DNA of 64,000 nucleotides from Methanomassiliicoccales archaeon (lineage in GTDB: Archaea; Thermoplasmatota; Thermoplasmata; Methanomassiliicoccales; UBA472), in the NCBI GenBank assembly GCA_036504055.1, contig DASXVU010000034.1, positions 62,001 to 126,000 of the forward strand, given 5' to 3'. Shown piece by piece: positions 1 through 64,000 of the stretch. The notes under the pieces are model-generated. The model was given only the letters and a program-made list of their open reading frames with translations, was not told the origin of the DNA and did no database searches. How positions within the stretch are numbered: position 1 is the first letter of the stretch; the number at the start of each line of letters is the position of its first letter. The position numbers and the translations under genes are program-made.

Positions 1-1513
1 GCATCAGGCTGATCGCCTCGGCGGCGCTTTCCTTGGGAGGGTCTAGGAACGCCAGGAAACCGATGAAGGTCATGCCGTTCTCGTCGGCCGGCCCATAGAC
101 GGAACGACCGCCGTCCAGAGCCTTCTCGGCTATCCCTAGCACCCGAAAACCCTTCTCGCTCATCTCCCTAAAACTTTCCTCGGCGGGAGCCAAGGCAGAG
201 ACCATGTCGACCATTCCTGACTTTAATCGACATTTCGAGCATGACTTGAATATCTCTTCAGGAGCGCCCTTGGTGATCAGTGTTCGTTGGTTGTCTTTTG
301 CCACGACCACGGAAAGCTTCTTTCGCACGAAGTCGAACGGGATCTCGTCCACCTTGGTGAATGGGGCGGTTTCGATCTTCCGATACTCCAACAGAGCGGC
401 GTCCAAGGGGCTCTTTATCCCGGTCTCGAAGACGCTGTTGAGGTAGGCATCGAGCAGCACGGAATCGTCATCATTGCCCTCCGGGTCCACGTGCAATATC
501 AGCTCGATCCGGTTCTCTGTAAGCGTCCCGGTCTTGTCAGTGCATAGAATGTCCATCGAACCTAGATCCTGGATGGAGGAGAGCTTCTTTACGATCACGT
601 CCTTTCCCGCCATCTTGATGGCACCCCTGGAAAGGACCACGGTTATGATCATCGGCAATAGTTCTGGAGTGAGACCGACTGCCAGTGCCAGGGCGAACAA
701 CAGAGATTGTAGAAGGTCCCGGTTGAAGGCGGCGTTCACGACGAATACGAAGAGGACGAGGAAAATCGTCAGTTCCGTTATCAGGTACCCGAACTGTCTG
801 ATGCCTTTGGTGTATTCTGTGTCTGTCTCCTTACCCATCAACTTCTTCGCTATTTGACCATAAAGGGTCGACGCCCCCGTCCTGACGATCTCGATGGTCG
901 CACTTCCCGACACCACGCTGGAGCCCATGGACACGGCATTATCATCAGGCTCGCCCTCCTTCGGTTTTTGTACGTGGGACTTTTCCACCGGGAACGCTTC
1001 GCCAGTTAAGGAGCTTTGATCGACGAAGAAGTCGTTGGCCACGATCACCCTCCCGTCAGCTGGGACGATATCGCCCGCAGAGAGCAGCACGACATCCCCC
1101 GGAACGATAGATGAAATCTTGATGTCCTGGGGTTTCCCGTCCCTTAAAACCGATGCGGTGTTAGTTACCTTGTCCTTAAGTCTCTGGGCCGCCTGGTTGG
1201 ACTTGTTCTCCTGGTAAAAATCCAGGGTCACGGATACGAAGACCAGGAAGAATATTATTCCTGCCTGAACGCCTTGCCCGGAAAGACCGGATACGAAACC
1301 AGCGATTAGAAGTATGATGACCAGCGGGTTCTTGAAATAAGTCAGATACTGGAATATGAGGTTCTGTTTCTTTATGACGATCTCGTTGGGACCCTGCTCT
1401 GCCAGTATCCGCGCCGCCTCTTCGGATGAGAGGCCGGAAGGCGTTGCGACCGTGCCCTCATCTCCCTTGATCGGAATAGGCGTAGAGAGGTTAGGCGCGG
1501 AAGGGCTTTCCAT
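1..1513 (-). CDS. P-type cation-transporting ATPase, MgtA/MgtB-like (3' end outside window)
   Basis: The reading frame runs from an ATG at 1513 off the left edge of the window, giving 504 codons and no stop. The N-terminus is a soluble cation-ATPase N-domain (Ser-rich leader, then LSSEEAARILAEQGPNEI). Membrane helices follow, then the actuator-domain motif SSLTGEAFPVEK and the phosphorylation motif DKTGTLTEN near base 530, whose Asp is the autophosphorylated residue. The stretch after it (FDFVRKKLSVVV, KGAPEEI) matches the nucleotide-binding domain of magnesium-translocating P-type ATPases. Such enzymes import Mg2+ at the cytoplasmic membrane using ATP. The hinge (GDGVND) and the C-terminal helices lie beyond the window, so metal specificity is inferred from overall resemblance. 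It is divergent from the ferritin-like gene. Confidence 0.88.
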   Translation of the reverse strand, partial: MESPSAPNLSTPIPIKGDEGTVATPSGLSSEEAARILAEQGPNEIVIKKQNLIFQYLTYFKNPLVIILLIAGFVSGLSGQGVQAGIIFFLVFVSVTLDFYQENKSNQAAQRLKDKVTNTASVLRDGKPQDIKISSIVPGDVVLLSAGDIVPADGRVIVANDFFVDQSSLTGEAFPVEKSHVQKPKEGEPDDNAVSMGSSVVSGSATIEIVRTGASTLYGQIAKKLMGKETDTEYTKGIRQFGYLITELTIFLVLFVFVVNAAFNRDLLQSLLFALALAVGLTPELLPMIITVVLSRGAIKMAGKDVIVKKLSSIQDLGSMDILCTDKTGTLTENRIELILHVDPEGNDDDSVLLDAYLNSVFETGIKSPLDAALLEYRKIETAPFTKVDEIPFDFVRKKLSVVVAKDNQRTLITKGAPEEIFKSCSKCRLKSGMVDMVSALAPAEESFREMSEKGFRVLGIAEKALDGGRSVYGPADENGMTFIGFLAFLDPPKESAAEAISLM

Positions 1514-1618
1514 GCCATCTGCGTGTGACCGCCTGACTAATCAAACTTCTGACCAAACGGACCTGCCCGACCACAGTAAAGCTAGAAATATGACGAGCCC
1601 GAATGATACTTCGAGCCT

Positions 1619-2137
1619 ATGGCATCTCCTGCGAATATGTCGGTCCTATCCATCCTTTCAGCCGCAAGGCAGATCGAGATCTTCGGCATCCAGTTCTATT
1701 CCAAAGTGGCAACCTGTATATCGGACGAGAACGGAAAGGCGCTGATGAGGTCGCTCGGGGCGGACGAGCGCACGCACAAGGAGACGATCGAAGAGGTCAT
1801 GCAGCATCTTTCCCCCGGGATGGACCTGGATGAAGTGGAACCGGAGAAAGAGCTCTTGAACATACTGCCAAAAAAGGTATTCCCTTTCCCTCCTGAGGGT
1901 ACATGCCTTGCTGTTTCCGACGAGATCCGGGCGGTGAACATCGGGATCGACGTTGAGATCGCTTCCGTCAAGATGTACCAGGAAGCGTCAGCCCTGGTGG
2001 ATGACCTCCGGATCAAGAACATCCTCATAACCCTGACCCGGATCGAGGAGAAGCACAAGATCCTCCTCGAATCATCGCTCATGATGCTAAAAACTGAGGG
2101 CAGCTGGTACGCCTATACCCCGATATTGGATGGTTAG
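1619..2137 (+). CDS. Ferritin-like / rubrerythrin-type di-iron protein
   Basis: This 172-residue protein has the spacing of a ferritin-like four-helix bundle with a di-iron site. Candidate ligands are Glu20 in helix 1, Glu50 and His53 (DERTH), Glu113 (DVEIAS), and Glu143/Glu144 with His146 (EEKH). There is no C-terminal rubredoxin domain, so it is not a full rubrerythrin. The family scavenges peroxide or stores iron in the cytoplasm of anaerobes. The ATG at 1619 lies about 30 bases after an AT-rich TATA-like stretch (gaaatatg near 1585), consistent with a nearly leaderless mRNA. Met7 is an alternative start. The gene ends in TAG and is followed by a perfect small hairpin. The exact reaction cannot be told from sequence. 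Confidence 0.8.
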   Translation: MASPANMSVLSILSAARQIEIFGIQFYSKVATCISDENGKALMRSLGADERTHKETIEEVMQHLSPGMDLDEVEPEKELLNILPKKVFPFPPEGTCLAVSDEIRAVNIGIDVEIASVKMYQEASALVDDLRIKNILITLTRIEEKHKILLESSLMMLKTEGSWYAYTPILDG

Positions 2138-2165
2138 AAGGGTCTGATCCGACCATCGCCGGACG

Positions 2166-2181
2166 AGGGCCACATGGCCCT
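2166..2181 (+). terminator. Small perfect hairpin after the ferritin-like gene
   Basis: agggcc and ggccct form a 6-bp perfect stem around an acat loop, 28 bases after the stop codon. No long T-run follows, so termination is only plausible. Confidence 0.35.
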
Positions 2182-2212
2182 TAACGAGGCATAGAGGCAG
2201 TCCGTCAGCAGA

Positions 2213-2221
2213 TTTTTATAT
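2213..2221 (+). promoter_or_regulatory. TATA-like box for the HdrD-like gene
   Basis: The AT stretch tttttatat stands out in GC-rich surroundings. It predicts a transcription start near 2245 and a leader of about 60 bases before the ATG at 2305. Confidence 0.5.
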
Positions 2222-2304
2222 CCGTCTTCCATGCTTAGTTACCAACCTGCCAACGGCTATCGGCTCTTCATCTGATACCGACCGGTGTTCATAGAGGTAT
2301 TTCA

Positions 2305-3540
2305 ATGGTCAAATTACCAAAAAGCCTTGAAAGGGATATGGCTGCATGTCTTCAGTGCGGATACTGCGTCCAGGTCTGCGATACCTACAATCAGAACCGA
2401 TGGGAGTCGAACTCGCCGAGAGGTAAGGTCTTCTATCTGAACCAATTGGCCAAGAGGAGCGCTCTGGATACCCTTCTGGGCCGCAAGATCAAGCTGGACG
2501 ACGAGTTCATAGAATCACTATATTGGTGCACCGGATGCGCCAGATGCTGGACGGTATGTCATGTCAGCATCGAGTTCGCCGATTTCTGGGAGACGGTCAG
2601 GGAATGGGCCCATGAGCAGGGCCATGGACCGCTGCCCGCCCACATCAAGATCAGAGAGAGGCTTGAGGAGAAGCGCAACCCGTACGATGAGCCGATGGAG
2701 AAGCGTGGAGCATGGTTCCCCAAGGATATCCCCCGCTCACCGCAGCCGGACATCATGTTCTTTGCCGGATGCACCGCATCCTACCGTGCGCCACACCTAG
2801 CCAAGGCCGGAGTCACCGTCCTGAGCCGCGGAGGCGCAACAATCAACATCATGGGCGAGGACGAGTGGTGCTGCACATCGCCGGCGCTGAGGACTGGCCA
2901 GACCAAGCTCACCCGTAACTTCGTGGAGCATACCATCACCACCGTCGAGCACTCGGGCGCAAGATCGATGGTCATGACCTGCGCTGGTTGTTTCAAGACC
3001 ACCTCGCACGACTACGGCAAGTACTATACGAGCCCGGCATTCCTGGTGCAACACTTCTCGCAGGCGGCCGAGAAGATGATAAAGGACAAGAAGCTCAAGT
3101 TCACCAAGGAGATCAAGGCCAAGGTCACCTACCACGACCCATGCCACCTGGGACGTCACGCGCAGGTGTTCGACTCACCGCGTGAGTGCATCAAATCGAT
3201 CCCGGGCGTCACCCTGGTAGAGATGAAGCATATCCGAATGGACTCCAAGTGCTGCGGTGCCGGAGGCGGCTTCAAGTCCGCCAACAACGACACTGCGGTC
3301 AACATCGCGGCCGAGAGGGTAAAGGAGGCAGTCGAGACCGGAGCCGACATCCTGGCCACCTCGTGTCCGTTCTGCGTCGTCAACCTACAGCAGGGTGCGA
3401 AGAAGATCGGCGCCAAGATAAAGATTATGGACGTGTCCGAAATGCTGCTCGAGGCCACGGAACCCGTTCCGCCCGCACCCGCAGCAGCCCCGGCCGCCGC
3501 TGCTCCGGCAGCCCAGGCCGCTCCAGCGGAAAAAAAGTAA
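2305..3540 (+). CDS. HdrD-like Fe-S oxidoreductase with two CCG domains
   Basis: This 411-residue protein has two N-terminal [4Fe-4S] ferredoxin motifs (Cys15, 18, 21, 25 and Cys75, 78, 81, 85). Two CCG domains follow (Cys189-Cys190 with Cys226/Cys229, and Cys316-Cys317 with Cys354/Cys357), the cluster ligands known from heterodisulfide reductase subunits B and D. This architecture is shared by methanogen HdrD (CoM-S-S-CoB reduction) and by GlcF/LldE-type subunits of lactate or glycolate oxidases. The C-terminus is an Ala/Pro-rich tail of about 30 residues ending in two lysines, unusual for the family. No hdrE, cytochrome or flavoprotein dehydrogenase lies next to it, so the electron partner is unknown. 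It stands alone between its own TATA-like box and a downstream hairpin. Confidence 0.82.
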   Translation: MVKLPKSLERDMAACLQCGYCVQVCDTYNQNRWESNSPRGKVFYLNQLAKRSALDTLLGRKIKLDDEFIESLYWCTGCARCWTVCHVSIEFADFWETVREWAHEQGHGPLPAHIKIRERLEEKRNPYDEPMEKRGAWFPKDIPRSPQPDIMFFAGCTASYRAPHLAKAGVTVLSRGGATINIMGEDEWCCTSPALRTGQTKLTRNFVEHTITTVEHSGARSMVMTCAGCFKTTSHDYGKYYTSPAFLVQHFSQAAEKMIKDKKLKFTKEIKAKVTYHDPCHLGRHAQVFDSPRECIKSIPGVTLVEMKHIRMDSKCCGAGGGFKSANNDTAVNIAAERVKEAVETGADILATSCPFCVVNLQQGAKKIGAKIKIMDVSEMLLEATEPVPPAPAAAPAAAAPAAQAAPAEKK

Positions 3541-3547
3541 CTCTAGA

Positions 3548-3564
3548 GCCGGTCAAGGACCGGC
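3548..3564 (+). terminator. Hairpin downstream of the HdrD-like gene
   Basis: gccggtc and gaccggc form a perfect 7-bp stem with a 3-base aag loop, 8 bases after the TAA. A pyrimidine-rich stretch follows. It is a likely transcription terminator separating this gene from the helicase. Confidence 0.55.
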
Positions 3565-3583
3565 CTTCATTTCCCATTCTTCA

Positions 3584-3592
3584 ATTTATAAA
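3584..3592 (+). promoter_or_regulatory. TATA-like box for the Lhr-type helicase
   Basis: The sequence atttataaa lies 81 bases before the ATG at 3673 and just after the hairpin that closes the upstream gene. Confidence 0.5.
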
Positions 3593-3672
3593 GAAATTAG
3601 TATTTTCGGAACTGTTTCACAAAGCTTCAAGTATCCATTGACTTTCGTTATCTGGTCACTGGACAAATTTCC

Positions 3673-6414
3673 ATGGTGTTCGAACTTCTGGACGAAAGGA
3701 TCAGAAAGGTCCTGTCCGACAAGGACATTCACGAGCCGACCGGGCCGCAGCGGGCAGCCATCCCGCACATACTGGCAGGAAGGAACATATTGCTGGTGGC
3801 CCCGACCGGCATAGGCAAGACCGAAGCGGCCATGCTGCCGATATTCCACAAGCTCATCTCCACCGAGGGGAAGGGCATACGCTGCATCTACGTGACGCCG
3901 CTCAGGGCATTGAACCGTGATATGTTACGACGCTTGGAGGAATTCGGGGACGCCCTCGATCTGAGGGTGGCGGTGCGACATGGGGATACGCCCCAATCGG
4001 AAAGGACTCACCAGTCAAAGTTTGCGCCGGATGTTCTCATCACCACACCGGAGACGCTGCAGATAATGTTCACGGGCAAGAACCTGAGGCAGCACCTAAC
4101 GAACGTGAAGTTCTTCGTGGTGGACGAGATTCACGAGCTGGCCAACGATGAGCGCGGAGCACAGCTCGCCATCGCGATGGAACGTTTGGTCTATCTTGCC
4201 GGAGATTTCCAGAGGATCGGCCTGTCGGCCACCGTAGGAAGCATCCAAGAGGTAGCGAACTTCCTGGGCGGCTCCAAACGCCAGGTCACCATCGTGAAGG
4301 CACAGATAGCCAAGGAGATGCGGCTATCGGTGCAGTACCCGGAGGTAACGGACGAGGACCGGGACCTGGCGGGTACGTTGCAGAGCGACGCCCAGTTGAC
4401 GGCTTGCATGCGCCGCTGCCGGAAGATGATCGAGGAACACCGCTCCACGCTGCTTTTCGTGAACACCCGTGATACCGCCGAGGCACTCGCCGCCAGGTAT
4501 CATATCTGGGACGAGGCCTTTTCGGTCGGCGTACACCATGGCTCCTTGTCAAAGGAGACCAGGATCGAGATGGAGGAGAACTTCAAGGCGGAGAAGCTGA
4601 AAGGGCTGATCTGCACTTCCTCGCTGGAGATGGGCATAGACATCGGATCGGCAGACTATGCGATCCAATATAACTCCCCACGTCAGGTGGCCAGGCTCAT
4701 CCAGAGGATGGGACGGGCAGGTCATCAGGTCGGGGCGTTCTCCGAAGGGGCTATAGTCGCCTCCTCCCCGGATGAGATCGTAGAATCGCTGGTAATAACC
4801 AGGAAAGCGCTGGACGAGGAACTGGAACCACTGATGGTCCGACCTAATCCCATGACCGTACTGGCAAACCAACTTGTGGCAATGACCATGCAGGGGAAGG
4901 TCAACAAGGACGATGCCTACGCCGCCTGTGTCCGCACCTATCCGTTCCGGGACCTTACCCGGGAACAGTTCGACGGGATCCTGGACCAGGTCGCCAAGAT
5001 AGGACTGGTGTTCGTCGATCGGGATGATTACCGGCGTTCGGCTCGCGGCCGAAAATACTTCTATGACAACATATCGATGATCCCGGACGAACGGACATAC
5101 ATGATCCGGGAGCTTTCCAGCAGGAAGATCGTCGGCACGTTGGACGAATCGTTCGTGGTCTCCTTCGCTGAACCTTACGCCACGTTCATTACCAGGGGAA
5201 GGACCTGGCGCATCGTCGAGGTACGGGAGGACGAACTACTGGTAGAACAGGTCCGTGAGATCGGTTCCATCCCTTCCTGGGTAGGCGAGGACATACCTGT
5301 CCCATACGACGTGGCCCAGGAGGTGGGTAGGCTTCGCCGTGTGGAGAACTATTCTGGATACAACGGCGACTCATCATCGGTAAAGGCCGTCAAGGACTAC
5401 TTCGTCGAACAGCGGTCCAAATCCCCCATGCCGACAGACAAGAAGGTGACACTGGAGATCGGAAAGCGTCTAGCCATCCTCAACATGTGCTTCGGCACCA
5501 AGGTGAACGAGACCCTGTCAAAGATGCTGTCCATACTTCTCACCGCCCGGCTGGGCGAGTCGGTTGGCGTCACCACCGACCCATACCGGATTATACTGGA
5601 CCTGCCCAGGGACATCAAACCGGACATGATCATTGATACTCTGAAAGGCATACGCTCCGACACCGTGGAGGCGTTGGTGCGCATGGTCATCAAGAACTCC
5701 AGCCACCTTCGCTGGCGCTTCGTGTATGTGGCCAAGAAGTTCGGGGCAGTGGAGAAGGACGCGGACTATAAGAGCGTGAACTTCGGACGGCTGGTCGAAG
5801 CGTACGAGAACAGTCCGATCTTCGATGAGGCGGTGGCCAGGGTCCTATGGGAAGATTTCGATCTGGATGGGACGGTGGAGGTGGTCCGCAGGATCGAATC
5901 GGGCGACCTGGAGTTCCAGGTCTGCGGGCTGACGCCGATCGGAAGGGCAGGACTATCACATTCGAAAGAGCTCATCACCCCTCAGCGTGCCGACCACTCC
6001 ATCCTGATGGCGCTCAAGAAGCGCCTGGAGGAGGAGCAGATGAACATGTCCTGCCTGAGCTGCGCCTCGCAGTGGCGTCTCCGCATCCGTGAGGCTCCGA
6101 GGGCGATCGTCTGTCCCAAGTGCGGTGGCCATATGATCGCCGCCCTCAATCCCTATAACAAGGACCTGGTAAAGCTGGCCAAGAAGAAGGACCTCACCGA
6201 GGACGAGGAAAAGGAGCTGCGAAAGCTATTCAAGAACGCCAGCCTGGTCCTGAAGTACAGCAAGAAGGCGTTGACAGCGCTGGCAGGACGAGGGATCGGC
6301 CCGGACACCGCCTCCAGGGTCCTGACCGGGTTCTTCGACAGCGAGGACGACTTCCTGCGGGAGATCCTCAGCGCCGAGATAAACTACGCCAAGACCAAGC
6401 GCTTCTGGGACTAA
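3673..6414 (+). CDS. Lhr-type superfamily 2 helicase with C-terminal zinc finger (913 aa)
   Basis: The Walker A motif APTGIGKTE is at residues 43-51 and motif II is DEIH at 151-154. TTPETLQ, SATVG and the motif VI region (QRMGRAGHQ) are also present, as in archaeal Lhr (large helicase-related) proteins. Beyond the two RecA domains comes the winged-helix and Lhr-specific region. Four cysteines arranged as CLSC...CPKC near residues 793-818 form a zinc finger, followed by a basic helical tail. Lhr proteins unwind DNA/DNA and RNA/DNA duplexes 3' to 5' and are linked to DNA repair. Length (about 900 residues) is typical for archaeal Lhr. The last codon overlaps the stop of the convergent FAH gene (6411-6414). 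A much larger Lhr relative lies at 47-52 kb. Confidence 0.9.
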   Translation: MVFELLDERIRKVLSDKDIHEPTGPQRAAIPHILAGRNILLVAPTGIGKTEAAMLPIFHKLISTEGKGIRCIYVTPLRALNRDMLRRLEEFGDALDLRVAVRHGDTPQSERTHQSKFAPDVLITTPETLQIMFTGKNLRQHLTNVKFFVVDEIHELANDERGAQLAIAMERLVYLAGDFQRIGLSATVGSIQEVANFLGGSKRQVTIVKAQIAKEMRLSVQYPEVTDEDRDLAGTLQSDAQLTACMRRCRKMIEEHRSTLLFVNTRDTAEALAARYHIWDEAFSVGVHHGSLSKETRIEMEENFKAEKLKGLICTSSLEMGIDIGSADYAIQYNSPRQVARLIQRMGRAGHQVGAFSEGAIVASSPDEIVESLVITRKALDEELEPLMVRPNPMTVLANQLVAMTMQGKVNKDDAYAACVRTYPFRDLTREQFDGILDQVAKIGLVFVDRDDYRRSARGRKYFYDNISMIPDERTYMIRELSSRKIVGTLDESFVVSFAEPYATFITRGRTWRIVEVREDELLVEQVREIGSIPSWVGEDIPVPYDVAQEVGRLRRVENYSGYNGDSSSVKAVKDYFVEQRSKSPMPTDKKVTLEIGKRLAILNMCFGTKVNETLSKMLSILLTARLGESVGVTTDPYRIILDLPRDIKPDMIIDTLKGIRSDTVEALVRMVIKNSSHLRWRFVYVAKKFGAVEKDADYKSVNFGRLVEAYENSPIFDEAVARVLWEDFDLDGTVEVVRRIESGDLEFQVCGLTPIGRAGLSHSKELITPQRADHSILMALKKRLEEEQMNMSCLSCASQWRLRIREAPRAIVCPKCGGHMIAALNPYNKDLVKLAKKKDLTEDEEKELRKLFKNASLVLKYSKKALTALAGRGIGPDTASRVLTGFFDSEDDFLREILSAEINYAKTKRFWD

Positions 6415-7040
6415 GGTCTCGCGCGGACCGGGTTGGTGAGCGTTCCGACGCCCTCGATCCTCATCTCGATCAGGTCCCCGGGAACGATCGGTCCGACACC
6501 GCTCGGCGTCCCTGTGGCGATGACATCCCCTTCCTCCAGCGTCATCCACTTGGAGATGAAGGCGATGAGCTCCTCGGGCGTATAGATCATCATCGACGTG
6601 TTGCCCTGCTGTCTTACTTTTCCGTTCACGCGGCACGATATCTCCAGATCGTGGATGCCGTGCGTTGCCGGCAGAGGCTTGGGCTCGGACATAGGCGCAA
6701 AGGTATCCATGCCCTTGCTCAGGGTCCAGGGCAATCCTGCCTTGCGGTAGGCGTTCTGGACGTCCCGGGCGGTAACGTCATTGAAGACCGCCAGACCGGA
6801 GACATGGTCCATCGCCCTTTCCTTCGGGATGTCCCTCCCGGTCCGGCCTATCACCAGCGCCAGTTCGACCTCGTGATCGACCCGGCCGACGCCACCGGGA
6901 ATGAGGATGGCCTCCTCATTGCCGATCCTTGACGACATCGGCTTTAGAAAGATGACCGGTTCGGAGGGCACCTCATTCTTGAGCTCCTTGATATGCTCCC
7001 GATAGTTCTGGCCGATGCAGACGATCTTACCTTTCCTCAT
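6411..7040 (-). CDS. Fumarylacetoacetate hydrolase (FAH) family protein
   Basis: This 209-residue protein is compact and lacks the N-terminal domain of eukaryotic FAH. Metal ligands of the family are visible as Glu57 and Glu59 (DHEVELALVIG) and Asp88 (FNDVTARD). The conserved TGTPSGVGP loop is at 176-184 and KGMDTFAP at 109-116. Members hydrolyse or decarboxylate 2-oxo acids (acylpyruvases, oxaloacetate decarboxylases, 2-hydroxyhepta-2,4-diene-1,7-dioate isomerases) with Mg2+ or Mn2+ in the cytoplasm. Substrate cannot be assigned. It is the last gene of a minus-strand cluster with the 88-aa protein (11-base gap) and rlmE. Its stop codon interlocks with that of the helicase on the other strand. 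Confidence 0.86.
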   Translation of the reverse strand: MRKGKIVCIGQNYREHIKELKNEVPSEPVIFLKPMSSRIGNEEAILIPGGVGRVDHEVELALVIGRTGRDIPKERAMDHVSGLAVFNDVTARDVQNAYRKAGLPWTLSKGMDTFAPMSEPKPLPATHGIHDLEISCRVNGKVRQQGNTSMMIYTPEELIAFISKWMTLEEGDVIATGTPSGVGPIVPGDLIEMRIEGVGTLTNPVRARP

Positions 7041-7051
7041 CTGGGCGCCCT

Positions 7052-7318
7052 CTATTGGAACGGATCTACCCCTTCCGTCCCGGCATCTCTCCGCTCGGAC
7101 ACGGTCTCGAACTTCATCAGAACGTTCATCCCTTTCAAAGTGGCATGCACCTTGTCCGCCAAATAGATCGCGTCGTCAAGGGTGGCATTCTTGTCCCATT
7201 TGTAGATGCCGTCATAGTTGCCCTTGGTCGGTTCAAAACCCAGGTTCCGGAGAGCGTCCAGTACCTCCGAGGGGCGTTTTCCCTCGGAACTGAACGTGAC
7301 GGTGATGTACGTCAACAT
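7052..7318 (-). CDS. Small conserved-looking protein of unknown function (88 aa)
   Basis: I do not recognise the family. The predicted product is about 88 residues from the ATG at 7318; a TTG at 7333 would add five residues. The start MLTYITVTF suggests a beta strand, followed by alternating helix and strand (SEVLDALRNLGF, DDAIYLADKVHATL) as in a small alpha/beta or ACT-like fold. There is no membrane segment or signal. It sits between rlmE (45 bases upstream) and the FAH gene (11 bases downstream) on the same strand, so the three are probably co-transcribed. A short C-terminal tail is rich in charged residues. Confidence 0.65.
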   Translation of the reverse strand: MLTYITVTFSSEGKRPSEVLDALRNLGFEPTKGNYDGIYKWDKNATLDDAIYLADKVHATLKGMNVLMKFETVSERRDAGTEGVDPFQ

Positions 7319-7363
7319 GAAGAGTAATACCAAACTCCGCTCCTTTAACGGTTACGGAGCCGC

Positions 7364-8008
7364 CTAATCGTCTTCCTTCGCGTTCGCGGTTTCGATGTGA
7401 CCTTCGCCCCTGAACTTCCTGGCGATGATGTACATCTCGGACGAGCTGTCCCTTGATGCCTTCGGTGCGAACATGCGCACGTTGTCGAAGTACTTCTTCA
7501 CCTCGGCGACGAACTCTTTGGTGTCCTGACCCTCGAATATCTTCATGACCAGTGTGCCGTTATCGACCAGCGTCTTCTTGGCAAACGCCAGTGCATACTC
7601 GCAAAGCTCGACCGATCTGGCCTGGTCAGTGTTGTAGGCCCCGGATATGTTGGGGCTCATGTCGGAAAGAACAACGTCGGCCTTCCCTGCGATCATGTAG
7701 AGTAGCTTATCGACGGTCTCCTGCTTCCTTATGTCCCCTCGGATCGTCTCCACCATTCCGTCCACGGGCGCAATGCTCTGCAGGTCCACTCCGACGACAT
7801 GGCCAGATTCCGTTACTCTTTCAGATGCGACCTGTAGCCAACCACCCGGAGCCGCCCCCAGGTCCACGACCACATGTCCAGGTTTCATGATATGGAAACG
7901 GTCATCGATCTGGATGAGCTTGAAGGAGGCACGGCTACGATAGTCCAGCTGCTTCGCCTTACGGTAGTAGAAGTCCTTTCGGCGGGCCGAGAGCCAGTTC
8001 TTCGACAT
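7364..8008 (-). CDS. rlmE: RlmE/FtsJ-type 2'-O-ribose rRNA methyltransferase
   Basis: The product is 214 residues from the ATG at 8008. The frame stays open upstream, but residues before MSKNWLSARRK do not resemble the family. The start at 8008 also lies about 28 bases after a TATA-like box (cattttatc on the minus strand), fitting a leaderless mRNA. The SAM-binding motif VVDLGAAPGGW is at 47-57. The catalytic tetrad of E. coli RlmE (K38, D124, K164, E199) is reproduced with a constant offset of eight: Lys30, Asp116, Lys156, Glu191. The family methylates the 2'-hydroxyl of a uridine in the A-loop of large-subunit rRNA. There is no TRAM domain. It leads a cluster with the 88-aa protein and the FAH gene. 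Confidence 0.92.
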   Translation of the reverse strand: MSKNWLSARRKDFYYRKAKQLDYRSRASFKLIQIDDRFHIMKPGHVVVDLGAAPGGWLQVASERVTESGHVVGVDLQSIAPVDGMVETIRGDIRKQETVDKLLYMIAGKADVVLSDMSPNISGAYNTDQARSVELCEYALAFAKKTLVDNGTLVMKIFEGQDTKEFVAEVKKYFDNVRMFAPKASRDSSSEMYIIARKFRGEGHIETANAKEDD

Positions 8009-8093
8009 AACATCCGTTCGATGCAATCCCGAGATAAAATGTTTGTCATTGCGACTCCTCGGCCTTGAGTTAAGAATCACTAGCTCCGAAGAC

Positions 8094-8774
8094 CTATTTG
8101 ATGCAATAGAAACCGGCCTGCATGTATGAATACCAAAGCATCTCCACCGCCTCAAATCCGATCTCCCGGTAAAGCTCTAGATGCTCCTGGACAGTTATCG
8201 GGAAATATTCCTTGTCAAATCTGGCCAGATGAGCGGTCACCTCCGTCCTGCTCTTGCCGCTCTCCAACTGAAAACGTTCCCAGTACCTTTTTCCGATATC
8301 GATGCCCTGAACGGTGAACGGCCTCACGTTCTCGAACGTGACGTATGCACCACCAATGGACAGTAGGTCGTAGCAGGCTGCCACCGCCCTCTTCCTCCCC
8401 TCTCTGGAGAGATAGTGATGGCATTGTACGGCCGTTATCACGTCTGGCCTTTCGGTCACCAAGCATTTCAGTTCCTGAGAGCAGGAGGGCTTAAGGAACC
8501 TCACCCTCGCTTGACCACCGAGCTTTCTACGTGCCTGTCCTAGCATCACATCGGATGGGTCGACAAGGATGAAATGGGTGTCAGGAAAGACGTTCAAGGC
8601 CGAATTCACCAACGTGCCGGTGCCGCAGCCAGTATCGAGCCAGAGCCTTGGCGGCCTTTCCAAAGACCGGACCAGGTTTATCGTTTCCTTGGCGATCTGA
8701 TCATAGTATGGAATTGTTCTGATGATCTGGGCATCATAGTCGCCAGGAGCATGAGGGAGCGGGCGTTCGTCCAT
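8094..8774 (-). CDS. Class I SAM-dependent methyltransferase
   Basis: This 226-residue protein has the Rossmann SAM-binding motif LDTGCGTGTLV near 46-56. An acidic ribose-binding loop follows (ILVDPSD), and then the motif around VITAVQCHHYL. The layout is that of small-molecule methyltransferases of the UbiE/COQ5-like kind. The substrate is unknown. The C-terminus (YREIGFEAVEMLWYSYMQAGFY) is the usual strand after helix E. The stop is TAG. The gene precedes rlmE on the same strand by 85 bases and is divergent from purM, sharing an intergenic region of about 100 bases. Confidence 0.82.
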   Translation of the reverse strand: MDERPLPHAPGDYDAQIIRTIPYYDQIAKETINLVRSLERPPRLWLDTGCGTGTLVNSALNVFPDTHFILVDPSDVMLGQARRKLGGQARVRFLKPSCSQELKCLVTERPDVITAVQCHHYLSREGRKRAVAACYDLLSIGGAYVTFENVRPFTVQGIDIGKRYWERFQLESGKSRTEVTAHLARFDKEYFPITVQEHLELYREIGFEAVEMLWYSYMQAGFYCIK

Positions 8775-8847
8775 TTCCCTCGGAAATGGGGTTAGATCAT
8801 AGATAAGATAGCGGTCCTCTGATGAGATGTTGGCGTCGATGAAAGAC

Positions 8848-8855
8848 TATTTAGA
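8848..8855 (+). promoter_or_regulatory. TATA-like box for purM
   Basis: tatttaga lies about 29 bases before the GTG at 8877, the spacing expected for a leaderless archaeal transcript. This supports the GTG start. Confidence 0.45.
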
Positions 8856-8876
8856 CGCCGGACCGATTTACCTCCG

Positions 8877-9911
8877 GTGCCTTACATGACACAGAATGAC
8901 TGGACGTACGCCCGTGCGGGTGTCGATATTGAACAAAAGTCCCGTTCCATCGCATCACTTGTCAACAGGCTCACCTACCGCAGGACTGGAAAAGGAAGGG
9001 TCATTGACATCAAGGGACAGTTCACCAGTCTGATCGATTTTGAGGGCACTATCCTCACGTTGTGCACGGATGGGGTCGGCACCAAACTGCTGATCGCTGA
9101 GGCATTGGACAAATGGGACACGGTCGGGATCGACTGCATGGCCATGAACGTGAATGACACGATATGCGTCGGCGCCGAGCCGTTCGCGTTCGTGGATTAC
9201 ATAGCCATCGATAAGCCGGACGAGAGGATCACCGAACAGATCGGCATCGGCCTGGAGAAGGCCGCCGAGGATTGCAACGTGGACATCGTTGGCGGGGAGA
9301 TAGCGGTCCTTCCGGAGATCGTGAAGGGCGTAGATCTCTCCGGCACCGCACTGGGTTGGCTGGATAAGGACAAGATCGTGGATGGAAGCGGGGTCCAGAT
9401 CGGCGACGCCATCATCGGGCTCAGGTCGTCTGGAATACATTCCAACGGGATGACCCTGGCCAGGAAGGTCCTGGAATCGGCCGAGATCGGGCTGGACCAG
9501 AAGTTCGACCGGTTGGGAAAGACCATCGGTAGGGAGTTGTTGACACCGACCGAGCTCTACGTCAAGAAAGTGGTCGAACTGGTCGACAAGGTCAAGGTCC
9601 ATGGCATGGTAGATGTGACCGGGGGCGGGTTGAAGAACTTCGTCCGCCTGAAGAAAGAAGTTTTCTTCGAGATATCGGAACCTATCAAACCGCAACCGGT
9701 GTTCGACATCATCTCGGAACTGGGCAACGTCAGCCCCACTGAGATGTACAAGACGTTCAACATGGGAATGGGCTACGGTATAGTGTTGCCGCAGGAAAAT
9801 GTGAAGAAGGCTCTGCAGGTCCTGGGAGAAGGGGCGAAGGTCGTCGGCCAGGCATCCAAGGGCAGCGGGGTCGGAATCCCGTCATTAGGCGTTCACTACG
9901 AGACATATTGA
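8877..9911 (+). CDS. purM: Phosphoribosylformylglycinamidine cyclo-ligase (AIR synthetase)
   Basis: This 344-residue protein closes the imidazole ring in purine synthesis: FGAM + ATP gives AIR + ADP + Pi. The glycine-rich ATP-binding signature LCTDGVGTKL is near residue 62, with AMNVNDTICVGAEPFAFVDY after it. The C-terminal half contains HGMVDVTGGGLKNFVRL, typical of PurM. The start is GTG at 8877 (Met-Pro-Tyr-Met), supported by the upstream TATA-like box; the ATG at 8886 is the alternative. Length matches the family. No other pur gene is nearby. The next gene begins one base after the TGA, so the two are surely co-transcribed. Confidence 0.93.
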   Translation: MPYMTQNDWTYARAGVDIEQKSRSIASLVNRLTYRRTGKGRVIDIKGQFTSLIDFEGTILTLCTDGVGTKLLIAEALDKWDTVGIDCMAMNVNDTICVGAEPFAFVDYIAIDKPDERITEQIGIGLEKAAEDCNVDIVGGEIAVLPEIVKGVDLSGTALGWLDKDKIVDGSGVQIGDAIIGLRSSGIHSNGMTLARKVLESAEIGLDQKFDRLGKTIGRELLTPTELYVKKVVELVDKVKVHGMVDVTGGGLKNFVRLKKEVFFEISEPIKPQPVFDIISELGNVSPTEMYKTFNMGMGYGIVLPQENVKKALQVLGEGAKVVGQASKGSGVGIPSLGVHYETY

Positions 9912-9912
9912 A

Positions 9913-11235
9913 ATGAAACGAATTTCCCTCAATTCCCGTTCGCTAGGCTCGGAGTTCGCCGGCTTCGAGCGGGAGCTGATGAGGCCCGACCGGCACGCTG
10001 GCTGGGTGAAGTTCATAGCGGAGGGCGTCATCCGGCTAAGGCGTTCACCGTTCTCAGAGCACTATTCGGACAGCTACTACTACGTTCCCGAGGACATACA
10101 TCTGCACGAAGGAGAGCTGGTCGACCTCAATGTCGGTCCGCTGCGATGGGCGGGGATCAAGATCGAGGATGGGTCGGTATTCCCGTCGTTCAAGGCCTCC
10201 TACCGGGACGTACGGAGCTATGAGAAGGGCGTCCTCAGGCTTCCCAGGCCCCGGATAGACGCTAAGGATTTCCAGTATTTCCTGACCGAGCAATGGAGGA
10301 ACGCGGAATATGATGACCTGGGGAAATCCCTGGCGTTGCAGCTGCTTTCCTGCCCCTCGGATGTCTACGGGAACGGCGGAATCGGCGCCCAGTCGATCTG
10401 CCTATCCACGAAAAAAGGCCCCCTGCTTGATCTGAAATCGACCATCCGCAACAACCTGCCTGTCGAGTTCACCGGGAAGAGCGATCGCTACCGCTTCGAC
10501 GTCATTGAGAGGGAAGAGCAGACCGGGGAACTGCAGGAGAACCTCGGACAGACGTCGGCAAGGGAAACTTCGTTCAACTTCCTGACGGTCATGAACCCGA
10601 TCGCAGACCCGCTGCCGGTCCAAGTGCCTACCACCATCATCAACGCCCACAAGGTCGGCGTCGAGAAGGAGCAGAACCTGGATGTCCTGGAGTACCTGCT
10701 ATACTCTCTGATGCTGCACCCGGTCATCAAACGCTCCTCCGTCAACGAGATCGAAGCCGGGATGAGGCTGGTGAAGGAACAGGTGGAACCGGAATCGGTG
10801 GAACTGGACCTGCCGATTGACCGGTATGCCATCACCAAGCTGGCCATGGCGCTATGCAGGCTCGAGGGCAGAGAGGAGATCGATGATTCGTCGTTCTCCA
10901 AGAGCAGGGACGTCTTCTTTGACCTCTACCGCGAATTCCTGGACACCAAGAAGGACCAGTTCGGGCCAGGTAAGAGCTCTTTCGGAAGGAAGGGCGTCAG
11001 GTCTCAGGTATCAGGACAGTTGGATGCGAACGATCTCATCCTGTTATCATACGTCAGAAAGATATCTAGGCAGCAGGGCAAGGAGTATGTAACGGTACAG
11101 GACCTGAAGGACGAACTGGGAAAGAAGCGTTACCAGCGCTTCGACCTGGACCGTTCATTGGAGCGGCTGAACGTGTTTGGACGCGTCTTACGGAGCGAGA
11201 ATATGAGCGCGTTCAAGCCGATCGACCTGGACTGA
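9913..11235 (+). CDS. Unknown protein with MCM-lid-like and winged-helix-like C-terminus (440 aa)
   Basis: The N-terminal two thirds match nothing I recognise. The C-terminal third (from about residue 275) reads like the end of an MCM helicase without its ATPase core. The helical stretch RYAITKLAMALCRLEGREE resembles the MCM AAA+ lid helix (in the window's own MCM: QLEAFIRLSEASARIRLS). After it comes a probable winged helix (LILLSYVRKISRQQGKEYVTV...LERLNVFGRVL). No Walker A or B motif is present, so it is not a helicase itself. It follows purM by one base. A DNA-binding or replication-associated role is only inference; the purM linkage may just reflect compact packing. Confidence 0.7.
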   Translation: MKRISLNSRSLGSEFAGFERELMRPDRHAGWVKFIAEGVIRLRRSPFSEHYSDSYYYVPEDIHLHEGELVDLNVGPLRWAGIKIEDGSVFPSFKASYRDVRSYEKGVLRLPRPRIDAKDFQYFLTEQWRNAEYDDLGKSLALQLLSCPSDVYGNGGIGAQSICLSTKKGPLLDLKSTIRNNLPVEFTGKSDRYRFDVIEREEQTGELQENLGQTSARETSFNFLTVMNPIADPLPVQVPTTIINAHKVGVEKEQNLDVLEYLLYSLMLHPVIKRSSVNEIEAGMRLVKEQVEPESVELDLPIDRYAITKLAMALCRLEGREEIDDSSFSKSRDVFFDLYREFLDTKKDQFGPGKSSFGRKGVRSQVSGQLDANDLILLSYVRKISRQQGKEYVTVQDLKDELGKKRYQRFDLDRSLERLNVFGRVLRSENMSAFKPIDLD

Positions 11236-11241
11236 TGTCGA

Positions 11242-11805
11242 CTACTTTGACCGGTCGTGTACTTTATGTGCGATGACGGCGACGCAGGCACCCAGAGCCG
11301 TGCACGTCTCCATCGAATACTCGCCGAACGTTATGTCCATGTGATTGGGGGCCATCTCGTGGATGTCCTTGGGAACTCCTTTCGGCCCGGCACCAAAGAC
11401 CAGGCAGATGCTCCTTCCGTTCAGCAACATCTCCACCACCTCGTCGACAGAGCGTTTCTTCTTTTTGTCCGGGTTGCATGTCGTGAGCACGACCTCTCCC
11501 AGCTGCGGCTGGAATCCCTTGCCCGGATACGCGACCGTGGAAAAACGGCCTTTTGACGCCACGTTCTTCAGGTAGCTTCCGTCCTCTCCGATCGATGTCG
11601 TGGTCGAGACCCAATCGGCGATCTCCTGCGGGGTCGTCAGATCCTGGGGGAAGGGGAAACCGATGGTCACCAAATTGAAGTCGAACGCCAACGCCAGCGG
11701 CCCCGCCCGGGCTAGGATACGGCGGTGCGCTTCGCGGAAGCTGTTCGGGTCATAGGAGTTGTAGATGGCGATGGTCGCCCTGCCCAGCCGGCGTGTCTCT
11801 TTCAT
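11242..11805 (-). CDS. DUF531 family protein (SPOUT-like predicted RNA methyltransferase)
   Basis: This 187-residue protein begins with an archaeal DUF531-like core: IAIYNSYDPNSFREAHRRI, then AGPLALAFDFNLVTIGFPFP. The C-terminal region CLVFGAGPKGVPKDIHEMA and DITFGEYSMETCTALGA resembles the knotted SAM-binding end of SPOUT methyltransferases (glycine-rich loop, then ETCTALG). The family is archaeal and its substrate is unsettled; a tRNA or rRNA target is the usual guess. It ends 6 bases from the stop of the convergent 440-aa gene. It is probably transcribed with or after the deoxyhypusine synthase gene upstream, although a hairpin separates them. Confidence 0.75.
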   Translation of the reverse strand: MKETRRLGRATIAIYNSYDPNSFREAHRRILARAGPLALAFDFNLVTIGFPFPQDLTTPQEIADWVSTTTSIGEDGSYLKNVASKGRFSTVAYPGKGFQPQLGEVVLTTCNPDKKKKRSVDEVVEMLLNGRSICLVFGAGPKGVPKDIHEMAPNHMDITFGEYSMETCTALGACVAVIAHKVHDRSK

Positions 11806-11837
11806 GTTGCGTCCATAGAATGAAGAAAGGATTGTTC

Positions 11838-11853
11838 CAGGCCCGAAGGCCTG
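11838..11853 (-). terminator. UUCG-capped hairpin after the deoxyhypusine-synthase-family gene
   Basis: Read on the minus strand, caggcc-ttcg-ggcctg forms a perfect 6-bp stem with a C(UUCG)G tetraloop, starting 8 bases after the stop at 11861. The hyperstable tetraloop suggests a terminator or an mRNA 3'-end protector. Confidence 0.5.
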
Positions 11854-11860
11854 AAGATGT

Positions 11861-12940
11861 TTACTTCTCGATGTTGAGCTGGACCTGCTTCACCGAGGTG
11901 AGCATGTCCTCGTCCCAGGTGTTCTTGAGCCGCTTCCTGCCCTTCCACGCACCGGACTGCAGGATGTAGCCGACCAGCAGGGACAATCCGATCGATGCCT
12001 CGACGTAGGCGACGGACTTGTTCGCGTCCCGGTTGATCTTTCCCCAGGACTGTGCCTCCTCGAATGTGCAGCCGGACAGCCCGCCCCACTGGGGCGCGTC
12101 CATGGTGATCTGGATGGCATAGTGGTGGCCGCCCTTGTCGTAGCCCAGGGTCTCGGCGATGACCTCGGTCTGCTGTATGAAGTTCTTCGGAACGCCGCCG
12201 CCGATGTATATGACTCCGGTCTTCTCCGCCTTGATCTTCATCTGGGTCAGTTCCCAGTTGTCCCGAATCGGGTCCATGTGCATGAACGGTTTCTTGGCCG
12301 CGCGAGCCCTCTGGTACAGCCCGGTCAGGCCGATCCCGATGCTCGAGTCGTTGAGCGCCGGAACGAACATCGGCACTCCGTACTTGCGGCAGTTGTACAG
12401 GATGGAGTTCTTGTCCTTGACATGGTCGCCCAGGATCTCCATGAACTCCCTGGACGAGTATCCCCTAGGCTCGAGCTTCTCGGCTATGTCACCGATGACC
12501 GCATCGGTCTCCCGGAACTTGTCCTCATCGACCAGCGTGTCGTATATCCGATCTACGAAAAGCTCCCTGAGCGCCAGATCGTCGACCCGGGGAGAGGTCT
12601 TGTAATGCGAGTAGCCTTGTGCCTGGTAGAAGTCCTGGTAGGGTATGGCGCCGATCGTGACTATGCCATCGACGATGCCGTACTTCACCATGTCAGCGAT
12701 TACCTTCCTCAATCCGGCCGCCACCAGCGGCCCGGCCAATCCGAGGATTATGGTCGGCCTGGCGGGGTCCTTCAGCGCCTTCTCATAAGCGATTCCGCAG
12801 GTGGCCAGGGCGCGGCTCTGGATCGAGCTGTCCTTATATGCCTCCATTAGGTCTTTGACGGTCGAAATGTTGTCAAAGTCAATGTGCTTGACCTTCTCCT
12901 TCATCACAGTCTTCTTGGACAATGAGCTTTTCTTTGCCAA
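11861..12940 (-). CDS. Deoxyhypusine synthase family protein
   Basis: This 359-residue protein carries the deoxyhypusine synthase catalytic loop YIGGGVPKNF with Lys252. That lysine forms the enzyme-imine intermediate when the butylamine group of spermidine is moved to eIF5A. NAD-binding segments are visible at AGPLVAAGLRKVIADMV (69-85) and DSSIGIGLTG (198-207). The wording around the active site (GVPKNFIQQTEV, APQWGGLSGCTFEEAQSWGKI) is that of the DHS-like subgroup, which includes homospermidine-synthase-like members, rather than classic GGGxPKHH enzymes. True deoxyhypusine synthase is the likeliest role in an archaeon, but a polyamine-synthase role cannot be excluded. eIF5A itself is not in the window. 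The gene has its own AT-rich upstream stretch. Confidence 0.87.
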   Translation of the reverse strand: MAKKSSLSKKTVMKEKVKHIDFDNISTVKDLMEAYKDSSIQSRALATCGIAYEKALKDPARPTIILGLAGPLVAAGLRKVIADMVKYGIVDGIVTIGAIPYQDFYQAQGYSHYKTSPRVDDLALRELFVDRIYDTLVDEDKFRETDAVIGDIAEKLEPRGYSSREFMEILGDHVKDKNSILYNCRKYGVPMFVPALNDSSIGIGLTGLYQRARAAKKPFMHMDPIRDNWELTQMKIKAEKTGVIYIGGGVPKNFIQQTEVIAETLGYDKGGHHYAIQITMDAPQWGGLSGCTFEEAQSWGKINRDANKSVAYVEASIGLSLLVGYILQSGAWKGRKRLKNTWDEDMLTSVKQVQLNIEK

Positions 12941-13008
12941 AGTTTAACCCCCAATTACATATGAATCTACTATTTCAAACTTAAAGAATGACATCGATCG
13001 ATGACACA

Positions 13009-13182
13009 TCACTCTTGCTTCTCCAGCGCCTTCCTGGGCCGGCTGCAAATGGCGTAATCGTCACCGTCAAAAAATACATCCAACTCAGGGTGTTCGGCCT
13101 GGATCTCCTCGATCTTTTTGAGAACCTCGCGCAAAGTGAAGTCGCTGTTGCGGTCCAACTTTACATGCACGGTCTTCTCCAT
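13009..13182 (-). CDS. Small unknown protein (57 aa)
   Basis: I do not recognise this family. From the ATG at 13182 (purine-rich stretch just upstream) the product is 57 residues: a beta strand (KTVHVKL), an amphipathic helix (TLREVLKKIEEIQAEHP), another strand (DVFFDGDDYAIC) and a basic tail. A TATA-like run (gatatatat on the minus strand near 13235) could give it its own promoter. Its alternation of strand and helix recalls the 88-aa protein at 7 kb, but no convincing alignment was possible by eye. It lies downstream of the histidine kinase on the same strand. Confidence 0.55.
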   Translation of the reverse strand: MEKTVHVKLDRNSDFTLREVLKKIEEIQAEHPELDVFFDGDDYAICSRPRKALEKQE

Positions 13183-13184
13183 CC

Positions 13185-13304
13185 TCACCACTCCTGGCCA
13201 ATATCCCGATTCCCTCTAAGATAGGTCGGAGAATATATATCCTTTTTTGGAGGTGTACCGATAATGATATCATCCTCCAGTTCGGCCAGGGTAGGTTTTC
13301 TCAT
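13185..13304 (-). CDS. Possible 39-aa protein coupled to the histidine kinase
   Basis: A 39-codon frame starts with an ATG that overlaps the histidine kinase stop as ATGA. It ends with a TGA 2 bases before the ATG of the 57-aa gene. The peptide is acidic then polar (MRKPTLAELEDDIIIG...). The perfect coupling on both sides argues for a gene. The TATA-like run inside it argues that the region is instead a promoter for the 57-aa gene. No family is recognised. Confidence 0.3.
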   Translation of the reverse strand: MRKPTLAELEDDIIIGTPPKKDIYSPTYLRGNRDIGQEW

Positions 13305-15355
13305 TTCCTGGCCCGATACATGTTCTTCGGGATCCGGATCTCGAACCTGACCCCTTGACCCTGACATCCTTTCTCTGCAATGGTCATGCCGGTTATCGCC
13401 AATATCTCCCTCGTTAGGTACATCCCCAATCCAGTGTTCTTGCCGAACCCCCGCTCGAAAATCCGCGCCTTATCGGAATCGACAATTCCTATCCCGTCGT
13501 CGGAATATACCAGAGCGGCCCCCTGTTCGGACTCGTGGAACTCTATTCCTATTCTGGAAACATGGCCGCCATGCCTTAATGAGTTGTCTATGAGATTATA
13601 GAAGACCCTCCCCACCAGCCGATCGCAGAATATCTTCAGGTCTCCCACCGATGCGCTGGCGGTGATGTTCACCATCTTGAGCTGGTTCAGCGCCTCATCG
13701 AACATGTCACCGACCCGGTACCAGCCAGGGGGCTCGCTGCCCAGGTTCTGGTATGTCTTGGCGAACTCGATCAATGAGTCCATCCGGCGGCATGCCACCT
13801 TTATCTTGGCCAGATGGTCCTTGAGCTTCGACGGGTCCCTCTCCGTGTCGGCCAATTCCACATGACCGTTGATCACCATCAGGTCGTTCCTGATGTCGTG
13901 CCTGGTGATGGTGGAAAGCAGGTTCAGCTTCATGTTGACGGATTGGACCGAGGCGCTGAGACGCTTCATCTCACTGATATCGTTATACTCGGCAAATACC
14001 GCCTCGGCACCCTGGTAATCGACCAATATGGCAGAGGTGAATGCCCAGAAGGTGTTGCCCTCCACGTCCCTCATCATGAGCTCGAAATCTTCCATCCGAC
14101 CCTCTTCGTCGATGGACTTCAGCACCTTCTTCCTCATGCTCGGATCATCATAGAAATCCTGGATCATCATCGTGATGGCTGCTTCCTTGCTTATCTTGAA
14201 ATGATGTTCGGCCCTTCGATTGATGAAGAGGAGCCTCCCGTCATCCTGTCTGGCAATGGTAATCGGGAAAGGTGACGAGTCCAACAGTTCACGGTATCTC
14301 TCCTTGCTCAGCCTAAGCTCGTTCTCGGCCTTCTTTCTCTGGGTGATGTCCCTCAGAAGGATCAGTTTGTTGTCGGGTGACCCAGGATTGGAAAGGCCGA
14401 TCACGGTCGCCTCATAGACCACATCGTCCCCATCATGTATGCCCATCAATTCCTCTACGAAATCGGAGCTGCCTCCCAGATGATCATGGAACCTTGAACA
14501 TGAAGGCATGATCGTCCTCAGTTCCATGCCGACGCCGCCGGTCCTGCTAAGGCCTAGCTTGGCTGCCGAAGCTTTGTTGAAGTCCACCAATCGGCCTTTG
14601 GCGTCCACCACCAAGTACAGGTCGGACATTTTGTCGACCACCTCGGACCGGGCCACCGGTTTGATGTCCAATATGTGAAAGGAGAAGAGTGCCCAAAAGA
14701 ACAGAACACCGGTAACCATCATAGAGCTGGATGCAAGACTGTAACCTGGGATCGGTGTGATGCCAAAGTTGAACATTAGATCGATTGCGATAGGGATCAG
14801 GGTCCCAAGGATCAGGATTGCGGCCTGTCTTGAATAGACGAGCGGAGACCCTTTGATCGTTCCCATGAGGAACGAGACCGTGGCTATCGCCAGCAAATAG
14901 CTGTACAGCACATATATCCAGTACCATGGGCCGGTCGTGAACGTAAGGACGCTGAAGTCACCGACATCACGAACACCGAAATCATAGCGGAACAAGTGGG
15001 TGTAGTCAGAGGTCAGCATCGCGATTATCGTCAAGAACGGTATTACTGAAAGAAGAAGCACGTTCCTCCGGGAGAGCCAGAACGCTTTCCCAGCATAGCT
15101 GGCCGCCATCAGAAGATAGGTCAAGGTGATGAAAGGAAGGAAAAGGAACCGGACCTTTGCGAACAGCACCTTGTCGGACAGGAGACCTGCGTTCAATTCT
15201 AGCCCGTACAGTACTGCCCAGACCAAACCTATCGCGATGGCCGCCCGGAAGTACTTAGCCTCCGGAACATCCTTGAAACGGATGCTGAAAGCGAAGGTCG
15301 CTGCCAGAATCATGGTGGCTATAAGCTGCGGCAACAGGATCGTGCTGATGGCCAT
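13301..15355 (-). CDS. Membrane histidine kinase: 7TM sensor, PAS domains, HisKA, HATPase
   Basis: This is a 684-residue protein. Residues 1-230 contain about seven hydrophobic helices in the pattern of the histidine-kinase N-terminal 7TM domain. Two PAS domains follow (about 240-340 and 350-465). The dimerisation helix has the phospho-acceptor His486 in TRHDIRNDL. The ATPase domain shows the N box NLIDNSLRHGG (587-597), G1 DDGIGI (619-624) and G2 GLGMYLTREI (642-651). It should autophosphorylate and pass phosphate to a response regulator, but none is encoded in the window. The ligand is unknown. It is divergent from the coiled-coil/KaiC-like gene of the pilus region across 285 bases, so a functional link to that region is possible but unproven. 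Confidence 0.9.
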   Translation of the reverse strand: MAISTILLPQLIATMILAATFAFSIRFKDVPEAKYFRAAIAIGLVWAVLYGLELNAGLLSDKVLFAKVRFLFLPFITLTYLLMAASYAGKAFWLSRRNVLLLSVIPFLTIIAMLTSDYTHLFRYDFGVRDVGDFSVLTFTTGPWYWIYVLYSYLLAIATVSFLMGTIKGSPLVYSRQAAILILGTLIPIAIDLMFNFGITPIPGYSLASSSMMVTGVLFFWALFSFHILDIKPVARSEVVDKMSDLYLVVDAKGRLVDFNKASAAKLGLSRTGGVGMELRTIMPSCSRFHDHLGGSSDFVEELMGIHDGDDVVYEATVIGLSNPGSPDNKLILLRDITQRKKAENELRLSKERYRELLDSSPFPITIARQDDGRLLFINRRAEHHFKISKEAAITMMIQDFYDDPSMRKKVLKSIDEEGRMEDFELMMRDVEGNTFWAFTSAILVDYQGAEAVFAEYNDISEMKRLSASVQSVNMKLNLLSTITRHDIRNDLMVINGHVELADTERDPSKLKDHLAKIKVACRRMDSLIEFAKTYQNLGSEPPGWYRVGDMFDEALNQLKMVNITASASVGDLKIFCDRLVGRVFYNLIDNSLRHGGHVSRIGIEFHESEQGAALVYSDDGIGIVDSDKARIFERGFGKNTGLGMYLTREILAITGMTIAEKGCQGQGVRFEIRIPKNMYRARK

Positions 15356-15640
15356 CGGTCGGTCTCGCTGTTCAAATTATGTGCCGGGATATTTAATCCA
15401 TCTGGACCGAAAAACGGGTACGGAGAATCTGACCTGCTATCCTTTTGAATTCCGGTGGATTATCGTCTGATCGCGTTCGGGTCCATGAATGAGAATACCT
15501 CTTCCGACCGGATAAGGTCGAGGACCGTTCCTTGAATGACTGGCCACCCTTAATATCCATTCCAAGAACCTCATGAAATATCTTAAATAGATGGCTGGAC
15601 CGTCATGAGTCGATTCAAAATTCACCGGCCAGGTATTTAA
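15356..15640. promoter_or_regulatory. Divergent intergenic region with TATA-like boxes on both strands
   Basis: The 285-base gap holds no gene I can support. On the minus strand an AT stretch (gattaaatatc) near 15388-15397 lies about 30 bases before the kinase ATG. On the plus strand atcttaaatag near 15578-15588 precedes the coiled-coil gene by about 55 bases, and a second run (tatttaa) abuts its ATG at 15641. Confidence 0.45.
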
Positions 15641-17581
15641 ATGGCTTCTAGCAAGAAATTGGACGCCGTCCAACACGAAGTTCGCTTGGACCCAGGGGGG
15701 TCAACCGCTGAGGTCAGCCCCGCTTCTAAGGAAATTGAAGGAGCCGACCTGAGGTCTTGGCTGGAAGGCGGGGATGATTTTCTTGCTTGGCTCGATGAGG
15801 GTGCCGAAGATCCGCATGCAGCCGATAACAAGCAGGCGGCCGCTGTGGAGGCCAGCTCGGAATACGTCGCCGAGCTCAATGAGAAACTGAAGAAATATGA
15901 GGATGAACTGCGCCTGCTGAAGCAGAAACTGGCAGAGGCCTTTTTGGACAATGCCTCGGACCAGACCGGTAAGGATGTCGAGATCGATCTAGGCCGGAAA
16001 TTGCAGGAGCTGATCGAGGCGAAGGACCAGCTGGCGCTTGAGGTCGATCGGCTTCAGAAACTGAACAACGACATAAAGCAACACTTCGAGCAATCGCTCG
16101 TCAACGTCTCAGAGGATAAATCCTCCCTATTGATGAAGGAGATCGAGCTCAAGGAGAAGGAGTCCAAGCTCCTGACCCGGATGAGGGAGCTCGAGCTCAG
16201 GCAACGTGATGCGTCGAGCTACGCTTCCAAAGAGGTGGAGGCCAACCTGGAGGAGCGTTTCCATACCGAGCTCAGGCAGAAGGAGGCCGAATGGAGATAC
16301 AAGGAGCAACAGCTGCAGGGCCGTATCCAGGACATGGAGAAGGAGCTGCTCCGCCTCTCGATGGACCTGAAGCTCAAGGATGACAAACTCAAGTTGTCCA
16401 ACATGGGAAAGCCGGACATAGAGAAGGCAGTGGCCCAGAAGTACGAGGAGATGATGGCCAAGGAGAAGGAAGTTGCCATCATGCAGGGCGAACTGGACCA
16501 GATGAAGATCCAGATACGCGAGAAGGACGACGAGCTGAAGAAGATCAAGGACGTAATCACGTATAAGGAGGATGAGCTCAACCGCCGAGAGGAGGACATG
16601 ATGTATCGGGAGAAGGTCCTCTCCGGAGAGAAGCGCAAGTTCGAGGAGACCCGGAAGGAGCTCTCGGGCACCGACGAGGTGGAGCTCAAGAAGCGCATCG
16701 AGGAGCTCCGGAACGAGGTTCAGAAGAAGGAAGAGGACCTGCGGGCCAAGGAACGTTTCCTCAACGCCAAGGGCGAGGAGATCCGGATGCGCGAGTCCGG
16801 GCTTATCGAGGACGAGATCAAGGCCAGGGAGAAGGACCGGGTCCTGGAGGCCACCCAGGCCAAGGTGAAGACGGGAAATACCCGTTTGGACGACCTGCTG
16901 CTGGGCGGCATACCCTTCGGCTCCAACATCATGGTCCACGGGCCGCCGTTCGTCGGCAAGGAGGTCATGGTCAATTCATTCGTGGCGGAAGGCCTGAAGA
17001 AAGGCATTCCAGCGTTGTGGGTTATCACCGATAAGACCCCCAAGGACATCCGAGAGGAGATGAAGTTCGTATTGTCTGGCTATGATGAGTACGAAAGGAA
17101 GGGACTGGTCCGATACATCGATGCGTTCTCACGTTCGATGGGTGACGAGTCCAAGGACGAGTTCACCACCTACATAGACGAGCCGACCGACCACGAGAAG
17201 ATATCCGAGGCGGTCGAGAACATAACCAAGGCGTTCCGGGAAACCCACGAGTACTATCGCATGGCTTTCCGTTCCATATCCACCCTGATCGCATATTCCG
17301 ATCCGAACACCGCCTTCCGTTTCCTATCGCCGCTGTGCGGCAAGAGGAAGAGGGACAAGGCGGTCTCCATGTTCACCGTCGAGAAGGGAATGCATGGCGA
17401 GCAGGAGATCCAGATGCTCGGCTCGATCATGGACGGCATGATCGATTTCAAGGTCGACCAGCTGAAGACGTTCTTCTCGATCCAGGGTATCAGCGAGGTC
17501 CAATCCCGTGCCTACATCAGGTACACGTCATCGAAGCATGCCCTGCAGATCGGCTCGTTCGCTCTGGATCACATCAGGTAA
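15641..17581 (+). CDS. Long coiled-coil protein with C-terminal KaiC/FlaH-like RecA domain
   Basis: This 646-residue protein has an acidic N-terminus (SWLEGGDDFLAWLDEGAED). A long, highly charged heptad-rich coiled coil follows, from about 75 to 400. From about 405 it has a RecA/KaiC-superfamily domain opening with TRLDDLLLGGIPFGSNIMV. The P-loop is GPPFVGKE: the Ser/Thr that should follow the invariant Lys is Glu, so nucleotide hydrolysis is doubtful. KaiC-like proteins of this size act as FlaH in the archaellum motor, where FlaH binds ATP beside the FlaI ATPase and FlaJ. The gene lies just before the pilin and secretion ATPase operon on the same strand. I infer a FlaH-like scaffold or switch whose coiled coil could replace the FlaC/D/E proteins. 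A chemoreceptor-type adaptor is the alternative. Confidence 0.78.
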   Translation: MASSKKLDAVQHEVRLDPGGSTAEVSPASKEIEGADLRSWLEGGDDFLAWLDEGAEDPHAADNKQAAAVEASSEYVAELNEKLKKYEDELRLLKQKLAEAFLDNASDQTGKDVEIDLGRKLQELIEAKDQLALEVDRLQKLNNDIKQHFEQSLVNVSEDKSSLLMKEIELKEKESKLLTRMRELELRQRDASSYASKEVEANLEERFHTELRQKEAEWRYKEQQLQGRIQDMEKELLRLSMDLKLKDDKLKLSNMGKPDIEKAVAQKYEEMMAKEKEVAIMQGELDQMKIQIREKDDELKKIKDVITYKEDELNRREEDMMYREKVLSGEKRKFEETRKELSGTDEVELKKRIEELRNEVQKKEEDLRAKERFLNAKGEEIRMRESGLIEDEIKAREKDRVLEATQAKVKTGNTRLDDLLLGGIPFGSNIMVHGPPFVGKEVMVNSFVAEGLKKGIPALWVITDKTPKDIREEMKFVLSGYDEYERKGLVRYIDAFSRSMGDESKDEFTTYIDEPTDHEKISEAVENITKAFRETHEYYRMAFRSISTLIAYSDPNTAFRFLSPLCGKRKRDKAVSMFTVEKGMHGEQEIQMLGSIMDGMIDFKVDQLKTFFSIQGISEVQSRAYIRYTSSKHALQIGSFALDHIR

Positions 17582-17630
17582 AGAAAATTCGGTCAGCCGA
17601 ACAGGATTGGATGTGGTCATCAGAAGACGA

Positions 17631-18056
17631 CTACGCGACCTCGACCCCGCTGCCCGGCTTTATGCCGCCCTTCTTCTGAACGTTGATATGAGGCAACGGG
17701 AAAGGCGGCGGGAGCTTGATGTCACGGGCGACCAACAGGGCCGTGGGAAGGCAATTTGCGACTACGGTATTGTGCACAACGTTCGCCTCGTCCACCGGCA
17801 TCGATCCATCCTTGGACCATTCCGTCAAGATCTCATTGGCGTTACCATCGCATATGAGCTGGCCTTCGATCTTGATGAAGCCCATCCCGGCGTAGTTGGC
17901 TGTGAACCGGAAGTCCACCGAGATCGTCTCATCAGACACCCTGACCACCTGGGTGATGCTGCTGTTCTGATCGATCCGGATATTGGTCATGCGCTCCCCC
18001 GCCTTGGAGAAACGTTTCGCCTCGATGACGCTCATCTCGAAGGACTTGACCTGCAT
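17631..18056 (-). CDS. Conserved archaeal protein of unknown function (141 aa)
   Basis: From the ATG at 18056 (a GTG at 18068 is possible) the product is 141 residues. It has alternating beta strands (TISVDFRFTANYAGMG, KIEGQLICDG) followed by a helical segment ending LVARDIKLPPPFPLPHINV. This matches a small euryarchaeal protein type I recall as SecB-like in fold: paired strands, then a Pro-rich PPPFPLP hinge. I cannot name it with confidence. There is no signal peptide or metal motif. It converges with the coiled-coil gene 49 bases away, and tRNA-Phe follows upstream on the same strand. Confidence 0.65.
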   Translation of the reverse strand: MQVKSFEMSVIEAKRFSKAGERMTNIRIDQNSSITQVVRVSDETISVDFRFTANYAGMGFIKIEGQLICDGNANEILTEWSKDGSMPVDEANVVHNTVVANCLPTALLVARDIKLPPPFPLPHINVQKKGGIKPGSGVEVA

Positions 18057-18126
18057 AATCACGTGCACCCTATCGGTGCAAGCGATATCAAACTTTGTTA
18101 TGCTTCCATAGGATAAGGATAAGAAG

Positions 18127-18199
18127 TGCCGCAGGCCGGGCTCGAACCAGCGACTTCAAGGTCTTCAGCCTTGCACTCTCCCAGCTGAGTTACTGCGGC
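18127..18199 (-). tRNA. tRNA-Phe (GAA)
   Basis: Read on the minus strand, the 73-base gene has a perfect acceptor stem GCCGCAG/CTGCGGC with discriminator A. It has a D arm with the usual AGCTGGGAGAG loop, an anticodon loop CTGAAGA giving GAA, and a T arm with GGTTCGAGCC. CCA is not encoded and no intron is present. Confidence 0.95.
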
Positions 18200-18375
18200 T
18201 TGGCGGTCAGAGAAAGTGGAAGACCATTATAAAGGTTGGCATGTCCAAGTCCCGGGCAAAATGTTCGAAAAATCGACACTTTGAAAGCCTCTTGACATAT
18301 TGCAAAAAAGGGGATGTGGCAGATATATCGCTTTAAGAAAACCTTAATTTCGCAAATAGCCAGACAGCTCAGAAT

Positions 18376-18384
18376 GTTTAAATA
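18376..18384 (+). promoter_or_regulatory. TATA-like box for the pilin/secretion operon
   Basis: gtttaaata lies 44 bases before the pilin ATG at 18428. A gagg ribosome-binding site at 18417-18420, 7 bases before the ATG, supports the start. The upstream 150 bases are AT-rich with no gene. Confidence 0.55.
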
Positions 18385-18427
18385 CTCACGATCAACTTCT
18401 TTCACGATACGATTTTGAGGAACCAGC

Positions 18428-19459
18428 ATGGTCAAAGTTGCCTTTAGAAAAAGGATTCTGAGCAAGTCGAGCCGAGCTCGATGCATGCGCAGGGATGAGG
18501 AGGGAGTAGCCTCGGTGATCGGGACGATCATGGCCTTGCTGATATTCCTGACCTTCATGTCCATGTTCGTTAACACCTACATCCCGATCTGGATGAAGGA
18601 GAACGAACGGCTGCACATGAACGAGGCCCAAAGCCAGATGGGAGAGGTCAAGGGCAAGATCGACAACCTAATCGTCAACACGCTCAACACTCTGATCGTC
18701 AATAAACAGGTCACCGGGGCCAGCTCGATCAATACCTACGAACCGATCACCATGGGAGCGGACGGCATTCCTCTGTTCGCCTCTGCCACCGCTGGTGCGA
18801 TCATTCTGAGACCGGTCGGGACCAGCTCCACCAGCGCTAACGTCCAGTTCAACTACACATCCAACAATCAAAGGATACCCATCAACGAAATGGGCGGTGG
18901 AAAGCTGGAGTTCTACGCGCCTAACCGGTATTACGTCGGCCAGTGGCTGGCGTACGAGAACGGCGCCCTGATCGTGAAGCAGGACGTGGGCGAGGCGATG
19001 AAGGCCTCACCCTCTCTGGAGATAACCAAGTCGGGCAACAGTTTCAACGTGATCTTCACCCAGATCGACATCTACGGGACCAACTCCACCATGGTCGGGA
19101 CCGGTGTGGCCGGTGTCAACATAAACCTCATCTACCTGGACATGCAAACGTATACCCCCCATTGGGGCTCCGATGCGAACCAAAACTCTACCGTATACAA
19201 GTTCAATACGGTATACAACGGGTCGCTCATGAACTTCTTGAAGACGACCTTGAAGGCAGCCGATCCGCTCGCCAACCTCAGCCTACCCGTTAAGATCGGG
19301 AGCACTACCACGTTCACCTTTAAGAACGGAGTCACCAATGAAGCGATACTTTCGGACACGCTCTTGGCGGACAAGTCCCATATGGTCACCCTTCAGGTTA
19401 TTAACACGGGAACGCTGACGCTCAGCCGTGCCTCCGTCCAGGTCGAAATAAGTGTTTAA
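18428..19459 (+). CDS. Type IV pilin-like / archaellin-like secreted protein (343 aa)
   Basis: A basic N-terminus (KKRILSKSSRARCMRRDEEG) is followed by a hydrophobic segment ASVIGTIMALLIFLTFMSMF. This matches the class III signal peptide and N-terminal helix of archaeal type IV pilins, with cleavage expected near Gly-Val before ASVIG. The remaining 300 residues are rich in Thr, Ser and Asn with several N-glycosylation sequons (NST, NGS, NLS), as in extracellular filament subunits. It is the only pilin-like gene in the window and is longer than most pilins, so it could be a minor or anchoring subunit. No prepilin peptidase is nearby. It leads the operon with two ATPases and two membrane platform proteins (12-base gap to the first). 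Confidence 0.78.
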   Translation: MVKVAFRKRILSKSSRARCMRRDEEGVASVIGTIMALLIFLTFMSMFVNTYIPIWMKENERLHMNEAQSQMGEVKGKIDNLIVNTLNTLIVNKQVTGASSINTYEPITMGADGIPLFASATAGAIILRPVGTSSTSANVQFNYTSNNQRIPINEMGGGKLEFYAPNRYYVGQWLAYENGALIVKQDVGEAMKASPSLEITKSGNSFNVIFTQIDIYGTNSTMVGTGVAGVNINLIYLDMQTYTPHWGSDANQNSTVYKFNTVYNGSLMNFLKTTLKAADPLANLSLPVKIGSTTTFTFKNGVTNEAILSDTLLADKSHMVTLQVINTGTLTLSRASVQVEISV

Positions 19460-19471
19460 TGAGGTTCCAGA

Positions 19472-21196
19472 ATGACAACTGAAGCAGATCCGATGGCAGG
19501 CGGCAACGGGAGGCTGGAGCCGCAGTCAAAGGTGAGCACCATGGAGAGGGCCAAGGAGAGCTACATGCGCTTCCTTAAGAAGGTGGCCCCCAACCGGGGG
19601 ATCAAGGTCATGCTCTCGGCCAAGGTAGTGGAACAGAAGCGCCTCCAGAAGGGCTCCCATGTCACCGATATCCCGGAGATCAAGAACCCCAACATCGAGG
19701 TCCTGGAAACATATGCGGTGAAGGAACCTTACAGCTATGTGCGGATCACGTTCAACAATGAGAACAGTGAATACCTGTATGAGGCGATCGAGCCTGAACT
19801 GAACAAGGAGGAAAAGGACCTCCTTGCCCTGGTCAAGGACACCCTGCAACGCACCCTTGGCTACGAGTGGGAGAAGCTCACCTCGCTTGACAAGGAGGAA
19901 TATCTGCGGGAGAGCGTGGACTCGTTCGTCCAGACCCGGGGGATCAAGATCGAACCGATCACCAAGAAGAAGCTCGGTTACTATATCATCCGTGACTTCG
20001 TCGGTCACGGGGTCATCGACGTCATGATGAGTGACGACGACATCGAGGATATCTCCTGTGACGGTTACAACATCCCCATCTTCGTCTCGCACCGGAAGTA
20101 CGAGTCCGTTCGTTCAAACATCATATTCGACAACGAGGACGCCCTGAACAATTTCGTCGTCACCCTGTCACAGAGGAGCGGGAAGCAGATCTCCGTGTCC
20201 AGCCCCATCCTTGACGGAACCACCATCGAGGGCCACCGGGTCCAGGCGACCTATTCGCGTGAGGTGACGACGCGCGGTTCTACATTCACCATCAGGCGGT
20301 TCAAGCACCGCCCGTTCACACCGGTCGACCTGCTGAAGTACAAGACCGTCTCCCCGGAGATGATGGCGTACCTGTGGCTGGGGGTCGAGAACGGCGAATC
20401 GATGATCCTGTGCGGCGGCACGGCGTCCGGCAAGACGTCGGCGCTGAACTCTCTGGCCCTCTTCATCCCGCCAGGCGCCAAGATAGTGACGATGGAGGAC
20501 ACCAGGGAGATCAACCTTCCCCACGATAACTGGATACCGGGCATGACCCGTACCGGTGTGGGGGAGAAGGACAAGGATGGCAAGTCCGCCGGCGAGATCG
20601 ACATGTTCGACCTGGTCCGTGCAGCGCTGAGACAGCGTCCGAACTACATCATCGTCGGAGAGGTCAGGGGAAAGGAGACGTACATAATGTTCCAGGCGAT
20701 GGCGACGGGACACTCCACCTACTCCACCATGCACGCCGATTCGGTGAAGTCCATGGTCAACAGGCTGGAGAACCCGCCCATCAACTGCCCCAGGATATTG
20801 CTGACCGCGTTGCGCAACGTGCTCATCCAGGCACAGGTCCGGGTGGGCAACGACCTTGTCCGTCGCATGAAGCAGGTCATCGAGATCGTCGGTTTCGAAC
20901 CGGAAACGAACGAGCTCATCACCAACACCGTCTATGAATGGGACCAGGCAACGGACCGGTTCATCTACAAGGGCCATTCGTTCCTTTTCGACAAGATCAT
21001 GGAGATGAAGTCGCTCACCCATGATGAGATGATGACCGAGTTCCAGAGGCGGATCGAGATCATCAATTATATGGTGTTCAAGGACATGACCGACTACCGC
21101 AAGATCTGGTCCATCACCAATGCCTATTACAAGGACCCCGAGAAGACGCTCACTAAGGTAAGGAAGGAGACCGAGGAGGGAAAGAATGTCGCCTGA
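19472..21196 (+). CDS. Type II/IV secretion ATPase, VirB11/TadA/FlaI family (first copy)
   Basis: This 574-residue protein has an N-terminal domain of about 290 residues typical of archaeal pilus ATPases. The Walker A motif is GGTASGKTS (315-323). The Asp box is MEDTREINLP (341-350), Walker B lies in YIIVGEVRGKE, and the His box is TYSTMHADS. These hexameric ATPases sit under the membrane and drive filament subunit insertion. It lies 12 bases after the pilin and overlaps the next gene by 11 bases. A second ATPase of the same length lies at 23155, so the operon carries a duplicated motor. The catalytic residues appear intact in both. Confidence 0.92.
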   Translation: MTTEADPMAGGNGRLEPQSKVSTMERAKESYMRFLKKVAPNRGIKVMLSAKVVEQKRLQKGSHVTDIPEIKNPNIEVLETYAVKEPYSYVRITFNNENSEYLYEAIEPELNKEEKDLLALVKDTLQRTLGYEWEKLTSLDKEEYLRESVDSFVQTRGIKIEPITKKKLGYYIIRDFVGHGVIDVMMSDDDIEDISCDGYNIPIFVSHRKYESVRSNIIFDNEDALNNFVVTLSQRSGKQISVSSPILDGTTIEGHRVQATYSREVTTRGSTFTIRRFKHRPFTPVDLLKYKTVSPEMMAYLWLGVENGESMILCGGTASGKTSALNSLALFIPPGAKIVTMEDTREINLPHDNWIPGMTRTGVGEKDKDGKSAGEIDMFDLVRAALRQRPNYIIVGEVRGKETYIMFQAMATGHSTYSTMHADSVKSMVNRLENPPINCPRILLTALRNVLIQAQVRVGNDLVRRMKQVIEIVGFEPETNELITNTVYEWDQATDRFIYKGHSFLFDKIMEMKSLTHDEMMTEFQRRIEIINYMVFKDMTDYRKIWSITNAYYKDPEKTLTKVRKETEEGKNVA

Positions 21197-22226
21197 AGTC
21201 TCAGATCTGTTCTCTAAGGTGGATTCCAGCAAGAGCACCTACATGAAGACCAAGAAGATTGGGGAGCACAAGAAGGAACTGGGACCGCGGGTGATCAGAC
21301 TGCCCGAGGGCGTCGTGCCGGACTATGTCAAGCTCACCAAGTACCAGGAATTCTGCTGGAGGACGATCGGAAAGATCGTGCGTCTCCGGGCCAAGCCCAA
21401 TCCCAAGCAGGAGTCATTGCTCCTACAGGCGCACATGCGCATGAGGCAGGAGGAGTTCGTCGCCTACGTATGGATGACGACCCTGCTGGTCGCCATCATA
21501 ACAATACTGATCAGCGTGTTCTTCGGGGCGGTATTCATAGCCGTGCTGAACATCAGCCCGGCCCTGACCATATTCTTCTCCGTGATGGTGGTGGTGATCC
21601 CCACCCTCATGACCTATGTGATCGTCAACAGCACTCCGGGTTCCAAGGCCAAGGCCCGAAAGCGCGACATCGACAAGCGCATCGGTCCGGCGATGTCGTT
21701 CATCTCCGCAATGGCCTCGGCCGACGTGAACATCGACGTCATCTTCAAGGAAATGTCCCGCCAGCCGATATACGGGGAGATCCAGAAAGAATCAGAATGG
21801 ATCACCAGGGACACGGAGCTTTTGGGCATCGATATCCTGACCGCCATCGGCAAGGCCGCACAACGCACGCCCTCGCAACGATTCCAGGAATTCCTTCAGG
21901 GGGTGGTGACCACCTCCACCTCCGGCGGACAGCTAAAGCCATATTTCCTGCAGAAGGCGGAGCAGTTCGAGAAGGAGCACAAGTTGGAGATCAGGGCCCA
22001 GCTGGAGAGCCTGGGACTGATGGCCGAATCGTTCGTCACCGTGGTCGTCGCATTCCCGCTTTTCCTGATCGTCATCATGGCCATCATGGCCATCGTGCCA
22101 GGCGGCGGGGGAAGTGCCGGGACCACCATAATGCTGCTCTACGCGGTGGTAGGGCTGATGGTGCCGGTATCCCAGTTCGGATTCATCTTCTTCATATGGA
22201 ACTCGACCAAGGAGTCGACAATGTGA
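21186..22226 (+). CDS. Type II secretion F-family membrane platform protein (TadC/FlaJ-like, first)
   Basis: This is a 346-residue protein. Two hydrophobic helices lie at about 93-140 and at least two more near 275-340, with the conserved cytoplasmic helical domain between (PAMSFISAMASADVNIDVIFKEM...). This is the T2SSF repeat layout of TadB/TadC and of one half of FlaJ. The protein anchors the pilus base and couples to the ATPase. A gagggaaag ribosome-binding site just before the ATG supports the start inside the previous gene. The cytoplasmic extension of about 90 residues before the first helix is long. It works with the next gene as a split platform. Confidence 0.88.
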   Translation: MSPEVSDLFSKVDSSKSTYMKTKKIGEHKKELGPRVIRLPEGVVPDYVKLTKYQEFCWRTIGKIVRLRAKPNPKQESLLLQAHMRMRQEEFVAYVWMTTLLVAIITILISVFFGAVFIAVLNISPALTIFFSVMVVVIPTLMTYVIVNSTPGSKAKARKRDIDKRIGPAMSFISAMASADVNIDVIFKEMSRQPIYGEIQKESEWITRDTELLGIDILTAIGKAAQRTPSQRFQEFLQGVVTTSTSGGQLKPYFLQKAEQFEKEHKLEIRAQLESLGLMAESFVTVVVAFPLFLIVIMAIMAIVPGGGGSAGTTIMLLYAVVGLMVPVSQFGFIFFIWNSTKESTM

Positions 22227-22235
22227 GGTGCTCCA

Positions 22236-23153
22236 ATGGCCACTGAAAAGAACCTGGATATAATGGACCTGAAGCAGCTCAAGAACGATAAGAGCGACCT
22301 CACCAAGACCATGCTGATCATCGGCATCGTCGTAGGCGTGATGTTCTTCCTCATCGGATTCCTGGACGCCATCGGCGGGCTGGAAACGCCATTGAACTGG
22401 ATCGACTATGTGGCGCTGGGCCTGATGGGCGTGTCCGGACCATACGGTTTCTACACCACCTACAGGCACAAGAAGGTCAAGAACATCGAGGCACGCCTTC
22501 CGGACTTCCTCAGGGATGTCGCCGAGGCAGGCCGTTTCGGAATGACCCTGGCGGAGGCGATCAAGGTCTCATCCCGAGGCAGGTATGGGCCGCTCACCCC
22601 GGAGATCCAGCGCATGGCCGCCCAGATCGAATGGGGTGTTCCGGCCGCCGAAGCTCTTAAACTGTTCGCGGAACGGGTCAACACGCCGTTGGTCAACCGT
22701 ATGATATCGATCATCATCAAGGCCAACGACGCGGGCGGCAGCGTTGCCGATGTCCTCACCATGGTCGCGCACGACTCTCGCGAGACCATGCTCGACCAGA
22801 GCGAGCGCAGCCTGGAGATGTCGACCTACACCGTCGTCATATACGTGGCGTTCGCGGTGTTCCTGGCCACCATCTTCATCCTGAACGCCACCTTCCTTCC
22901 GAAGATGGCGGAGGCCGGAGCGCAAGTGGCTGCGGGAGCGGAGGCGGCCGGCATCACGAACATGCCCGCCACCATCAAGACCGAGATCATCCCTCAGATC
23001 CAATTGATATTCGTCATATCGGTCGTCATCCACGCCTTCGGGGACGGCATACTGGCGGGCGTGCTGCAAGACGGCCGCATCGCCAATGGGCTGAGGCATT
23101 CCTTCATCATGCTGCTGCTCGGCCTGCTCGGAACCAAGTTGGGGGGTACCTGA
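22236..23153 (+). CDS. Type II secretion F-family membrane platform protein (TadB-like, second)
   Basis: This 305-residue protein has two helices near 25-75 (MLIIGIVVGVMFFLIGFLD and YVALGLMGVSG). A T2SSF cytoplasmic domain follows (LPDFLRDVAEAGRFGMTLAEA... ANDAGGSVADVL), then two or three C-terminal helices. The domain is the classic F-type motif. It starts 9 bases after the first platform gene and ends 1 base before the second ATPase, so translation is coupled. Together the pair corresponds to the two halves of an archaellum FlaJ or to TadB plus TadC. Confidence 0.88.
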   Translation: MATEKNLDIMDLKQLKNDKSDLTKTMLIIGIVVGVMFFLIGFLDAIGGLETPLNWIDYVALGLMGVSGPYGFYTTYRHKKVKNIEARLPDFLRDVAEAGRFGMTLAEAIKVSSRGRYGPLTPEIQRMAAQIEWGVPAAEALKLFAERVNTPLVNRMISIIIKANDAGGSVADVLTMVAHDSRETMLDQSERSLEMSTYTVVIYVAFAVFLATIFILNATFLPKMAEAGAQVAAGAEAAGITNMPATIKTEIIPQIQLIFVISVVIHAFGDGILAGVLQDGRIANGLRHSFIMLLLGLLGTKLGGT

Positions 23154-23154
23154 G

Positions 23155-24879
23155 ATGGAAGCTTCAAAAGAACCGATGGCTGAGATCGATGCGGTCCTGA
23201 AGGGGGATCACGAGCCCGCGGTCAAGATGACCGCCATGCAGGGGTTCAACAGTAAGTACCTCGGGTTCCTGCTGAAGGTGAAGGGCCGGCCCATGAAGGT
23301 CATGCTCCCTTCCGGAAAGATACAGCCTGAGCTCGACTCGGAGGTCATCACCGAGGTGCCGAAGATAGCGGATGTCAACGTGGACGAGGTCGAGGTGACC
23401 CCCGTTTTCAAGCCATATTCGTTCGTGCGGATCAAGTTCGACAATACTTCCTCCGAATACATCTATGAGGTCATAGAGCCGCACCTCACTGAGGACGAGA
23501 CCTACCTGCTGGATATGCTGAAGTCCTCCCTCATCGTCACGCTCAACCTGCCGGTCAGGAAGACGGGCAAGGAGAAGATGGACATACTGCGCAAGGCGAC
23601 CGACGAGCTCCTCAGGATCTTCGACGTCAGCCCGAATGCGCTGTCCAAGGAACGCATATTGTACTACCTGCGGCGGGACTTCATCGGTTACGGAGCGATA
23701 GACGTGATGATGCTCGACCCGAACGTAGAGGATTGTTCCTGCGACGGCGTCAACATCCCGCTCTACATATTCCACCGTAAATACGGTTCGATCAAGTCCA
23801 ACGTCAAGTTCGAGAAGGAGCTGGAACTGGACTCGTTCGTGGTCTGGCTGGCCCAAAAGTGCGGAAAGCACATCTCGGTCGCCAGCCCGATGCTGGACGC
23901 CACGATCCCGGACGGGAGCAGGCTCAACGCGACGCTGGGCATGCACGTCACCAAGAGGGGATCGTCCTTCACCATCAGGCGGTTCAAGGAGAATCCGTTC
24001 ACGCCCATCGACCTGCTCAAGTTCAAGACCATGAGCACGGAGATGATGGCCTATCTTTGGATATCCACCGAGTTCGGTTCGTCCATGCTGGTCTGCGGCG
24101 GTACCGCTTCCGGCAAGACGACCACCCTGAACGCGGTGCTGCTGTTCATTCCGCCGCAGAAGAAGATCATCAGCATTGAGGACACCAGGGAACTGAACCT
24201 GCCCCACGAGAACTGGATACCTGGACTGACCAGGGAAGGTTTCGGTGGAAAGAAGATGAACAGCACCGGATCGGTGGACATGTTCGACCTGCTGACCGCG
24301 GCGCTGAGGCAGCGTCCAGATTACCTGATGGTCGGTGAGGTGAGAGGCAAGGAAGCATACGTCGTCTTCCAGGCCATGGCCACCGGCAAGACGTCCTATT
24401 CCACGTTCCACGCAGAGGACGTCCAGGCGATGGTGCACAGGATGGAGAACGACCCGATCAACCTGCCCAGGGCGTTGATGACCGCACTGGACATCGTCAT
24501 GCTGCAGGCCCAGGTAAAGGTCGGCACGAAGATGACCAGGAGGGTCAAGTCCCTGACCGAGATCGTCGGCATGGACTCGGAGACCGGGGAACTGATCACC
24601 AACGCGGTGTTCAGCTGGAACCCGGCGGACGACACCTTCAACTTTTCCGGTCATTCGTACATCTTCGAGAAGGTGAGGACCATCAAGTCCTGGTCCCCCA
24701 GGGAGATGGAGCGTGAGGTGAAGCGCCGGGTCGAGATCCTTGAGTACATGAAGAAGATCGGCGTGGACAACTACAAACAGGTGGCCAGGATTATCTCGGC
24801 ATACTACAAGAACCCGGAGCGCGCCATGAAGGAGATCCGGGAGAAGATGACCGCCACACAGCTGCCCCCTCCCCAGTGA
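23155..24879 (+). CDS. Type II/IV secretion ATPase (second copy)
   Basis: This 574-residue protein is paralogous to the ATPase at 19472 along its whole length, with the same domain order: N-terminal region, Walker A GGTASGKTT near 314-322, Asp box IEDTRELNLP, GEVRGKE and the His box SYSTFHAED. The His box and the linker after the Asp box differ from the first copy, as expected for specialised motors rather than a recent duplicate. Two ATPases on the same platform suggest either different partners or opposing activities. The stop codon lies inside the loop of a strong terminator. Confidence 0.92.
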   Translation: MEASKEPMAEIDAVLKGDHEPAVKMTAMQGFNSKYLGFLLKVKGRPMKVMLPSGKIQPELDSEVITEVPKIADVNVDEVEVTPVFKPYSFVRIKFDNTSSEYIYEVIEPHLTEDETYLLDMLKSSLIVTLNLPVRKTGKEKMDILRKATDELLRIFDVSPNALSKERILYYLRRDFIGYGAIDVMMLDPNVEDCSCDGVNIPLYIFHRKYGSIKSNVKFEKELELDSFVVWLAQKCGKHISVASPMLDATIPDGSRLNATLGMHVTKRGSSFTIRRFKENPFTPIDLLKFKTMSTEMMAYLWISTEFGSSMLVCGGTASGKTTTLNAVLLFIPPQKKIISIEDTRELNLPHENWIPGLTREGFGGKKMNSTGSVDMFDLLTAALRQRPDYLMVGEVRGKEAYVVFQAMATGKTSYSTFHAEDVQAMVHRMENDPINLPRALMTALDIVMLQAQVKVGTKMTRRVKSLTEIVGMDSETGELITNAVFSWNPADDTFNFSGHSYIFEKVRTIKSWSPREMEREVKRRVEILEYMKKIGVDNYKQVARIISAYYKNPERAMKEIREKMTATQLPPPQ

Positions 24880-24902
24880 ACCTGGGGCTTTGGGCTTTTT
24901 TT
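24871..24902 (+). terminator. Intrinsic-type terminator overlapping the second ATPase stop codon
   Basis: ccccag and ctgggg form a 6-bp stem, and the loop (tgaac) contains the TGA stop. A run of seven T follows at 24896-24902 after cttt-gggc. It closes the pilin operon. The next 170 bases, to 25075, contain nothing I can recognise. Confidence 0.65.
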
Positions 24903-25075
24903 ATATTCCATTATATCGGCAATCAGATCGTTCCCGCGTACAAGGCATCCTGTGGATATGCCGCACGTTCCGACTTGTCGATCGCATTTCCTTTCAACGC
25001 AATAGCTTGCCGCTGCCAAAGAAGGTCAGAGAAATAGGGAAATGGGTTTGTCTAAAGGGTTTGAGGGAAGGCGGA

Positions 25076-28000
25076 TCACTCCTTCTTTTGCTCCTCTGGC
25101 ACCGATTCAGGCGAGTGCTCTGTCTCAGGGTTGTCCTTCACTACCTTCTTGGGGACCATCTTGCGGTCCGATGACCGCTTGACGATCTTACGGAAGGGCT
25201 TGGCCTGTTCTCCAGACTCTGCCGCCGATGCCATTTCCAGAGCCTTGTCGAACACGGTGCCGCACTTGGAGCATATGGTCGCGCCCTTCGGGTTGAGGGT
25301 GCCGCATGTCGGGCAGGGCAGGGAGCTTGCCTTTCGGTCCTCCTCCTTCTTGGCCACCCAGGCCTCAAAGGTCACATACGCCGGCTCGGTCTTGAGCCAG
25401 TCCATGAACTTGTCCTCGGAGTACTTCTTCCCCAGGGCGGCCTTGGCCTGTTCCCTGAACCCGTTGATGTACTCGTCGTACTGCCTCCTCATGGAGGACA
25501 TGTAGTCGTCGGTGGATATCTCCTCAACCGGCTCGGTCATGAACTTCGCTCCACATTCGGGGCATTCCTTCGACCTGGACGGTATCCAGGTACCGCACTC
25601 GGAGCACTTTGCGGTATCCGCCTCGAACTCGGTGCCGCAGCGTGGGCAGCGCTTCGAGCTCTCCGGGATCAGCGCGCCGCATTCGCCGCACTCCACCATC
25701 TTGCCCAATCCATACTTGTACAGATAGACCGAGAAGACCAGGATGACCGCAATCACTATGATCGCGATGATCGCGAACACCCAGAGCGGGACACCCTGTG
25801 CGTTGAATATCTTCATGACGTTGATCGGGACCGAATTCGAGTAGACCGCACCTGAGTTCATCGTCACGCTCACCGAGTGCGAGCCGGACCGGTCCGTCGG
25901 CACGAATACGAAGCTGCTATAGGCCCCGGTGCCGTCGGTCTTGGTCGTGATAGCGTCACCCACTGGCAGACCGGCAGAGTCCAGCAGCCTGATGGTCAAC
26001 GATTGGTTGGCCAGGGCATAGCTGCCGTCCTTGTTGGTGATCATTCCGGACACCGGTATCGATTCCCCCGGTTGGAAGTCTGTCTTGGAACCGACACTGA
26101 TGGTGATCATCGGGTTAGGTATGTTGACCGCGAACGCCCGGCTGTCGATGTTGTTGGTGTAGTTGGATTCCTCGATCACGTGCCTCGAGTTCATCTCCAC
26201 CACCAAAGAATAGGTGCCAGATGTGACGTTCACCACCCACGGGAAGGATATCTGGACCGATGCGCCTCCGGACAGGTCCCGGATCATGCTCATCAGGAGG
26301 TGCTTGTAGTTGTCGCTGTCCTTCACGTATATCTCGAGGACCGCCCCGTTCGCTGCCTTCAGGCCTTCATTGCCCATTACAAATGTTATGTCTATCGTCT
26401 GGCCTTGGACCGCTTGCGACGTCGAGTTACTGCCGGACGACGATTTCACGGACACACCGGCCGGGAACCAGAGGTCAGCCCGGTTGTCCACCACGAGCAG
26501 CGAGCTGGAGATTATGTTGTTCTCATAGGTCATCTCCATGACCGGGGTGTCATTGCCGTGGGTGAAGGGATTTACCTCCACCGTGATCATGCGGCTCTGG
26601 TTACGGCCCGATCCATCGACGGAGGCGGCGATCCAGCCCATCTGTATGTCGGTTGTCGCACCTGCGTTGATGCTCGGGACCACCACATCACCGATCTTCG
26701 TGCCGGTGCTAGCAGTTCCCAGCCAGAAACGGACCAGGAAGTCCGATGCTACGTATTCGCCCGTGTTCATCACCGTCGCGCTAAGCATAACGGAGTCTCC
26801 GATGAACACCTGAGTGACCACCGACCCGGAACTCGACAGCTTGAACTGGAGGTTCGTGGCCACCAGGTCCGGGTAGTTCATGACCTTGACGATGACGCCG
26901 GCAATGTTGTTGCCCTTGGAGGCCTCCAGGAGTGTGTTGTTCTCATCGATCACGACTGTTATGTTATGATCGCCCGGCAACATGTGCTGCCAGGTAGCGA
27001 AGGCCACTCCGGTCTGGCCGCCGCGTATGGCGGGTAAGGTGAAATTGCCGATGGAGATCCTGAGGCCGTGGAACACATCGTAGAAGCGGATCACGGCCGT
27101 CTGGTCCATATCATCTCCGCCATTCACGATGTCCGCCCGGATGGACACCGTGGAGTTGGTCTCGACGATGGCCGGATTGATGGAGATCTGGCCGGGGAGA
27201 ACGCTCAGATCGGGGACACCCTGGACCGATACGGTCGTTTGGTTCCAGTTGTTGCTGCGGTTCAGTTGCGGGATGGCTCCGAACGGGTCGACGGTGACAT
27301 TGAGGGTATGGTTCCCGACCGGATAGACCACGGTCCAGAGGACCGTTATGTTCGAGTGCTCGCCTGGGGCGATCGACGTGATCGTCTGGTCCGCAATTAT
27401 GGCACCGGTGGTCAGGTCCTTGAAGCGGACAAGAACGCTGTAAGCGTTCACCACTCCATTATTTGTTATGTTGGCAATTAGGCCCACCGAAGCGCCCCTG
27501 GCGGGGCTATAATCGGACGCCCAGAAGGGCGGGTCCAGCTCGGGCAAGGCGCCGAGGATGTTCACATTGATCGCGATGTCGCTCTTGGCGATCTCGCTGC
27601 CATTGTCATTGTTGATGAGCCCGTCCGGAGAGACCTGGGTGTAACGTGCGTTGATGGCTCCGGTGCTATCGTATCGGACACCGTGGAACCAGTAGGTGGC
27701 GTTCACCCGGTAGTTGTCATTGAAATGGGATGCGCCATAGCGATTGATCCAATCGGATAGCAGGTTGAACGTGGCCTTACCGTCCGCACCGGTGATGGCG
27801 GTTGCATAGGACATACCGGTCGACCGGTCCAGTTCGACGAACGCTCCGGCTATCCCGTGGACCAGTGTCCCGTCCATGACCGTCACGGTCAACAGACGGT
27901 AGCTCCAGGCCCTGGCATCGTCCTGGAGGTGAATCGCCGGGATGGATACGCTCGTCAGCACTGCCGTCGCCTGACCCCCGAAGTTGGCTATGCCAGCCTG

Positions 28001-30697
28001 CAAAGTGACGTTGGTGGCGGTCAGGTTGCCGAACGATGTGGAGGGGGCAGTGATGTTCGAGGCCACAAAATTGCTGTCGGTCAGGGTGACCTTCGAATGA
28101 CCATCAATATTGATGTTGACGAATCCGGTCAGGATCGATCCGTTACGGGCCGACATGACAGCGTTGTCCTTCAGGAATATCGTCATCTCACTGTTCGCGG
28201 TTATCGTTCCAGACGTGAGCTCTATCGACCCTGATCCGGAGACGGTTATCTTGAACTGGTTCGGGTGATCATTGAGGATGCTAAGAAGGCCGGATGTGAT
28301 GATCAGCCTGGCATTGTCCCTGACCTCGATGTCGCCTTTTATCGACACGGGGGCATCGCCGCTGATGACCCATACCATTGTTCCGGTGAGAATCGTCGGT
28401 CCGTGGATCACCGACAGCGTCGGGAACATCACATCCCTTTCATCGACATTATTGATCATATTAGGGAAATGCCTGAAGTTGGTCGATATTCCTCCATTGC
28501 TGTCATCCATCACATAAAGGACCTGGCTCTGGGTCCGGTACTTGAAGACCAGGTTATAATCGAATGCCTTTCCGTTCCTTAGGTTGGAGCTGTTCAGCAC
28601 ATCGCTGAGCAACGGGATCGTTACCATTCCGGAGGTGGCGGTCCTGTTGAAATTGGCTGCGGTCTTGCCTAGATAGTTGAGAATGGCCTGTGGCGGTGCC
28701 GCCACTGCGCCTGATTGATCTAGATAATATGCTATGGCTCCAGTGCCCGCATTACTGGACGTCACACCGACGTTTCCAACCGGTATTAGTTGGTTGTCGG
28801 TAACTTCTAAGGAAACCCAACGGTAGAGTGCTACTTGTGGTTGAGTTTGAATATTAATGAACATACGATCAAAATGGATCGTTGCCCCACCGGCGTTAGC
28901 AAATGACAGTGTAAGTGTTCTCAGTTTGTCGATGGAATTTACACCATTAGCATAAAGATCGAAAGGTCCAATAGTTGTTTGACCTAGGTTCAGAGAAGGT
29001 CTCATGTTGGTATTCTTCAGTGCTGACCCACCAAATGAATACTGGATATAGTTCGTTTGAGCGTATGAGGCTTCAGTATAGTATACAAATGATACCGTTA
29101 AACTCTTTATCGAGCCCGTCAATTCTCCAATATTATACTTTACGATATTCATTGTTTGTCCGATGGATAGATCGTAAGTCAGAGCATCGCCTTGAGCGTA
29201 TAGCCCATTAACATTCTCTCCAGTTCCATCGTTCGTACCATTCGCCGTAATTACTTTTGCCAGATTCCTTGTTTTGAAGACGTTGGTACCGAAGTATCCG
29301 CCGGTGCTGTTCTGGACGGTCATGCCGTACAAGTTGGCGATCGACTGATCCAAGGCAACTAGTTTGTGGTAGGCGCCTTGTGTCGCATCCGTCCCGTTGT
29401 TCTCATTGATGTTGTTGAGCGGGATGTAGGTGTCGGCAACGACCAGGTTCGTCGATCCGCCTATGGTTATGTTGCGGTAGGTCGGCAGCTTCAGATCGAT
29501 CGTTACCCAGATCCTGTCGATGTAAACGTTGCCAGCCTTGGTGTTGGTGTAGTCCAGTGTCATCTTGCTTAGGCTCTGAGCGGCCATGTCGGGCAAGACT
29601 TGATCGTCGGTGACGTTAAAGTTCGTTCCAGAAGGATCGTCAGCCCGGAACGTGGGGACAATGTCAATTGCGGTGGGCGTCGCGGTCCCATACTGCGGAG
29701 TGTAGGAGAATACGCCGTGAGAACCGGCCGCCGCACTTGTGCTGGTCTTATAGCTCACGTGTAGAACGATGCCTCCAGGGACGATGTCCGTTGCCTCGAA
29801 CACCAATCCGCCCATGTCGAAACCGGTCGTGACAAGTCTCTGGGTGGCTGCGACGGTCACGTTCCTGGTGTCGTTCATTGTCATCGACAGTGCATTCTGG
29901 CCAGTGACTGTGCTTAAAATAGGATCGAACGCGGCGTTGACATCCCTCTCCAGGAAGTAGTCCACGTACTGTCGAGCCTTATTGTCCTTGGCGAACTGGT
30001 AATTGAAACTGTAAGGTCCCGGATTGGCCGTAACGGAGTTGTATGTTCCGTTGTCGTACATGTTCAGGACCCTGGAGCCGATCATGGATACCTCGCTGGA
30101 CATGAACAGCATGACCGGGGAACTGCTGAAAACCTTGGTCGGGAAGTAGACCGAATTGTAAGCCAGCTCCGCTCCGGAAATGGTGGAATCGATCAGTGAG
30201 AATCTGGCATCGTCGACCAGAAGGTGTCCCGAGAACGATATGTTCGACATCCGTGACTCGAGGTAGCCACCGTGCCTGACAACCACTCCTAGTGCTGGAA
30301 TGATACTGCTTCTGATGGTGTCAACGGTCAATGTTGAGTTGTCGAGTATCAGTATGCCGCCATCCTCTATGGTCAGGGTCAATGCATTGATACCCGCCCC
30401 AACCGGTGTGGCTCCTGAATATGATGAAGAGAATATCACTGTTGAATTGATGATCTGGACCATGCCGCCGGCCCTTATGGTGAGGCTATTTTGGATCCAT
30501 TTCCCGCCATCATCGTGGATCGTGAAGTTATCACCATATCCGGTACCAACTATTGTGTCCCCATTCAGGACCTCCCCCTGGGCCGATACCCCCACCTCAG
30601 GTACGGCAATGAGCAATACCCCGAGGAAGGACGAGATCACCATGCACCATACGATTGCGAAGCTAACAAGCTTGTTGAACCCAGCACCCAGCTTCAT
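25076..30697 (-). CDS. Giant CARDB-repeat surface protein with TM helix and cytoplasmic zinc-ribbon tail
   Basis: This is an 1873-residue protein. An N-terminal signal or anchor (FAIVWCMVISSFLGVLLIAV) is followed by about 700 residues of beta-rich repeats. At least four CARDB-like domains occur between about 1050 and 1500 (for example NYPDLVATNLQFKLSSSG and DLSVLPGQISINPAIV), and a last beta domain ends near 1630. One hydrophobic helix (VFAIIAIIVIAVILVFSVYLY, about 1635-1655) precedes a cytoplasmic tail. That tail has two adjacent zinc ribbons (CGECGAL...CPRCG and CSECGTW...CPECG), a helical segment, a third ribbon (CPTCGTL...CSKCG) and a basic, Lys-rich end. The ectodomain is full of N-glycosylation sequons. 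It is an envelope protein; the intracellular ribbons suggest it binds a cytoplasmic partner. It lies opposite the pilus operon. Confidence 0.82.
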   Translation of the reverse strand: MKLGAGFNKLVSFAIVWCMVISSFLGVLLIAVPEVGVSAQGEVLNGDTIVGTGYGDNFTIHDDGGKWIQNSLTIRAGGMVQIINSTVIFSSSYSGATPVGAGINALTLTIEDGGILILDNSTLTVDTIRSSIIPALGVVVRHGGYLESRMSNISFSGHLLVDDARFSLIDSTISGAELAYNSVYFPTKVFSSSPVMLFMSSEVSMIGSRVLNMYDNGTYNSVTANPGPYSFNYQFAKDNKARQYVDYFLERDVNAAFDPILSTVTGQNALSMTMNDTRNVTVAATQRLVTTGFDMGGLVFEATDIVPGGIVLHVSYKTSTSAAAGSHGVFSYTPQYGTATPTAIDIVPTFRADDPSGTNFNVTDDQVLPDMAAQSLSKMTLDYTNTKAGNVYIDRIWVTIDLKLPTYRNITIGGSTNLVVADTYIPLNNINENNGTDATQGAYHKLVALDQSIANLYGMTVQNSTGGYFGTNVFKTRNLAKVITANGTNDGTGENVNGLYAQGDALTYDLSIGQTMNIVKYNIGELTGSIKSLTVSFVYYTEASYAQTNYIQYSFGGSALKNTNMRPSLNLGQTTIGPFDLYANGVNSIDKLRTLTLSFANAGGATIHFDRMFINIQTQPQVALYRWVSLEVTDNQLIPVGNVGVTSSNAGTGAIAYYLDQSGAVAAPPQAILNYLGKTAANFNRTATSGMVTIPLLSDVLNSSNLRNGKAFDYNLVFKYRTQSQVLYVMDDSNGGISTNFRHFPNMINNVDERDVMFPTLSVIHGPTILTGTMVWVISGDAPVSIKGDIEVRDNARLIITSGLLSILNDHPNQFKITVSGSGSIELTSGTITANSEMTIFLKDNAVMSARNGSILTGFVNINIDGHSKVTLTDSNFVASNITAPSTSFGNLTATNVTLQAGIANFGGQATAVLTSVSIPAIHLQDDARAWSYRLLTVTVMDGTLVHGIAGAFVELDRSTGMSYATAITGADGKATFNLLSDWINRYGASHFNDNYRVNATYWFHGVRYDSTGAINARYTQVSPDGLINNDNGSEIAKSDIAINVNILGALPELDPPFWASDYSPARGASVGLIANITNNGVVNAYSVLVRFKDLTTGAIIADQTITSIAPGEHSNITVLWTVVYPVGNHTLNVTVDPFGAIPQLNRSNNWNQTTVSVQGVPDLSVLPGQISINPAIVETNSTVSIRADIVNGGDDMDQTAVIRFYDVFHGLRISIGNFTLPAIRGGQTGVAFATWQHMLPGDHNITVVIDENNTLLEASKGNNIAGVIVKVMNYPDLVATNLQFKLSSSGSVVTQVFIGDSVMLSATVMNTGEYVASDFLVRFWLGTASTGTKIGDVVVPSINAGATTDIQMGWIAASVDGSGRNQSRMITVEVNPFTHGNDTPVMEMTYENNIISSSLLVVDNRADLWFPAGVSVKSSSGSNSTSQAVQGQTIDITFVMGNEGLKAANGAVLEIYVKDSDNYKHLLMSMIRDLSGGASVQISFPWVVNVTSGTYSLVVEMNSRHVIEESNYTNNIDSRAFAVNIPNPMITISVGSKTDFQPGESIPVSGMITNKDGSYALANQSLTIRLLDSAGLPVGDAITTKTDGTGAYSSFVFVPTDRSGSHSVSVTMNSGAVYSNSVPINVMKIFNAQGVPLWVFAIIAIIVIAVILVFSVYLYKYGLGKMVECGECGALIPESSKRCPRCGTEFEADTAKCSECGTWIPSRSKECPECGAKFMTEPVEEISTDDYMSSMRRQYDEYINGFREQAKAALGKKYSEDKFMDWLKTEPAYVTFEAWVAKKEEDRKASSLPCPTCGTLNPKGATICSKCGTVFDKALEMASAAESGEQAKPFRKIVKRSSDRKMVPKKVVKDNPETEHSPESVPEEQKKE
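28790..29270 (-). other. Low-GC module inside the giant surface protein gene
   Basis: Across this stretch GC falls sharply: bases 29041-29100 have 22 G+C of 60 and 29101-29160 have 20 of 60. Bases 27241-27300 of the same gene have 36 of 60. It encodes about residues 476-636, a segment starting near the NLAKVITANG stretch and ending near FDRMFINIQT. The reading frame is unbroken. The base change suggests that the module was acquired or recombined separately. Confidence 0.6.
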
Positions 30698-30786
30698 TAT
30701 AACACCTGATTGACGACCATTGGTATTTTGGAAAATACTGTTTGAGTCTATAAATAGATGGTTACTTCTATCACACTTTGAAACAA

Positions 30787-30817
30787 ATGTGGCGCGTTAA
30801 TATCATATTAGCCACAT
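30787..30817. repeat. Interrupted palindrome upstream of the giant surface protein
   Basis: Outer arms atgtggc (30787-30793) and gccacat (30811-30817) flank inner arms taatat and atatta around a single central c. Only a 4-base gcgt interrupts the left side. It lies 99 bases after the 391-aa coiled-coil gene ends and about 40 bases upstream of the TATA-like ctatttata (30750-30760, minus strand) of the surface protein gene. An operator is the likely role; a terminator is possible. Confidence 0.5.
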
Positions 30818-30885
30818 ATGTAAAATCAAATTATCATTTCGCGAAAAATGGGAGCATAAGAATAAGGATAGGGAGGGGAGAGACC

Positions 30886-32061
30886 TCACTTCCTCTTGAT
30901 TATCTTTCGTATAGAAACGGAGCGTTTCACTTCTGATCTCTTTTCCTCTTCCTGCTCCTTGTGCTCCTCGGCCGGTTCCTCCTCGACGTGCTTCTCTTCC
31001 TCGGCCGGTTCCTCGATGTGTTTCGGCTCAGGCTCTTCCTTCTTCGGTTCGGGCTTGCGAGAGTCCTTCTTCTTTGGGGCCTCGACCAGTTTGCCGTCCT
31101 TGAGCTTCGCGTCGCAGGCCCAGCAGTGTTCTGACTTGGAATCGATGATGGTGGCGCAGTTGGGGCACTCGAACTCCTTCCGCTCCTCGGCCGGTGCCTC
31201 CTGGGCGATCTCCTCTTCCTCGGCCGGTGCCGGTTCCTCTGCCTTTTCTTCGGGCTCCTCGATGGGCGCCGGGATCGACTTCATCTGAGGGGCATCGTCC
31301 TCGACACTGGCCTCCATATGGGCGGCGTTGTCCTCCTCCATCATCTCCTCGGGCTTGGCCTCCTCGAAGGCCGGCTCGGGAATGACCGGTCTGACCGTTG
31401 TCTTGGCGCGGCGTCCCTCCATCGCTTCCCTCTGGGTGAGGGCCTTCTCCCTTTCCGTCAGGGTGCGCTCCCATTCGACGAAGCGCTTCTGCTCGTCCAA
31501 CATGAGCTTCTTGCTGTTGGCCAGCAGATCTCCCTGCTCTTCCACGACCTTGATCTTGGCGAGCAGTTCCTCCCTTCTGGCGCTCATCGACTCTAACATC
31601 TTCTTCAGGTCTGACTCTCCGGAAAGCATGCGCTCTTCCATCTTGGAAATGCGTTCTCCGGAGTCACGCAACCGCTTTTCATAGCCGGAGGTGAGCTCGG
31701 TCAGCCGGAGCAGTTCGGACTCCTGCCTTGCGATCTCCCCCTGACGCCGGTCCAGGTTCTCCCGGCTTGCCTGGATGTCCTCCTCCCTGCCCTGCAGGTC
31801 GGTCTGCATCCGGTTCAGGTCCTCCTGGAATTTGGCGACCCGGTTCTCCCTGGGCGCAAGGTCCGACTCTCGCTTCTTGAGCTCGGACTCCTTTCTCCCC
31901 AGGTCTCCCTCCCTGTCGGCCAGATCGCGCTCGTCGGAATGCAGCCTGGACTCCATCCCATCGAGGTCCTCGCGACGCTTCTTGAGGTCTGCCTCTTGGT
32001 TCTTGATCTTGTCCTTGAACTCCTCTATGACCTGCCATATCGGTACTGAATCATCTGCCAT
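30886..32061 (-). CDS. Coiled-coil protein with one zinc ribbon and a basic C-terminus
   Basis: The product is 391 residues from the ATG at 32061, preferred because a gcgggga stretch precedes it; a start at 32076 adds five residues. Residues 5-200 are a highly charged coiled coil with a repeating RE-rich pattern. A linker of acidic Glu/Pro repeats follows. Near residues 297-315 there is a single zinc ribbon (CPNCATI...CWACDAKL). The C-terminus is Glu/Lys-rich and ends VSIRKIIKRK. That end resembles FRKIVKR in the cytoplasmic tail of the neighbouring giant surface protein. It follows the KaiC-like gene by 19 bases and probably shares its transcript. I infer a cytoplasmic scaffold that links the KaiC-like ATPase to the surface protein. 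Confidence 0.72.
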   Translation of the reverse strand: MADDSVPIWQVIEEFKDKIKNQEADLKKRREDLDGMESRLHSDERDLADREGDLGRKESELKKRESDLAPRENRVAKFQEDLNRMQTDLQGREEDIQASRENLDRRQGEIARQESELLRLTELTSGYEKRLRDSGERISKMEERMLSGESDLKKMLESMSARREELLAKIKVVEEQGDLLANSKKLMLDEQKRFVEWERTLTEREKALTQREAMEGRRAKTTVRPVIPEPAFEEAKPEEMMEEDNAAHMEASVEDDAPQMKSIPAPIEEPEEKAEEPAPAEEEEIAQEAPAEERKEFECPNCATIIDSKSEHCWACDAKLKDGKLVEAPKKKDSRKPEPKKEEPEPKHIEEPAEEEKHVEEEPAEEHKEQEEEKRSEVKRSVSIRKIIKRK

Positions 32062-32080
32062 TGGTATTCCCCGCATTTCC

Positions 32081-32782
32081 CTAGGCCAATGTCGGCCCTA
32101 GAATCGTGACTCCATGATCGCCCACTTCCATCGTGTGGCGTTCCATCGAATGCTCGGTGGCCCTCATCTTCTCAACGCGCATGTACCGTACCAGCTTTCC
32201 CCGGGTACGGTCCAGGCCTAGCTCGATGATCCCGTCCACCAGGAATCCCTCGTTCCCGAGCAGGTCGGAAGGTGTGCCGGGATTGCGCTCCATGACGATG
32301 AACGACATGAGATTGTAATCCCTTAGCGTCTTGAAGAAGTAGAACATCTTCTTGCGCATGCCCTTGACATCGTCCATCAGGGAATACAGCGCCCCGAGCG
32401 AGTCCAGGCTGAAGACTGTGAACCGGTCTCCATGCTTCTTCTTGTAGTATCCTATGGTCTGTATTATGAATTGGAGATAATCGGTCGGCGAATCCACCTC
32501 TACGATCTCGTCAAGTTCGCGCAGGTCGGTGAAATCGGAGATCTCGAGGTTCGATGTCAATTTCAGGTTCAGCGACCTCATGTTCCTGATGTGGCTGTCG
32601 GCCGTCTCCTCTAGAGTGATGTAAAGGCCGAACTCGTTGGTCTTGTCCAGATATGAGGACATCATCGAGTAGCAGAACGAGGTCTTCATGGAGCCTGGGG
32701 GGCCGGTGATCAGCACCACCTTGGGGACCTCGATGTCCGTCCTGAATACCTTGTCCAAACCTTGAATGGAATTCCTGAACAC
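32081..32782 (-). CDS. Stand-alone KaiC-like / RAD55-type ATPase
   Basis: This is a 233-residue single RecA-fold domain. The Walker A is GPPGSMKTS (27-35), with Met replacing the usual second Gly; Walker B is in FTVFSLDSLGALY (about 120-132). The beginning SIQGLDKVF matches the KaiC/RAD55 entry strand. Members of this group signal or regulate through ATP-dependent oligomers. The start is GTG at 32782, preceded about 45 bases upstream on the minus strand by the AT stretch gtttattac. It is the first gene of a three-gene minus-strand unit with the coiled-coil/zinc-ribbon gene and, after a gap, the surface protein. It is the second KaiC-like ATPase in this locus. Confidence 0.83.
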   Translation of the reverse strand: MFRNSIQGLDKVFRTDIEVPKVVLITGPPGSMKTSFCYSMMSSYLDKTNEFGLYITLEETADSHIRNMRSLNLKLTSNLEISDFTDLRELDEIVEVDSPTDYLQFIIQTIGYYKKKHGDRFTVFSLDSLGALYSLMDDVKGMRKKMFYFFKTLRDYNLMSFIVMERNPGTPSDLLGNEGFLVDGIIELGLDRTRGKLVRYMRVEKMRATEHSMERHTMEVGDHGVTILGPTLA

Positions 32783-32947
32783 TTTATCGACCGCCCGGAT
32801 TTGCTATTTTATCGGCGGTCAGGTAATAAACCTTTTCTGGCTGGGCACCGTAGTCTGATAATTTTGAAAGTGTCCCGAATCTGGTAGACTGGCTATGCTG
32901 GAAAAATGGTCCGGGGAAGGCCCCAGAAGGGGGGGGGCGAAAACGGG

Positions 32948-35900
32948 TTACTCTTCCCCTTCCTCGCCGCCCTCGACCCGGAGGGAATCTCCCTTCGCCT
33001 CCGTCTCTTCCACCATTTGTTCCTCGCCCTTTCCGACGAGCCGGGCCACGGCGATGACCTTCTCGCCTTCCTCCAGGCGTTTCGCCCTGACCCCCATGGT
33101 CACCCTCCCCAGCACACGGAAGTCGGATGCCGGGAAACGGATGATGTTGCCCTTGTTGCTGGCCAGGATGATCTCGTCCTCCTCGGACACCTCGAGCACG
33201 GCCAGCACCTTTCCGTTCCTTTCGCAGACCTTGATGGCCTTGACGCCCTTTCCGCCCCGGCGGGTCTTCCGGTACTCGTCCCTCTCCTCGGCGCCCGGAA
33301 GCTCCTCCTCACAGACCTCTTCTGTCTCCTCGGCCTCTTCGATCTCCTCTTCGGCCAGTTCCTCGGCTATGCCCTCCAGTGCCTCGATACCGGACTCTTC
33401 CGCAGCACCGCGCTTGCCGACGATGGATATCTTGCCGTAACCGTTCTCTGTCACGGTGAGCAGCTTGGCGTCCTGGGTGACGATGGCCATGCTGACCACC
33501 CGGTCGCCCTCGCCGAGCCTGATGCCGCGGACGCCGTGCGCCGGCCGGCCCATGGGCCGGACGTCCCGCTCGGAGAACCGGATGGCCCGGCCATTCGCCG
33601 TGGCCAGTATGATCTCCTTGGTGCCGTCGGTGATCTTGGTGTCGACCAGCTCATCGCCCTCTTCCAATCCGACCGCGATGATGCCGCTTGAGCGGACGTT
33701 CACATACGCCTCCAGCGGCGTCTTCTTGATGACGCCCTTCTTGGTGGCGAACACCAGATAGCTGTCGCCGCCGATCTCCTTGACCGGCATGGTCTTGACC
33801 ACCCTCTCGCCCTCCTCCAGCTTGGGCAGGAGGTTGACGATCGGCTTTCCTTTGGCATGGCGGCCGCCCACCGGCAGCTGCCAGGCCTTGAGCACATAGA
33901 CCCGGCCCAGGTTGGTTATGAACATGAGCTTGTTATGGGTCAGGGTGACGAACATGTCGGTCACGTTGTCCTCCTCCTTGGTCTCCATGCCGATGAGCCC
34001 AATGCCGCCGCGCCTCTGCTGCTTGTAGGTGTCCAGCGGTATCCTCTTGATGTACCCGTCGGAGGTGCCCATGACCACCATGTCCTCGTTCGGGATCAGG
34101 TCCTCGATATCAAAGTCCAGGGCGTTGGCCACGATCTCCGTCTTACGGTCGTCCCCGAACTTCTCCCGGATCTCGAGCTCCTCGCTCTTGACGATGCCCA
34201 GTATCCTTTCCTTGGATGCCAGGATGGCCTCCAGTTCGCGGACCAGATTTTCGATCTCCGCATACTCGGCGCGAAGTGCCACCAGTTCCAGCCCGGTCAG
34301 CTTTCTCAAGGTCAGGTCGAGGATGGCCTTGGCCTGCTCCTCGTCTATGACCAGGAAGTCAATGAGGCCCTGTCTCGCCTCTTCCGGCGATCCGGCCGCA
34401 CGGATGATGCGTATGGTCTCGTCCAGCACGTCCACCGCCTTGATCAGGCCCTGCAGGATGTGGTCCCTCTTCTGGGCCTGTCTGAGATCGTATTGGGTCC
34501 TCTTGGTGACAACATTGACCCGGTAGTCGAGGAAGTGCTGCATCATCTCCTTCAAGGTGAGCACCTTGGGCTGGTTGTCGACCAGTGCGATGTTTATGAC
34601 GCCAAACGTGACCTCCATCTGGGTATGCTTGAACAGCTGGTTGAGGACGACCTCCTCCATGACGTCCTTCCGCAGCTCGATGACGATCCTCATTCCGTCA
34701 CGATCGGACTCGTCGCGCAGGTCAGTGATGCCTTCGATCTTCTTGTCCTTGACCAGCTCGGCGATGGCCTCGATCAAGGTCGCTTTGTTGACCTGGTAGG
34801 GTATTTCATTTACGATGATGCGCTGCTTGCCCTCGACCTCTTCCCTGATGGTGCGGGCGCGCACCTTGATCTTGCCGCGGCCGGTCTGGTAAGCTTCGAT
34901 GATGCCGTTGATGCCATAGATGATGCCGCCGGTCGGAAAGTCTGGACCCTTTACGAACTGCATCAGGTCCATCACTTCTGCGTCGGGGTGGTCTGCCAGA
35001 TAGATGATGGCATCGACGATCTCGCGCAAGTTGTGCGGCGGTATGTTGGTCGCCATGCCTACCGCTATGCCGGACGAGCCGTTGATCAGCAGGTTCGGCA
35101 GCTTGGACGGGAGAACGGACGGCTCCTTCAACGAACCGTCGAAATTATCGACCCAGTCGATCGTTTCCTTGTCCAGGTCGGCCAGCATCTCCTCTGCTGT
35201 TTTCTGGAGACGGCATTCGGTGTACCTCATGGCCGCGGCGGAATCGCCATCGACCGAACCGAAGTTGCCCTGCCCATCAACGAGCGGGTAACGCAGCGAG
35301 AACGTCTGGGCCATGCGGACCATCGAGTCGTAGACGGCGGTGTCGCCGTGCGGATGATATTTTCCAAGGCAATTGTGTGCCAGTATTCCGTTTGCTACGA
35401 ATTCGTGGGCTCCGGCGACCTGCATATCATAGGTCTTCTGTTTCGAAGCGGCCTCTGTGCTCTCGACCCTCTGGAAGTATAGGTTCTTATCAAGCATCTC
35501 TTCCAGAACAGGAGCTAGTTCCGAACCGATCCTCTGCAATTTGGATTGGATGCCCCAATCAACGATCTGGGTCCGCCCTAGGTTCTTATCTTTTAGGTCG
35601 AACGAATATCTGATCTTCGCCCCATCAGGGAACTTGATCCCCGCACGGAATTTGCTGCCTTCTGTGTCCTCATACCATCCACTACCGATATGGTATCTGG
35701 ACAGCTCAGAGAATATGACGTCTGCGGAATAAGGGATCTGGTCGAACCTAACCACTTTTTGCGGTGCGGATGCGATTCTTTCCAACCGCTCTCTCTTATC
35801 ATCACATGCCAGGTTAAGCAGGCCGCTCAGTACCTTAGAGTACCTTCCACTGGCTTCCAGTGCAAAGAATTCGTGATTTAGCTTGGTATAGCGATCATCG

Positions 35901-37105
35901 ATCTGGTGGAGTTCGGCGTTCTCAGGCAATGTCCGATACCGCTTGAGCATGACCCCAAGGTGCTGGGATATTATCTGGACCCCGTCAGCAAGGGCAGTTG
36001 AGACTGTTCCATAGTGCACCGTCGAGCGGTTGGTATGGATCGATCCATCGCCATCGATCAATCCGGACAGGAGCGCGCTCAATACATTCTTCGGAGATTG
36101 GTAGAACTGCTCGGGGATGCGTTTCGTCGGTGCTTTCCACGTCGAATCGATTCCGAATGTGTCCGCCAAGTATACGTTGAGAGCTTTGCTGTTGACTCTG
36201 ACCTGATATGCGGTCCCAACATAGCCAGGACCTTGGTTGTGTACCGCGTTATAGGTTTTGGCCTCTACATTCGCTTTGTATCCGAAAGCGTTCTCGAGAG
36301 AGTCTCTGACCCGATCTGCAACACTGACAGATGTGGAAAAGAAATTGAACCTTCCAGCGCCACTGTAGTTTGCCTCATACCAACCATCGGACAGGAATTG
36401 ACCGACCAGGTAGGCGATGTCCTCATTGAGATAGATCGCCTTCCCTTCATAGTCAGGCAATCTGACCGGGGAAAGATCATCTGGATAGTCCATTCTCATG
36501 ACGACGTGGTCTTCAGATGTCAGATCGCTCGCCAATTTCCACTCATATTCCAGCGAGCGATTGATCACCTTGATCATCTGGGAAGGAGTGGCCGTTATGC
36601 TGACTCCACTCTCCAGAGTGATCTTGACCAGCTCACGCTCTGGCATCTCATAGAGTTCGGTGACCGGGCACTTGCCTGATTGGGTGTAGACCAGGTCACC
36701 GATTTGTATGTCCTCGATCGGAAGCAATCCTTTCTCGGTGAGAACACGGGTTCCCGGGACGAAACATTCTCCGACCACCCTGGCGCTCTTCTTTGGAGCG
36801 GATTTCGAGGTGATCCCCAGGTCGTTCATGGCATAGAGGATCCTCCGGTGCACCGGCTTCAGACCGTCACGCACATCCGGCAGTGCCCTGCCGACTATCA
36901 CGCTCATCGCGTAGTCGATATAGCACTTCTTCATCTCGATCTCGATCGATTTCGGGACCACCTGGAAGCCGGCATTCTTGTCCTCTGGGGCCAACGGAGC
37001 GGCGGCTGGTTCTATCTGTTCGGTTACAGGTGCGATCTGCTCTTCCTTCTTTTCCGGAACGTTCTGTTCGGCGGGCTGGTTGTTCTGCTCTTCATTGTCT
37101 GCCAT
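32948..37105 (-). CDS. gyrA: DNA gyrase subunit A with intein
   Basis: This 1385-residue precursor breaks down into 920 residues of gyrase A plus a 465-residue intein. Gyrase A features are the N-terminal core ([21 protein letters not shown]), the [13 protein letters not shown] region, the catalytic Tyr in MRYTECR, the GyrA box QRRGGIGL and the beta-pinwheel C-terminal domain. It also has a Pro/Glu-rich N-terminal extension of about 45 residues and an acidic insertion near the end ([13 protein letters not shown]). The mature enzyme cuts and passes DNA with GyrB to introduce negative supercoils. Archaeal gyrase of this type is regarded as an ancient acquisition from bacteria. The gene follows gyrB by 10 bases. 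A 9-G run lies 11 bases after its stop. Confidence 0.95.
35372..36766 (-). other. GyrA intein with LAGLIDADG homing endonuclease (465 aa)
   Basis: The intein starts at the TGT codon for Cys114 ([13 protein letters not shown]) and ends at Asn (ANGILAHN), before Cys+1 of the extein ([10 protein letters not shown]). Splicing-block residues Cys1 and His-Asn with Cys+1 are all present. Two endonuclease helices are visible: [12 protein letters not shown] and [11 protein letters not shown]. Insertion lies between Glu and Cys of [17 protein letters not shown] is lower than in the extein: 29 of 60 at 36241-36300 and 27 of 60 at 35701-35760. The endonuclease looks intact by motif. Confidence 0.9.
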
Positions 37106-37115
37106 TTAGCTCACC

Positions 37116-39569
<2,454 letters not shown>

Positions 39570-39645
39570 TTAACCTGATGTCCCTGCACTCTTCCCAACC
39601 ACGTTTCCATGCCCTGGGAAAAGTGGTAGACTCCCATCCTTCTGT

Positions 39646-39653
39646 TATATAAA
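39646..39653 (-). promoter_or_regulatory. gyrB: TATA-like box for gyrBA
   Basis: On the minus strand this reads tttatata, about 98 bases upstream of the gyrB ATG. It predicts a leader of about 75 bases. Confidence 0.5.
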
Positions 39654-39670
39654 ACCTAATGGCATCGCGG

Positions 39671-39679
39671 TATTTAAAT
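39671..39679 (+). promoter_or_regulatory. thiC: TATA-like box for thiC
   Basis: tatttaaat precedes the thiC ATG (39817) by about 140 bases, giving a leader near 115 bases. No TPP riboswitch consensus was found in that leader. Confidence 0.5.
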
Positions 39680-39816
39680 GATACCCTCATCTGGCTATGG
39701 TGTAGAAATAATGCCTGGATTTCGGGTCTAATGGGCACCGTTCAGCACGATCGCCGACGCCAGTTTGCGAACGGTCCGGGGAAATGTCTTTTAGACGGGA
39801 AGGGGTTTGCCGGAAC

Positions 39817-41091
39817 ATGACAATCATGGAGGCTGCCAAGGGCGGTCCTACCGAGGAGACCAATGCGGTCGCCAAGAACGAAAGGATGGACCCAGAGAAG
39901 CTGAGAAGGCTGGTCGCCTCCGGCAGAGTGGTCATTCCGCTCAACCCCATTCACGGCGCAGCGCCCTGCGGCATAGGGGAAGGTCTTCGGGTCAAGGTCA
40001 ACGTCAACCTTGGCACCTCCCGGGACATCGTCAACGTCGAGGAAGAGCTGGCCAAGGCAAGGCTCGCTGTCCGCTACGGCGCCGATGCCATCATGGACCT
40101 GAGCACCGGCGGTGATATTGATGCCATTCGCAGACTCATCTTAAAGGAGACGAAGGTCCCGATCGGCACCGTCCCGATCTACCAGGAAGGGCTCCGGGCA
40201 GCACGCAGGAGCGCCGTCGTGGACATGAAGGAGGATGACATATTCAACGGGATCGAGAAGCATGCCAAGGACGGCGTCGACTTCATGACCGTTCACTGCG
40301 GCATCACAAAGCACAGCGTGGACCGGCTCAAGCATTCCGACCGCATCACAGATGTGGTCTCGCGGGGCGGATCGTTCCTGGTGGCATGGATCCTGCATAA
40401 CGGCAAGGAGAACCCGCTCTACGAGCAGTACGATTATCTATTGGAGATGGCCAGGAAGTACGAGTTCGCATTATCGCTGGGGGATGGCCTGCGGCCCGGC
40501 TGCCTGCATGATGCCAGTGACGGTGCGCAGATCTCCGAGCTGATCATATTGGGAGAACTGGTCAAGCGCGCCCGCAAGGCCGGCGTACAGACCATGGTCG
40601 AGGGACCTGGACACGTCCCCATGGACCAGATCGCGGCGAACGTCCGAATTCAGAAGACGGTGTGCGACGGGGCACCGTTCTATGTCCTGGGGCCTTTGGT
40701 CACGGACATCGCACCCGGTTACGACCATATCACCGGCGCCATCGGCGGGGCGATCGCCGCTTTCGCCGGAGCTGATTTCCTCTGCTACGTGACCCCGGCG
40801 GAACACCTGGGGTTGCCCGATCTTGACGATGTAAAGGAGGGCCTGATCGCCTCGAAGATCGCCGCCCATGCCGCCGACATCGCCCGCGGCATCGACACGG
40901 AAAGGGATGACCGCATGGCCCGGGCGCGTAAGGCCTTGGACTGGGAGGGCATGTTCTCAGAATCGTTGGACCCGGAGAAGGCCAGACGCTATAGGTCCCG
41001 GGGCAAGACGGAACAGAAGGAAGGCTGCTCCATGTGCGGGGACGTCTGCGCCATGAGGATCGTCGGGGAATACCTGAAAAAGACCGATTGA
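39817..41091 (+). CDS. thiC: Phosphomethylpyrimidine synthase
   Basis: The product is 424 residues from the ATG at 39817 (MTIMEAAKGG, the usual ThiC opening). ThiC converts AIR, the product of PurM, to HMP-phosphate in thiamine synthesis using radical SAM chemistry. The C-terminal cluster motif CSMCGDVC (CX2CX4C) binds the [4Fe-4S] centre. Substrate and metal motifs include GVDFMTVHCGI, EGPGHVPMDQI and YDHITGAIGGAIA. Length and order match archaeal ThiC. A longer reading (start at 39784) adds 11 residues unlike the family. No other thi genes are adjacent. The gene is divergent from gyrBA. Confidence 0.95.
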   Translation: MTIMEAAKGGPTEETNAVAKNERMDPEKLRRLVASGRVVIPLNPIHGAAPCGIGEGLRVKVNVNLGTSRDIVNVEEELAKARLAVRYGADAIMDLSTGGDIDAIRRLILKETKVPIGTVPIYQEGLRAARRSAVVDMKEDDIFNGIEKHAKDGVDFMTVHCGITKHSVDRLKHSDRITDVVSRGGSFLVAWILHNGKENPLYEQYDYLLEMARKYEFALSLGDGLRPGCLHDASDGAQISELIILGELVKRARKAGVQTMVEGPGHVPMDQIAANVRIQKTVCDGAPFYVLGPLVTDIAPGYDHITGAIGGAIAAFAGADFLCYVTPAEHLGLPDLDDVKEGLIASKIAAHAADIARGIDTERDDRMARARKALDWEGMFSESLDPEKARRYRSRGKTEQKEGCSMCGDVCAMRIVGEYLKKTD

Positions 41092-41105
41092 TCGGGAGAA
41101 GATGG

Positions 41106-41177
41106 AGCCACTGAGGGGAATCGAACCCCCAACCTAGTGATTACGAATCACTCGCCCCGCCATTAGGCTACAGTGGC
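41106..41177 (-). tRNA. tRNA-Thr (CGT)
   Basis: Read on the minus strand, the 72-base gene has a perfect acceptor stem GCCACTG/CAGTGGC with discriminator T. The anticodon stem AGTGA/TCACT has loop TTCGTAA, giving CGT, and the T arm contains GGTTCGATTCC. CCA is not encoded and there is no intron. Confidence 0.95.
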
Positions 41178-41335
41178 GTCTGGTTCCAACAAATGTTCCC
41201 ATCATTTAAAGGTTTCTTTGCGGTTCCAGCATGGCGGTTCTGCTGACAGATGGTGCTTTCTGAGCTCAAAATCCGGGAATGCAAACGCATTAGCAAAACG
41301 ATTTAAGCGCTCCGGCTCATGTTTCCCCGATATTA

Positions 41336-42379
41336 TTGCAGCCTCAGTTCGGTGTCCCGCCTGGCGTCCTGGTCGAGCAGCGGCGCGGAGGCCAGAAGTC
41401 CCTGAGATCCCTCCTGGACCTGATGAGGGACCCCCATTTCACCGGATATCTCATGACCGGGATGACCCTGGACGAGGACACCACCAACGGCGTCATAGTT
41501 GTGGATGTCGGCAAGGCGATCCTGGCTCTGTACGCCTTCCGCCCGTCAGGCAATAACAGCGTGGAGATGACCTACCGGGGAGAAAGGGCGGTGGAGTTCA
41601 CCTGCGGGGACGCACTGTGCCCGGAGTCGCAGCTAGAACTGCACGCGCTCAAGGACCTGAAGGAGATCAAGAAGATCATCGGTGAGGCAAAGGATGGTGT
41701 GGACCTTCCACATTTCCTCGATAATTTCTACCATGACCGGCTGGAAGAGACGGTCCATCAGCCGGAGCCGGTCTCGTTGGGGGTTAAAAGCGACCCCTGC
41801 CATCAACCGGCACCTCAAACGGATTCTCTCGACTCGATCAAGGACCTGATCGTGCAGCATCACAAACGGAACGCCGAAGGAGGCGCCAGGAAGGCCGGAT
41901 ACCACGAACTGGAGATCGATATCGTGGAGGGCGAGTCATACCTGGTGGAGGAACAGACAAGGGACTTCTCCTACGGGATCTTCGCCTCAATGGTGGACGA
42001 CAACTACAAGGGCATCGGCATAACCCGGATCAATCCCAGACTTCTACGCTCGAGGATCAGCGGAGCAAAGCCCCGCTTGCTCTGGTTGACCGACCATGAG
42101 TCCACCCAGGAGGAGACCATACCTCCGTCACTGGAGAAGATCATGGTGGTCCTGGAGGAGTTCATCCTCAATAACGAGCTGAGCGTGGTGTTGGTGGACG
42201 ATCTGCAGTACCTGATAAGCTGCAACACCTTCGAAGGAGCGGTGAGATTCATCCGTAACCTGGTGGACAAGATATCGGAGCGCTCGGCGGTGTTCCTTCT
42301 GTCCGTCGACCCGAACTCGCTAAGCGCCCAGGAGCGTTCCGTCCTGGAAAGGGAATTGCGGGTGGTGCGGGACCGTTGA
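41336..42379 (+). CDS. DUF835 domain protein (347 aa)
   Basis: The C-terminal half (about 195-345) carries the DUF835 pattern: ESYLVEEQTRDFSYGIFASMV, then GITRINPRLL, KPRLLWLTDHE, VVLVDDLQYLISCNTFEGAV and SVLERELRVV. The domain has a RecA-like look without a P-loop and is found in archaeal signalling proteins. The N-terminal half (about 150 residues) is a separate small alpha/beta domain with a conserved-looking pattern (GVIVVDVGKAILALYAF). The start is probably TTG at 41336, about 33 bases after an AT-rich box (gatttaagc), so leaderless; no in-frame ATG lies nearby. It lies downstream of tRNA-Thr. Its target is unknown. Confidence 0.72.
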   Translation: MQPQFGVPPGVLVEQRRGGQKSLRSLLDLMRDPHFTGYLMTGMTLDEDTTNGVIVVDVGKAILALYAFRPSGNNSVEMTYRGERAVEFTCGDALCPESQLELHALKDLKEIKKIIGEAKDGVDLPHFLDNFYHDRLEETVHQPEPVSLGVKSDPCHQPAPQTDSLDSIKDLIVQHHKRNAEGGARKAGYHELEIDIVEGESYLVEEQTRDFSYGIFASMVDDNYKGIGITRINPRLLRSRISGAKPRLLWLTDHESTQEETIPPSLEKIMVVLEEFILNNELSVVLVDDLQYLISCNTFEGAVRFIRNLVDKISERSAVFLLSVDPNSLSAQERSVLERELRVVRDR

Positions 42380-42394
42380 TCACGAAGGAAGTGT

Positions 42395-43471
42395 TCAGAT
42401 CCGCTTCATCTCTGCCTTGAACTCGATGAGCCGGTCCAGCGTTTCCTCGTACTTCTCCCGCTTCATGCCCATGCCGGCGTCCTTCAGGATCTTGACCATC
42501 ACGGTCACGTCCTTGCCGTCGGCCTTGTAGTCCAAGAGAGTGCTCTTGGCCTTCCTCATCTCGCTCTTGAGCACTTCTGGCAACGTCTTCATGATGTCCT
42601 CGCGGCCCTTACGCGACAAAATACCCATCATGCTCCAGTCACCCCGTTCTCCTGCCTCCTGGGCCTCCTTGAGCAGGTTCCTTGCCTGTCTTACGTCCAC
42701 GTAGAACCTTTCAGAGTTCTGGACGAGCTTCTCGAGCGACTCACAGATGTCGTGCGCCTCAACATATTTCCCGGTGACCTTCTCTGCTATCTTACGGCCG
42801 TTCTTGGATTCCTCCAATGCCGCCAGGAGCTCTCCCTTCGATGTCTGTTCCCGCATCCGGCCGATCGATTCCGTCATCTCTGACGTGTCGCCGTTCATGG
42901 ATCTGGCCACTCCAACGAGCTTTTCCAGATGCTCCAGGTCCCGGGCAAGCCTCTCCTCAATGGCGAAGCGCACGGACGAACGGCACTCCTTGACGGATTG
43001 TACCGCAGTGGAGATATCCTTCTGTTTTCCGGCACGTACGGCCTTGTCGATCATCCTCCGGCACTCGGATGTATCGATGTCGTAGTCCTTGGCCATGGCC
43101 ATAAGCGGCTTCACTTCGGCCACCAGCACAGGGAACTGCTTCTTCAGTTCCTCGTTCTGTTCAGCCTCGATGCGTGCCTGCTCCTTCTGCATCTCCAAAT
43201 CTTTCTCTCTTTCACTCTGTCCCTGTTTCGGTTCTTCCTCGCGCTCGGGCGCAACCTCGAACTTGGCGCCGCAGGCAGGGCATTCGTCACTGTCCGTGGG
43301 TATCTGTTTGCCGCATTCAGGACACTCCGATTCAGAGACCTCCTCGATCAGGAATTCCACCCCGCATTTGGGGCACTTTGTCGAATCGCCGGAGATGTGG
43401 GTCCCGCACTCTGGGCAGTCGAACTCGAACGATTCCTTCTCTGCGTCGTTGGGTGAACTAGAACCTGTCAT
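42395..43471 (-). CDS. Double zinc-ribbon, coiled-coil protein (358 aa)
   Basis: Two zinc ribbons fill residues 19-67 (Cys19, 22, 33, 36 and Cys50, 53, 64, 67), as in CPECG...CPKCGVEF and CPECG...CPACGAKF. A charged linker follows and then about 250 residues of alpha helix with heptad character, including LEKLVGVARSMNGDT. I do not recognise a named family. The ribbon style is close to that in the cytoplasmic tail of the giant surface protein and in its coiled-coil neighbour. It converges with the DUF835 gene 15 bases away. A scaffold or adaptor role is plausible, not shown. Confidence 0.7.
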   Translation of the reverse strand: MTGSSSPNDAEKESFEFDCPECGTHISGDSTKCPKCGVEFLIEEVSESECPECGKQIPTDSDECPACGAKFEVAPEREEEPKQGQSEREKDLEMQKEQARIEAEQNEELKKQFPVLVAEVKPLMAMAKDYDIDTSECRRMIDKAVRAGKQKDISTAVQSVKECRSSVRFAIEERLARDLEHLEKLVGVARSMNGDTSEMTESIGRMREQTSKGELLAALEESKNGRKIAEKVTGKYVEAHDICESLEKLVQNSERFYVDVRQARNLLKEAQEAGERGDWSMMGILSRKGREDIMKTLPEVLKSEMRKAKSTLLDYKADGKDVTVMVKILKDAGMGMKREKYEETLDRLIEFKAEMKRI

Positions 43472-43525
43472 CGAATCACGACTCGACCGCTATTTTCTAT
43501 CCAATTAACCTTAGATTATTTATTG

Positions 43526-44356
43526 CTACTTACGTGGGTGCCCTTCCTGAGAATATGTCTGGCCATACTCATTGCTCATGGCCAGCGCGTCCTCGACGGG
43601 CAAGGGGGTTTCGCATATGATGGTGCATTCCCTTTCAAGGCCGAACAGAGATGGCACCAGGTGGGAAAAGTCCGGATCCTTGGCGCTGAGCGGCAGGTGC
43701 CGTTTCTCCCCGGCCCTGGTGTACTCGATGCAACTGTAATGGCAATGAAGTCTGCCTGACCATATCCGGGTAAGTTCGTCCATCACCTTCCGGAAATCGT
43801 CCTCGGTGCGGAGGGAGCCGCCATAACGTGCGTGGATATGGGCGAAGTCGATCACCGGTTGCACCCCCTTCAGCGCCCGCGTCACGGTCCCGATCTCCTC
43901 CAGGGTGCCCCAGGTGCTCCCCCGCCCCATGGTCTCCAGGCCCAGCACGACGTCCAGGGATTCCTTCTCCATCTGCTCCAGACATTCGGATAGACCGCGC
44001 ATCACCGCTGCCGTGGCGATCTCCGGCTCCTTTCCGGCGTAGGTAGCGGCATGGATGACGATGATCCAGGCCCCGGCCTTTGCGGCCGCCCGGGCGGTGC
44101 GCATTACCCATTCCTTGCTCTTCTCATAGGTCTCTGGGACCGAATTGAAGCTGATGTAGTATGGGGCATGGGCGCTCAGCATCACGTCCGTCTCCTCCGC
44201 CTTGCGCCTGATGGCCTCGGCCCGCTGGTCGCTCAAGTTCACCTGTCGCCCGAACTGAAGCTCAAGCGCATCCAGGCCCGCTTCCCTGACCATTCCGACG
44301 GCCTCGGCTCCGTCCTTCGCCCCTTTCGGATAGCCCGCCGGCCCGAACCTAACCAT
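43526..44356 (-). CDS. Endonuclease-IV-like / xylose-isomerase-like TIM-barrel protein
   Basis: This 276-residue protein begins VRFGPAGYPKGAKDG and has the metal-ligand pattern of endonuclease IV: LSAHAPYYISF, WIIVIHAATY, LGLETMGRGSTWGT, VIDFAHIHARYGG, HCHYSCIEYT and ICETPLP. These supply the His, Glu and Asp ligands for up to three zinc ions. True AP endonuclease (nfo) activity is the usual role in archaea, cutting abasic DNA. A sugar isomerase-like function remains possible. A TATA-like atcatatat lies about 28 bases upstream on the minus strand, suggesting a leaderless start at 44356. It precedes the OGG-type glycosylase gene region, another base-excision repair gene, on the opposite strand. 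Confidence 0.83.
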   Translation of the reverse strand: MVRFGPAGYPKGAKDGAEAVGMVREAGLDALELQFGRQVNLSDQRAEAIRRKAEETDVMLSAHAPYYISFNSVPETYEKSKEWVMRTARAAAKAGAWIIVIHAATYAGKEPEIATAAVMRGLSECLEQMEKESLDVVLGLETMGRGSTWGTLEEIGTVTRALKGVQPVIDFAHIHARYGGSLRTEDDFRKVMDELTRIWSGRLHCHYSCIEYTRAGEKRHLPLSAKDPDFSHLVPSLFGLERECTIICETPLPVEDALAMSNEYGQTYSQEGHPRK

Positions 44357-44460
44357 GATGGCTCATCGCCTCCGGCCGATATATGATTTGACCCAACACG
44401 GTAGGGCTGGACTCAAAAAGGCTATCTATTCGGTATGCCCCTAGTATCCCTGGAGAGGAC

Positions 44461-44943
44461 ATGGAGACAGAAGGAGTGCCGGTGGAGATCCCGCCTGACT
44501 GCAACGTCATCATCGGGCAGTCGCATTTCATCAAGACGGCCGAGGACCTGTATGAGGCGATGGTCAACTCCACGCCGTCGGCAAAGTTCGGCATCGCCTT
44601 CTGCGAGGCGTCGGGCCCCAGGCTGGTACGGGTCGAGGGAAATGACGAGGAGCTGAAACGGGTGGCGGCCGATAATGCCATGCTCATCGGTGCCGGGCAC
44701 ACGTTCGTGGTGCTTCTCAGGAACGCCTTCCCGGTGAACGTGCTAGGTGCCATCAAGGCAGTGCCCGAGGTGTGCTCCATATTCTGTGCCACGGCCAACG
44801 AGCTGAAGGTCATCGTCGCCAAGGAGGGCGAGGGCCGCGGCGTGATCGGGGTTATCGACGGTAGATCGCCAATGGGAGTGGAGAAAGATGCCAACATCAA
44901 AGAAAGAAGAGAATTCCTCCGCAAGATCGGATACAAGCGCTGA
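44461..44943 (+). CDS. Adenosine-specific kinase family protein
   Basis: This 160-residue protein matches the archaeal/bacterial adenosine-specific kinase family: NVIIGQSHFIKTAEDLYEAM, then FGIAFCEASGPRLVR, AGHTFVVLLRNAFPVNVL and VCSIFCATANELKVIV. The family phosphorylates adenosine to AMP and has no relation to ribokinase-type enzymes. The start at 44461 follows a ggagagg ribosome-binding site. It overlaps the next gene by 56 bases. Confidence 0.88.
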   Translation: METEGVPVEIPPDCNVIIGQSHFIKTAEDLYEAMVNSTPSAKFGIAFCEASGPRLVRVEGNDEELKRVAADNAMLIGAGHTFVVLLRNAFPVNVLGAIKAVPEVCSIFCATANELKVIVAKEGEGRGVIGVIDGRSPMGVEKDANIKERREFLRKIGYKR

Positions 44944-45712
44944 CGATGACTACCTGGACCAGTACGAGGTCACCGCCAAGTACTACGACATATGGTATGA
45001 GGACTTCACCGAGGACGTCGAGTTCCTGAAGCGGATGGCGGAACGTACCGGAGGACCCATTCTGGATTGCATGTGCGGCACCGGAAGGACACTGCTCCCG
45101 CTGGCCAAGGAAGGCTACAAGATATCCGGATTTGACGCGTCAGAGGCGATGCTGGATAAGCTGACGGCGAAGATCGAGACCCTTCCAGAATCGATCCAGG
45201 AGAACGTCCACATAGGCCACGGGGACGTCAGGAACTTCGTCTGCAAGAAGAAGTTCAAGCTGGTGATCATTCCGTTCAATTCCTTCCTGCACCTGCTGGA
45301 GACCGAGGAACAGGAGGCGGCGCTGAAGAACGTGGTCGATCACATGGCCAAGGACGGGCTCTTCATCCTGAGCATCTTCAACCCCAGGCTTGACCGGCCC
45401 GAAGGGCTGCTCAGGCATCGCGGCACCAGGATCACCTCCCAGGGGGAGATCATCACCAAGATGGAGGCACAGGAGTTCAACACCCCCGAACAGACCACCA
45501 CCATCCACTACTTCTATGACATCTCCCGGCAGGACCAACCGCTGCGCCGGGTGACCGCCACGATGACGCTGCGGTACATGTTCGAGAGGGAGGTCGTCGA
45601 TCTGATGGAACGCTGCGGGCTGGAGGTTGCCGAAGAGTACGGCGACTATCTGCTATCGCCGTTCAAGAAGACCAGCGACATCATGGTGTTCGTGGCCAGG
45701 AAATCGGCATGA
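44888..45712 (+). CDS. Class I SAM-dependent methyltransferase
   Basis: This 274-residue protein has the SAM motif LDCMCGTGRTLLPLA near residues 58-72, FDASEAML and the post-II motif LVIIPFNSFLHL. The substrate is unknown; the fold and length suit small-molecule methylation. The start at 44888 overlaps the adenosine kinase gene by 56 bases; no closer ATG or GTG is in frame. Its stop overlaps the ogg ATG as ATGA, so the three genes adenosine kinase, methyltransferase and ogg form an operon. Confidence 0.85.
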   Translation: MPTSKKEENSSARSDTSADDDYLDQYEVTAKYYDIWYEDFTEDVEFLKRMAERTGGPILDCMCGTGRTLLPLAKEGYKISGFDASEAMLDKLTAKIETLPESIQENVHIGHGDVRNFVCKKKFKLVIIPFNSFLHLLETEEQEAALKNVVDHMAKDGLFILSIFNPRLDRPEGLLRHRGTRITSQGEIITKMEAQEFNTPEQTTTIHYFYDISRQDQPLRRVTATMTLRYMFEREVVDLMERCGLEVAEEYGDYLLSPFKKTSDIMVFVARKSA

Positions 45713-46512
45713 AGGTCGGGCCGATCGACCTTGACAGCACGCTGGGCTGCGGCCAGGTCTTCCGCTGGCGTAAGGTGGGAGAGACCTGGAACGGCGTATT
45801 GAAGGGTGTGGAGGTCCAACTACGTCAGGTCGGCGAGACCATTGTGGCCCGGGGAGACTTAGGAGACGACGCCCTGGAACGCTATTTCCGTTCCGATGAT
45901 GATCTGGACCTCATCCGTTCCGAGATATCCAAGGACCCGATGATCAGCACCATGGTGTCAGACCGCCCTGGTCTTCGTCTCATCCGCCAGGACCCCTGGG
46001 AATGTGCCGCCTCCTACGTCCTGGCAACGAATGCCAACATTCCCCGCATACAGAAAATGATCGAAAAGGTGTGCCGCACCTTCGGCGATCCCCTCCCTGG
46101 CGGCTCGTTCGCATTCCCGCGCCCGGACCAGATCGCCTGCGGAAGGAAGAAGGCCGAGACCTGCGGGCTGGGCTTCCGCTGCGGCAGGTTCGTGGAGTTC
46201 GCCAGGATGGTGGATAGCGGGGAGATCGATCTGGAGTCTTTGAGGAACGTCGACTACGAAGCATGCCACAAGGAATTGAAATCATACCCTGGCATAGGAG
46301 ACAAGGTGGCGGATTGCGTCGCGGTGTTCAGCCTGGACCACTTGGAGGCTTTCCCGGTGGACGTTCGAATAAAAAAGGCCATGGAAGAGATGTATGGGGT
46401 CAGAGGCACCTACCGACATGTGAACCGGTATGGCAGGGATTATTTTGGCCGGTTCGCCGGTTATGCCCAGGAGTACATCTACTATTCGTTCCAGAGGAAA
46501 AGACCGACCTAG
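45709..46512 (+). CDS. ogg: 8-oxoguanine DNA glycosylase (OGG1-type, HhH-GPD)
   Basis: This 267-residue protein has the OGG1 N-terminal domain start (LGCGQVFRWRKVG). The helix-hairpin-helix loop is LKSYPGIGDKVADCVAVF, with the catalytic Lys199 (Schiff-base nucleophile) and Asp218 (VDVRI). The sequence between is that of archaeal OGG. It removes 8-oxoguanine opposite C and nicks the strand by AP lyase action. The ATG overlaps the preceding stop as ATGA. At the 3' end its TAG interlocks with the convergent COG2522 stop over four bases. Confidence 0.93.
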   Translation: MKVGPIDLDSTLGCGQVFRWRKVGETWNGVLKGVEVQLRQVGETIVARGDLGDDALERYFRSDDDLDLIRSEISKDPMISTMVSDRPGLRLIRQDPWECAASYVLATNANIPRIQKMIEKVCRTFGDPLPGGSFAFPRPDQIACGRKKAETCGLGFRCGRFVEFARMVDSGEIDLESLRNVDYEACHKELKSYPGIGDKVADCVAVFSLDHLEAFPVDVRIKKAMEEMYGVRGTYRHVNRYGRDYFGRFAGYAQEYIYYSFQRKRPT

Positions 46513-46895
46513 AGCAGAGGCGCATTGACCTCTGGACAGACACAGTCCGGAGCCTTGAGACCGGTGTGGATCTCGTAGACCTTGATCAACATCCCGCTCT
46601 TCTTGACCATCTCGCAGATGCGGCACGTCTCCGTGACCATGTCGGATCCGTTCATGATACGGACCGCGGCCACCTCGACCTCGTGCTTGAACTCCTCGTA
46701 CTTCCCGGAGTTCTCTATCTCCTTACTGGTGCCCCTCTTCGCCTTGAGGTATTGGGATATCGCTGCGTCGGTCACGCCGAACCGCCTTGCCACTTCTGCC
46801 TGGCTCAGGTGGTGCTTCTCGACCAATTCCCTTGCGAGTTCTCTCCTGATAGAGGGCAAAACATACCAAACGATGAGCTCGCACGGAATCTTCAT
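46509..46895 (-). CDS. COG2522-type HTH transcriptional regulator with C-terminal cysteines
   Basis: The product is 128 residues from the ATG at 46895 (MKIPCELIVWYVLPSIRREL), the start shared by this archaeal family; a longer ATG frame at 46916 is less likely. A helix-turn-helix is clear in LSQAEVARRFGVTDAAISQYL. The C-terminal part has paired cysteines (CRIC and CVCPE) that could bind a metal or Fe-S cluster, a known feature of the family and a possible sensor. A perfect 12-base palindrome overlaps its predicted TATA position. Its regulon is unknown. Confidence 0.85.
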   Translation of the reverse strand: MKIPCELIVWYVLPSIRRELARELVEKHHLSQAEVARRFGVTDAAISQYLKAKRGTSKEIENSGKYEEFKHEVEVAAVRIMNGSDMVTETCRICEMVKKSGMLIKVYEIHTGLKAPDCVCPEVNAPLL

Positions 46896-46923
46896 AAGAA
46901 TCTGAAGGAATATCATTGTAGGC

Positions 46924-46935
46924 TAGTTTAAACTA
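46924..46935. promoter_or_regulatory. Perfect palindrome over the regulator promoter
   Basis: tagtttaaacta is a perfect 12-base palindrome centred 34 bases upstream of the regulator's ATG at 46895. Its AT core is also the only TATA-like element there, so a protein bound to it would block initiation. Autoregulation is the simplest reading. Confidence 0.5.
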
Positions 46936-47069
46936 TTGCTAACATTGTGCGGCCGGACCGATAAATGCATACCCCGTCATGCTATGACATGTCTCGCCTC
47001 GCGATCCGCCTTCCAGGCAGCAGTTTTTTGAACCCTGTTAAGGCCTGGGTCGATCCTGACTTTGCGGAC

Positions 47070-50000
47070 TCAATCCTCTTCCCCGAGATGGGTCTTCTCG
47101 AAGAACTCCTGTATCTCCCATTCGGCGAGGCGGTCCCCCTCCTCGTCCCGGAGGGTAAGGCCAAGTGTCCTTATGTGGTCGTTCAGAGTCCGTCTTGCCT
47201 CTCGGTCGCCGATGAACTGGGTTATGAAGATGTCCTTGCCCTTGGTGCGTGCCTTATAAGCCGCCCTCATCTCCACCCCTTCGAAGATGACGTTGCAGGT
47301 GCAACCGAACCTGGTCCTGATCCAGGGATATTGGAGGTAGAATGCCAGGTTATCATCGGAGGTGAGGACGAACCGATCCGGGGCCTCGATGCCTTTGATG
47401 GAATCGACATCCTCCGCCAGCATCCAATGCATGGTATCGTCCCCTTCCAGCAGGAACCCTTTGACCAGGAGGCCGTCCAGTTCCAGCCCGGCCAACATCG
47501 TGCGGAGCTCGCGCATCGGCATGATGAATCCCAGGAATCGGGACAGGTTCTCCGCGCTGAATATGCCATAGTTGCGGAACGCCATCCGCATCAGCTCCTT
47601 CTTGGCCTCGTGTTGATCCATCCCATTGTCCGGGACCGGCCTGAGAAGGCCGTGCGCATCCGCATACACGATCGTCGAACGGAGCAGCGACCTGAGCGCG
47701 TCATAGCTGCGGCGATGCCCGACCGGAGACAGGTCGAAGAGCTTGTGCTTACTGATGGGCGCCTCCTCCTCGATTATTCGAAGCAAATTGGCCATGTCCG
47801 CCGAGAGCGTCTCGCTGCGCACCTTTCGGTAGAGGGCGGCATGTTCCAGAGAGGTATAGGTGGCATATTCCGGTATGGCCCACACCTTGATCAGGTTTCC
47901 CTGTTCGGCCAGCTTCTTGAGCGGGATCCGCACCTCGGACCGCAGGTAGGCAGCGGCATCCGAGCGCAGACCGCCTATGTACCGGACCGCCTCGATCTCG
48001 TCCGGGAACCTTCTTCCGGCGCCGATGTGCTGCTTGCCTATCAGGTAGGAGATGAAGTCCCTCTCGCTCACCTGAAGGGGCACCATGTTCCCCTTGGCAT
48101 ACATGCCGTCCAACTTGATGTATCCCCTCGACCGGAGGATGTTCGAGGTCTCCTCGTCCAGGTCGTTCACCGGGGTGCCGAGGACCTCCCGGATGCGGAC
48201 CACGTCATATCCTACCAGCCCATAAAACTTCATCATCCCGTCGATGGCTTCCAGTGCGTCAGGGAGCATCTTGGGGTCTTCCAGGTCGAACGAGCGGACC
48301 TCGGTGCAGCCGCTCATCTCCCACTTTTCAATGGCGCCCACCAGCCGGCCGTCTGACAGGATGGGGAATATCCAGCCTTCCCCGTAGCGGGAGGCGATCT
48401 CCGCCCACATTGGCTGGACGTCCGGATCGTACAAGGACACCACCCGGACCCCTTCCTCCGAGTGCTTGAAGCGGTCCAAAGCAGGCAGCTCGTCCTCCAG
48501 CATGACCATCTCGGTGCGGGTCTCGCCCACAGATATGGTCGCCAGATCAAGCTTCCGCAGCAGCTCCCGCACCTCGCCGGACATCATGTTCAGCGCGGTG
48601 CCGATGGAATAGGGCTGTACCGGCCCGTAGGCCCGCAGGTAGCGTTCCACCATTTTCGCCGGGGCATCGCCCTGGTATTCGTTCGGGTGATAAGGGATGT
48701 AGATGTTCTCCCGCGCCCAGTCCTCCCCTTCCTCGTACTTGCGGACCAGGTACAGGTTCCTGTCCAGACGGTCCACCGCCTCCTTGAGCACCTCCTTGTC
48801 CATGTCCAGAATGGACGCCAGCTGCCTAAGGCTCAGCCCTCCGCAGAGCTCCAGCTCGCGGAGTATGGTGTTGTCCAGACCGCTCAGCTCGGAACTGCGG
48901 AACATCGCTGCGTACATCGGCCCGTCTTCCGCCAGAACATAGCGGACCCTTCCGCGCATGAAACGGCCCAGTAGCAATTCGCCGTTCCGGCGCATCTCCT
49001 GCCAGTCGTGGATGTCGAATCTCTCGACCCGGTTGAAGACGTCCAAAGGCATACCGGCCTCGCCGATGATCTGCATGCACTCCACGATGGAACGGAATGG
49101 TCCGTGCGTCTTCTGGCGCCGGTACGACTCGACCGTGCGGTTGTCGTACGATGACAGATTGCTGCTCCTGAGGCGCAGATGGTCCCGCTTCAGCATGTAC
49201 TGCGTGCTCTCGGCGATGACGAACTTGCCTTCGTCCACGATGCCTTCCTCTACCAGGTCCATTATGGCGCGTTTCGTCTCCATCTCGTTAAGGTTTAGAG
49301 TATAGGCGATCTCCTCCACCGTGGCCGGGGCCCACAGTTCCAGGTACGTCGTCAGGGCGTGGTCCAGCGCCTCCTGGCGGGACCGGGGCGGGACCGTCCG
49401 GGCAATATAGGTCCATTTGCCGTCAGAGTAGCGGGGACGCTCGATCCGGAACGAGGACTCCAGGTTCCTCAGGGCCCGCTGCAGCTTGGTCGGTTCCGCC
49501 TGGGCGAACGCCTCGATCTGCTTATGGGTCCGCTCCTCGGTCAGGAACGATAGGATGCGTTGCTCCAGCTCACCGAACGGACGCTCTTTGCGCAGGACCT
49601 CAGCGTAGAAGGGCATCTGCTCGGCCGCCACGAACATGGTGTCCTCGTTGAAGACCGAGGCGATCTTCTTTTCGGCCAGAAGCTCCTCCGCCCAACGATC
49701 TATCTGTTCCCTGGACGGGGTGGCAAAGGGATACACGCTCTTCCCTTTCTCCTTGAAGATGTGCATCGGCCCGGCCCGGCGCAGAAGCTCCAAGATACCG
49801 GCCTTGTCCTCAATGGCCCCCACCTTCTGGCGGAAGTATGTGGCCACCTGCTCCTCCTCGAACTCGAACTCCTTCGCCTCTGCCCCCATCACCTTTGACA
49901 GGACCTTCCGGTGCAACTGCTTCAGCAATGAGCTCCGGTCCTCCATCAGGACTATGTCCGATGTACCGGCCAGGACGACGTTCGCGGCGAAAGGCGACGG

Positions 50001-52451
50001 GGTGCTGGAATAGGGGATGAACGATAGTGTCATCTCCCCTCGTTCCAATTGCTCCAGGATGCCCTTGGCGTTCTTGATGTCCATCACGTCCTCCAGTATC
50101 TCCCGGAAGGTCTCCTCGATCACCGGTACGCCCTCGGCCGATATCAGGTAGTCCAGCAGATACTGCGAACGCACCTGCTGGCGGTTCACCGACACTTCGC
50201 GTCCCTTGTAGTTGCGGAGTATCATGAAGGATCGGGCGGCGGTATGCCGGAAACGCTGCTTGAACAGCTCCGAATCCTTGACCGCCCGGCGCAGCACATT
50301 GTCCAGGTTCAGGCTGGAGACCATATCCTTTACCGACTCCAGGTCCACCCCCCTCTGCGTGGTGACCATGAAGGCGTCGTCCACGATGGAGACGGACACG
50401 TTCCCGCCCAGGCGCTGGGTCAGCTCGAATGCATAGGCTCGTGAGAGTGCGTCATTGACCCTCCTCCCGAAGGGGAAATGGAAGATCAGGGAGGAGTTGT
50501 CGGCCATGTCCCGGTAACCTTCGATCGCAAGCATCTTGTCGTCTGGGATCAGTGAGACCTTCTTCTGCTCACGGAAATACGAGAGTATCGAACGGGCGGA
50601 GCCGGTGTCGATGTCGAAATCCTCCACCAGCCACTCAATGGTCTTTCCGTCTGGGTCGTCCAGGCGCCCGGCCATCTCCCGGCGGAAACGGGCGATCTCC
50701 AGGGACAGATCGAACGAGCGCGGGAGCATCTCCCCGGACCAGGATGGAACGGTGGGCTTCCGGCCGGATGCAGACTTGACAAAGGCCTTCATGCCCTTGG
50801 CCCGGACGAACTCGTAGGAGCGTCCGCCGAGGACGAAAACGTCCCGGGTGGCCAGGCGTTCCACGAACTTCTCCGAGAGGTCGCCGATCAGCGATCCCTT
50901 TTCGGTGAAGACCTTGTAGTGCGCCTCCTCGGGGATCGTGCCCAGGTTCATGAAATAGATCATCCGGGCGCCCTTCTTCTTGCCAAATCGCATCTCCGTC
51001 TCGTCGTACCATATCTTGGAGTAGACGCCTTCGAATGCGTCCCGCGAACCCAGATAGCGCAGCACTTCCATGTACTGCTCCCGAGGCAGGTTGCGGTAGC
51101 AGTGGGAGCGCCTGATCGCCTCGAACGCCTCCTCCACTTCCCAGCGCTTTTCCAGCGACATTCCGACAATGCTCTGTGCCAGAACGTCCAGGCAGTTCTC
51201 CGGGATCGTCACCCGGTCAATGTTCCGGTCGTGTGCCGCACGGCATAGGACGGCGCATTCCACCAGGTCGTCCAGGTCGAACACCAGCATTCGGCCTTTC
51301 GGGGTCTTTCCGTGGGAGTGCCCTGACCGTCCGATCCTCTGCAGGCCTTTGGCCACGCTCTTCGGGGATCCGATCTGGCAGACCAGGTCGACGGAACCGA
51401 TGTCGATGCCTAGTTCGAGGGACGTCGATGACACCACGCATCGGAGCTCGCCGTTCTTCAGCCGGTCCTCGACGTCCAGCCGGCTTTCTTTGCTGAGAGA
51501 GCCGTGGTGCGCCTCGATGCTCTCCACCCCTCGCTCCTTGAGCTTGAAGACCACCGATTCCGTGCCGCTCCTGGTGTTCGTGAAGATCAGTGTCGTCTTG
51601 TGCGCCTCGATCATGTCCCGGAGCATGTCATACATCTTGGCGTTCACGATCTCATAGGGCAGCGTCGTGATGTCCTCGGTGGGACAGATGACCTGGAGGT
51701 CCAGGCTCCTCTTCGTCTTGATCTCGATCAGGTTGCAGTCCCTCATCTGGCCATCGTCGTATCCGACCAGATAGGAGGCGATATGCTCGATCGGTGCCAA
51801 CGTGGCGGAGAGGCCGATACGGGTGATCTGCCTCGTGCAGAGCGATTGAAGCCTTTCGATGGTCAACGACAGATGCACGCCGCGTTTCGAATCGCAGACC
51901 TCGTGAATCTCGTCGATGATGAGATATTCAACACTAGCGAACTTCTCACGGAACTTGGGGGCAGCCAACACCATCGCTAGAGATTCCGGCGTGGTGATGA
52001 ATATGTGCGGGGGTTTGCGTAATTGCTTCTGTCTCTCCGCTTGCGAGGTATCACCGGAACGCACACCGACCCGGATCTTCGGTGCTTCCATTCCCTTCTG
52101 TACAGCCAGGTCGTTTATCTGCTGCAGCGGTTCCTCGAGGTTCTTGTTGATGTCATTGGCCAACGCCTTCAGCGGCGAGATATAGACCGCGTAGATCTTG
52201 TCCTCCAGCTTGCCTTCCTTGGCGTACTTGAAGAGCTCATTGATGATCGATGTGAACGCCGTCAGCGTCTTGCCGGACCCGGTCGGGGACGACACTAGAA
52301 CGTTCTTTCTCTCATGAATGACCGGGATCGCGTATGACTGCGGTTCGGTGAGATCTTCGAACCTGGAATCGAACCATTCGGCGATCAACGGGTCCATCAG
52401 TTCCAGGAAATCCCGCTTGGCCAGCCTCTTGGTTACTCTTACCAACGACAT
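47070..52451 (-). CDS. lhr: Giant full-length Lhr helicase (1793 aa)
   Basis: The Walker A is SSPTGSGKT (54-62) and motif II is DEIH (180-183). TTPESLAM and the motif VI QRIGRSGHSHG are typical of Lhr. The helicase core fills the first 900 residues. The rest, nearly 900 more, is a C-terminal region of winged-helix units (for example LSLRQLASILDMDKEVLKEA, ALNMMSGEVRELLRKL) with an AlkZ-like appearance in places. Archaeal Lhr proteins usually end near 950 residues, so this is the long Lhr-CTD form known from bacteria such as E. coli (1538 residues). Lhr unwinds DNA 3' to 5' and acts in repair. The ATG at 52451 is preceded by an AT-rich box. Confidence 0.9.
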   Translation of the reverse strand: MSLVRVTKRLAKRDFLELMDPLIAEWFDSRFEDLTEPQSYAIPVIHERKNVLVSSPTGSGKTLTAFTSIINELFKYAKEGKLEDKIYAVYISPLKALANDINKNLEEPLQQINDLAVQKGMEAPKIRVGVRSGDTSQAERQKQLRKPPHIFITTPESLAMVLAAPKFREKFASVEYLIIDEIHEVCDSKRGVHLSLTIERLQSLCTRQITRIGLSATLAPIEHIASYLVGYDDGQMRDCNLIEIKTKRSLDLQVICPTEDITTLPYEIVNAKMYDMLRDMIEAHKTTLIFTNTRSGTESVVFKLKERGVESIEAHHGSLSKESRLDVEDRLKNGELRCVVSSTSLELGIDIGSVDLVCQIGSPKSVAKGLQRIGRSGHSHGKTPKGRMLVFDLDDLVECAVLCRAAHDRNIDRVTIPENCLDVLAQSIVGMSLEKRWEVEEAFEAIRRSHCYRNLPREQYMEVLRYLGSRDAFEGVYSKIWYDETEMRFGKKKGARMIYFMNLGTIPEEAHYKVFTEKGSLIGDLSEKFVERLATRDVFVLGGRSYEFVRAKGMKAFVKSASGRKPTVPSWSGEMLPRSFDLSLEIARFRREMAGRLDDPDGKTIEWLVEDFDIDTGSARSILSYFREQKKVSLIPDDKMLAIEGYRDMADNSSLIFHFPFGRRVNDALSRAYAFELTQRLGGNVSVSIVDDAFMVTTQRGVDLESVKDMVSSLNLDNVLRRAVKDSELFKQRFRHTAARSFMILRNYKGREVSVNRQQVRSQYLLDYLISAEGVPVIEETFREILEDVMDIKNAKGILEQLERGEMTLSFIPYSSTPSPFAANVVLAGTSDIVLMEDRSSLLKQLHRKVLSKVMGAEAKEFEFEEEQVATYFRQKVGAIEDKAGILELLRRAGPMHIFKEKGKSVYPFATPSREQIDRWAEELLAEKKIASVFNEDTMFVAAEQMPFYAEVLRKERPFGELEQRILSFLTEERTHKQIEAFAQAEPTKLQRALRNLESSFRIERPRYSDGKWTYIARTVPPRSRQEALDHALTTYLELWAPATVEEIAYTLNLNEMETKRAIMDLVEEGIVDEGKFVIAESTQYMLKRDHLRLRSSNLSSYDNRTVESYRRQKTHGPFRSIVECMQIIGEAGMPLDVFNRVERFDIHDWQEMRRNGELLLGRFMRGRVRYVLAEDGPMYAAMFRSSELSGLDNTILRELELCGGLSLRQLASILDMDKEVLKEAVDRLDRNLYLVRKYEEGEDWARENIYIPYHPNEYQGDAPAKMVERYLRAYGPVQPYSIGTALNMMSGEVRELLRKLDLATISVGETRTEMVMLEDELPALDRFKHSEEGVRVVSLYDPDVQPMWAEIASRYGEGWIFPILSDGRLVGAIEKWEMSGCTEVRSFDLEDPKMLPDALEAIDGMMKFYGLVGYDVVRIREVLGTPVNDLDEETSNILRSRGYIKLDGMYAKGNMVPLQVSERDFISYLIGKQHIGAGRRFPDEIEAVRYIGGLRSDAAAYLRSEVRIPLKKLAEQGNLIKVWAIPEYATYTSLEHAALYRKVRSETLSADMANLLRIIEEEAPISKHKLFDLSPVGHRRSYDALRSLLRSTIVYADAHGLLRPVPDNGMDQHEAKKELMRMAFRNYGIFSAENLSRFLGFIMPMRELRTMLAGLELDGLLVKGFLLEGDDTMHWMLAEDVDSIKGIEAPDRFVLTSDDNLAFYLQYPWIRTRFGCTCNVIFEGVEMRAAYKARTKGKDIFITQFIGDREARRTLNDHIRTLGLTLRDEEGDRLAEWEIQEFFEKTHLGEED

Positions 52452-52592
52452 CTTTTGCCTCTGAAATCGACTTCAATCCCGCATCATGGTATTACTATCT
52501 TTTGCCCGGTACATCGAAAATGGCTGAAGTTGTTCTGATGATACCGCCAGGTTTATCTTCACCCGACTCGGCTGTGTTCAAACGGTGATCTT

Positions 52593-53501
52593 ATGAGATG
52601 GTATAGCTTCGGAAGGTCTGGTGTGGACTTCAACACCGAGGAATGGAAGACCTTAATGGAAGGTCCGGATGACCTGAAAAACCTGACAATGTTAGGGATC
52701 GAGGTCTATCACGACTGTGTCAGAGAGGCCGCGTTGGATCCCGATACCAGGCTGGATGATGCCGTTGAGGCCATGGCGCATGTCACCTACCACATGACCG
52801 AGGACCAGGACGATGATCTATGGACCGATCTGGTGTTCTTTCTCCAACAACGCTGGATGTATGAAGAGCAAACGTTCTGGGAATCGCCGGAAACACTGAT
52901 GACCGCGAATGCCGACATTGAGAGGTCCGGTAAGAGGAACGCCATGATCGAGCTCATGCTCATCGAACAAGCACTTCGGCATCGCGTTAGACCGGCCATC
53001 CTTCGCCTCGTCTGGTGCATGATGATCAGTGCCGGGCTGAAACGGGGGATCGATCATATCGCCAAGAACGATCCGACGGGAACTCTTCTGGTGCCGACCA
53101 CAGTCCTTAGGGAACTGGTCGAGGAAAGGGCGCCCGATTTCTTCGATGAGAAGGAGTTGGCCGGACTGCAGGCGCTTCTCGACCATCTCAGGCTGAGGGA
53201 AAACGGATCGACCGCTGACGAGGTCATGCGGGCGGTCTCTTGCCGAACCTTTTGGATGATAGACGGAGGGGCGATAATGGACCTGTACCTTCACCGGGAA
53301 GGGGGTTCGGAGATCGGGGAGGAGAGGATCGCGGCCTGGAGAGAGTGCGCGATCCATCTATCCGCCTGCATGTCGGCGTTCAACGTGATGCTGGTTGGGA
53401 TGATCACGGCCAAAGGGATCGATGTCAGGCCTGAGCTGTTCCGAGACAAGATAGACCAGAAAAAGAAAAAACAGCCTTCGCTGACCGCCGCCTCTCCCTG
53501 A
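52593..53501 (+). CDS. Unknown cytoplasmic protein (302 aa)
   Basis: I do not recognise a family. It is mostly helical and acidic, with no membrane segment or signal. Visible features are SGVDFNTEEWKTLMEG near the N-terminus, and a hydrophobic helix FNVMLVGMITAKGI near the end. The C-terminus is basic (DQKKKKQ). A box at 52549-52557 (ggtttatct) predicts a leader of about 13 bases before the ATG at 52593. The gene stands alone, divergent from the giant Lhr gene and before the ChrB-C gene. Confidence 0.6.
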   Translation: MRWYSFGRSGVDFNTEEWKTLMEGPDDLKNLTMLGIEVYHDCVREAALDPDTRLDDAVEAMAHVTYHMTEDQDDDLWTDLVFFLQQRWMYEEQTFWESPETLMTANADIERSGKRNAMIELMLIEQALRHRVRPAILRLVWCMMISAGLKRGIDHIAKNDPTGTLLVPTTVLRELVEERAPDFFDEKELAGLQALLDHLRLRENGSTADEVMRAVSCRTFWMIDGGAIMDLYLHREGGSEIGEERIAAWRECAIHLSACMSAFNVMLVGMITAKGIDVRPELFRDKIDQKKKKQPSLTAASP

Positions 53502-53577
53502 ATAAATGAACTATGCTGCTTAGTCGGATTGGAATAATAGGGTCCGAATCCTTAATATCGGCAATGGGGTCTTAATG

Positions 53578-53598
53578 TGCATGCCTTTTTCGCATGCA
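53578..53598. repeat. Inverted repeat at the ChrB-C/MFS promoter
   Basis: tgcatgc and gcatgca flank a 7-base ctttttc spacer. The repeat lies just after the TATA-like cttaatatc (53551-53559) and overlaps the predicted transcription start near 53585. It is a candidate operator or 5'-leader hairpin, ending 14 bases before the ATG at 53612. Confidence 0.5.
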
Positions 53599-53611
53599 TG
53601 GGGGTAATGTT

Positions 53612-54046
53612 ATGAAATGGGTAACCAGGGAAAAGGCGAAGGTGGACAGGATTGCCTGCCCGTGGCTGATCCGCCGGTTCGTGGATGCCGATGCGGTTTT
53701 CCTCTTTGTTGCGGCCGAAAAGGTCCTGGAAGTGTCTAAAAGAGAGAATGCCACCCCCTTCGATGTACCCAATGTTGAGCTGGGCCATCACGGGGACAGA
53801 TGCTCGTTCGACGCGATACTGGAGAAGTTCGCATTGAATGATCCAGCATTGCTGGAAATGGCTTTGATAGTGCGCGGTGCCGACATCCAGATGCCGTCGC
53901 CACCGGCCGAATCGGCCGGCATGGCAGCCCTGGCCGCCGGGTTCAGGTTCGTGGCGAAGGATGATTTCGAGAACATGCGACTGCAGTTCCCGGCCTACGA
54001 TGCCTGGTACGCCTACTGCAAGGCAAAGGTCGCCAATCGCGATTGA
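53612..54046 (+). CDS. ChrB C-terminal domain protein (chromate-resistance-like)
   Basis: The product is 144 residues from the ATG at 53612 (MKWVTREKAKVDRIACPWLI), the standard start of the ChrB C-terminal (Chrome_Resist) domain. The motif CPWLIRRFVDADAVFLFV and DVPNVELGHHGDRCSFD are characteristic. Full ChrB proteins carry an additional N-terminal regulatory domain, absent here. In bacteria the domain goes with chromate transport, but its own function is unclear. An alternative start at 53594 lies within the inverted repeat. It is followed after 10 bases by an MFS gene rather than ChrA. Confidence 0.83.
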   Translation: MKWVTREKAKVDRIACPWLIRRFVDADAVFLFVAAEKVLEVSKRENATPFDVPNVELGHHGDRCSFDAILEKFALNDPALLEMALIVRGADIQMPSPPAESAGMAALAAGFRFVAKDDFENMRLQFPAYDAWYAYCKAKVANRD

Positions 54047-54056
54047 GGATCTGGGC

Positions 54057-55265
54057 ATGTCGATCAAGGGCGGTCAAGGAAGGTTCCTACTGGTCCTGGG
54101 GGCGGTGGCGGCGTTCGCCATCCTTTCCTCCACGATGTCCAAGAACCCGGCCCTGCCCCTGCTGGCAGAACATATCGGGGCCAACGCCGAACAGGTAGGC
54201 CTGGTGGCGGCGATAAGCCCGATCCCGGGGATCCTCGTCTCAAGCATCGCCGGGGCCTACTCCGATCGTAAAGGGAGGCAGAGGATACTGACCTACTCCC
54301 TGCTGATCTTCGCCACCGCTCCGTTCCTCTACCTGTTCGTGACGAACGTCTATGAACTGGCGGCGGTCAGGTTTTACCACGGCTTCGCCACCGCGGTGTT
54401 CATGCCGGTGGCGATGGCGGCCATAGCGGACCGCTATTCCAAGGAGGTGCGCGGCGAAAAGCTGGCCACCTATTCCTCGGCCACCATGGCGGGTCGGTTC
54501 GTGGCCCCATTCCTGGGAGGCGCGTTCCTTTATCTGGCCAATTTCGCCGACCTGTACCTCACCTGCGCCATCACCGGGATGGTGGCATTGGTGATGTCGG
54601 TTCTGATCCCATGGAAGGAGAGCCACCCTGTCGCGGCGAGGCACCTGCCTGAGGGAGGGATGTGGAAGGCGTTATCGTCGGTGGCAAAGGACCGCCGCAT
54701 AATGATCACCTCCTCGATGGAGGGCATGCAGTATTTCGCCATGGGGGCGTTCGAGGCGTTCCTGCCGCTCTATTGCCTTTCCATCGGCCTCAATGGCCTG
54801 GAGATCGGTGCAGTGATGGGCATCCAGGTGGTCAGCATGCTTCTGGCCAAACCGGTCATGGGCCGTATCTCGGATAGGCATGGCCGAGAGCCGGCCATAT
54901 GCGTCGGACTGCTGATGGGCTTCGTGGTGATAACGGCCATGCCGATGGTGAGCAACATAGGGCTGCTCATGATCCTCTCCATACTGTTCGGCCTAAGCGT
55001 CGCGACGGTGACGGCGTCCACATCAGCCCTGGTCTGCGAGTACGCCGGGACCTCGGCGCACGGCTCGGCGATAGGCGTGCTCAGTTCGGTCATGGATGTG
55101 GGGCATTCGGCTGGCCCGCTGATAACAGGAGTGGTTGTCGGCCTGATCTCTTATCAGGCAGGTTTCGGACTGGCCGGCCTGGTCCTCCTGGCCGGGGCGA
55201 TCGTTTTCGCACTGGGTGTGTGGAAAGGAGGTCCGCCGACGAAGAACGGGCATTGTGACGCCTGA
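54057..55265 (+). CDS. MFS transporter (402 aa)
   Basis: The start at ATG 54057 is chosen because residues before MSIKGGQGRFLLVLG are out of family. The protein shows about 12 hydrophobic segments. The MFS motif A lies between TM2 and TM3 (GAYSDRKGRQRI) with a second copy after TM8 (GRISDRHGREPA). The C-terminal half includes GLSVATVTASTSALVCEYAG. The motif set suits a drug or metabolite efflux carrier. It is coupled to the ChrB-C gene. The substrate is unknown, though oxyanion export is a reasonable guess from context. Confidence 0.87.
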   Translation: MSIKGGQGRFLLVLGAVAAFAILSSTMSKNPALPLLAEHIGANAEQVGLVAAISPIPGILVSSIAGAYSDRKGRQRILTYSLLIFATAPFLYLFVTNVYELAAVRFYHGFATAVFMPVAMAAIADRYSKEVRGEKLATYSSATMAGRFVAPFLGGAFLYLANFADLYLTCAITGMVALVMSVLIPWKESHPVAARHLPEGGMWKALSSVAKDRRIMITSSMEGMQYFAMGAFEAFLPLYCLSIGLNGLEIGAVMGIQVVSMLLAKPVMGRISDRHGREPAICVGLLMGFVVITAMPMVSNIGLLMILSILFGLSVATVTASTSALVCEYAGTSAHGSAIGVLSSVMDVGHSAGPLITGVVVGLISYQAGFGLAGLVLLAGAIVFALGVWKGGPPTKNGHCDA

Positions 55266-55274
55266 CCATCAGAG

Positions 55275-55286
55275 GTATTTTAAAAT
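55275..55286 (+). promoter_or_regulatory. Palindromic TATA-like box for the cupredoxin gene
   Basis: tattttaaaata is a perfect 12-base palindrome about 30 bases before the ATG at 55310, consistent with a leaderless start. Confidence 0.5.
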
Positions 55287-55309
55287 AGGGAGGGCTCAGA
55301 CGCTTATTC

Positions 55310-55693
55310 ATGAAGACATCAACGATCATAGGCATCGTCTTGGTCGTGGTTATCATCGTCATCGCTGGCGTTTATGTTGCAACGCAGAACAACAATAACA
55401 GCGGGACGACTCCGGTGGGAGACAACCCAGTGACCATATCCAACTTTGCATTTTCACCGAACCTGATCATCGTGCATGTGAACGACACCGTTACCTGGAA
55501 GAACAACGATGGCATAACCCATACGGTGACGTCAGACGCAAATTCGACCAAGGTGTTCGACAGCGGCAACCTGGGGGCGGGTTCCACATTCTCGGTGACG
55601 TTCACCGTTGCGGGGGATTATTGGTACCACTGCACCATCCACCCCAGCATGGCCCATGCGATCGTCCGGGTCCTTCCTCAGACGACCGGATGA
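55310..55693 (+). CDS. Membrane-anchored cupredoxin (plastocyanin/amicyanin-like)
   Basis: This 127-residue protein has an N-terminal membrane helix (IIGIVLVVVIIVIAGVYVA), then an Asn/Thr-rich linker. The copper domain (about 38-125) has type 1 ligands His71 (GITHTVTSD), Cys108 (YHCTIH), His111 and Met114 (HPSMAH). It should carry electrons on the outer face of the membrane. Length and ligand order match small archaeal halocyanin-like proteins. Its electron partner is not in the window. A hairpin follows the stop. Confidence 0.88.
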   Translation: MKTSTIIGIVLVVVIIVIAGVYVATQNNNNSGTTPVGDNPVTISNFAFSPNLIIVHVNDTVTWKNNDGITHTVTSDANSTKVFDSGNLGAGSTFSVTFTVAGDYWYHCTIHPSMAHAIVRVLPQTTG

Positions 55694-55707
55694 GGACAGC
55701 CTGCAAC

Positions 55708-55737
55708 GAGAACTCCCTTCGGAATTGGTGAGTTCTC
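55708..55737 (+). terminator. Hairpin after the cupredoxin gene
   Basis: gagaactc and gagttctc form a perfect 8-bp stem with a 14-base loop, then acaaaaac. It could terminate the cupredoxin message. The TATA-like cgttttacg of the next gene follows at 55746-55754. Confidence 0.5.
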
Positions 55738-55777
55738 ACAAAAACGTTTTACGTAGAATTGCCCATGTGCAGATAAG

Positions 55778-56803
55778 ATGAAAAGAATAGCGACGCTGTT
55801 GCTGACGGTCGCGCTCCTTATCAGCGCCATCCCGGTCCTGACCGCCCCGGCATTGTCGGCCACGGTGGAACAGGGGTTCCAGGGCACGGTTCTTAACGAA
55901 ACCGGCGCCCCCATGTCCGAGGTGGTCATCACCGCCCGGAACACCACCACGGATTCCGCGCTGACCACTTTTACGAACAGTGCCGGAGCCTTCGCGCTCA
56001 ACACTCCCAATGGCACATACAACATCTCAGCGGGGTTGTCGAATTACCGGTCCAACATCACCTATGTGGATAAGACCATCATATCGGGCCAGGCGGTGGA
56101 GCTCAACTTCACTATGACAGAGATCCTGGGATCCCTGAACGGGTTCGTCACCGATGGCAAGGCACCGGTGAACGGCGTGACCGTCGTCATGGCGAGCGAC
56201 CATTATAACTATACGGCCGTGACCGTGGCGCCGTTGGGCGAGTACCGGATCAGTAAGATTCAACCGGACACATACGTGGCCAATTTCACCAAGTTAGGCT
56301 ATGACCGCACCAACTCCCTCCCCCTGGTGATAAAACGGGGGGTCATCAAACTGTATAACGCCTCCATGCAGGCACAGCCCTGCACGCTTTTCGGCCAGGT
56401 GACCGAGAACGGCAATCCGCAGGACGGCGTGACCATAACCGCAAGGGGGCAGGACACTCTGTGGACTGGCACCACCGACGCCAAGGGCAATTACAGTATC
56501 CAGCTCACAGCTGATTCCTACACCGTAACGTTCACCAAGAAGGACTTCAACGCCAAGGATGTGTCCATATCGCTGGCACCTTTTGAGGACCGACAGCTTG
56601 ATGTCTCGATCCTCAAGTCCAAGAACAATAACACCTCGGCGTACCTGTTCGGGTTCGATTTGCCTCACTCTCTGATGGTCATAGGTTTGATCATCGCATT
56701 GGCGACGATCTGCGCCGCATTGTTCGTCAATTTCAAGGTGAGGAAGAAACCAGAACTCCTGGGCCAAGATCCCCATGATGAGAAGAGACAGGAACGGTCA
56801 TAG
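55778..56803 (+). CDS. Secreted, membrane-anchored protein with carboxypeptidase-regulatory-like domains
   Basis: The 341-residue product has a signal peptide (MKRIATLLLTVALLISAIPVL). Three CarboxypepD_reg-like beta domains follow (FQGTVLNETGAPMSEVVITARN; LNGFVTDGKAPVNGVTVVM; LFGQVTENGNPQDGVTITARG). One C-terminal transmembrane helix (SLMVIGLIIALATICAALFV) and a short basic tail close it. Several N-glycosylation sequons mark the outside. It is an envelope protein with carbohydrate- or protein-binding folds. Its exact role is unknown. The start is nearly leaderless after the upstream box. Its end overlaps the convergent fumarase beta gene by 6 bases. Confidence 0.8.
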   Translation: MKRIATLLLTVALLISAIPVLTAPALSATVEQGFQGTVLNETGAPMSEVVITARNTTTDSALTTFTNSAGAFALNTPNGTYNISAGLSNYRSNITYVDKTIISGQAVELNFTMTEILGSLNGFVTDGKAPVNGVTVVMASDHYNYTAVTVAPLGEYRISKIQPDTYVANFTKLGYDRTNSLPLVIKRGVIKLYNASMQAQPCTLFGQVTENGNPQDGVTITARGQDTLWTGTTDAKGNYSIQLTADSYTVTFTKKDFNAKDVSISLAPFEDRQLDVSILKSKNNNTSAYLFGFDLPHSLMVIGLIIALATICAALFVNFKVRKKPELLGQDPHDEKRQERS

Positions 56804-57391
56804 TCCAAGGTCCTTGCGTATCCCTTCTAGGTTGACCCTGACCCTTTCGTCGATCTCGTCGTAGAGGCTTCGTCCATGGGAGTCGATGGCGACGATCAAA
56901 GGACCGAAGTCGTTGGCTTGCAGATGCCAGACCGCCTCCGGCATGCCCAGATCCAGCCAGTCGACCGATTCCACCTTGGTTATCCCTTTAGAAGCAATGA
57001 TCGCAGCGCCCCCAGTGAACGCCAGGTATACGCAACCTTGTTCCTTCATCGCCTCAACGGTCGATCTCGACATCCCGCCCTTGCCGATTATCGCTCTTAT
57101 ACCGAACGCCTTAATGAACGCCGGCTCGATCGTGTTCATGCGCGAGCTGGTTGTGGGGCCGGCAGCAACCAGCCTCCACCCGTCCGCCTCTCGGACCATG
57201 ATGGGGCCGCAATGGTAGACCGCGATGCCCTGGAGATCGAAGGGTAGCGGTTCTCCCCGCTCATGCATCTCCAGCGCCCGCATGTGCGCTTCATCCCTTG
57301 CCGTAAGGACCGGCCCGGACAGCAGAACCTCTTCCCCTGCGGCCAGCGAACGGACGGTGTCCTCTGATAACGGCGAAACCACCCTCTTCAC
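56798..57391 (-). CDS. fumB: Class I fumarate hydratase, beta subunit
   Basis: The likely start is GTG at 57391, sharing bases with the alpha subunit stop (GTGA), giving 197 residues. The frame stays open upstream, but those residues repeat the alpha gene. Beta features are DLQGIAVYHCGPIMV, AGPTTSSRMN, GKGGMS and TGGAA. With the alpha subunit it hydrates fumarate to malate using a [4Fe-4S] cluster. The symbol fumB stands for the beta subunit, not E. coli FumB. The last codons overlap the convergent surface protein gene. Confidence 0.88.
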   Translation of the reverse strand: MKRVVSPLSEDTVRSLAAGEEVLLSGPVLTARDEAHMRALEMHERGEPLPFDLQGIAVYHCGPIMVREADGWRLVAAGPTTSSRMNTIEPAFIKAFGIRAIIGKGGMSRSTVEAMKEQGCVYLAFTGGAAIIASKGITKVESVDWLDLGMPEAVWHLQANDFGPLIVAIDSHGRSLYDEIDERVRVNLEGIRKDLGL

Positions 57392-58293
57392 CAGAACCCC
57401 TCCGTCGAGAAAACCGCACGACCATCCGGATATAGCCTGACCGATGCCCTTCTGGCCGCCCAGCATTGCAGGCTGATCGCGACAGGCAGGGAAGCGGTGT
57501 GGCAGGAGGCCGATTCTATGCTAACGCCCAGGACGGTGCTCTTCCCGCCCAGCCCCATCGGCCCGATGCCAGTCCGGTTCAGCGCCTCGGTCATCTCCTC
57601 CTCCATCCGCCTCAGAGATCCGTCCTCGCTCCTTTTGTGCACTGGACGTAGCAGGGCCTTCTTGGCCAGGTGGCAGGCCAGATCGGCGGTTCCGCCGATA
57701 CCTACCCCGACGATCACCGGCGGACAGGGTCTTCCCCCGGCGGCCACCACGGTGTCCAGGATGAACTCCTTGATGCCCTTGACACCTTGGGACGGAGTGA
57801 GCATGCGCAGCGCCGACATGTTCTCCGAGCCCGCCCCCTTCATCATCAATGTGATATCGGTGTGGTCATGGTCGGCTGGCTCGAAATGGATCAGGGGCAT
57901 CATGTCCCCCAGGTTGTTTCCCGCGTTCATCCTCGTGACCGGATCGACCACATTGGGACGCAGGGGGATCGTTCTGGTCGCCCTCTCCACACCCTTCCTT
58001 ATGGCGGCAATGAGCCGCCCATCACAGCGGCCCGATATGTAGAACAACGGAAGCCCGGTGTCTTGACACATGGGCAGAAGACGCATCTCCCCCAGCTCGA
58101 CGTTCTTGAGGATGGTGTCCAGCTGGACCTTGGCAACTGGCTCTGTCTCGGCTTCCCGGGCCCTTTCCAATGCCTCCATGACATCGGACGGCAAAGTGGT
58201 GGCAGCCGTCCTGAGGAGCCGGATGGTGATCTCCTCGATGACCTCATCGTCGTAATGCATCGAGGTGTGCATCGTTGCGAGAAGTGATAACAT
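57388..58293 (-). CDS. fumA: Class I fumarate hydratase, alpha subunit
   Basis: This 301-residue protein has the cluster cysteines Cys76 (MCQDTG), Cys190 (GRPCPP) and Cys264 (SASCHTASLP) of iron-sulfur fumarases. It also has NMSALRMLTPSQG and GIGGTADLACHLAKKALLRP. It pairs with the beta subunit as a two-gene operon. In methanogens and relatives it serves a partial TCA cycle. A TATA-like ttataaaaa lies about 26 bases upstream on the minus strand, so the mRNA could be leaderless from 58293; Met8 or Met12 are alternatives. The symbol fumA stands for the alpha subunit. It is divergent from the ABC transporter. Confidence 0.92.
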   Translation of the reverse strand: MLSLLATMHTSMHYDDEVIEEITIRLLRTAATTLPSDVMEALERAREAETEPVAKVQLDTILKNVELGEMRLLPMCQDTGLPLFYISGRCDGRLIAAIRKGVERATRTIPLRPNVVDPVTRMNAGNNLGDMMPLIHFEPADHDHTDITLMMKGAGSENMSALRMLTPSQGVKGIKEFILDTVVAAGGRPCPPVIVGVGIGGTADLACHLAKKALLRPVHKRSEDGSLRRMEEEMTEALNRTGIGPMGLGGKSTVLGVSIESASCHTASLPVAISLQCWAARRASVRLYPDGRAVFSTEGFW

Positions 58294-58384
58294 TTTGCCA
58301 TATGGTCAGGGCATTTTTATAACATTTTTCATATTCACAAAGTTCATATAGCGACAGAGTCTGCTGGGACTCAAGGATGATCCC

Positions 58385-59323
58385 ATGGAATATCCTATTG
58401 AGATAGAGAACCTGGTAAAGGACTACCGTGGAGGTTTCAGGGCGGTGGACTCACTGACACTGAAGGTACCCCATAAGGCCTTCCTTGGCTTCCTCGGACC
58501 GAACGGGGCGGGCAAGACCACCACCATCAAGGTCCTGACAAATATGCTGGTCGCGACGTCTGGAAAGGCGTCACTGAATGGAATCGACGTGACATCGGAC
58601 CCGAAGATGGCGCTGGCGGACGTTGGTGCGGTCGTCGAGACGCCGGAGTTCTATCCGTATCTGACGCCGATCGAGACGTTGGAGTACCTGGGGCAGCTGA
58701 GGGGCATGTCCATGACGGACATCCGCAGGCGTTCCAAAGAGGTGCTCGAGGTCGTTAAGATGACCGAATGGCAGGACAAGCGCATCGGCAAGTTCTCCAA
58801 AGGGATGAAACAGAGGCTGGCCATCGCCCAGGCGTTGCTTCACGAGCCGAGCGTCATCGTCCTGGATGAACCGACCTCCGGGCTGGACCCGCGCGGTATG
58901 TTCGAGATGCGCGAAGTGCTGCGTGAGCTGAAGAAGGGCGACTACACCGTCTTCATGTCCTCCCACCTGATGAACGAGGTGCAGGAGGTCTGTTCCGACG
59001 TCGCCCTGATCAACCGGGGAAAATTGCTGAAATCCGGCAGCGTGGAATCGCTCCTGAGCGAGTTCCGGGGCAAGAAGATCGAGGTCCGTACCACGAAGAA
59101 AGTGGAGCCTGCCGATTTTGTCAACGCAAGCAAGATCTCGGGCGTGCAGGGGATCAACGCCCTGGGGGACAACGCCTTTACCATGGACTTCAGCGGGGGG
59201 GACGAGGAACAGGCGCGCCTGCTCCTGGACCTGCAGTCCATCGGTCTCAGGATCGTTGCCTTCAAAGAGAGCGGCATGGCGCTGGAATCGCTGTACATGT
59301 CCCTGATCAAGGATTCGAGGTGA
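58385..59323 (+). CDS. ABC transporter ATP-binding protein (ABC-2 type)
   Basis: This 312-residue protein has Walker A GPNGAGKTTT (38-47), signature FSKGMKQRLAIAQAL, Walker B VIVLDEPTSGLDP and the H loop SSHLM. The C-terminal extension of about 90 residues is the DUF4162-like region common in ABC-2 exporters of antibiotics or lipids. It works with the permease that starts 6 bases later. A TATA-like ttcatatag lies about 35 bases upstream. Confidence 0.92.
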   Translation: MEYPIEIENLVKDYRGGFRAVDSLTLKVPHKAFLGFLGPNGAGKTTTIKVLTNMLVATSGKASLNGIDVTSDPKMALADVGAVVETPEFYPYLTPIETLEYLGQLRGMSMTDIRRRSKEVLEVVKMTEWQDKRIGKFSKGMKQRLAIAQALLHEPSVIVLDEPTSGLDPRGMFEMREVLRELKKGDYTVFMSSHLMNEVQEVCSDVALINRGKLLKSGSVESLLSEFRGKKIEVRTTKKVEPADFVNASKISGVQGINALGDNAFTMDFSGGDEEQARLLLDLQSIGLRIVAFKESGMALESLYMSLIKDSR

Positions 59324-59329
59324 TCCAAA

Positions 59330-60175
59330 TTGACAGATCTCTATAACATCAACAAGGACCTGAAGGTCACGGTACCGTCGGATGTCGAACAGGTCTTCCT
59401 AGTGGCCAAGTACGATATCCTGAAGCACATCCGGTCCAAGAGGTTGCTGGCGATCGGCATAATCATCGGCCTGGTGCTGGTGCTGGTCACGTTCTTGGGG
59501 ACCCTCAACAACGCCGACCCTCACAACGCCGCGAGATTTGTGGGCAACTACGCAGGATTCGCGAACACCATGATCATCATAGGCGTTACCCTGTTCGCCG
59601 GGGACGCGATCGTCTCGGAGTTCCAGAACAGGACCGGCTATCTGCTCTTCCCGAACCCGGTGAAGAAATCGAGCCTGTATGCAGGGAAGTTCCTGGCATC
59701 GGTAGGCATCATGAGCCTCGTGATCGCGGTATACTATCTTGTGGCGATGGTGATAGGCCTTGCATATACCGGTAACTTCACCGAGCTGGCCATCTATTCC
59801 ATGCTATTGGCGATCCTGTATGGAGCGGCAGCGACCGGACTGGCCTTCCTGATCTCGTCGGTCCTGAAGACATCCACGGCGGCGTTGGTGCTGACATTCT
59901 TCATGCTGTTCATGATCCTCTCGTTGATAACGGCGGTGGGTTCGATCGCCGGTTTCAAACCAGACGGCGAACTGACATTCGCTGGAGGGACCATCTCGTA
60001 CATCATGCAATCGCCATACCCGACCGATACGGTGACCAATGTCCCAGGGGCGGGGTTCGTGCTCCACTCCTACGTACCGGATGTTGGCCTTTCCATCGTG
60101 GTGATGCTGGTCTGGCTGATCGTCACTGCGGTCCTAGGCTATGTGGCGTTCAGTCGTCGGGAAATGGTCAGCTAG
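59330..60175 (+). CDS. ABC-2 type permease
   Basis: This 281-residue protein starts with TTG at 59330 and has six hydrophobic helices. The first is LLAIGIIIGLVLVLVTFLG, and the large extracellular loop lies between TM1 and TM2. EFQNRTGYLLFPNPV is the cytoplasmic loop of NosY/ABC-2 proteins. It exports an unknown substrate with the preceding ATPase. The stop is TAG. It converges with nmd3 112 bases away; a near-palindrome around acggatccgt occupies that gap. Confidence 0.88.
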   Translation: MTDLYNINKDLKVTVPSDVEQVFLVAKYDILKHIRSKRLLAIGIIIGLVLVLVTFLGTLNNADPHNAARFVGNYAGFANTMIIIGVTLFAGDAIVSEFQNRTGYLLFPNPVKKSSLYAGKFLASVGIMSLVIAVYYLVAMVIGLAYTGNFTELAIYSMLLAILYGAAATGLAFLISSVLKTSTAALVLTFFMLFMILSLITAVGSIAGFKPDGELTFAGGTISYIMQSPYPTDTVTNVPGAGFVLHSYVPDVGLSIVVMLVWLIVTAVLGYVAFSRREMVS

Positions 60176-60287
60176 TGGCGTCGACCGAAACCTCTTCCTT
60201 TCAATTTTCCATTCCTATTGAAAAAGCCAGTTCTCGGGACGGATCCGTATCCCGGAAAAGAATGGAAGAGGTGTCCGTCCCTCTCGG

Positions 60288-61325
60288 TCACTTCGGCAGC
60301 AGGTAAAGCTCTTCCTCATGCTGGAAGACCTTGACCGTCTCGCCCTTGGTCTTATAACGCTGCGGTTTCCTCAGCTCCACCGGTTTGAAGGTGGTGGGAT
60401 GCATGATCTGCAGCTCCCGGTCCGTTTCTGTGAGAACGACCGCGTCCATCATCTCCTCACGCTTGCCGATGACCCTTGCCTCGGTCATGTCGCCGTTACC
60501 GACGGTGAACGATTCGGATGTCTTGATGTCGGTGATCTTCGTATTGGTGGTGCGGATCGCGCCCACCAGGTACATGTGCTTCCGGTAAATGACGACGTCA
60601 CCGTAGCGGTATGCCGGCAAACGGATCAGGTAGGTCATACGGTATACGTCGTGCCCGTCCTTCTGGGTGAGCAGCTTGGCCGTCTCCTTGACCTCCGCCC
60701 CATACATTTCCGCAAGGTCGTGCGTGAGGGTCTTCCCCAGAGCCTGGCTGGACAGGTTGATGTCCGATCCGCCATTGGCCCCGGGGACCAGGGTGATCTT
60801 GCTGATGAACATCTCCCGGTTCTCGGCGCCGATCTCCTTGACCATCTTGGAGACCCGGTTGACGATCTCCTCCAGCTCGTTCTTGTCGAACTTCCGGTCA
60901 CGGGTGCGTATCTGCAGGGTCGCCTCGTAGTAGTTCCCCTGTATCTTGGAGCATTTGCCGCACACGTTCGTCTTCACCCGTACGATGGTGTCCAGCTCCT
61001 CCCTGGTAGTGAACCCGTGATAGGTGACGGTCAGGTCCAGGTGCACGCGATAGTTGGCCTTGTCCCGGGCTATGACGGATGTCTTGATGTTATCGATGTC
61101 CGCCTCCTTCATCAGGCAGATGCCGGATATCGCCGCCTCCTGGGCCGCGATCTCGACCTTATAGCCATGCCATTTATTGTTCACTTGGAAATCTGAACAG
61201 TGGACGCACTGGAACAGGTTTACGTGGTCTGCTATCGTGGTGAAACGCTTGTTCTCCATGAAGCATTCCGAGCAGACCGACTCGATGACCTCGCCCTCTT
61301 TTCCGCATTTTACACAGAACGACAT
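60288..61325 (-). CDS. nmd3: NMD3 family protein (archaeal)
   Basis: This 345-residue protein begins SFCVKCGKEGEVIESVCSEC. It has further zinc-binding CxxC pairs (CVHC near 40 and CGKC near 122) and the NMD3-type core RDKANYRVHLDLTVTYHGF. In eukaryotes NMD3 escorts 60S subunits; archaeal NMD3 is thought to act in large-subunit maturation. The C-terminal S1-like part ends ELRKPQRYKTKGETVKV. It starts 1 base after the stop of the DUF424 gene, the two forming a pair. Confidence 0.9.
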   Translation of the reverse strand: MSFCVKCGKEGEVIESVCSECFMENKRFTTIADHVNLFQCVHCSDFQVNNKWHGYKVEIAAQEAAISGICLMKEADIDNIKTSVIARDKANYRVHLDLTVTYHGFTTREELDTIVRVKTNVCGKCSKIQGNYYEATLQIRTRDRKFDKNELEEIVNRVSKMVKEIGAENREMFISKITLVPGANGGSDINLSSQALGKTLTHDLAEMYGAEVKETAKLLTQKDGHDVYRMTYLIRLPAYRYGDVVIYRKHMYLVGAIRTTNTKITDIKTSESFTVGNGDMTEARVIGKREEMMDAVVLTETDRELQIMHPTTFKPVELRKPQRYKTKGETVKVFQHEEELYLLPK

Positions 61326-61326
61326 C

Positions 61327-61620
61327 TCAATACCTTACCATCTGGGCGTGCGGGACGCCCCCGATGATCATGACGCACTCCTCCTCTATGAAGTCGTGCT
61401 CCGCCGCGATGCGGCATACCTTCTCGCCCACGAGGTTCGCTATCGTGCATCCGCTCAGGCGGTTCACCAGCATCTCCTCGTCCGCGTCCTCGCCCTGATA
61501 GAAGCCGGGCGAGACGGCCAGCCTGAGCTCTCCCTCGCGGAACGTCTGTCCCAGGAGATGCTTGTCGCACGCCGCGACGACCACGTCACTGCCCTGTTTG
61601 TACACCCTGACGGTTATCAA
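61327..61620 (-). CDS. DUF424 domain protein
   Basis: The product is 97 residues from the TTG at 61620 (LITVRVYKQGSDVVVAACDK), which matches the start of the family; a frame from ATG 61653 adds 11 residues. The pattern ACDKHLLGQTFREGELRL, then VNRLSGCTIANLVGEKV and IIGGVPHAQ is DUF424. The family is archaeal and unexplained, often linked with translation genes, as here with nmd3. Confidence 0.85.
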   Translation of the reverse strand: MITVRVYKQGSDVVVAACDKHLLGQTFREGELRLAVSPGFYQGEDADEEMLVNRLSGCTIANLVGEKVCRIAAEHDFIEEECVMIIGGVPHAQMVRY

Positions 61621-61718
61621 ATCAATTCCCGATCCTGTGTTTACGGAGTGCAACTAAACCCTGACACGCTATTATACTTTTGCCGGAACGGCCCGAGAGG
61701 GTCGGACCTTCGACTGGC

Positions 61719-64000
61719 TCAGTCCCCGCTGGACAGTTTGTAGAAGTCGTGGCTCGGCTCATATATGTCCCCGGCGTTGCGCAGCTTCTTCAGCGCTTCC
61801 CGCAGTTCCTGCTCGGTCAGGTTCTTCTCCGGGGCGTGCTCCAGCAGCGTCTTGAACGACACGCCTTTGCCCGGCTCGGAGTTGGAGTGTATGAGGGTAC
61901 GAACGACCGCGATCTTGTTGCGGTCGGTCTTGGAGAACCCGGTCATTACCTTGTCCACGTCCATGCTGCCGGAATCGCGGGCCATCTTGTTCAGGTAGAA
62001 CTCGACGATGCGCACCGCCCTGTCGGCGTCCTCCTTGGCAACGACATTGCTCAGTCTTATCCTGGCCGATGCCTCGGAAAGGCGGATGAAGGCTTCCAGC
62101 TGACGGGCGGTGATCGGTACGGAAGCGCCTTGGACCTCACCCAGCTTACGGATCGAGAGGTATTTGTCCTGGATGATCTTTCGCGCTTCCTTGCTCATCA
62201 CCGGCACGTACCGCTTGGAGTGCGCCACGTACTTACGGAGGAACTCCTTGTCATAGACCGGTTTCAGTTTGTCCGTGTCCTCCATTATCTTCTTATAGTC
62301 CACGCCCAGGTCGTCCAACACGCTCAGGTCCTCGTGACGGCGCACTTCGCCCCGGACATGTCCCATGATGATGTGCTCGGCGATCCTGGTGTCCGTCTCC
62401 GCCTTCGGTTTATCGGTCAGCGCGAAGATCAGGTCGAACCTGGAAAGCAATGCTGGAGGCATATTGATCTGGTCAGAAAGGGACTCATTGTCATCGAAAC
62501 GCCCATACTTCGGGTTGGCCGCGCCCAGCATGGAGCAGCGGCACTGCAATGTCGCGGTGATGCCGGCCTTGGCGACTGATATCCTCTGCGACTCCATGGC
62601 CTCGTGCATGGAGGAACGGTCCTGCTCGGTCATCTTGTCCAGCTCGTCGATGCAGTTATGGACGATGCCGCCATTGACCAGGAAGTTATGCTCGCCTTCG
62701 ATCACCAGATCGTATACGTGACGCGGTCCGGCATGTCGTATCGAGACCACCGGGTTGAGCAAGATGCTGGACGCAGCAGATTGAACACCCGCTTCGCATA
62801 GAACCTCGTCGGAACCAATGCTGGTTCCCAGAGTGTTCCCTCTGCCTGATCGTACCGACCCGGAACTGAAATCTGTTGGAATCACAAGCGAATCCCCGAT
62901 CTCAACCTTTCCAGCCTGAACCCAACCCTTTGGTGTCAAGATCTGGTGGTCAGATGTACAGATTATTTCATCTCCTGTCAGAAGCGTAAGGCCGATACAA
63001 TCCTCAATCCCTTTGTCCAGATTCCTTATGACGCGGCCTTCGTTCCATCCTTTCCTGAAATTGATTACAATATCACCAGGACGCACTTCCTTCATCTTGG
63101 AGACCTTATTGTCCTTCAGAACGACAATCTGTTCTCCATCGATACATGCAAGACCTTTGTCTGCGAGCACGAGCGCACCTGCTTCCAGCGTCCACCTTCC
63201 ATCGCCAAACTCGTCCTTCACCGCGGCGGCGGTGTTGTGCACCACGAACCCGTTCCCGATGAAGCTGTGGGCACCCTCCACGGTCAGATCGTATACGTGT
63301 TCGGGTATACCATCGACCTTCCGTTCTGTAGAAGTTACCCGGGACCAGTCCGGCTGGGAATGGTCTCCGGCAGGCCCTACCGTCATCACCTCGTCGTCCG
63401 CCGTCACGTCAGACGACCGGATCCATGCCGGATCCTCACCTATCCGGCTTAAAACCTGCGTCTCCGGGGTCAACGTTATCGACTGCCCAGACTCCTCTTT
63501 GAGTTCCACAAGAAATGAAGGGGTGGCTATGCGGAAGACTGACGATACTGGCCTAGTGACCGGCAGACCGTCGGCAGACACCGTTTTAAGGCCGTTAACA
63601 CCCACTTCCTGCCGATATACGCCTTTTTCGACTTCCGTTGGAGATTTGATCCTGCTTTCCACGAACTCCCCTATCTCGATAAGCTTCCCTTTCACCTCGA
63701 TCTTGGTGTCCCCAGCGACGCAAAGTCCTGCGGCCGAGGAGGACTTGCCTGAAGCATAGATGCCTCTGGGTGCTAGCTCGGACATGTAGCGCAACAGCTG
63801 AGAGTTGTGCGACAGGATGCCGTTGGCAACGAAGATGTGGGTGTTCTCCACCTCCAGGTCATAGACGAACGGTTCCGGTGCCGGGACCTCGGTCTTCGAC
63901 ACGACCTTTTCGAACTGTATGCCGCGCTTCCATCCGTTGTCTTCCTGTCCGCATTCGCCCTGTCCCTTGGTGACGGCGATCTCCTGTCCGACATAGATCT
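61719..64000 (-). CDS. mcm: Replicative helicase MCM with at least three inteins (N-terminus outside window)
   Basis: The coding frame enters from the right edge, so the N-terminal half is missing. Within the window the extein shows SQLLRYMSELAPRGIYASG after the Walker A site, then TLEAGALVLADKGLA|CIDELDKM (Walker B DELD) and MLGAANPKYGRFD (sensor 1). The arginine-finger RFDLIF, the lid and a C-terminal winged helix (from about 61880 down) follow. MCM forms the hexamer that unwinds DNA at archaeal forks. Three inteins interrupt the AAA+ core and leave extein pieces of 27 and 29 residues between them. The stop is TGA at 61719. Confidence 0.94.
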   Translation of the reverse strand, partial: IYVGQEIAVTKGQGECGQEDNGWKRGIQFEKVVSKTEVPAPEPFVYDLEVENTHIFVANGILSHNSQLLRYMSELAPRGIYASGKSSSAAGLCVAGDTKIEVKGKLIEIGEFVESRIKSPTEVEKGVYRQEVGVNGLKTVSADGLPVTRPVSSVFRIATPSFLVELKEESGQSITLTPETQVLSRIGEDPAWIRSSDVTADDEVMTVGPAGDHSQPDWSRVTSTERKVDGIPEHVYDLTVEGAHSFIGNGFVVHNTAAAVKDEFGDGRWTLEAGALVLADKGLACIDGEQIVVLKDNKVSKMKEVRPGDIVINFRKGWNEGRVIRNLDKGIEDCIGLTLLTGDEIICTSDHQILTPKGWVQAGKVEIGDSLVIPTDFSSGSVRSGRGNTLGTSIGSDEVLCEAGVQSAASSILLNPVVSIRHAGPRHVYDLVIEGEHNFLVNGGIVHNCIDELDKMTEQDRSSMHEAMESQRISVAKAGITATLQCRCSMLGAANPKYGRFDDNESLSDQINMPPALLSRFDLIFALTDKPKAETDTRIAEHIIMGHVRGEVRRHEDLSVLDDLGVDYKKIMEDTDKLKPVYDKEFLRKYVAHSKRYVPVMSKEARKIIQDKYLSIRKLGEVQGASVPITARQLEAFIRLSEASARIRLSNVVAKEDADRAVRIVEFYLNKMARDSGSMDVDKVMTGFSKTDRNKIAVVRTLIHSNSEPGKGVSFKTLLEHAPEKNLTEQELREALKKLRNAGDIYEPSHDFYKLSSGD
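62655..63146 (-). other. MCM intein 3 (164-aa mini-intein, Walker B site)
   Basis: It begins CIDGEQIVVL and ends FLVNGGIVHN before Cys+1 (CIDELDKM). It lies directly before the Walker B acidic residues. It has no endonuclease motifs. GC is low at its N-terminal end (26 of 60 at 63061-63120), although its central part (34 of 60 at 62821-62880) is near the genome level. Confidence 0.9.
63234..63722 (-). other. MCM intein 2 (163-aa mini-intein)
   Basis: It begins with Cys1 (CVAGDTKIEVKG) and ends FIGNGFVVHN before Thr+1 (TAAAVKDE). It is inserted in SSAAGL|TAAVKD, between the Walker A and Walker B regions. No LAGLIDADG motif. Its nucleophile at +1 is Thr, unlike the other two. Confidence 0.9.
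63804..64000 (-). other. MCM intein 1 (C-terminal part only, Walker A site)
   Basis: The 66-codon piece (from the window edge) contains YDLEVENTHIFVANG and ends ILSHN before Ser+1 of SQLLRYM. In intact MCM the preceding extein is the Walker A GDPGVAK, so this intein sits in the P-loop. The C-terminal His-Asn is present. Its N-terminal part, and whether it has an endonuclease, is outside the window. Confidence 0.85.

Follow-up and report, generated by a model that had tools for sequence, protein, structure and literature searches.

The locus described here encodes a type IV pilus with two ATPases and a split platform, and the functional linkage of this pilus with the accessory genes around it is well supported. 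In many families, gene order, co-occurrence and joint loss tie the pilus to the cytosolic tail of a CARDB surface protein and to the KaiC-fold protein kccA; part of the phylum adds to this set a KaiC and its fixed coiled-coil partner (CCZn). The explanation we prefer, to which we give about an even chance, is a CdiP-type type IV pilus with a cytosolic control layer of its own.

The window, meaning the whole stretch of 64,000 nucleotides that was analysed, comes from a genome of the order Methanomassiliicoccales. Between positions 15641-32782, every open reading frame named in a sequence-only reading of this DNA is present, and the ORFs and family matches confirm the places and order that it gave; u145 and tRNA-Phe were absent from its account. 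The features are:

15641..17581, + strand: kccA, coiled coil and KaiC-like domain, 646 aa (PF06745 5.5e-21, DUF7504 1.2e-12)
17631-18068, - strand: u145, a 145-aa gene (ORF)
18126-18199, - strand: tRNA-Phe
18428..19459, + strand: type IV pilin-like protein, 343 aa, class III signal DEEG/VASVIGTIMALLIFL
19472..21196, + strand: ATPase1, CdiPE1-like (PF00437, T2SSE, 1.9e-31)
21186..22226, + strand: N-terminal half of the platform protein, CdiPFa-like (PF00482, T2SSF)
22236..23153, + strand: C-terminal half of the platform protein, CdiPFb-like (PF00482, T2SSF)
23155..24879, + strand: ATPase2, CdiPE2-like (PF00437, T2SSE, 6.8e-35)
25076..30697, - strand: CARDB/zinc-ribbon surface protein, 1873 aa (PF07705 3.8e-35; zinc ribbons 6.6e-12)
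30886..32076, - strand: CCZn, coiled coil, zinc ribbon and C-terminal tail (weak zinc-ribbon match, 0.0017)
32081..32782, - strand: stand-alone KaiC-like ATPase (PF06745 7.6e-36)

The pilus half and the CARDB half are convergent, with ATPase2 ending at 24879 and the CARDB gene at 25076, and are therefore not co-transcribed as one operon. The housekeeping genes tRNA-Phe, gyrA and gyrB flank the region. The neighbouring 7TM histidine kinase at 13301-15355 lies outside the gene set conserved with the locus.

The pilus core

The core runs from the pilin through ATPase1 and the N- and C-terminal platform genes to ATPase2. Both ATPases match PF00437 above the cut-off, and both platform genes match PF00482 above theirs (E-values of 1.8e-12 and 8.2e-20). 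ATPase1 has the Walker A motif GGTASGKT, a Walker A being present in all 123 of its relatives, and the Walker A of ATPase2 is intact in 118/118. The two form separate starred clades in a tree, with largely parallel branching. One platform gene aligns with residues 5-244 and the other with residues 267-541 of the same 555-residue ArlJ model; these are the N- and C-terminal halves of a single chain, and the pair is therefore one split platform. The sequence-only reading had placed two secretion ATPases around two platform proteins, of which the ATPases stand while the platforms reduce to one. The pilin-like protein is matched by no Pfam or NCBIfam model. Its N-terminus (DEEG/VASVIGTIMALL) is conserved over many loci and has the form of a class III signal, from which processing is predicted, and its gene is the first of the pilus operon throughout the loci compared.

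That reading also saw the FlaH-FlaI-FlaJ logic of the archaellum in these genes. The locus does resemble an archaellum (ArlB-FGHIJ) in its homologous motor ATPase and platform, for which ArlI and ArlJ are the best-matching models, and in having a KaiC-fold protein, with a KaiC/FlaH fold, adjoining the motor genes. That it is a variant or precursor of the archaellum is nevertheless extremely improbable. Scores fall under every curated archaellum cut-off: the ATPases reach 414 and 445 bits against an ArlI cut-off of 550, and kccA reaches 23.2 bits against an ArlH cut-off of 215, its Walker motifs not being intact either. There are two ATPases here and the platform is split, and the KaiC-fold partner is degenerate and borne on a coiled coil. 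As the earlier reading had noted for flagellin and FlaF/G, family-model searches found no archaellin, ArlF or ArlG within 15-33 kb of the window; these are present at another place in the same genome (L035), in a complete archaellum operon whose genuine ArlI scores 672 bits. The sub-cut-off scores and the separate operon together refute membership of the archaellum.

Association of the accessory genes with the pilus

Gene order is maintained across Methanomassiliicoccales and in distant Thermoplasmata. Among 341 Thermoplasmatota genomes, ATPase1 and the CARDB cytosolic tail occur together in 42, singly in 5 and 4, and neither occurs in 290 (Fisher p 2e-43, a value that ignores kinship between genomes). 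The corresponding figures for ATPase1 and kccA, with kinship likewise ignored, are 42 with both and 5 and 10 with one. The sequence-only reading had proposed a type IV filament or secretion system tied to KaiC-like and zinc-ribbon proteins, and had held that it would fail if the two halves were not conserved together in other genomes. The synteny and the strong phylum-wide co-occurrence bear out the filament machine and the conservation of these partners with it.

Could these genes be independent neighbours, a pilus and unrelated accessory genes that merely share a stable chromosomal region from tRNA-Phe to gyrase? The housekeeping flanks and the convergent halves, which form no single operon, are in line with such an explanation, and KaiC-CCZn follows gyrA in several families, but we consider it quite improbable. 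The pilus and the CARDB tail co-occur also where their genes lie on different contigs (for example in G104, G138 and G338). The CARDB gene stands tail to tail with ATPase2 in 69/72 loci holding both, and this arrangement recurs in lineages with other flanks, such as G132. Two genomes of one lineage, G035 and G038, keep the pilus and have none of the CARDB tail, CCZn, kccA and KaiC; gyrA directly follows ATPase2, and gyrase and u145 are retained. Accessory genes have thus gone from either flank of a pilus operon that stayed in place.

The accessory proteins and a possible control layer

kccA is probably a pseudo-ATPase, because its Walker A is GPPFxGKE in all 18 aligned members (GKE for GK[ST]) and an Arg replaces the Asp of Walker B. 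E57 and R160, numbered by the domain alignment, are invariant in the 18 sequences. Its predicted structure (pLDDT 73) has a RecA/KaiC fold, with KaiC, PH0284 and FlaH as the nearest solved structures, so that the earlier description as a coiled-coil/KaiC-like protein holds for family match and fold and probably not for ATPase function. Homologs outside the order additionally have N-terminal zinc ribbons and HhH, and kccA-type domains adjoin the pilus ATPase in outgroups also.

The CARDB protein is predicted to consist of a signal peptide, an ectodomain, one C-terminal TM segment and a cytosolic part (25079-25711) with a double zinc ribbon, a helical domain, a third zinc ribbon and a basic tail. 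Judged only by the one TM segment and the charges, the zinc ribbons would lie on the cytosolic side. Relatives are 45-62% identical in the cytosolic part, compared with about 25-40% in the ectodomain. Foldseek returned no significant match for the cytosolic tail, the best E being 0.03, and we give no weight to its short matches with NZF-type zinc fingers and with one ArnAB chain.

KaiC has intact catalytic motifs (GPPGSMKT, LEE and LDSLGAL), with the Walker A, catalytic Glu pair and Walker B of the KaiC family, a PF06745 score of 124 bits and 65-86% identity in its alignment. It is a single domain of 233 aa that scores 52 of 546 bits with the circ_KaiC model, and is thus not a double-domain clock KaiC. 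CCZn adjoins KaiC in 21/21 loci where both were found. KaiC is present in 19/46 genomes with the CARDB tail, and is missing in f7, f14, f22 and other families, including many genomes with both pilus and CARDB. KaiC was rejected as a core component on these grounds: together with CCZn, which is likewise missing in many lineages that keep the pilus and CARDB, it forms an accessory layer to which the machine does not owe its core function. The pair stands beside gyrA in several families, once apart from the pilus, and may be only loosely tied to it.

A basic C-terminal motif, RKI[IV]KR, is common to CARDB and CCZn. Among the CxxC-bearing ORFs of the fetched loci, only 43 CARDB-tail and 23 CCZn proteins carry it. 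The CCZn tail, SVSIRKIIKRK in the window, is conserved. A whole-genome DNA-pattern scan for the CCZn-type motif hit CCZn itself and one other place, the reversed control giving 3. All KaiC-bearing families examined have the motif, as opposed to about 2-3 of 7 KaiC-less families (a hand tally per family that used a relaxed form of the motif; Fisher p 0.003-0.015, kinship ignored). Some KaiC-less lineages keep it (the A. boonei-like L121, L122 and L125, and f2 g23), so binding KaiC is not its necessary role, and the simple idea that it is solely a KaiC dock is not proven.

A purely structural explanation is somewhat unlikely, though it deserves serious weight. It would make CARDB an adhesin, or an S-layer-like protein that anchors the basal body of the pilus, and the zinc ribbons and kccA a scaffold without signalling, with KaiC-CCZn a separate pair that is near by chance. 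S-layer-like proteins and adhesins are reported to be usual partners of archaeal type IV pilus loci (Makarova et al. 2016, PMC4858521), kccA lacks catalytic residues, and KaiC-CCZn is dispensable and gyrA-linked. However, the C-terminal motif joins CARDB to CCZn, KaiC retains all its catalytic motifs, and all four accessory genes were lost together in G035 and G038.

In the control-layer explanation that we prefer, the split platform would assemble the pilin, driven by two ancient paralogous ATPases that both appear active. kccA would be a KaiC-fold pseudo-ATPase scaffold on or near the motor, in the place that ArlH has in the archaellum. CARDB would serve at the surface as an adhesin or as an anchor in the envelope; its single TM segment bears the conserved cytosolic zinc-ribbon domain, and this domain may couple the surface protein to the pilus motor. 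In lineages that have KaiC, this one among them, KaiC and CCZn would add an ATP-dependent switch, with CCZn and CARDB docking on the same protein through their common motif. These physical contacts, and a flow of information from surface to motor or back, are what we infer from the genes; surface-contact signalling is plausible but unproven. A bolder version, which we hold to be doubtful, is a new kind of archaeal transmembrane signalling. Here a surface protein with a large, variable ectodomain would act on KaiC and on a KaiC-fold scaffold by way of its cytosolic zinc ribbons and of a short basic C-terminal docking motif that a coiled-coil adaptor also carries, and KaiC and the scaffold would gate a pilus with two ATPases, for example between extension and retraction. 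If true, archaea would have a way of sensing contact in which two-component and chemotaxis proteins play no part.

Comparison with known systems

We know of no dedicated cytosolic control circuit for archaeal pili, and of no partner for most archaeal KaiC proteins. The pilus described here probably has its own regulatory partners, which leaves a small set of protein contacts that can be put to the test. Cultured species that apparently carry part of the system, or the related CdiP pilus, exist, and the locus offers a way to ask why such pili retain two ATPases.

The closest likeness is to the CdiP pilus of Cuniculiplasma divulgatum, reported in 2025, in which two paralogous ATPases, CdiPE1 and CdiPE2, likewise surround a platform whose N- and C-terminal halves have separate genes, and whose pilins are encoded about 500 kb away from the machinery (PMC12448462). 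Genome G184 has two ATPases that match ATPase2 of the window at 41% and 39%, with a split platform between them in the same order. At the thresholds used it gave no match to the CARDB tail or KaiC, and its kccA-like protein has only 317 aa, lacks the coil and lies far from its pilus locus. The CdiP paper describes the pilus without a KaiC-like scaffold, a CARDB/zinc-ribbon protein or KaiC-CCZn (PMC12448462). No association of a CARDB/zinc-ribbon protein or KaiC-CCZn with this pilus was found in the literature covered, and these regulatory partners seem to be undescribed so far.

Epd/Tad pili share the two-gene platform, but their major pilins are short and a single main ATPase works with FlaH or TadZ (PMC6668835), whereas two paralogous ATPases flank the platform here and the only pilin in the operon has 343 aa. 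HP0958 of the Helicobacter flagellum (cited in PMC4858521) also combines a coiled coil and a zinc ribbon near a filament system, a likeness that we offer as an analogy only. KaiC-family ATPases have been linked to type IV pilus loci or motility in other archaea, as with arCOG01171/01174 (PMC4858521) and CirA of Haloferax (PMC13286277). The partners named for those regulators are KaiB-like or DEATH-like proteins or a transcription factor, whereas the constant partner here is a coiled-coil/zinc-ribbon protein that shares its C-terminal tail with a surface protein.

Gene order and co-occurrence of the two halves

The window lies at G000:C34:62001-126000 in a genome of 2.66 Mb and 49 contigs, and its closest loci among named relatives are those of Methanomassiliicoccales and Methanomassiliicoccaceae. 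Each gene named in the sequence-only reading is present where that reading placed it, and family-model matches uphold its family assignments. Two features that it omitted separate kccA, which encodes a coiled coil and a KaiC-like domain, from the pilus operon:

17631-18068, minus strand: 145-aa protein, conserved, without a family match
18126-18199, minus strand: tRNA-Phe

The 145-aa gene keeps this place across the order and in outgroups. Because the intergenic gaps inside the pilus operon are, in order, 12, -11, 9 and 1 bases, pilin-ATPase1-platform-platform-ATPase2 probably forms a single transcription unit. The genes gyrB-gyrA-KaiC-CCZn-CARDB, which include those for a coiled-coil/zinc-ribbon protein (CCZn) and a large surface protein (CARDB), are on the opposite strand and meet the pilus operon tail to tail at 24879/25076, so the two halves cannot form one operon. 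Upstream, at 13301-15355 (minus strand), is a 7TM-PAS histidine kinase, seen in none of the other loci of the set.

The sequence-only reading joined the two halves into one system, to be tested by their conservation together, and both synteny and co-occurrence bear this out. Across Methanomassiliicoccales and, given long enough contigs, in more distant Thermoplasmata, the conserved order is kccA, 145-aa gene, pilin, ATPase1, platform, platform, ATPase2, CARDB, CCZn, KaiC, gyrA. ATPase2 and the CARDB tail, the zinc-ribbon part of the surface protein, are convergent in 69 of the 72 loci with both (some fetched twice from two collections, hence not 72 independent genomes), mostly at most a few hundred bases apart; in genome G132 (1,486,778 bp) ATPase2 and CARDB are 1 base apart and the flanking genes differ.

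We sampled 341 Thermoplasmatota genomes with E cut-offs picked post hoc from gaps visible in the match lists (ATPase1 < 1e-195, CARDB cytosolic tail 1e-20, kccA 1e-75, KaiC 1e-90). Pilus ATPase1 and the CARDB tail occur together in 42, the pilus only in 5, the tail only in 4 and neither in 290; in three of the four tail-only genomes (G316, G328, G361) the pilus ATPase is matched more weakly. Pilus and kccA are both present in 42 genomes, the pilus alone in 5, kccA alone in 10 and neither in 284. The p-values for co-occurrence (~1e-38 to 1e-43) ignore shared ancestry, unlike two further observations. In families including f7 and f12, pilus and CARDB gene co-occur although they are on different contigs or distant, and genomes G035 and G038 retain the pilus without CARDB tail, kccA or KaiC. 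In these two, gyrA directly follows ATPase2 and the 145-aa gene is retained; genes flanking the retained operon on both sides were therefore lost in one lineage. Within the sample, the whole set is absent from most of family f2 and from G026.

A known kind of pilus core

The sequence-only reading likened the core to the archaellum. We reject an archaellum identity for the core, because a full archaellum sits elsewhere in the genome and the window ATPases fall below the ArlI cut-off:

L035 = G000:C18:8001-24817: complete archaellum operon of the window's genome (archaellin, ArlF, ArlG, ArlH, ArlI, single-chain ArlJ)

ArlI of this operon scores 672 bits, and neither window ATPase reaches the model cut-off of 550 bits. 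The operon is complete despite the published description of Methanomassiliicoccus as non-motile (PMC4858521).

The platform genes align with residues 5-244 and 267-541 of the 555-residue single-chain ArlJ. ATPase1 and ATPase2 are ~50% identical, Walker A is intact in both in all relatives, and a tree of 53 sequences places them in separate, well-supported clades across the class with largely parallel branching, thus pointing to an old duplication of which both copies were retained. The core is an already known kind of pilus, since the CdiP pilus of Cuniculiplasma divulgatum has the same arrangement of two ATPases and a platform divided over two genes (PMC12448462), and an Aciduliprofundum boonei locus with two ATPases and one pilin gene was noted earlier by Makarova et al. 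(PMC4858521). In genome G184, two ATPases match those of the window at 39-41%, with platform halves between them.

Partner proteins of the pilus

The KaiC-like domain of kccA is ~70% identical even across distant lineages. Its Walker A reads GPPFxGKE in 18 of 18 sequences, with Glu replacing Ser/Thr, and the alignment of these 18 has Arg in the Asp position of Walker B. The predicted structure is a RecA/KaiC fold (pLDDT 73), nearest to KaiC, PH0284 and FlaH. We read kccA as a putative pseudo-ATPase scaffold; it occupies an ArlH-like place, but is not a member of ArlH (23/215 bits). Homologs outside the order have N-terminal zinc ribbons and helix-hairpin-helix motifs, and shorter versions adjoin the pilus ATPase in other families.

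The CARDB protein begins with a signal peptide, followed by an ectodomain that evolves fast (about 25-40% identity), one TM with positive residues after it, and a slow-evolving part (45-62% identity) of a double zinc ribbon, three helices, a third zinc ribbon and a disordered tail. With the topology we infer, a cytosolic docking domain is the best explanation for this slow-evolving part. The C-terminus of CCZn reads SIRKI[IV][KR][RK]K or a variant of it, and at least one [KR][KR][IV][IVL][KR][KR] stretch is present in the CARDB tail. Among distinct ORFs of at least 100 aa with CxxC in the fetched loci, those with this motif in the last 60 residues are 43 CARDB-tail proteins and 23 CCZn proteins, and no other of 498; the 66 carriers are related within two families, and the count shows specificity, not independent origin. 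By hand count, every KaiC-bearing family examined has the motif, as do about 2-3 of 7 KaiC-less families. The shared motif and its family distribution suggest that CARDB and CCZn may bind a common partner, perhaps KaiC.

KaiC (32081-32782) keeps the full set of catalytic motifs, and CCZn is its direct neighbour in each of the 21 loci that yielded both, some of them apart from the pilus. The proposed tie to KaiC-like signalling stands in part: KaiC and CCZn are syntenic in the order, but they are an accessory layer, with KaiC in only 19 of the 46 genomes with the CARDB tail, and some KaiC genes of other families have other neighbours. KaiC-CCZn adjoins gyrA in f11, f17, f18 and Methanomassiliicoccales, and a tie to DNA gyrase is possible. 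KaiC-CCZn was seen beside gyrA at L157:7963-11249, apart from the pilus, and in loci L133, L140 and L160. Two window ORFs have intein or intein-like features:

32948-37105, minus strand: GyrA ORF, 1385 aa, with a putative intein, judged from the look of the inserted sequence
61719-63902, minus strand: MCM ORF with intein domain PF14890

In family f26 (L153:1083-8035, L155:8357-15234), the gene after KaiC encodes a small protein, whose end in L153 is RRVIKKRE, and next comes a ~1757-aa helical protein. A 358-aa double zinc-ribbon and helical-repeat protein at 42395-43471 (minus strand), whose homologs are divergent from KaiC in L137 and L152, may belong to the same network.

Proposed mechanism and known systems

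Most likely, kccA would organise the pilus motor, zinc ribbons would couple this motor to a surface or envelope protein, and KaiC-CCZn would be an optional ATP-driven switch on the pilus. CARDB could be a contact sensor or a pilus anchor, with information flowing either way. The pilus core is known; its partners appear undescribed, as neither the CARDB/zinc-ribbon tail nor the degenerate coiled-coil KaiC protein nor the KaiC-CCZn pair was found as such in the literature covered, which excludes one key KaiC review. In Sulfolobus, pilus retraction occurs with a single ATPase (PMC11178785). Both KaiC-family ATPases in the vicinity of archaeal T4P loci and T4P partners of the adhesin or S-layer-like type have published precedents (PMC4858521). 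The KaiC homolog CirA affects motility in Haloferax, and ArlH is a KaiC homolog within the archaellum motor itself (PMC13286277).

Follow-up and report, generated by a model that had tools for sequence, protein, structure and literature searches.

ArlH interacts with the motor ATPase ArlI and needs bound nucleotide for this interaction, without ATP hydrolysis, according to the sections of two reports considered here (PMC6011876, PMC8978795). Nucleotide and FlaI were both bound with much lower affinity by the FlaH mutants K39A and D126N, and the same sections report FlaH solely from archaellum operons and as absent from archaeal type IV pilus operons (PMC6011876). The CdiP pilus of Cuniculiplasma divulgatum has two ATPases, CdiPE1 and CdiPE2, and a platform split into CdiPFa and CdiPFb; the presence of two motor ATPases in such pili has been termed enigmatic, and in the portion of that paper considered here no KaiC-like CdiP partner is described, the sole occurrence of KaiC being in a reference title (PMC12448462). 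An earlier survey (Makarova 2016, PMC4858521) notes, in the part used here, that a single locus of Aciduliprofundum boonei encodes two ATPases, and it lists KaiC-family ATPases (arCOG01171, 01174 and 01175) and Roadblock/LC7 proteins (arCOG02603) among the genes of archaeal type IV pilus loci; that part reports neither an inactive KaiC family nor a fusion of a KaiC-like domain to a Ras-type GTPase. In bacteria, MglA and MglB, a Ras-like GTPase and a Roadblock GAP, control type IV pili, as described in the excerpts of PMC4316618 and PMC9481161 on which we draw.

Here we analyse a gene from a stretch of 64,000 nucleotides (the window) of an archaeon of the order Methanomassiliicoccales, class Thermoplasmata, phylum Thermoplasmatota. 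Our main reading, to which we give a probability of roughly 0.6, is that a KaiC-fold pseudo-ATPase family, widespread in one archaeal phylum, acts as a nucleotide-blind adaptor of the CdiP-type pilus. The family is apparently new, as our literature search, which covered sources in part, found no published description of it.

The gene and the adjacent pilus locus

The gene lies upstream of a set of pilus-type genes, with the following features (positions in the window, strand, description).

15641-17581, +, coiled-coil and pseudo-KaiC protein, 646 aa, a single open reading frame
15851-16840, +, coiled coil, residues 71-400, with little sequence conservation (from composition, period and alignment conservation)
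16850-17578, +, KaiC/RecA-fold domain (PF06745, structure model, PH0284 match)
16940-16963, +, degenerate P-loop GPPFVGKE, residues 434-441, with Glu441 replacing Ser/Thr
17030-17035, +, Asp464-Lys465 where the catalytic Glu pair is expected (PH0284 alignment)
17270-17272, +, Arg544 where the Walker B Asp is expected (PH0284 alignment)
17631-18068, -, convergent protein of 145 aa, predicted to fold like SecB (structure model)
18126-18199, -, tRNA-Phe(gaa)
18428-19459, +, 343-aa protein, hydrophobic over a stretch near its N terminus; resembles a pilin on visual inspection only and matched no family
19472-21196, +, type IV pilus/archaellum-type motor ATPase 1, P-loop GGTASGKT intact (PF00437, E 1.9e-31)
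21186-22226, +, first half of the platform, T2SSF/ArlJ-like (PF00482; positions 5-244 of 555 in the ArlJ model)
22236-23153, +, second half of the platform, T2SSF/ArlJ-like (PF00482; positions 267-541 of 555 in the ArlJ model)
23155-24879, +, type IV pilus/archaellum-type motor ATPase 2, P-loop GGTASGKT intact (PF00437, E 6.8e-35)

PF06745 matched the C-terminal part of the protein (16850-17578) with E 3.3e-22 and 79.4 bits, and the whole 646-aa protein with 75.4 bits, against a cut-off of 26.6. Parts of the same domain also matched DUF7504 (PF24336; 49.1 bits) and DUF7090 (PF23365; 33.7 bits), two Pfam families without assigned function that each have a cut-off of 27, and the best NCBIfam model was TIGR03877, which at 69.5 bits stayed under its cut-off of 307. 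A preliminary description of this DNA, made from the sequence alone, had placed the KaiC-like domain on a long coiled coil, and this was confirmed: residues 71-400 (330 residues) contain a single Pro, are 53% E, K, R, D or Q, and show a hydrophobic period of 3.5 residues that beats 198 of 200 shuffles. The KaiC domain is confidently predicted to have an intact KaiC fold. Its AlphaFold model (58 alignment rows) reached a mean pLDDT of 92.8, and the best solved structure by fold was PH0284 (Z 28.0, rmsd 2.2, 225 residues), followed by SSO2452 (Z 27.0) and then KaiC (about 25-26); structures were also compared by Foldseek.

Both motor ATPases are FlaI-type, and the genes at 18428-24879 have the CdiP-type layout, with two motor ATPases and a split platform. 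The statement that the KaiC-like protein stands at the start of a pilus locus applies loosely: pilus-type genes do follow, the first at 18428, but the convergent reading frame and the tRNA-Phe gene, both on the minus strand, intervene. The model of the convergent 145-aa protein (pLDDT 85.0) predicts a SecB fold: SecB and SecB-like entries (Z 8.9-10.3) ranked ahead of two proteins of unknown function (8.2-8.3), and the next entry reached 5.2; the best Foldseek E was only 3.2e-3. The protein matched no Pfam or NCBIfam family, and its PDB sequence matches to E 5 included no SecB. A relative of it adjoins the pseudo-KaiC gene in 47 of 80 loci from named genomes, many of these loci being incomplete.

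The same preliminary description likened the protein to a pseudo-ATPase version of FlaH, and comparison with FlaH and KaiC placed it outside ArlH. The ArlH equivalog model, whose cut-off is 215 bits, gave 23.2 bits, and the FlaH-type model PRK06067 matched weakly (44.8 bits). The genome has an ArlH of its own (G000:C18:18097-18828), whose P-loop reads GEIGSGRS and whose Walker B Asp is present. It is encoded beside FlaI- and FlaJ-type archaellum genes at a separate locus of archaellum type, and the pseudo-KaiC gene is not in that operon. A tree of 43 hand-picked rows, which four of the eight own-genome KaiC loci tried entered, grouped the ArlH of this genome and three relatives in their own clade (100/100), and the pseudo-KaiC family, with stand-alone and divergent forms, in a separate clade (100/97). 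One could still imagine a descendant of FlaH/ArlH that moved from the archaellum into the pilus system: the KaiC superfamily is common to both, both FlaH-type models match weakly, and ArlH is likewise non-hydrolysing and interacts with a motor ATPase in the report sections considered here (PMC6011876, PMC8978795). We rejected this origin as very improbable on the model scores, which lie well under the cut-offs, the separate locus and the separate clade; the closest solved structures by fold, PH0284 and SSO2452, also argue against it. The likeness to FlaH is unsupported as descent, and as a working analogy it is possible.

Active-site residues across the order, class and phylum

In the P-loop, GPPFVGKE at residues 434-441, the Ser/Thr is indeed replaced by Glu, as was first noticed from the letters alone; the Glu441 codon is GAG at 16961-16963. 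Alignment with PH0284 revealed two further replacements. At the Walker B place the protein reads FRSIST where PH0284 has VDSVTT, so that Arg544 stands for Asp, and at the Glu-pair place it reads ITDKT for ALEEH, giving Asp464-Lys465. The Glu pair after strand 2 is catalytic in KaiC. The preliminary view that the rest of the RecA fold is intact thus holds for the fold, given the model and its match to PH0284, but does not extend to the active site, in which other residues also occupy the places of the Walker B Asp and of both Glu residues of the pair.

These residues are nearly invariant in the window's order. Among 37 distinct orthologous sequences (the window's own included, two partial), Lys440, Glu441, Asp464 and Arg544 were each found in 37/37 and Lys465 in 36/37. 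Glu441 is encoded by GAG in 29 of them and by GAA in 8. A sequencing error or strain-specific mutation, which had been raised as a caveat, is practically impossible as an explanation and was ruled out, with Glu in every one of the 37 sequences and both Glu codons in use. A nearer set of 97 distinct sequences had Lys-Glu throughout and Arg at the Walker B place in 85; at the Glu-pair place, Glu came first in 24 and second in none. An internal salt bridge between Glu441 and Arg544 that replaces Mg2+ was considered: it fits most of the nearer sequences, the 85 with Arg, but because 12 of 97 lack this Arg and it occurs in just 3/35 sequences outside the class, such a bridge is no general rule.

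We then counted residues more widely, in loci that comprise the best matches per search and hand-chosen stretches and are therefore skewed to nearer relatives. At the Ser/Thr place, 100 class sequences had Glu (83), Asp (7), Tyr (6), Phe (2), Gly (1) or Arg (1), and 39 further sequences from named genomes all had Glu, so that Glu is present in 122 of 139 distinct class and named-genome sequences. Neither a P-loop Ser/Thr nor a Walker B Asp was found among these 139. Outside the class, 35 distinct sequences included 22 with Glu and one with Ser at the Ser/Thr place, and 17 retained the Walker B Asp. A Ser/Thr together with a Walker B Asp occurred in none of the 174 distinct phylum sequences (at least 110 bits and 180 residues, nested sequences dropped and divergent paralogues kept). 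On these counts the P-loop change is the more widespread of the two in the phylum, and the loss of the Walker B Asp looks later, since the Asp persists in 17/35 sequences outside the class and in 0/139 from the class and named genomes.

Could the site still bind nucleotide, perhaps with slow hydrolysis, and serve as a nucleotide sensor in which Glu441 or Asp464 coordinates Mg2+? The P-loop Lys is retained in 162/174 phylum sequences, and the Walker B Asp in about half of those outside the class, as this would lead one to expect. The complete absence of that Asp from the class and named-genome sequences speaks against it, as do the loss of the second P-loop Gly in some relatives (GPPYSKKE) and the change of both the Lys and the Glu to Arg in some phylum members, a pattern that matches no common nucleotide site. 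We regard a sensor of this kind as decidedly unlikely. Binding of Mg-ATP by the KaiC domain likewise appears unlikely from the alignments, which show neither the Ser/Thr nor the Walker B Asp and, for some members, no second P-loop Gly.

The family reaches well beyond the window. A search of 61 genomes (the window's and 60 relatives) found a match in 44, strong (E < 1e-60) in 41; in the class, 149 of 200 genomes matched at E 1e-20, and in a sample of the phylum that includes the class, 67 of 194 matched at E 1e-15. Relatives in named genomes carry titles such as Methanomassiliicoccales, Thermoplasmata, Aciduliprofundum and DHVE2, among others. As judged from these sequences, this is a real, fixed and widespread pseudo-ATPase family of known fold. 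Forms of 300-330 aa also occur in the class, and both frames of about 240 aa and longer ones occur outside it; the coiled coil and the class do not coincide, because form lengths vary on both sides.

Association with the pilus motor

Presence of the family tracks that of the pilus ATPase. Across 200 class genomes, with the family scored at E 1e-20 (fragments and paralogues counted) and the ATPase at 1e-100, 142 genomes had both, 7 the family only, 14 the ATPase only and 37 neither (Fisher p 9e-22, a value that ignores relatedness). The corresponding counts were 144, 5, 17 and 34 at an ATPase cut-off of 1e-60 and 128, 21, 10 and 41 at 1e-150. One was present without the other in 21 of the 200 genomes, some of them, not all, incomplete. 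ArlH was found in at least 26 of the same genomes, at least 24 of the 149 with the family and at least 2 of the 51 without, these being lower bounds from one query at E 1e-20.

Many of the joint absences come from a single family of the order, f2. In the sample of relatives, neither the gene nor the pilus ATPase is present in 15 of 16 f2 genomes, which have distant ATPases at most; the outlier, G054, has both, and G026 also lacks both. All 28 eligible loci of the order (those with at least 4 kb of downstream sequence or with the ATPase found; 28 of 32) have the ATPase 1 gene on the same strand, no more than 6 kb downstream. This adjacency is weak evidence because the whole block is syntenic across the order. 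The same arrangement was seen in 29 of 52 eligible loci (of 80) from named genomes, a set that shares genomes with the order set. Loci L237 and L238 (G016, G017) stop at contig edges and carry no information. No pilus gene was found nearby in the other 23 of the 52, nor in any of 15 class-level loci (L255-L269), and in these the link to the pilus therefore rests on co-occurrence. Outside the class, we chose 25 loci among the matches; eight of them have a pilus ATPase no more than 5 kb away, upstream in four, downstream in three and on the opposite strand in one.

Two genomes of one genus, G035 and G038 (perhaps one loss), lack the gene while its neighbours and the pilus locus remain. We compared their proteins with those of two gene-keeping genomes of the same genus, as identity to the window's proteins over the best aligned piece only. 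The values for G035/G038 and the gene-keepers were 64/63% versus 68/70% for ATPase 1, 58/57% versus 68/67% for the first platform half, 64/59% versus 68/63% for the second, and 63/62% versus 69/68% for ATPase 2; the 343-aa protein was about equal (37/35% versus 38/37%). Four of six flanking genes were also about equal and two were lower, DUF531 (61/61% versus 64/65%) and an FAA hydrolase (54/54% versus 59/59%). Deoxyhypusine synthase matched in 24 of 24 genomes and is uninformative as a flank marker, because many of the matches are distant copies. The identity values are only weakly suggestive of greater divergence of the pilus proteins where the gene has been lost.

An alternative is that the protein is a general scaffold for signalling or cell organisation with a dead KaiC head, without pilus specificity, and that the co-occurrence reflects shared loss. 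The loci with no pilus gene nearby, both from named genomes and in L255-L269, would suit such a scaffold, as would the concentration of joint absences in one family of the order. It accounts poorly for the pilus motor genes that adjoin in differing arrangements outside the class, for ArlH, which lacks the same co-occurrence pattern, and, weakly, for the divergence of some pilus proteins after loss of the gene. We find a scaffold of this kind doubtful, though worth keeping in view. The core of the preliminary description, a KaiC-like protein that does not hydrolyse ATP and is linked to a pilus system, is well supported by the sequence comparisons through the loss of three catalytic features and the co-occurrence with the pilus motor. 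A role of the family in the pilus is probable on the same kind of evidence, and the 646-aa protein is probably a nucleotide-blind part of pilus-motor control, not an enzyme.

Proposed role and comparison with known systems

The adaptor that we favour would work by docking. By analogy with ArlH on ArlI, the KaiC domain may dock, putatively as an oligomer, on the ring of the pilus motor ATPase, fixed in one state without Mg-ATP, perhaps through an internal Lys-Glu or Glu-Arg charge pair. The coiled coil might tether the domain or reach another site. Control would be supplied elsewhere, perhaps by the coiled coil in the window's order and by a partner GTPase in the phylum's other families; there, a nucleotide switch could come from an upstream KaiC-like/Ras-type GTPase and a Roadblock/LC7 protein.

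Such a module was found outside the class. Directly upstream of the pseudo-KaiC gene, 17 of the 25 loci encode a fusion of about 390 aa, with a KaiC-like N-terminal part and a C-terminal Arf/Ras-type GTPase, and a Roadblock/LC7 gene precedes the fusion in 16 of the 17; Pfam was run on seven module proteins from three loci. On visual inspection, no P-loop stands at the expected place of the KaiC-like part, with one locus (L272) ambiguous. Among the eight remaining loci, L332 has just 173 bases of upstream sequence. L331 and L328, the latter from a class genome, encode the fusion apart from the pseudo-KaiC gene. One locus of family f34 contains genes that we read by eye as 2-oxoacid:ferredoxin oxidoreductase. 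The fusion was absent from the window's order in a search of 61 genomes: at 1e-4, 39 matched, with a best E of 1.3e-8, and each match spans just the KaiC or the GTPase part. The window's own genome has one Roadblock gene, with no GTPase, pilus or pseudo-KaiC family gene in its 18-kb stretch.

These loci raise the possibility that Roadblock and the KaiC-like/Ras-GTPase fusion control the phylum's pili through the nucleotide-blind KaiC adaptor on the motor ATPases, a proposal that we consider speculative and unlikely to hold as a whole. Its extension to the window's order, with a long coiled coil instead of the GTPase neighbour, is just as tentative. The G-protein proposal is weakened because coiled-coil length and the GTPase neighbour are not cleanly split between the class and the rest; if true, it would describe an archaeal counterpart of pilus control by MglA/MglB, in which a clock-type KaiC fold serves anew as an inert docking ring.

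As a conserved protein whose presence follows that of a pilus with two ATPases, the pseudo-KaiC is a concrete candidate for a pilus counterpart of FlaH and a lead on why such pili have two motor ATPases. Its dead site would help to separate two ideas about ArlH, a nucleotide switch and a docking surface. FlaH/ArlH belongs to the KaiC superfamily, is non-hydrolysing and is linked to the motor of a type IV filament, features that the pseudo-KaiC shares or is predicted to share; affinity is reduced in FlaH by the mutation D126N, whereas the 646-aa protein lacks the Walker B Asp naturally. PH0284 and SSO2452 (PF06745, TIGR03877) have the KaiC fold in common with the 646-aa protein, but PH0284 retains the P-loop Thr, the Walker B Asp and the Glu pair, all of which are replaced here, and the 646-aa protein adds a coiled coil of about 330 residues. 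The likeness of window positions 19472-24879 to the CdiP pilus is one of gene layout, two ATPases and a split platform. The KaiC-family members of pilus loci are called ATPases in the part of Makarova 2016 (PMC4858521) used here and are set apart from the pseudo-KaiC by that description. MglA/MglB, in the excerpts cited above, resembles the module outside the class as a GTPase and Roadblock pair tied to type IV pili; unlike MglA, the archaeal GTPase forms one protein with a KaiC-like domain that lacks a P-loop, is followed by the pseudo-KaiC and was not found in the window's order.

Neighbours of the pseudo-KaiC gene in the window

Three genes on the opposite strand flank the pseudo-KaiC gene or the pilus genes:

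13301-15355, minus strand, 7TM histidine kinase with PAS domains, immediately upstream of the pseudo-KaiC gene
17631-18068, minus strand, protein whose predicted fold is SecB-like; its gene and that of the pseudo-KaiC are convergent
25076-30697, minus strand, protein of 1873 aa that carries zinc ribbons and CARDB repeats, adjoining the pilus genes

Pfam and NCBIfam gave no family name for the SecB-like protein, and a relative of it adjoins the family gene in 47 of the 80 named loci, many of which are incomplete. The CARDB protein is retained in relatives at lower identity; the histidine kinase found no match within the relatives' blocks (L043-L074).

Distribution and P-loop variants

The family is present in four records titled Methanomassiliicoccus sp. 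(L111, L116, L119 and L121), with pilus ATPases in reach at three of them; the L119 stretch is incomplete. In contrast, Makarova 2016 (PMC4858521) places Methanomassiliicoccus among archaea without secretion ATPases. A member with 63% identity was found in a record titled Candidatus Omnitrophota bacterium (L145), which is perhaps a mislabelled archaeal genome. Two loci of a single genus (L235 and L236; genomes G035 and G038) lack the pseudo-KaiC gene and retain the rest of the block, a natural deletion usable for comparison.

Class-level paralogues (L255-L259) have open frames of ~950-1000 aa and the GKE P-loop of pseudo-KaiC, with Met or Leu in the Walker B place; no pilus genes were found near them. 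Arginine replaces the P-loop lysine (GxxGSGRS) in all four ArlH-type proteins examined from the order:

L299:9098-9829
L300:7214-7963
L301:9457-10179
L302:7257-8060

A trio outside the class

Outside the class, several loci carry a trio of Roadblock/LC7, a KaiC-like/Ras-type GTPase fusion and pseudo-KaiC, for example:

L241:9163-11372
L246:181-2436
L271:8230-10630

Pilus motor genes adjoin the trio at some of its loci. Its arrangement is similar to that of MglA/MglB.

Follow-up and report, generated by a model that had tools for sequence, protein, structure and literature searches.

How the motors of archaeal pili sit in the cell envelope, and how KaiC-like ATPases reach them, are questions most acute in the Thermoplasmata, some of which have no S-layer (PMC12448462). 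Both questions arise in the window, our name for the whole stretch of 64,000 nucleotides analysed here, which belongs to a genome of 2.66 Mb in 49 contigs whose closest named relatives are Methanomassiliicoccales genomes, followed by further Thermoplasmata, among them Candidatus Sysuiplasma and archaea from soil. The window encodes a giant surface protein, hereafter BIG, that carries zinc ribbons on its tail: what does this tail hold, and for which machine? A preliminary description of the locus had read the frame as a CARDB-type ectodomain of more than 1600 residues, a single membrane helix and three zinc ribbons with a helical spacer, had called this domain order unusual, and had proposed that the tail docks an intracellular partner. 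The 1873-residue frame proved exact, and AGGTG lies directly 5′ of its start codon. Its features are as follows.

25076..30697, minus strand: giant surface protein BIG, 1873 aa, ATG start
30581..30697, minus strand: signal peptide, residues 1-39 (hydrophobic N-terminus, putative cleavage site)
27593..30580, minus strand: N-terminal half of the ectodomain, residues 40-1035 (predicted beta-solenoid, two jelly-roll modules, second solenoid, Ig-like module)
26138..27535, minus strand: CARDB Ig-like repeats, about residues 1055-1520 (Pfam PF07705, four stretches; approximate boundaries)
25724..25792, minus strand: single transmembrane helix, residues about 1636-1658 (hydropathy, helix in model)
25637..25690, minus strand: zinc ribbon 1, C1670-C1687 (Pfam, invariant Cys, AlphaFold2 model)
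25553..25606, minus strand: zinc ribbon 2, C1698-C1715 (same three lines of evidence)
25328..25519, minus strand: helical spacer, residues about 1727-1790 (conserved signature and AlphaFold2 model)
25262..25315, minus strand: zinc ribbon 3, C1795-C1812 (Pfam, invariant Cys, AlphaFold2 model)
25175..25192, minus strand: basic motif RKIVKR, residues 1836-1841, within the disordered C-terminal end

The ectodomain has the size claimed for it, about 1600 residues, but it does not consist of CARDB repeats throughout. The Pfam CARDB match is strong (E 3.8e-35, 120.6 bits against a gathering score of 22.7) and covers about residues 1055-1520, while the N-terminal half, about residues 38-1050, is modelled as solenoids and jelly rolls, with an AlphaFold2 mean pLDDT of 78 for the first ~1000 ectodomain residues. 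The two jelly-roll modules also appear as an internal sequence repeat (about 295-401 and 505-618). Foldseek returned many partial matches to the ectodomain, among them reelin repeats, BcsB and CBM22, with low whole-model TM scores, and these matches serve solely to name fold types. Beyond the signal peptide, the only strong hydrophobic stretch is at residues 1636-1654, which bears out the single membrane helix of the preliminary description. On either side of this helix the composition of BIG changes sharply: 36 N-glycosylation sequons and not a single Cys lie on the ectodomain side, whereas the tail combines 12 Cys with 0 sequons. The same contrast recurs in 27 BIG homologues (0-12 Cys in the ectodomain; 12-16 Cys and 0-1 sequon in the tail), nearly all of which have Lys or Arg after the membrane helix. 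This partition of Cys and sequons, together with the basic residues after the helix, supports a cytoplasmic tail, a placement that we judge likely on sequence grounds. The ectodomain is probably glycosylated and seated in the cell envelope.

The tail itself, of ~210 residues, contains six CxxC pairs (1670/1673, 1684/1687, 1698/1701, 1712/1715, 1795/1798 and 1809/1812), and all 12 of these Cys are invariant across 21 BIG orthologues. Pfam Zn_Ribbon_1 matches in three stretches (E 6.6e-12) and DZR is also found, the zinc-ribbon scores of 45.3 bits (cut-off 25) and 39 bits (cut-off 27.3) agreeing with paired CxxC knuckles. An AlphaFold2 model of the tail built with the 21 orthologues (mean pLDDT 76) places two ribbon hairpins directly below the membrane, followed by spacer helices at model positions 96-125, 128-135 and 144-157 (protein residues 1729-1758, 1761-1768 and 1777-1790). 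Beyond these helices come ribbon 3 and a C-terminal stretch modelled as disordered. The three ribbons and the helical spacer were thus correctly recognised from the outset, with the spacer lying between ribbons 2 and 3. Among 18 near-complete Methanomassiliicoccales orthologues, identity to the window protein per 40-residue block is 44-73% in the tail, the variable last 33 residues falling outside this range, versus 17-41% in the ectodomain, and across the class the spacer carries the signature MR.QY...R..AK..GKKYS..KF..W.K..P....FE.W...EE. Conservation well above that of the ectodomain, and a class-wide spacer signature, indicate that the tail is more than a membrane holder.

Searching solved structures with the tail profile gave weak zinc-finger matches at most, and Foldseek gave no global match to the tail; single ribbons alone matched, including those of RNA-binding zinc fingers and, weakly, the ArnAB entry 8s05_C. 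The domain order is less unusual than had been claimed, for large surface proteins that combine a double ribbon with one helix are also encoded in other Thermoplasmatota classes, where pilus genes are mostly not close by. These proteins have no spacer, which marks the BIG tail architecture as a class-specific elaboration of a broader theme. Variation also occurs within the class: in family f12 the tail differs beyond the spacer, where a ribbon at the extreme C-terminus stands in for both ribbon 3 and the basic motif, and CARDB was not found in two f12 members that retain the tail. In one orthologue (L024 / G025:C6:59774-60451) the tail frame contains one TAG, which could be read through or could simply be the gene end; the order to which this orthologue belongs includes members that use pyrrolysine.

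Convergent with BIG in the window is a type IV pilus operon (18428-24879), a context that the preliminary description had overlooked.

18428..19459, plus strand: pilin-like protein, 343 aa, class III-like signal (EGVAS and a hydrophobic helix)
19472..21196, plus strand: type IV pilus secretion ATPase E1, FlaI/PilB3-like
21186..22226, plus strand: TadC/FlaJ platform protein half F1
22236..23153, plus strand: TadC/FlaJ platform protein half F2
23155..24879, plus strand: type IV pilus secretion ATPase E2 (nearest solved structure 2oap, 448.7 bits)

E1 and E2, of the VirB11/FlaI type, both match T2SSE and PilB3_C, and the Walker A sequence GGTASGKT is present in 17 E1 and 20 E2 orthologues. F1 and F2 match T2SSF (E 1.8e-12 and 8.2e-20) as the two halves of a TadC/FlaJ platform. 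The pilin-like protein has no Pfam match, and a simple pattern finds the class III-like site in 38 of its 48 homologues. From the PilB3_C matches, from afGspE (2oap) as nearest structure and from the statement on Aciduliprofundum boonei in PMC4858521, we infer that E1 and E2 belong to pilus clade 2. Membership in the archaellum was considered and rejected, since E1 and E2 score 413.8 and 444.5 bits against a FlaI equivalog cut-off of 550, and the KaiC-like ATPase encoded upstream of BIG scores 21.9 bits against an ArlH model cut-off of 215. Across the class the operon keeps both secretion ATPases intact, one on either side of the split TadC/FlaJ pair (19472-24879 in the window), and the two ATPases could be separate extension and retraction motors.

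In all 20 Methanomassiliicoccales loci taken, BIG adjoins the pilin-E1-F1-F2-E2 operon to the extent that the contigs cover it, and the same holds class-wide for most loci with sufficient flanking sequence. The two are mostly convergent; they are co-directional in Sysuiplasma-type loci (L081, L083, L097, L099; L134), and other gene orders occur in L128 and L136. Linkage that outlasts such rearrangement argues for a joint function over and above recent common ancestry. Co-inheritance points the same way: across 151 Thermoplasmata genomes, the tail was found in 92, F2 (at 190 bits or more) in 94 and both in 89 (Fisher p 3e-31, without phylogenetic correction). In the large sister family f2, the tail and the pilus are both missing from every genome searched except G054, which has both. 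The exceptions are five genomes with a pilus gene and no detected tail (G016, G100, G140, G158, G164) and three with a tail and no F2 (G082, G139, G167). The pairing also persists where the genes lie apart, as in L124/L125 and L126/L138. We consider the link between BIG and the pilus strong, and the conclusion that BIG is a component of the Thermoplasmata pilus machine well supported.

A further set of genes lies near BIG, the first two, directly upstream, being candidate partners.

30886..32076, minus strand: ccZn, a coiled-coil protein with one zinc ribbon and C-terminal RKIIKRK, 396 aa
32081..32782, minus strand: KaiC-like ATPase, 233 aa (Pfam PF06745, E 7.6e-36)
15641..17581, plus strand: coiled-coil protein with a C-terminal KaiC-like domain (P-loop GPPFVGKE, without Ser/Thr)
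41336..42379, plus strand: DUF835 protein (inactivated KaiC-like domain), linked to kaiC-ccZn-BIG in soil Thermoplasmata
42395..43471, minus strand: double zinc-ribbon helical protein, likewise linked to kaiC-ccZn-BIG in soil Thermoplasmata

On the same strand as BIG, ccZn, the KaiC-like ATPase and then gyrA-gyrB follow one another upstream, and the ATPase and ccZn hold this position in most Thermoplasmata. The ATPase scores 124.1 bits for the KaiC family domain and has a P-loop, GPPGSMK[TS]S, with Met where the last Gly is usual; few proteins of the locus are as well conserved, its orthologues being 67-86% identical (median 75.5%, versus 62% for gyrA). A coiled-coil/KaiC-like gene of the 15641-17581 type lies upstream of the pilus operon in Methanomassiliicoccales. 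In soil Thermoplasmata (L086, L087, L105, L122, L133), the DUF835 gene and a divergent double zinc-ribbon gene stand directly before kaiC-ccZn-BIG; in the window this pair (41336-43471) lies beyond gyrBA and a thiC-like gene. Outside the class, at L144:2662-11563, the gene for a giant protein with a zinc-ribbon tail stands between a coiled-coil KaiC-like gene and a DUF835 gene, all three on the same strand, a hint that their association predates the class. Gyrase linkage was dropped as a functional clue because soil lineages lack the adjacency. Two neighbouring frames deserve mention in their own right: the gyrA frame (32948-37105, minus strand, 1385 aa) includes an intein-like segment, many relatives being about 850-880 aa and others similarly long, and the frame at 47070-52451 (minus strand) encodes a protein of 1793 aa that matches an ATP-dependent helicase (PRK13767) over its first 860 residues.

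The KaiC-like ATPase has the narrowest distribution, nested within that of BIG, which is in turn nested within that of the pilus. Its orthologue was found in 63 genomes, 59 of which also have the tail, and was not found in 33 tail-bearing genomes, so we rejected KaiC as the sole docking partner. An example is L123, a single contig of 1,486,778 bp, in which BIG abuts the pilus operon and neither a KaiC nor a coiled-coil gene lies beside BIG. We take L123 to be A. boonei, and it has the two-ATPase layout reported for that organism.

BIG and ccZn, otherwise unrelated, carry the same C-terminal peptide. The motif [RK][RK][IV][IVL][RK][RK] follows the last ribbon in 68 of 76 complete BIG tails (0.1 expected by shuffling) and ends 29 of 34 ccZn proteins (0.2 expected), counts that include related sequences; three of the eight motif-less entries are unrelated zinc-ribbon proteins from neighbouring genes, counted along with the tails. 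The occurrence of one peptide on two proteins of a single locus suggests that both fit the same binding site. The motif or a close variant is kept in two genomes in which the KaiC orthologue was not found (G054 = L137 and G069 = L123), and its partner is therefore probably not KaiC alone. Together with the constraint on the tail and the co-inherited KaiC-like and coiled-coil neighbours, the shared motif lends good, if indirect, support to the cytoplasmic docking tail proposed earlier.

On balance, we think it probable that BIG is a trans-envelope anchor and adaptor of the two-ATPase pilus machine, with a tail that recruits either the KaiC/coiled-coil module or the motor ATPases. The large ectodomain would hold to the cell envelope and the one helix would cross the membrane, and the double ribbon beneath it, the helical spacer, the third ribbon and the basic peptide would form a cytoplasmic docking platform. 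This platform would recruit the upstream-encoded KaiC-like ATPase and ccZn, or the pilus motor ATPases, and the pilus motor would thereby be tied to the envelope and open to regulation by the KaiC module. Computation shows the domain order, the likely topology, the strong constraint on the tail, co-inheritance and linkage with the pilus operon, and the motif shared with ccZn; the identity of the partners, and a purpose in anchoring or recruitment rather than in sensing, we infer. Several observations weigh against this reading: the few genomes that have either the tail or the pilus gene alone, the 33 tail-bearing genomes in which the KaiC orthologue was not found, the altered tail end in family f12, and the zinc-ribbon tails of surface proteins outside the class, which mostly do not neighbour pilus genes.

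The main rival is that BIG is a transmembrane receptor that relays glycan or surface contact through its tail to a KaiC-like hub, with the pilus turned on or off as a result. An association of KaiC-like ATPases with type IV pili has been described, and a regulatory role proposed for them (PMC4858521), three KaiC-fold proteins are encoded near the cluster in the window (at 32081, at 15641 and the DUF835 protein at 41336), and the jelly-roll modules of the ectodomain resemble carbohydrate-binding domains. However, the ectodomain is a single long, fast-evolving region without a recognisable sensor domain, Pfam finds no HAMP, PAS or kinase domain in BIG, and BIG persists where the KaiC orthologue is missing, all of which makes a receptor doubtful. 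Less likely again is that BIG is an ordinary membrane-anchored S-layer protein or adhesin whose ribbons merely stabilise the anchor and whose pilus link reflects a shared surface function. Large C-terminally anchored S-layer-like proteins do occur in archaeal pilus loci (PMC4858521), and zinc-ribbon tails are found on surface proteins elsewhere in the phylum; yet it is the tail and not the ectodomain that is conserved, and a spacer and a motif held in common with a cytoplasmic protein exceed what an anchor needs, so that this reading appears improbable. A tail that binds nucleic acid, with BIG holding DNA, either of the nucleoid or on its way in, at the base of the pilus, or with the pilus serving DNA transfer, is very improbable: zinc ribbons and basic C-terminal peptides could bind nucleic acid, RNA-binding zinc fingers are among the single-ribbon matches and gyrA-gyrB is directly upstream in many loci, but the tail is near neutral overall (36 K/R versus 37 D/E from residue 1641), soil lineages have the DUF835 and zinc-ribbon genes in place of gyrase, and no competence gene was seen nearby.

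The anchor and adaptor reading can be extended, tentatively, to a wider scheme that we regard as unlikely in its entirety, in which one giant trans-envelope protein would replace the archaellum's separate stator and cytoplasmic ring in a distinct pilus-family machine of the Thermoplasmata. The BIG tail and ccZn would present their shared basic peptide to one partner on the motor side, and the KaiC-like ATPase would so control two motor ATPases, perhaps for extension and retraction. A conserved link between surface and motor, with a ~210-residue tail and a short shared motif, lends itself to a direct binding test, and BIG offers a marker gene for the pilus system across the class, including methanogens and uncultured soil archaea. 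A literature search for CARDB, zinc ribbon and transmembrane returned nothing, and no description of BIG or its zinc-ribbon tail was found in open-access main texts.

The closest known relatives of this system are the archaeal pilus loci surveyed by Makarova, Koonin and Albers in 2016 (PMC4858521), who described C-terminally anchored S-layer-like proteins and KaiC ATPases in such loci and, for A. boonei, a single locus that combines two ATPases with one pilin-like gene. Neither CARDB nor zinc occurs as a word in the survey's main text, where we likewise found no mention of the zinc-ribbon-tailed giant protein, its co-inheritance or the shared motif. Loci of euryarchaeal clade 2, as in A. boonei, resemble the BIG locus in having two distinct secretion ATPases and one pilin-like gene, and in them two TadC-like genes are common and KaiC ATPases have been noted nearby. 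The S-layer-like proteins of arCOG05471 are, like BIG, large, secreted, encoded in pilus loci and equipped with one C-terminal membrane helix; their conserved Cys have been described as possibly forming disulphides, whereas those of BIG lie in the cytoplasmic tail. ArnA, a regulator of the Sulfolobus archaellum, is likewise a zinc-ribbon protein that acts on a type IV pilus-family machine, but it is described as an FHA-domain protein, whereas the ribbons of BIG form a membrane-anchored tail without an FHA domain. A 2017 study in mBio reportedly presents KaiC-like ATPases as signalling hubs in archaea; as papers citing it describe them, these hubs resemble the BIG locus in that several KaiC-fold proteins cluster with membrane proteins, and differ in their output, for no known output domain was identified at the BIG locus, where the proposed output is the pilus motor. 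The archaellum, whose KaiC-like ArlH is well known (PMC12448462), shares with the BIG system a KaiC-like ATPase, a FlaI/FlaJ-type motor, coiled-coil cytoplasmic proteins and an envelope anchor (ArlH, ArlI, ArlX or ArlC/D/E, and ArlF/G); it differs in that ArlF, ArlG and ArlX were not seen at this locus, where BIG would be the anchor as one trans-envelope protein. By analogy, the ensemble of BIG, KaiC and motor may function like the archaellum core, and BIG itself is probably a hitherto undescribed accessory part of a familiar type of machine.
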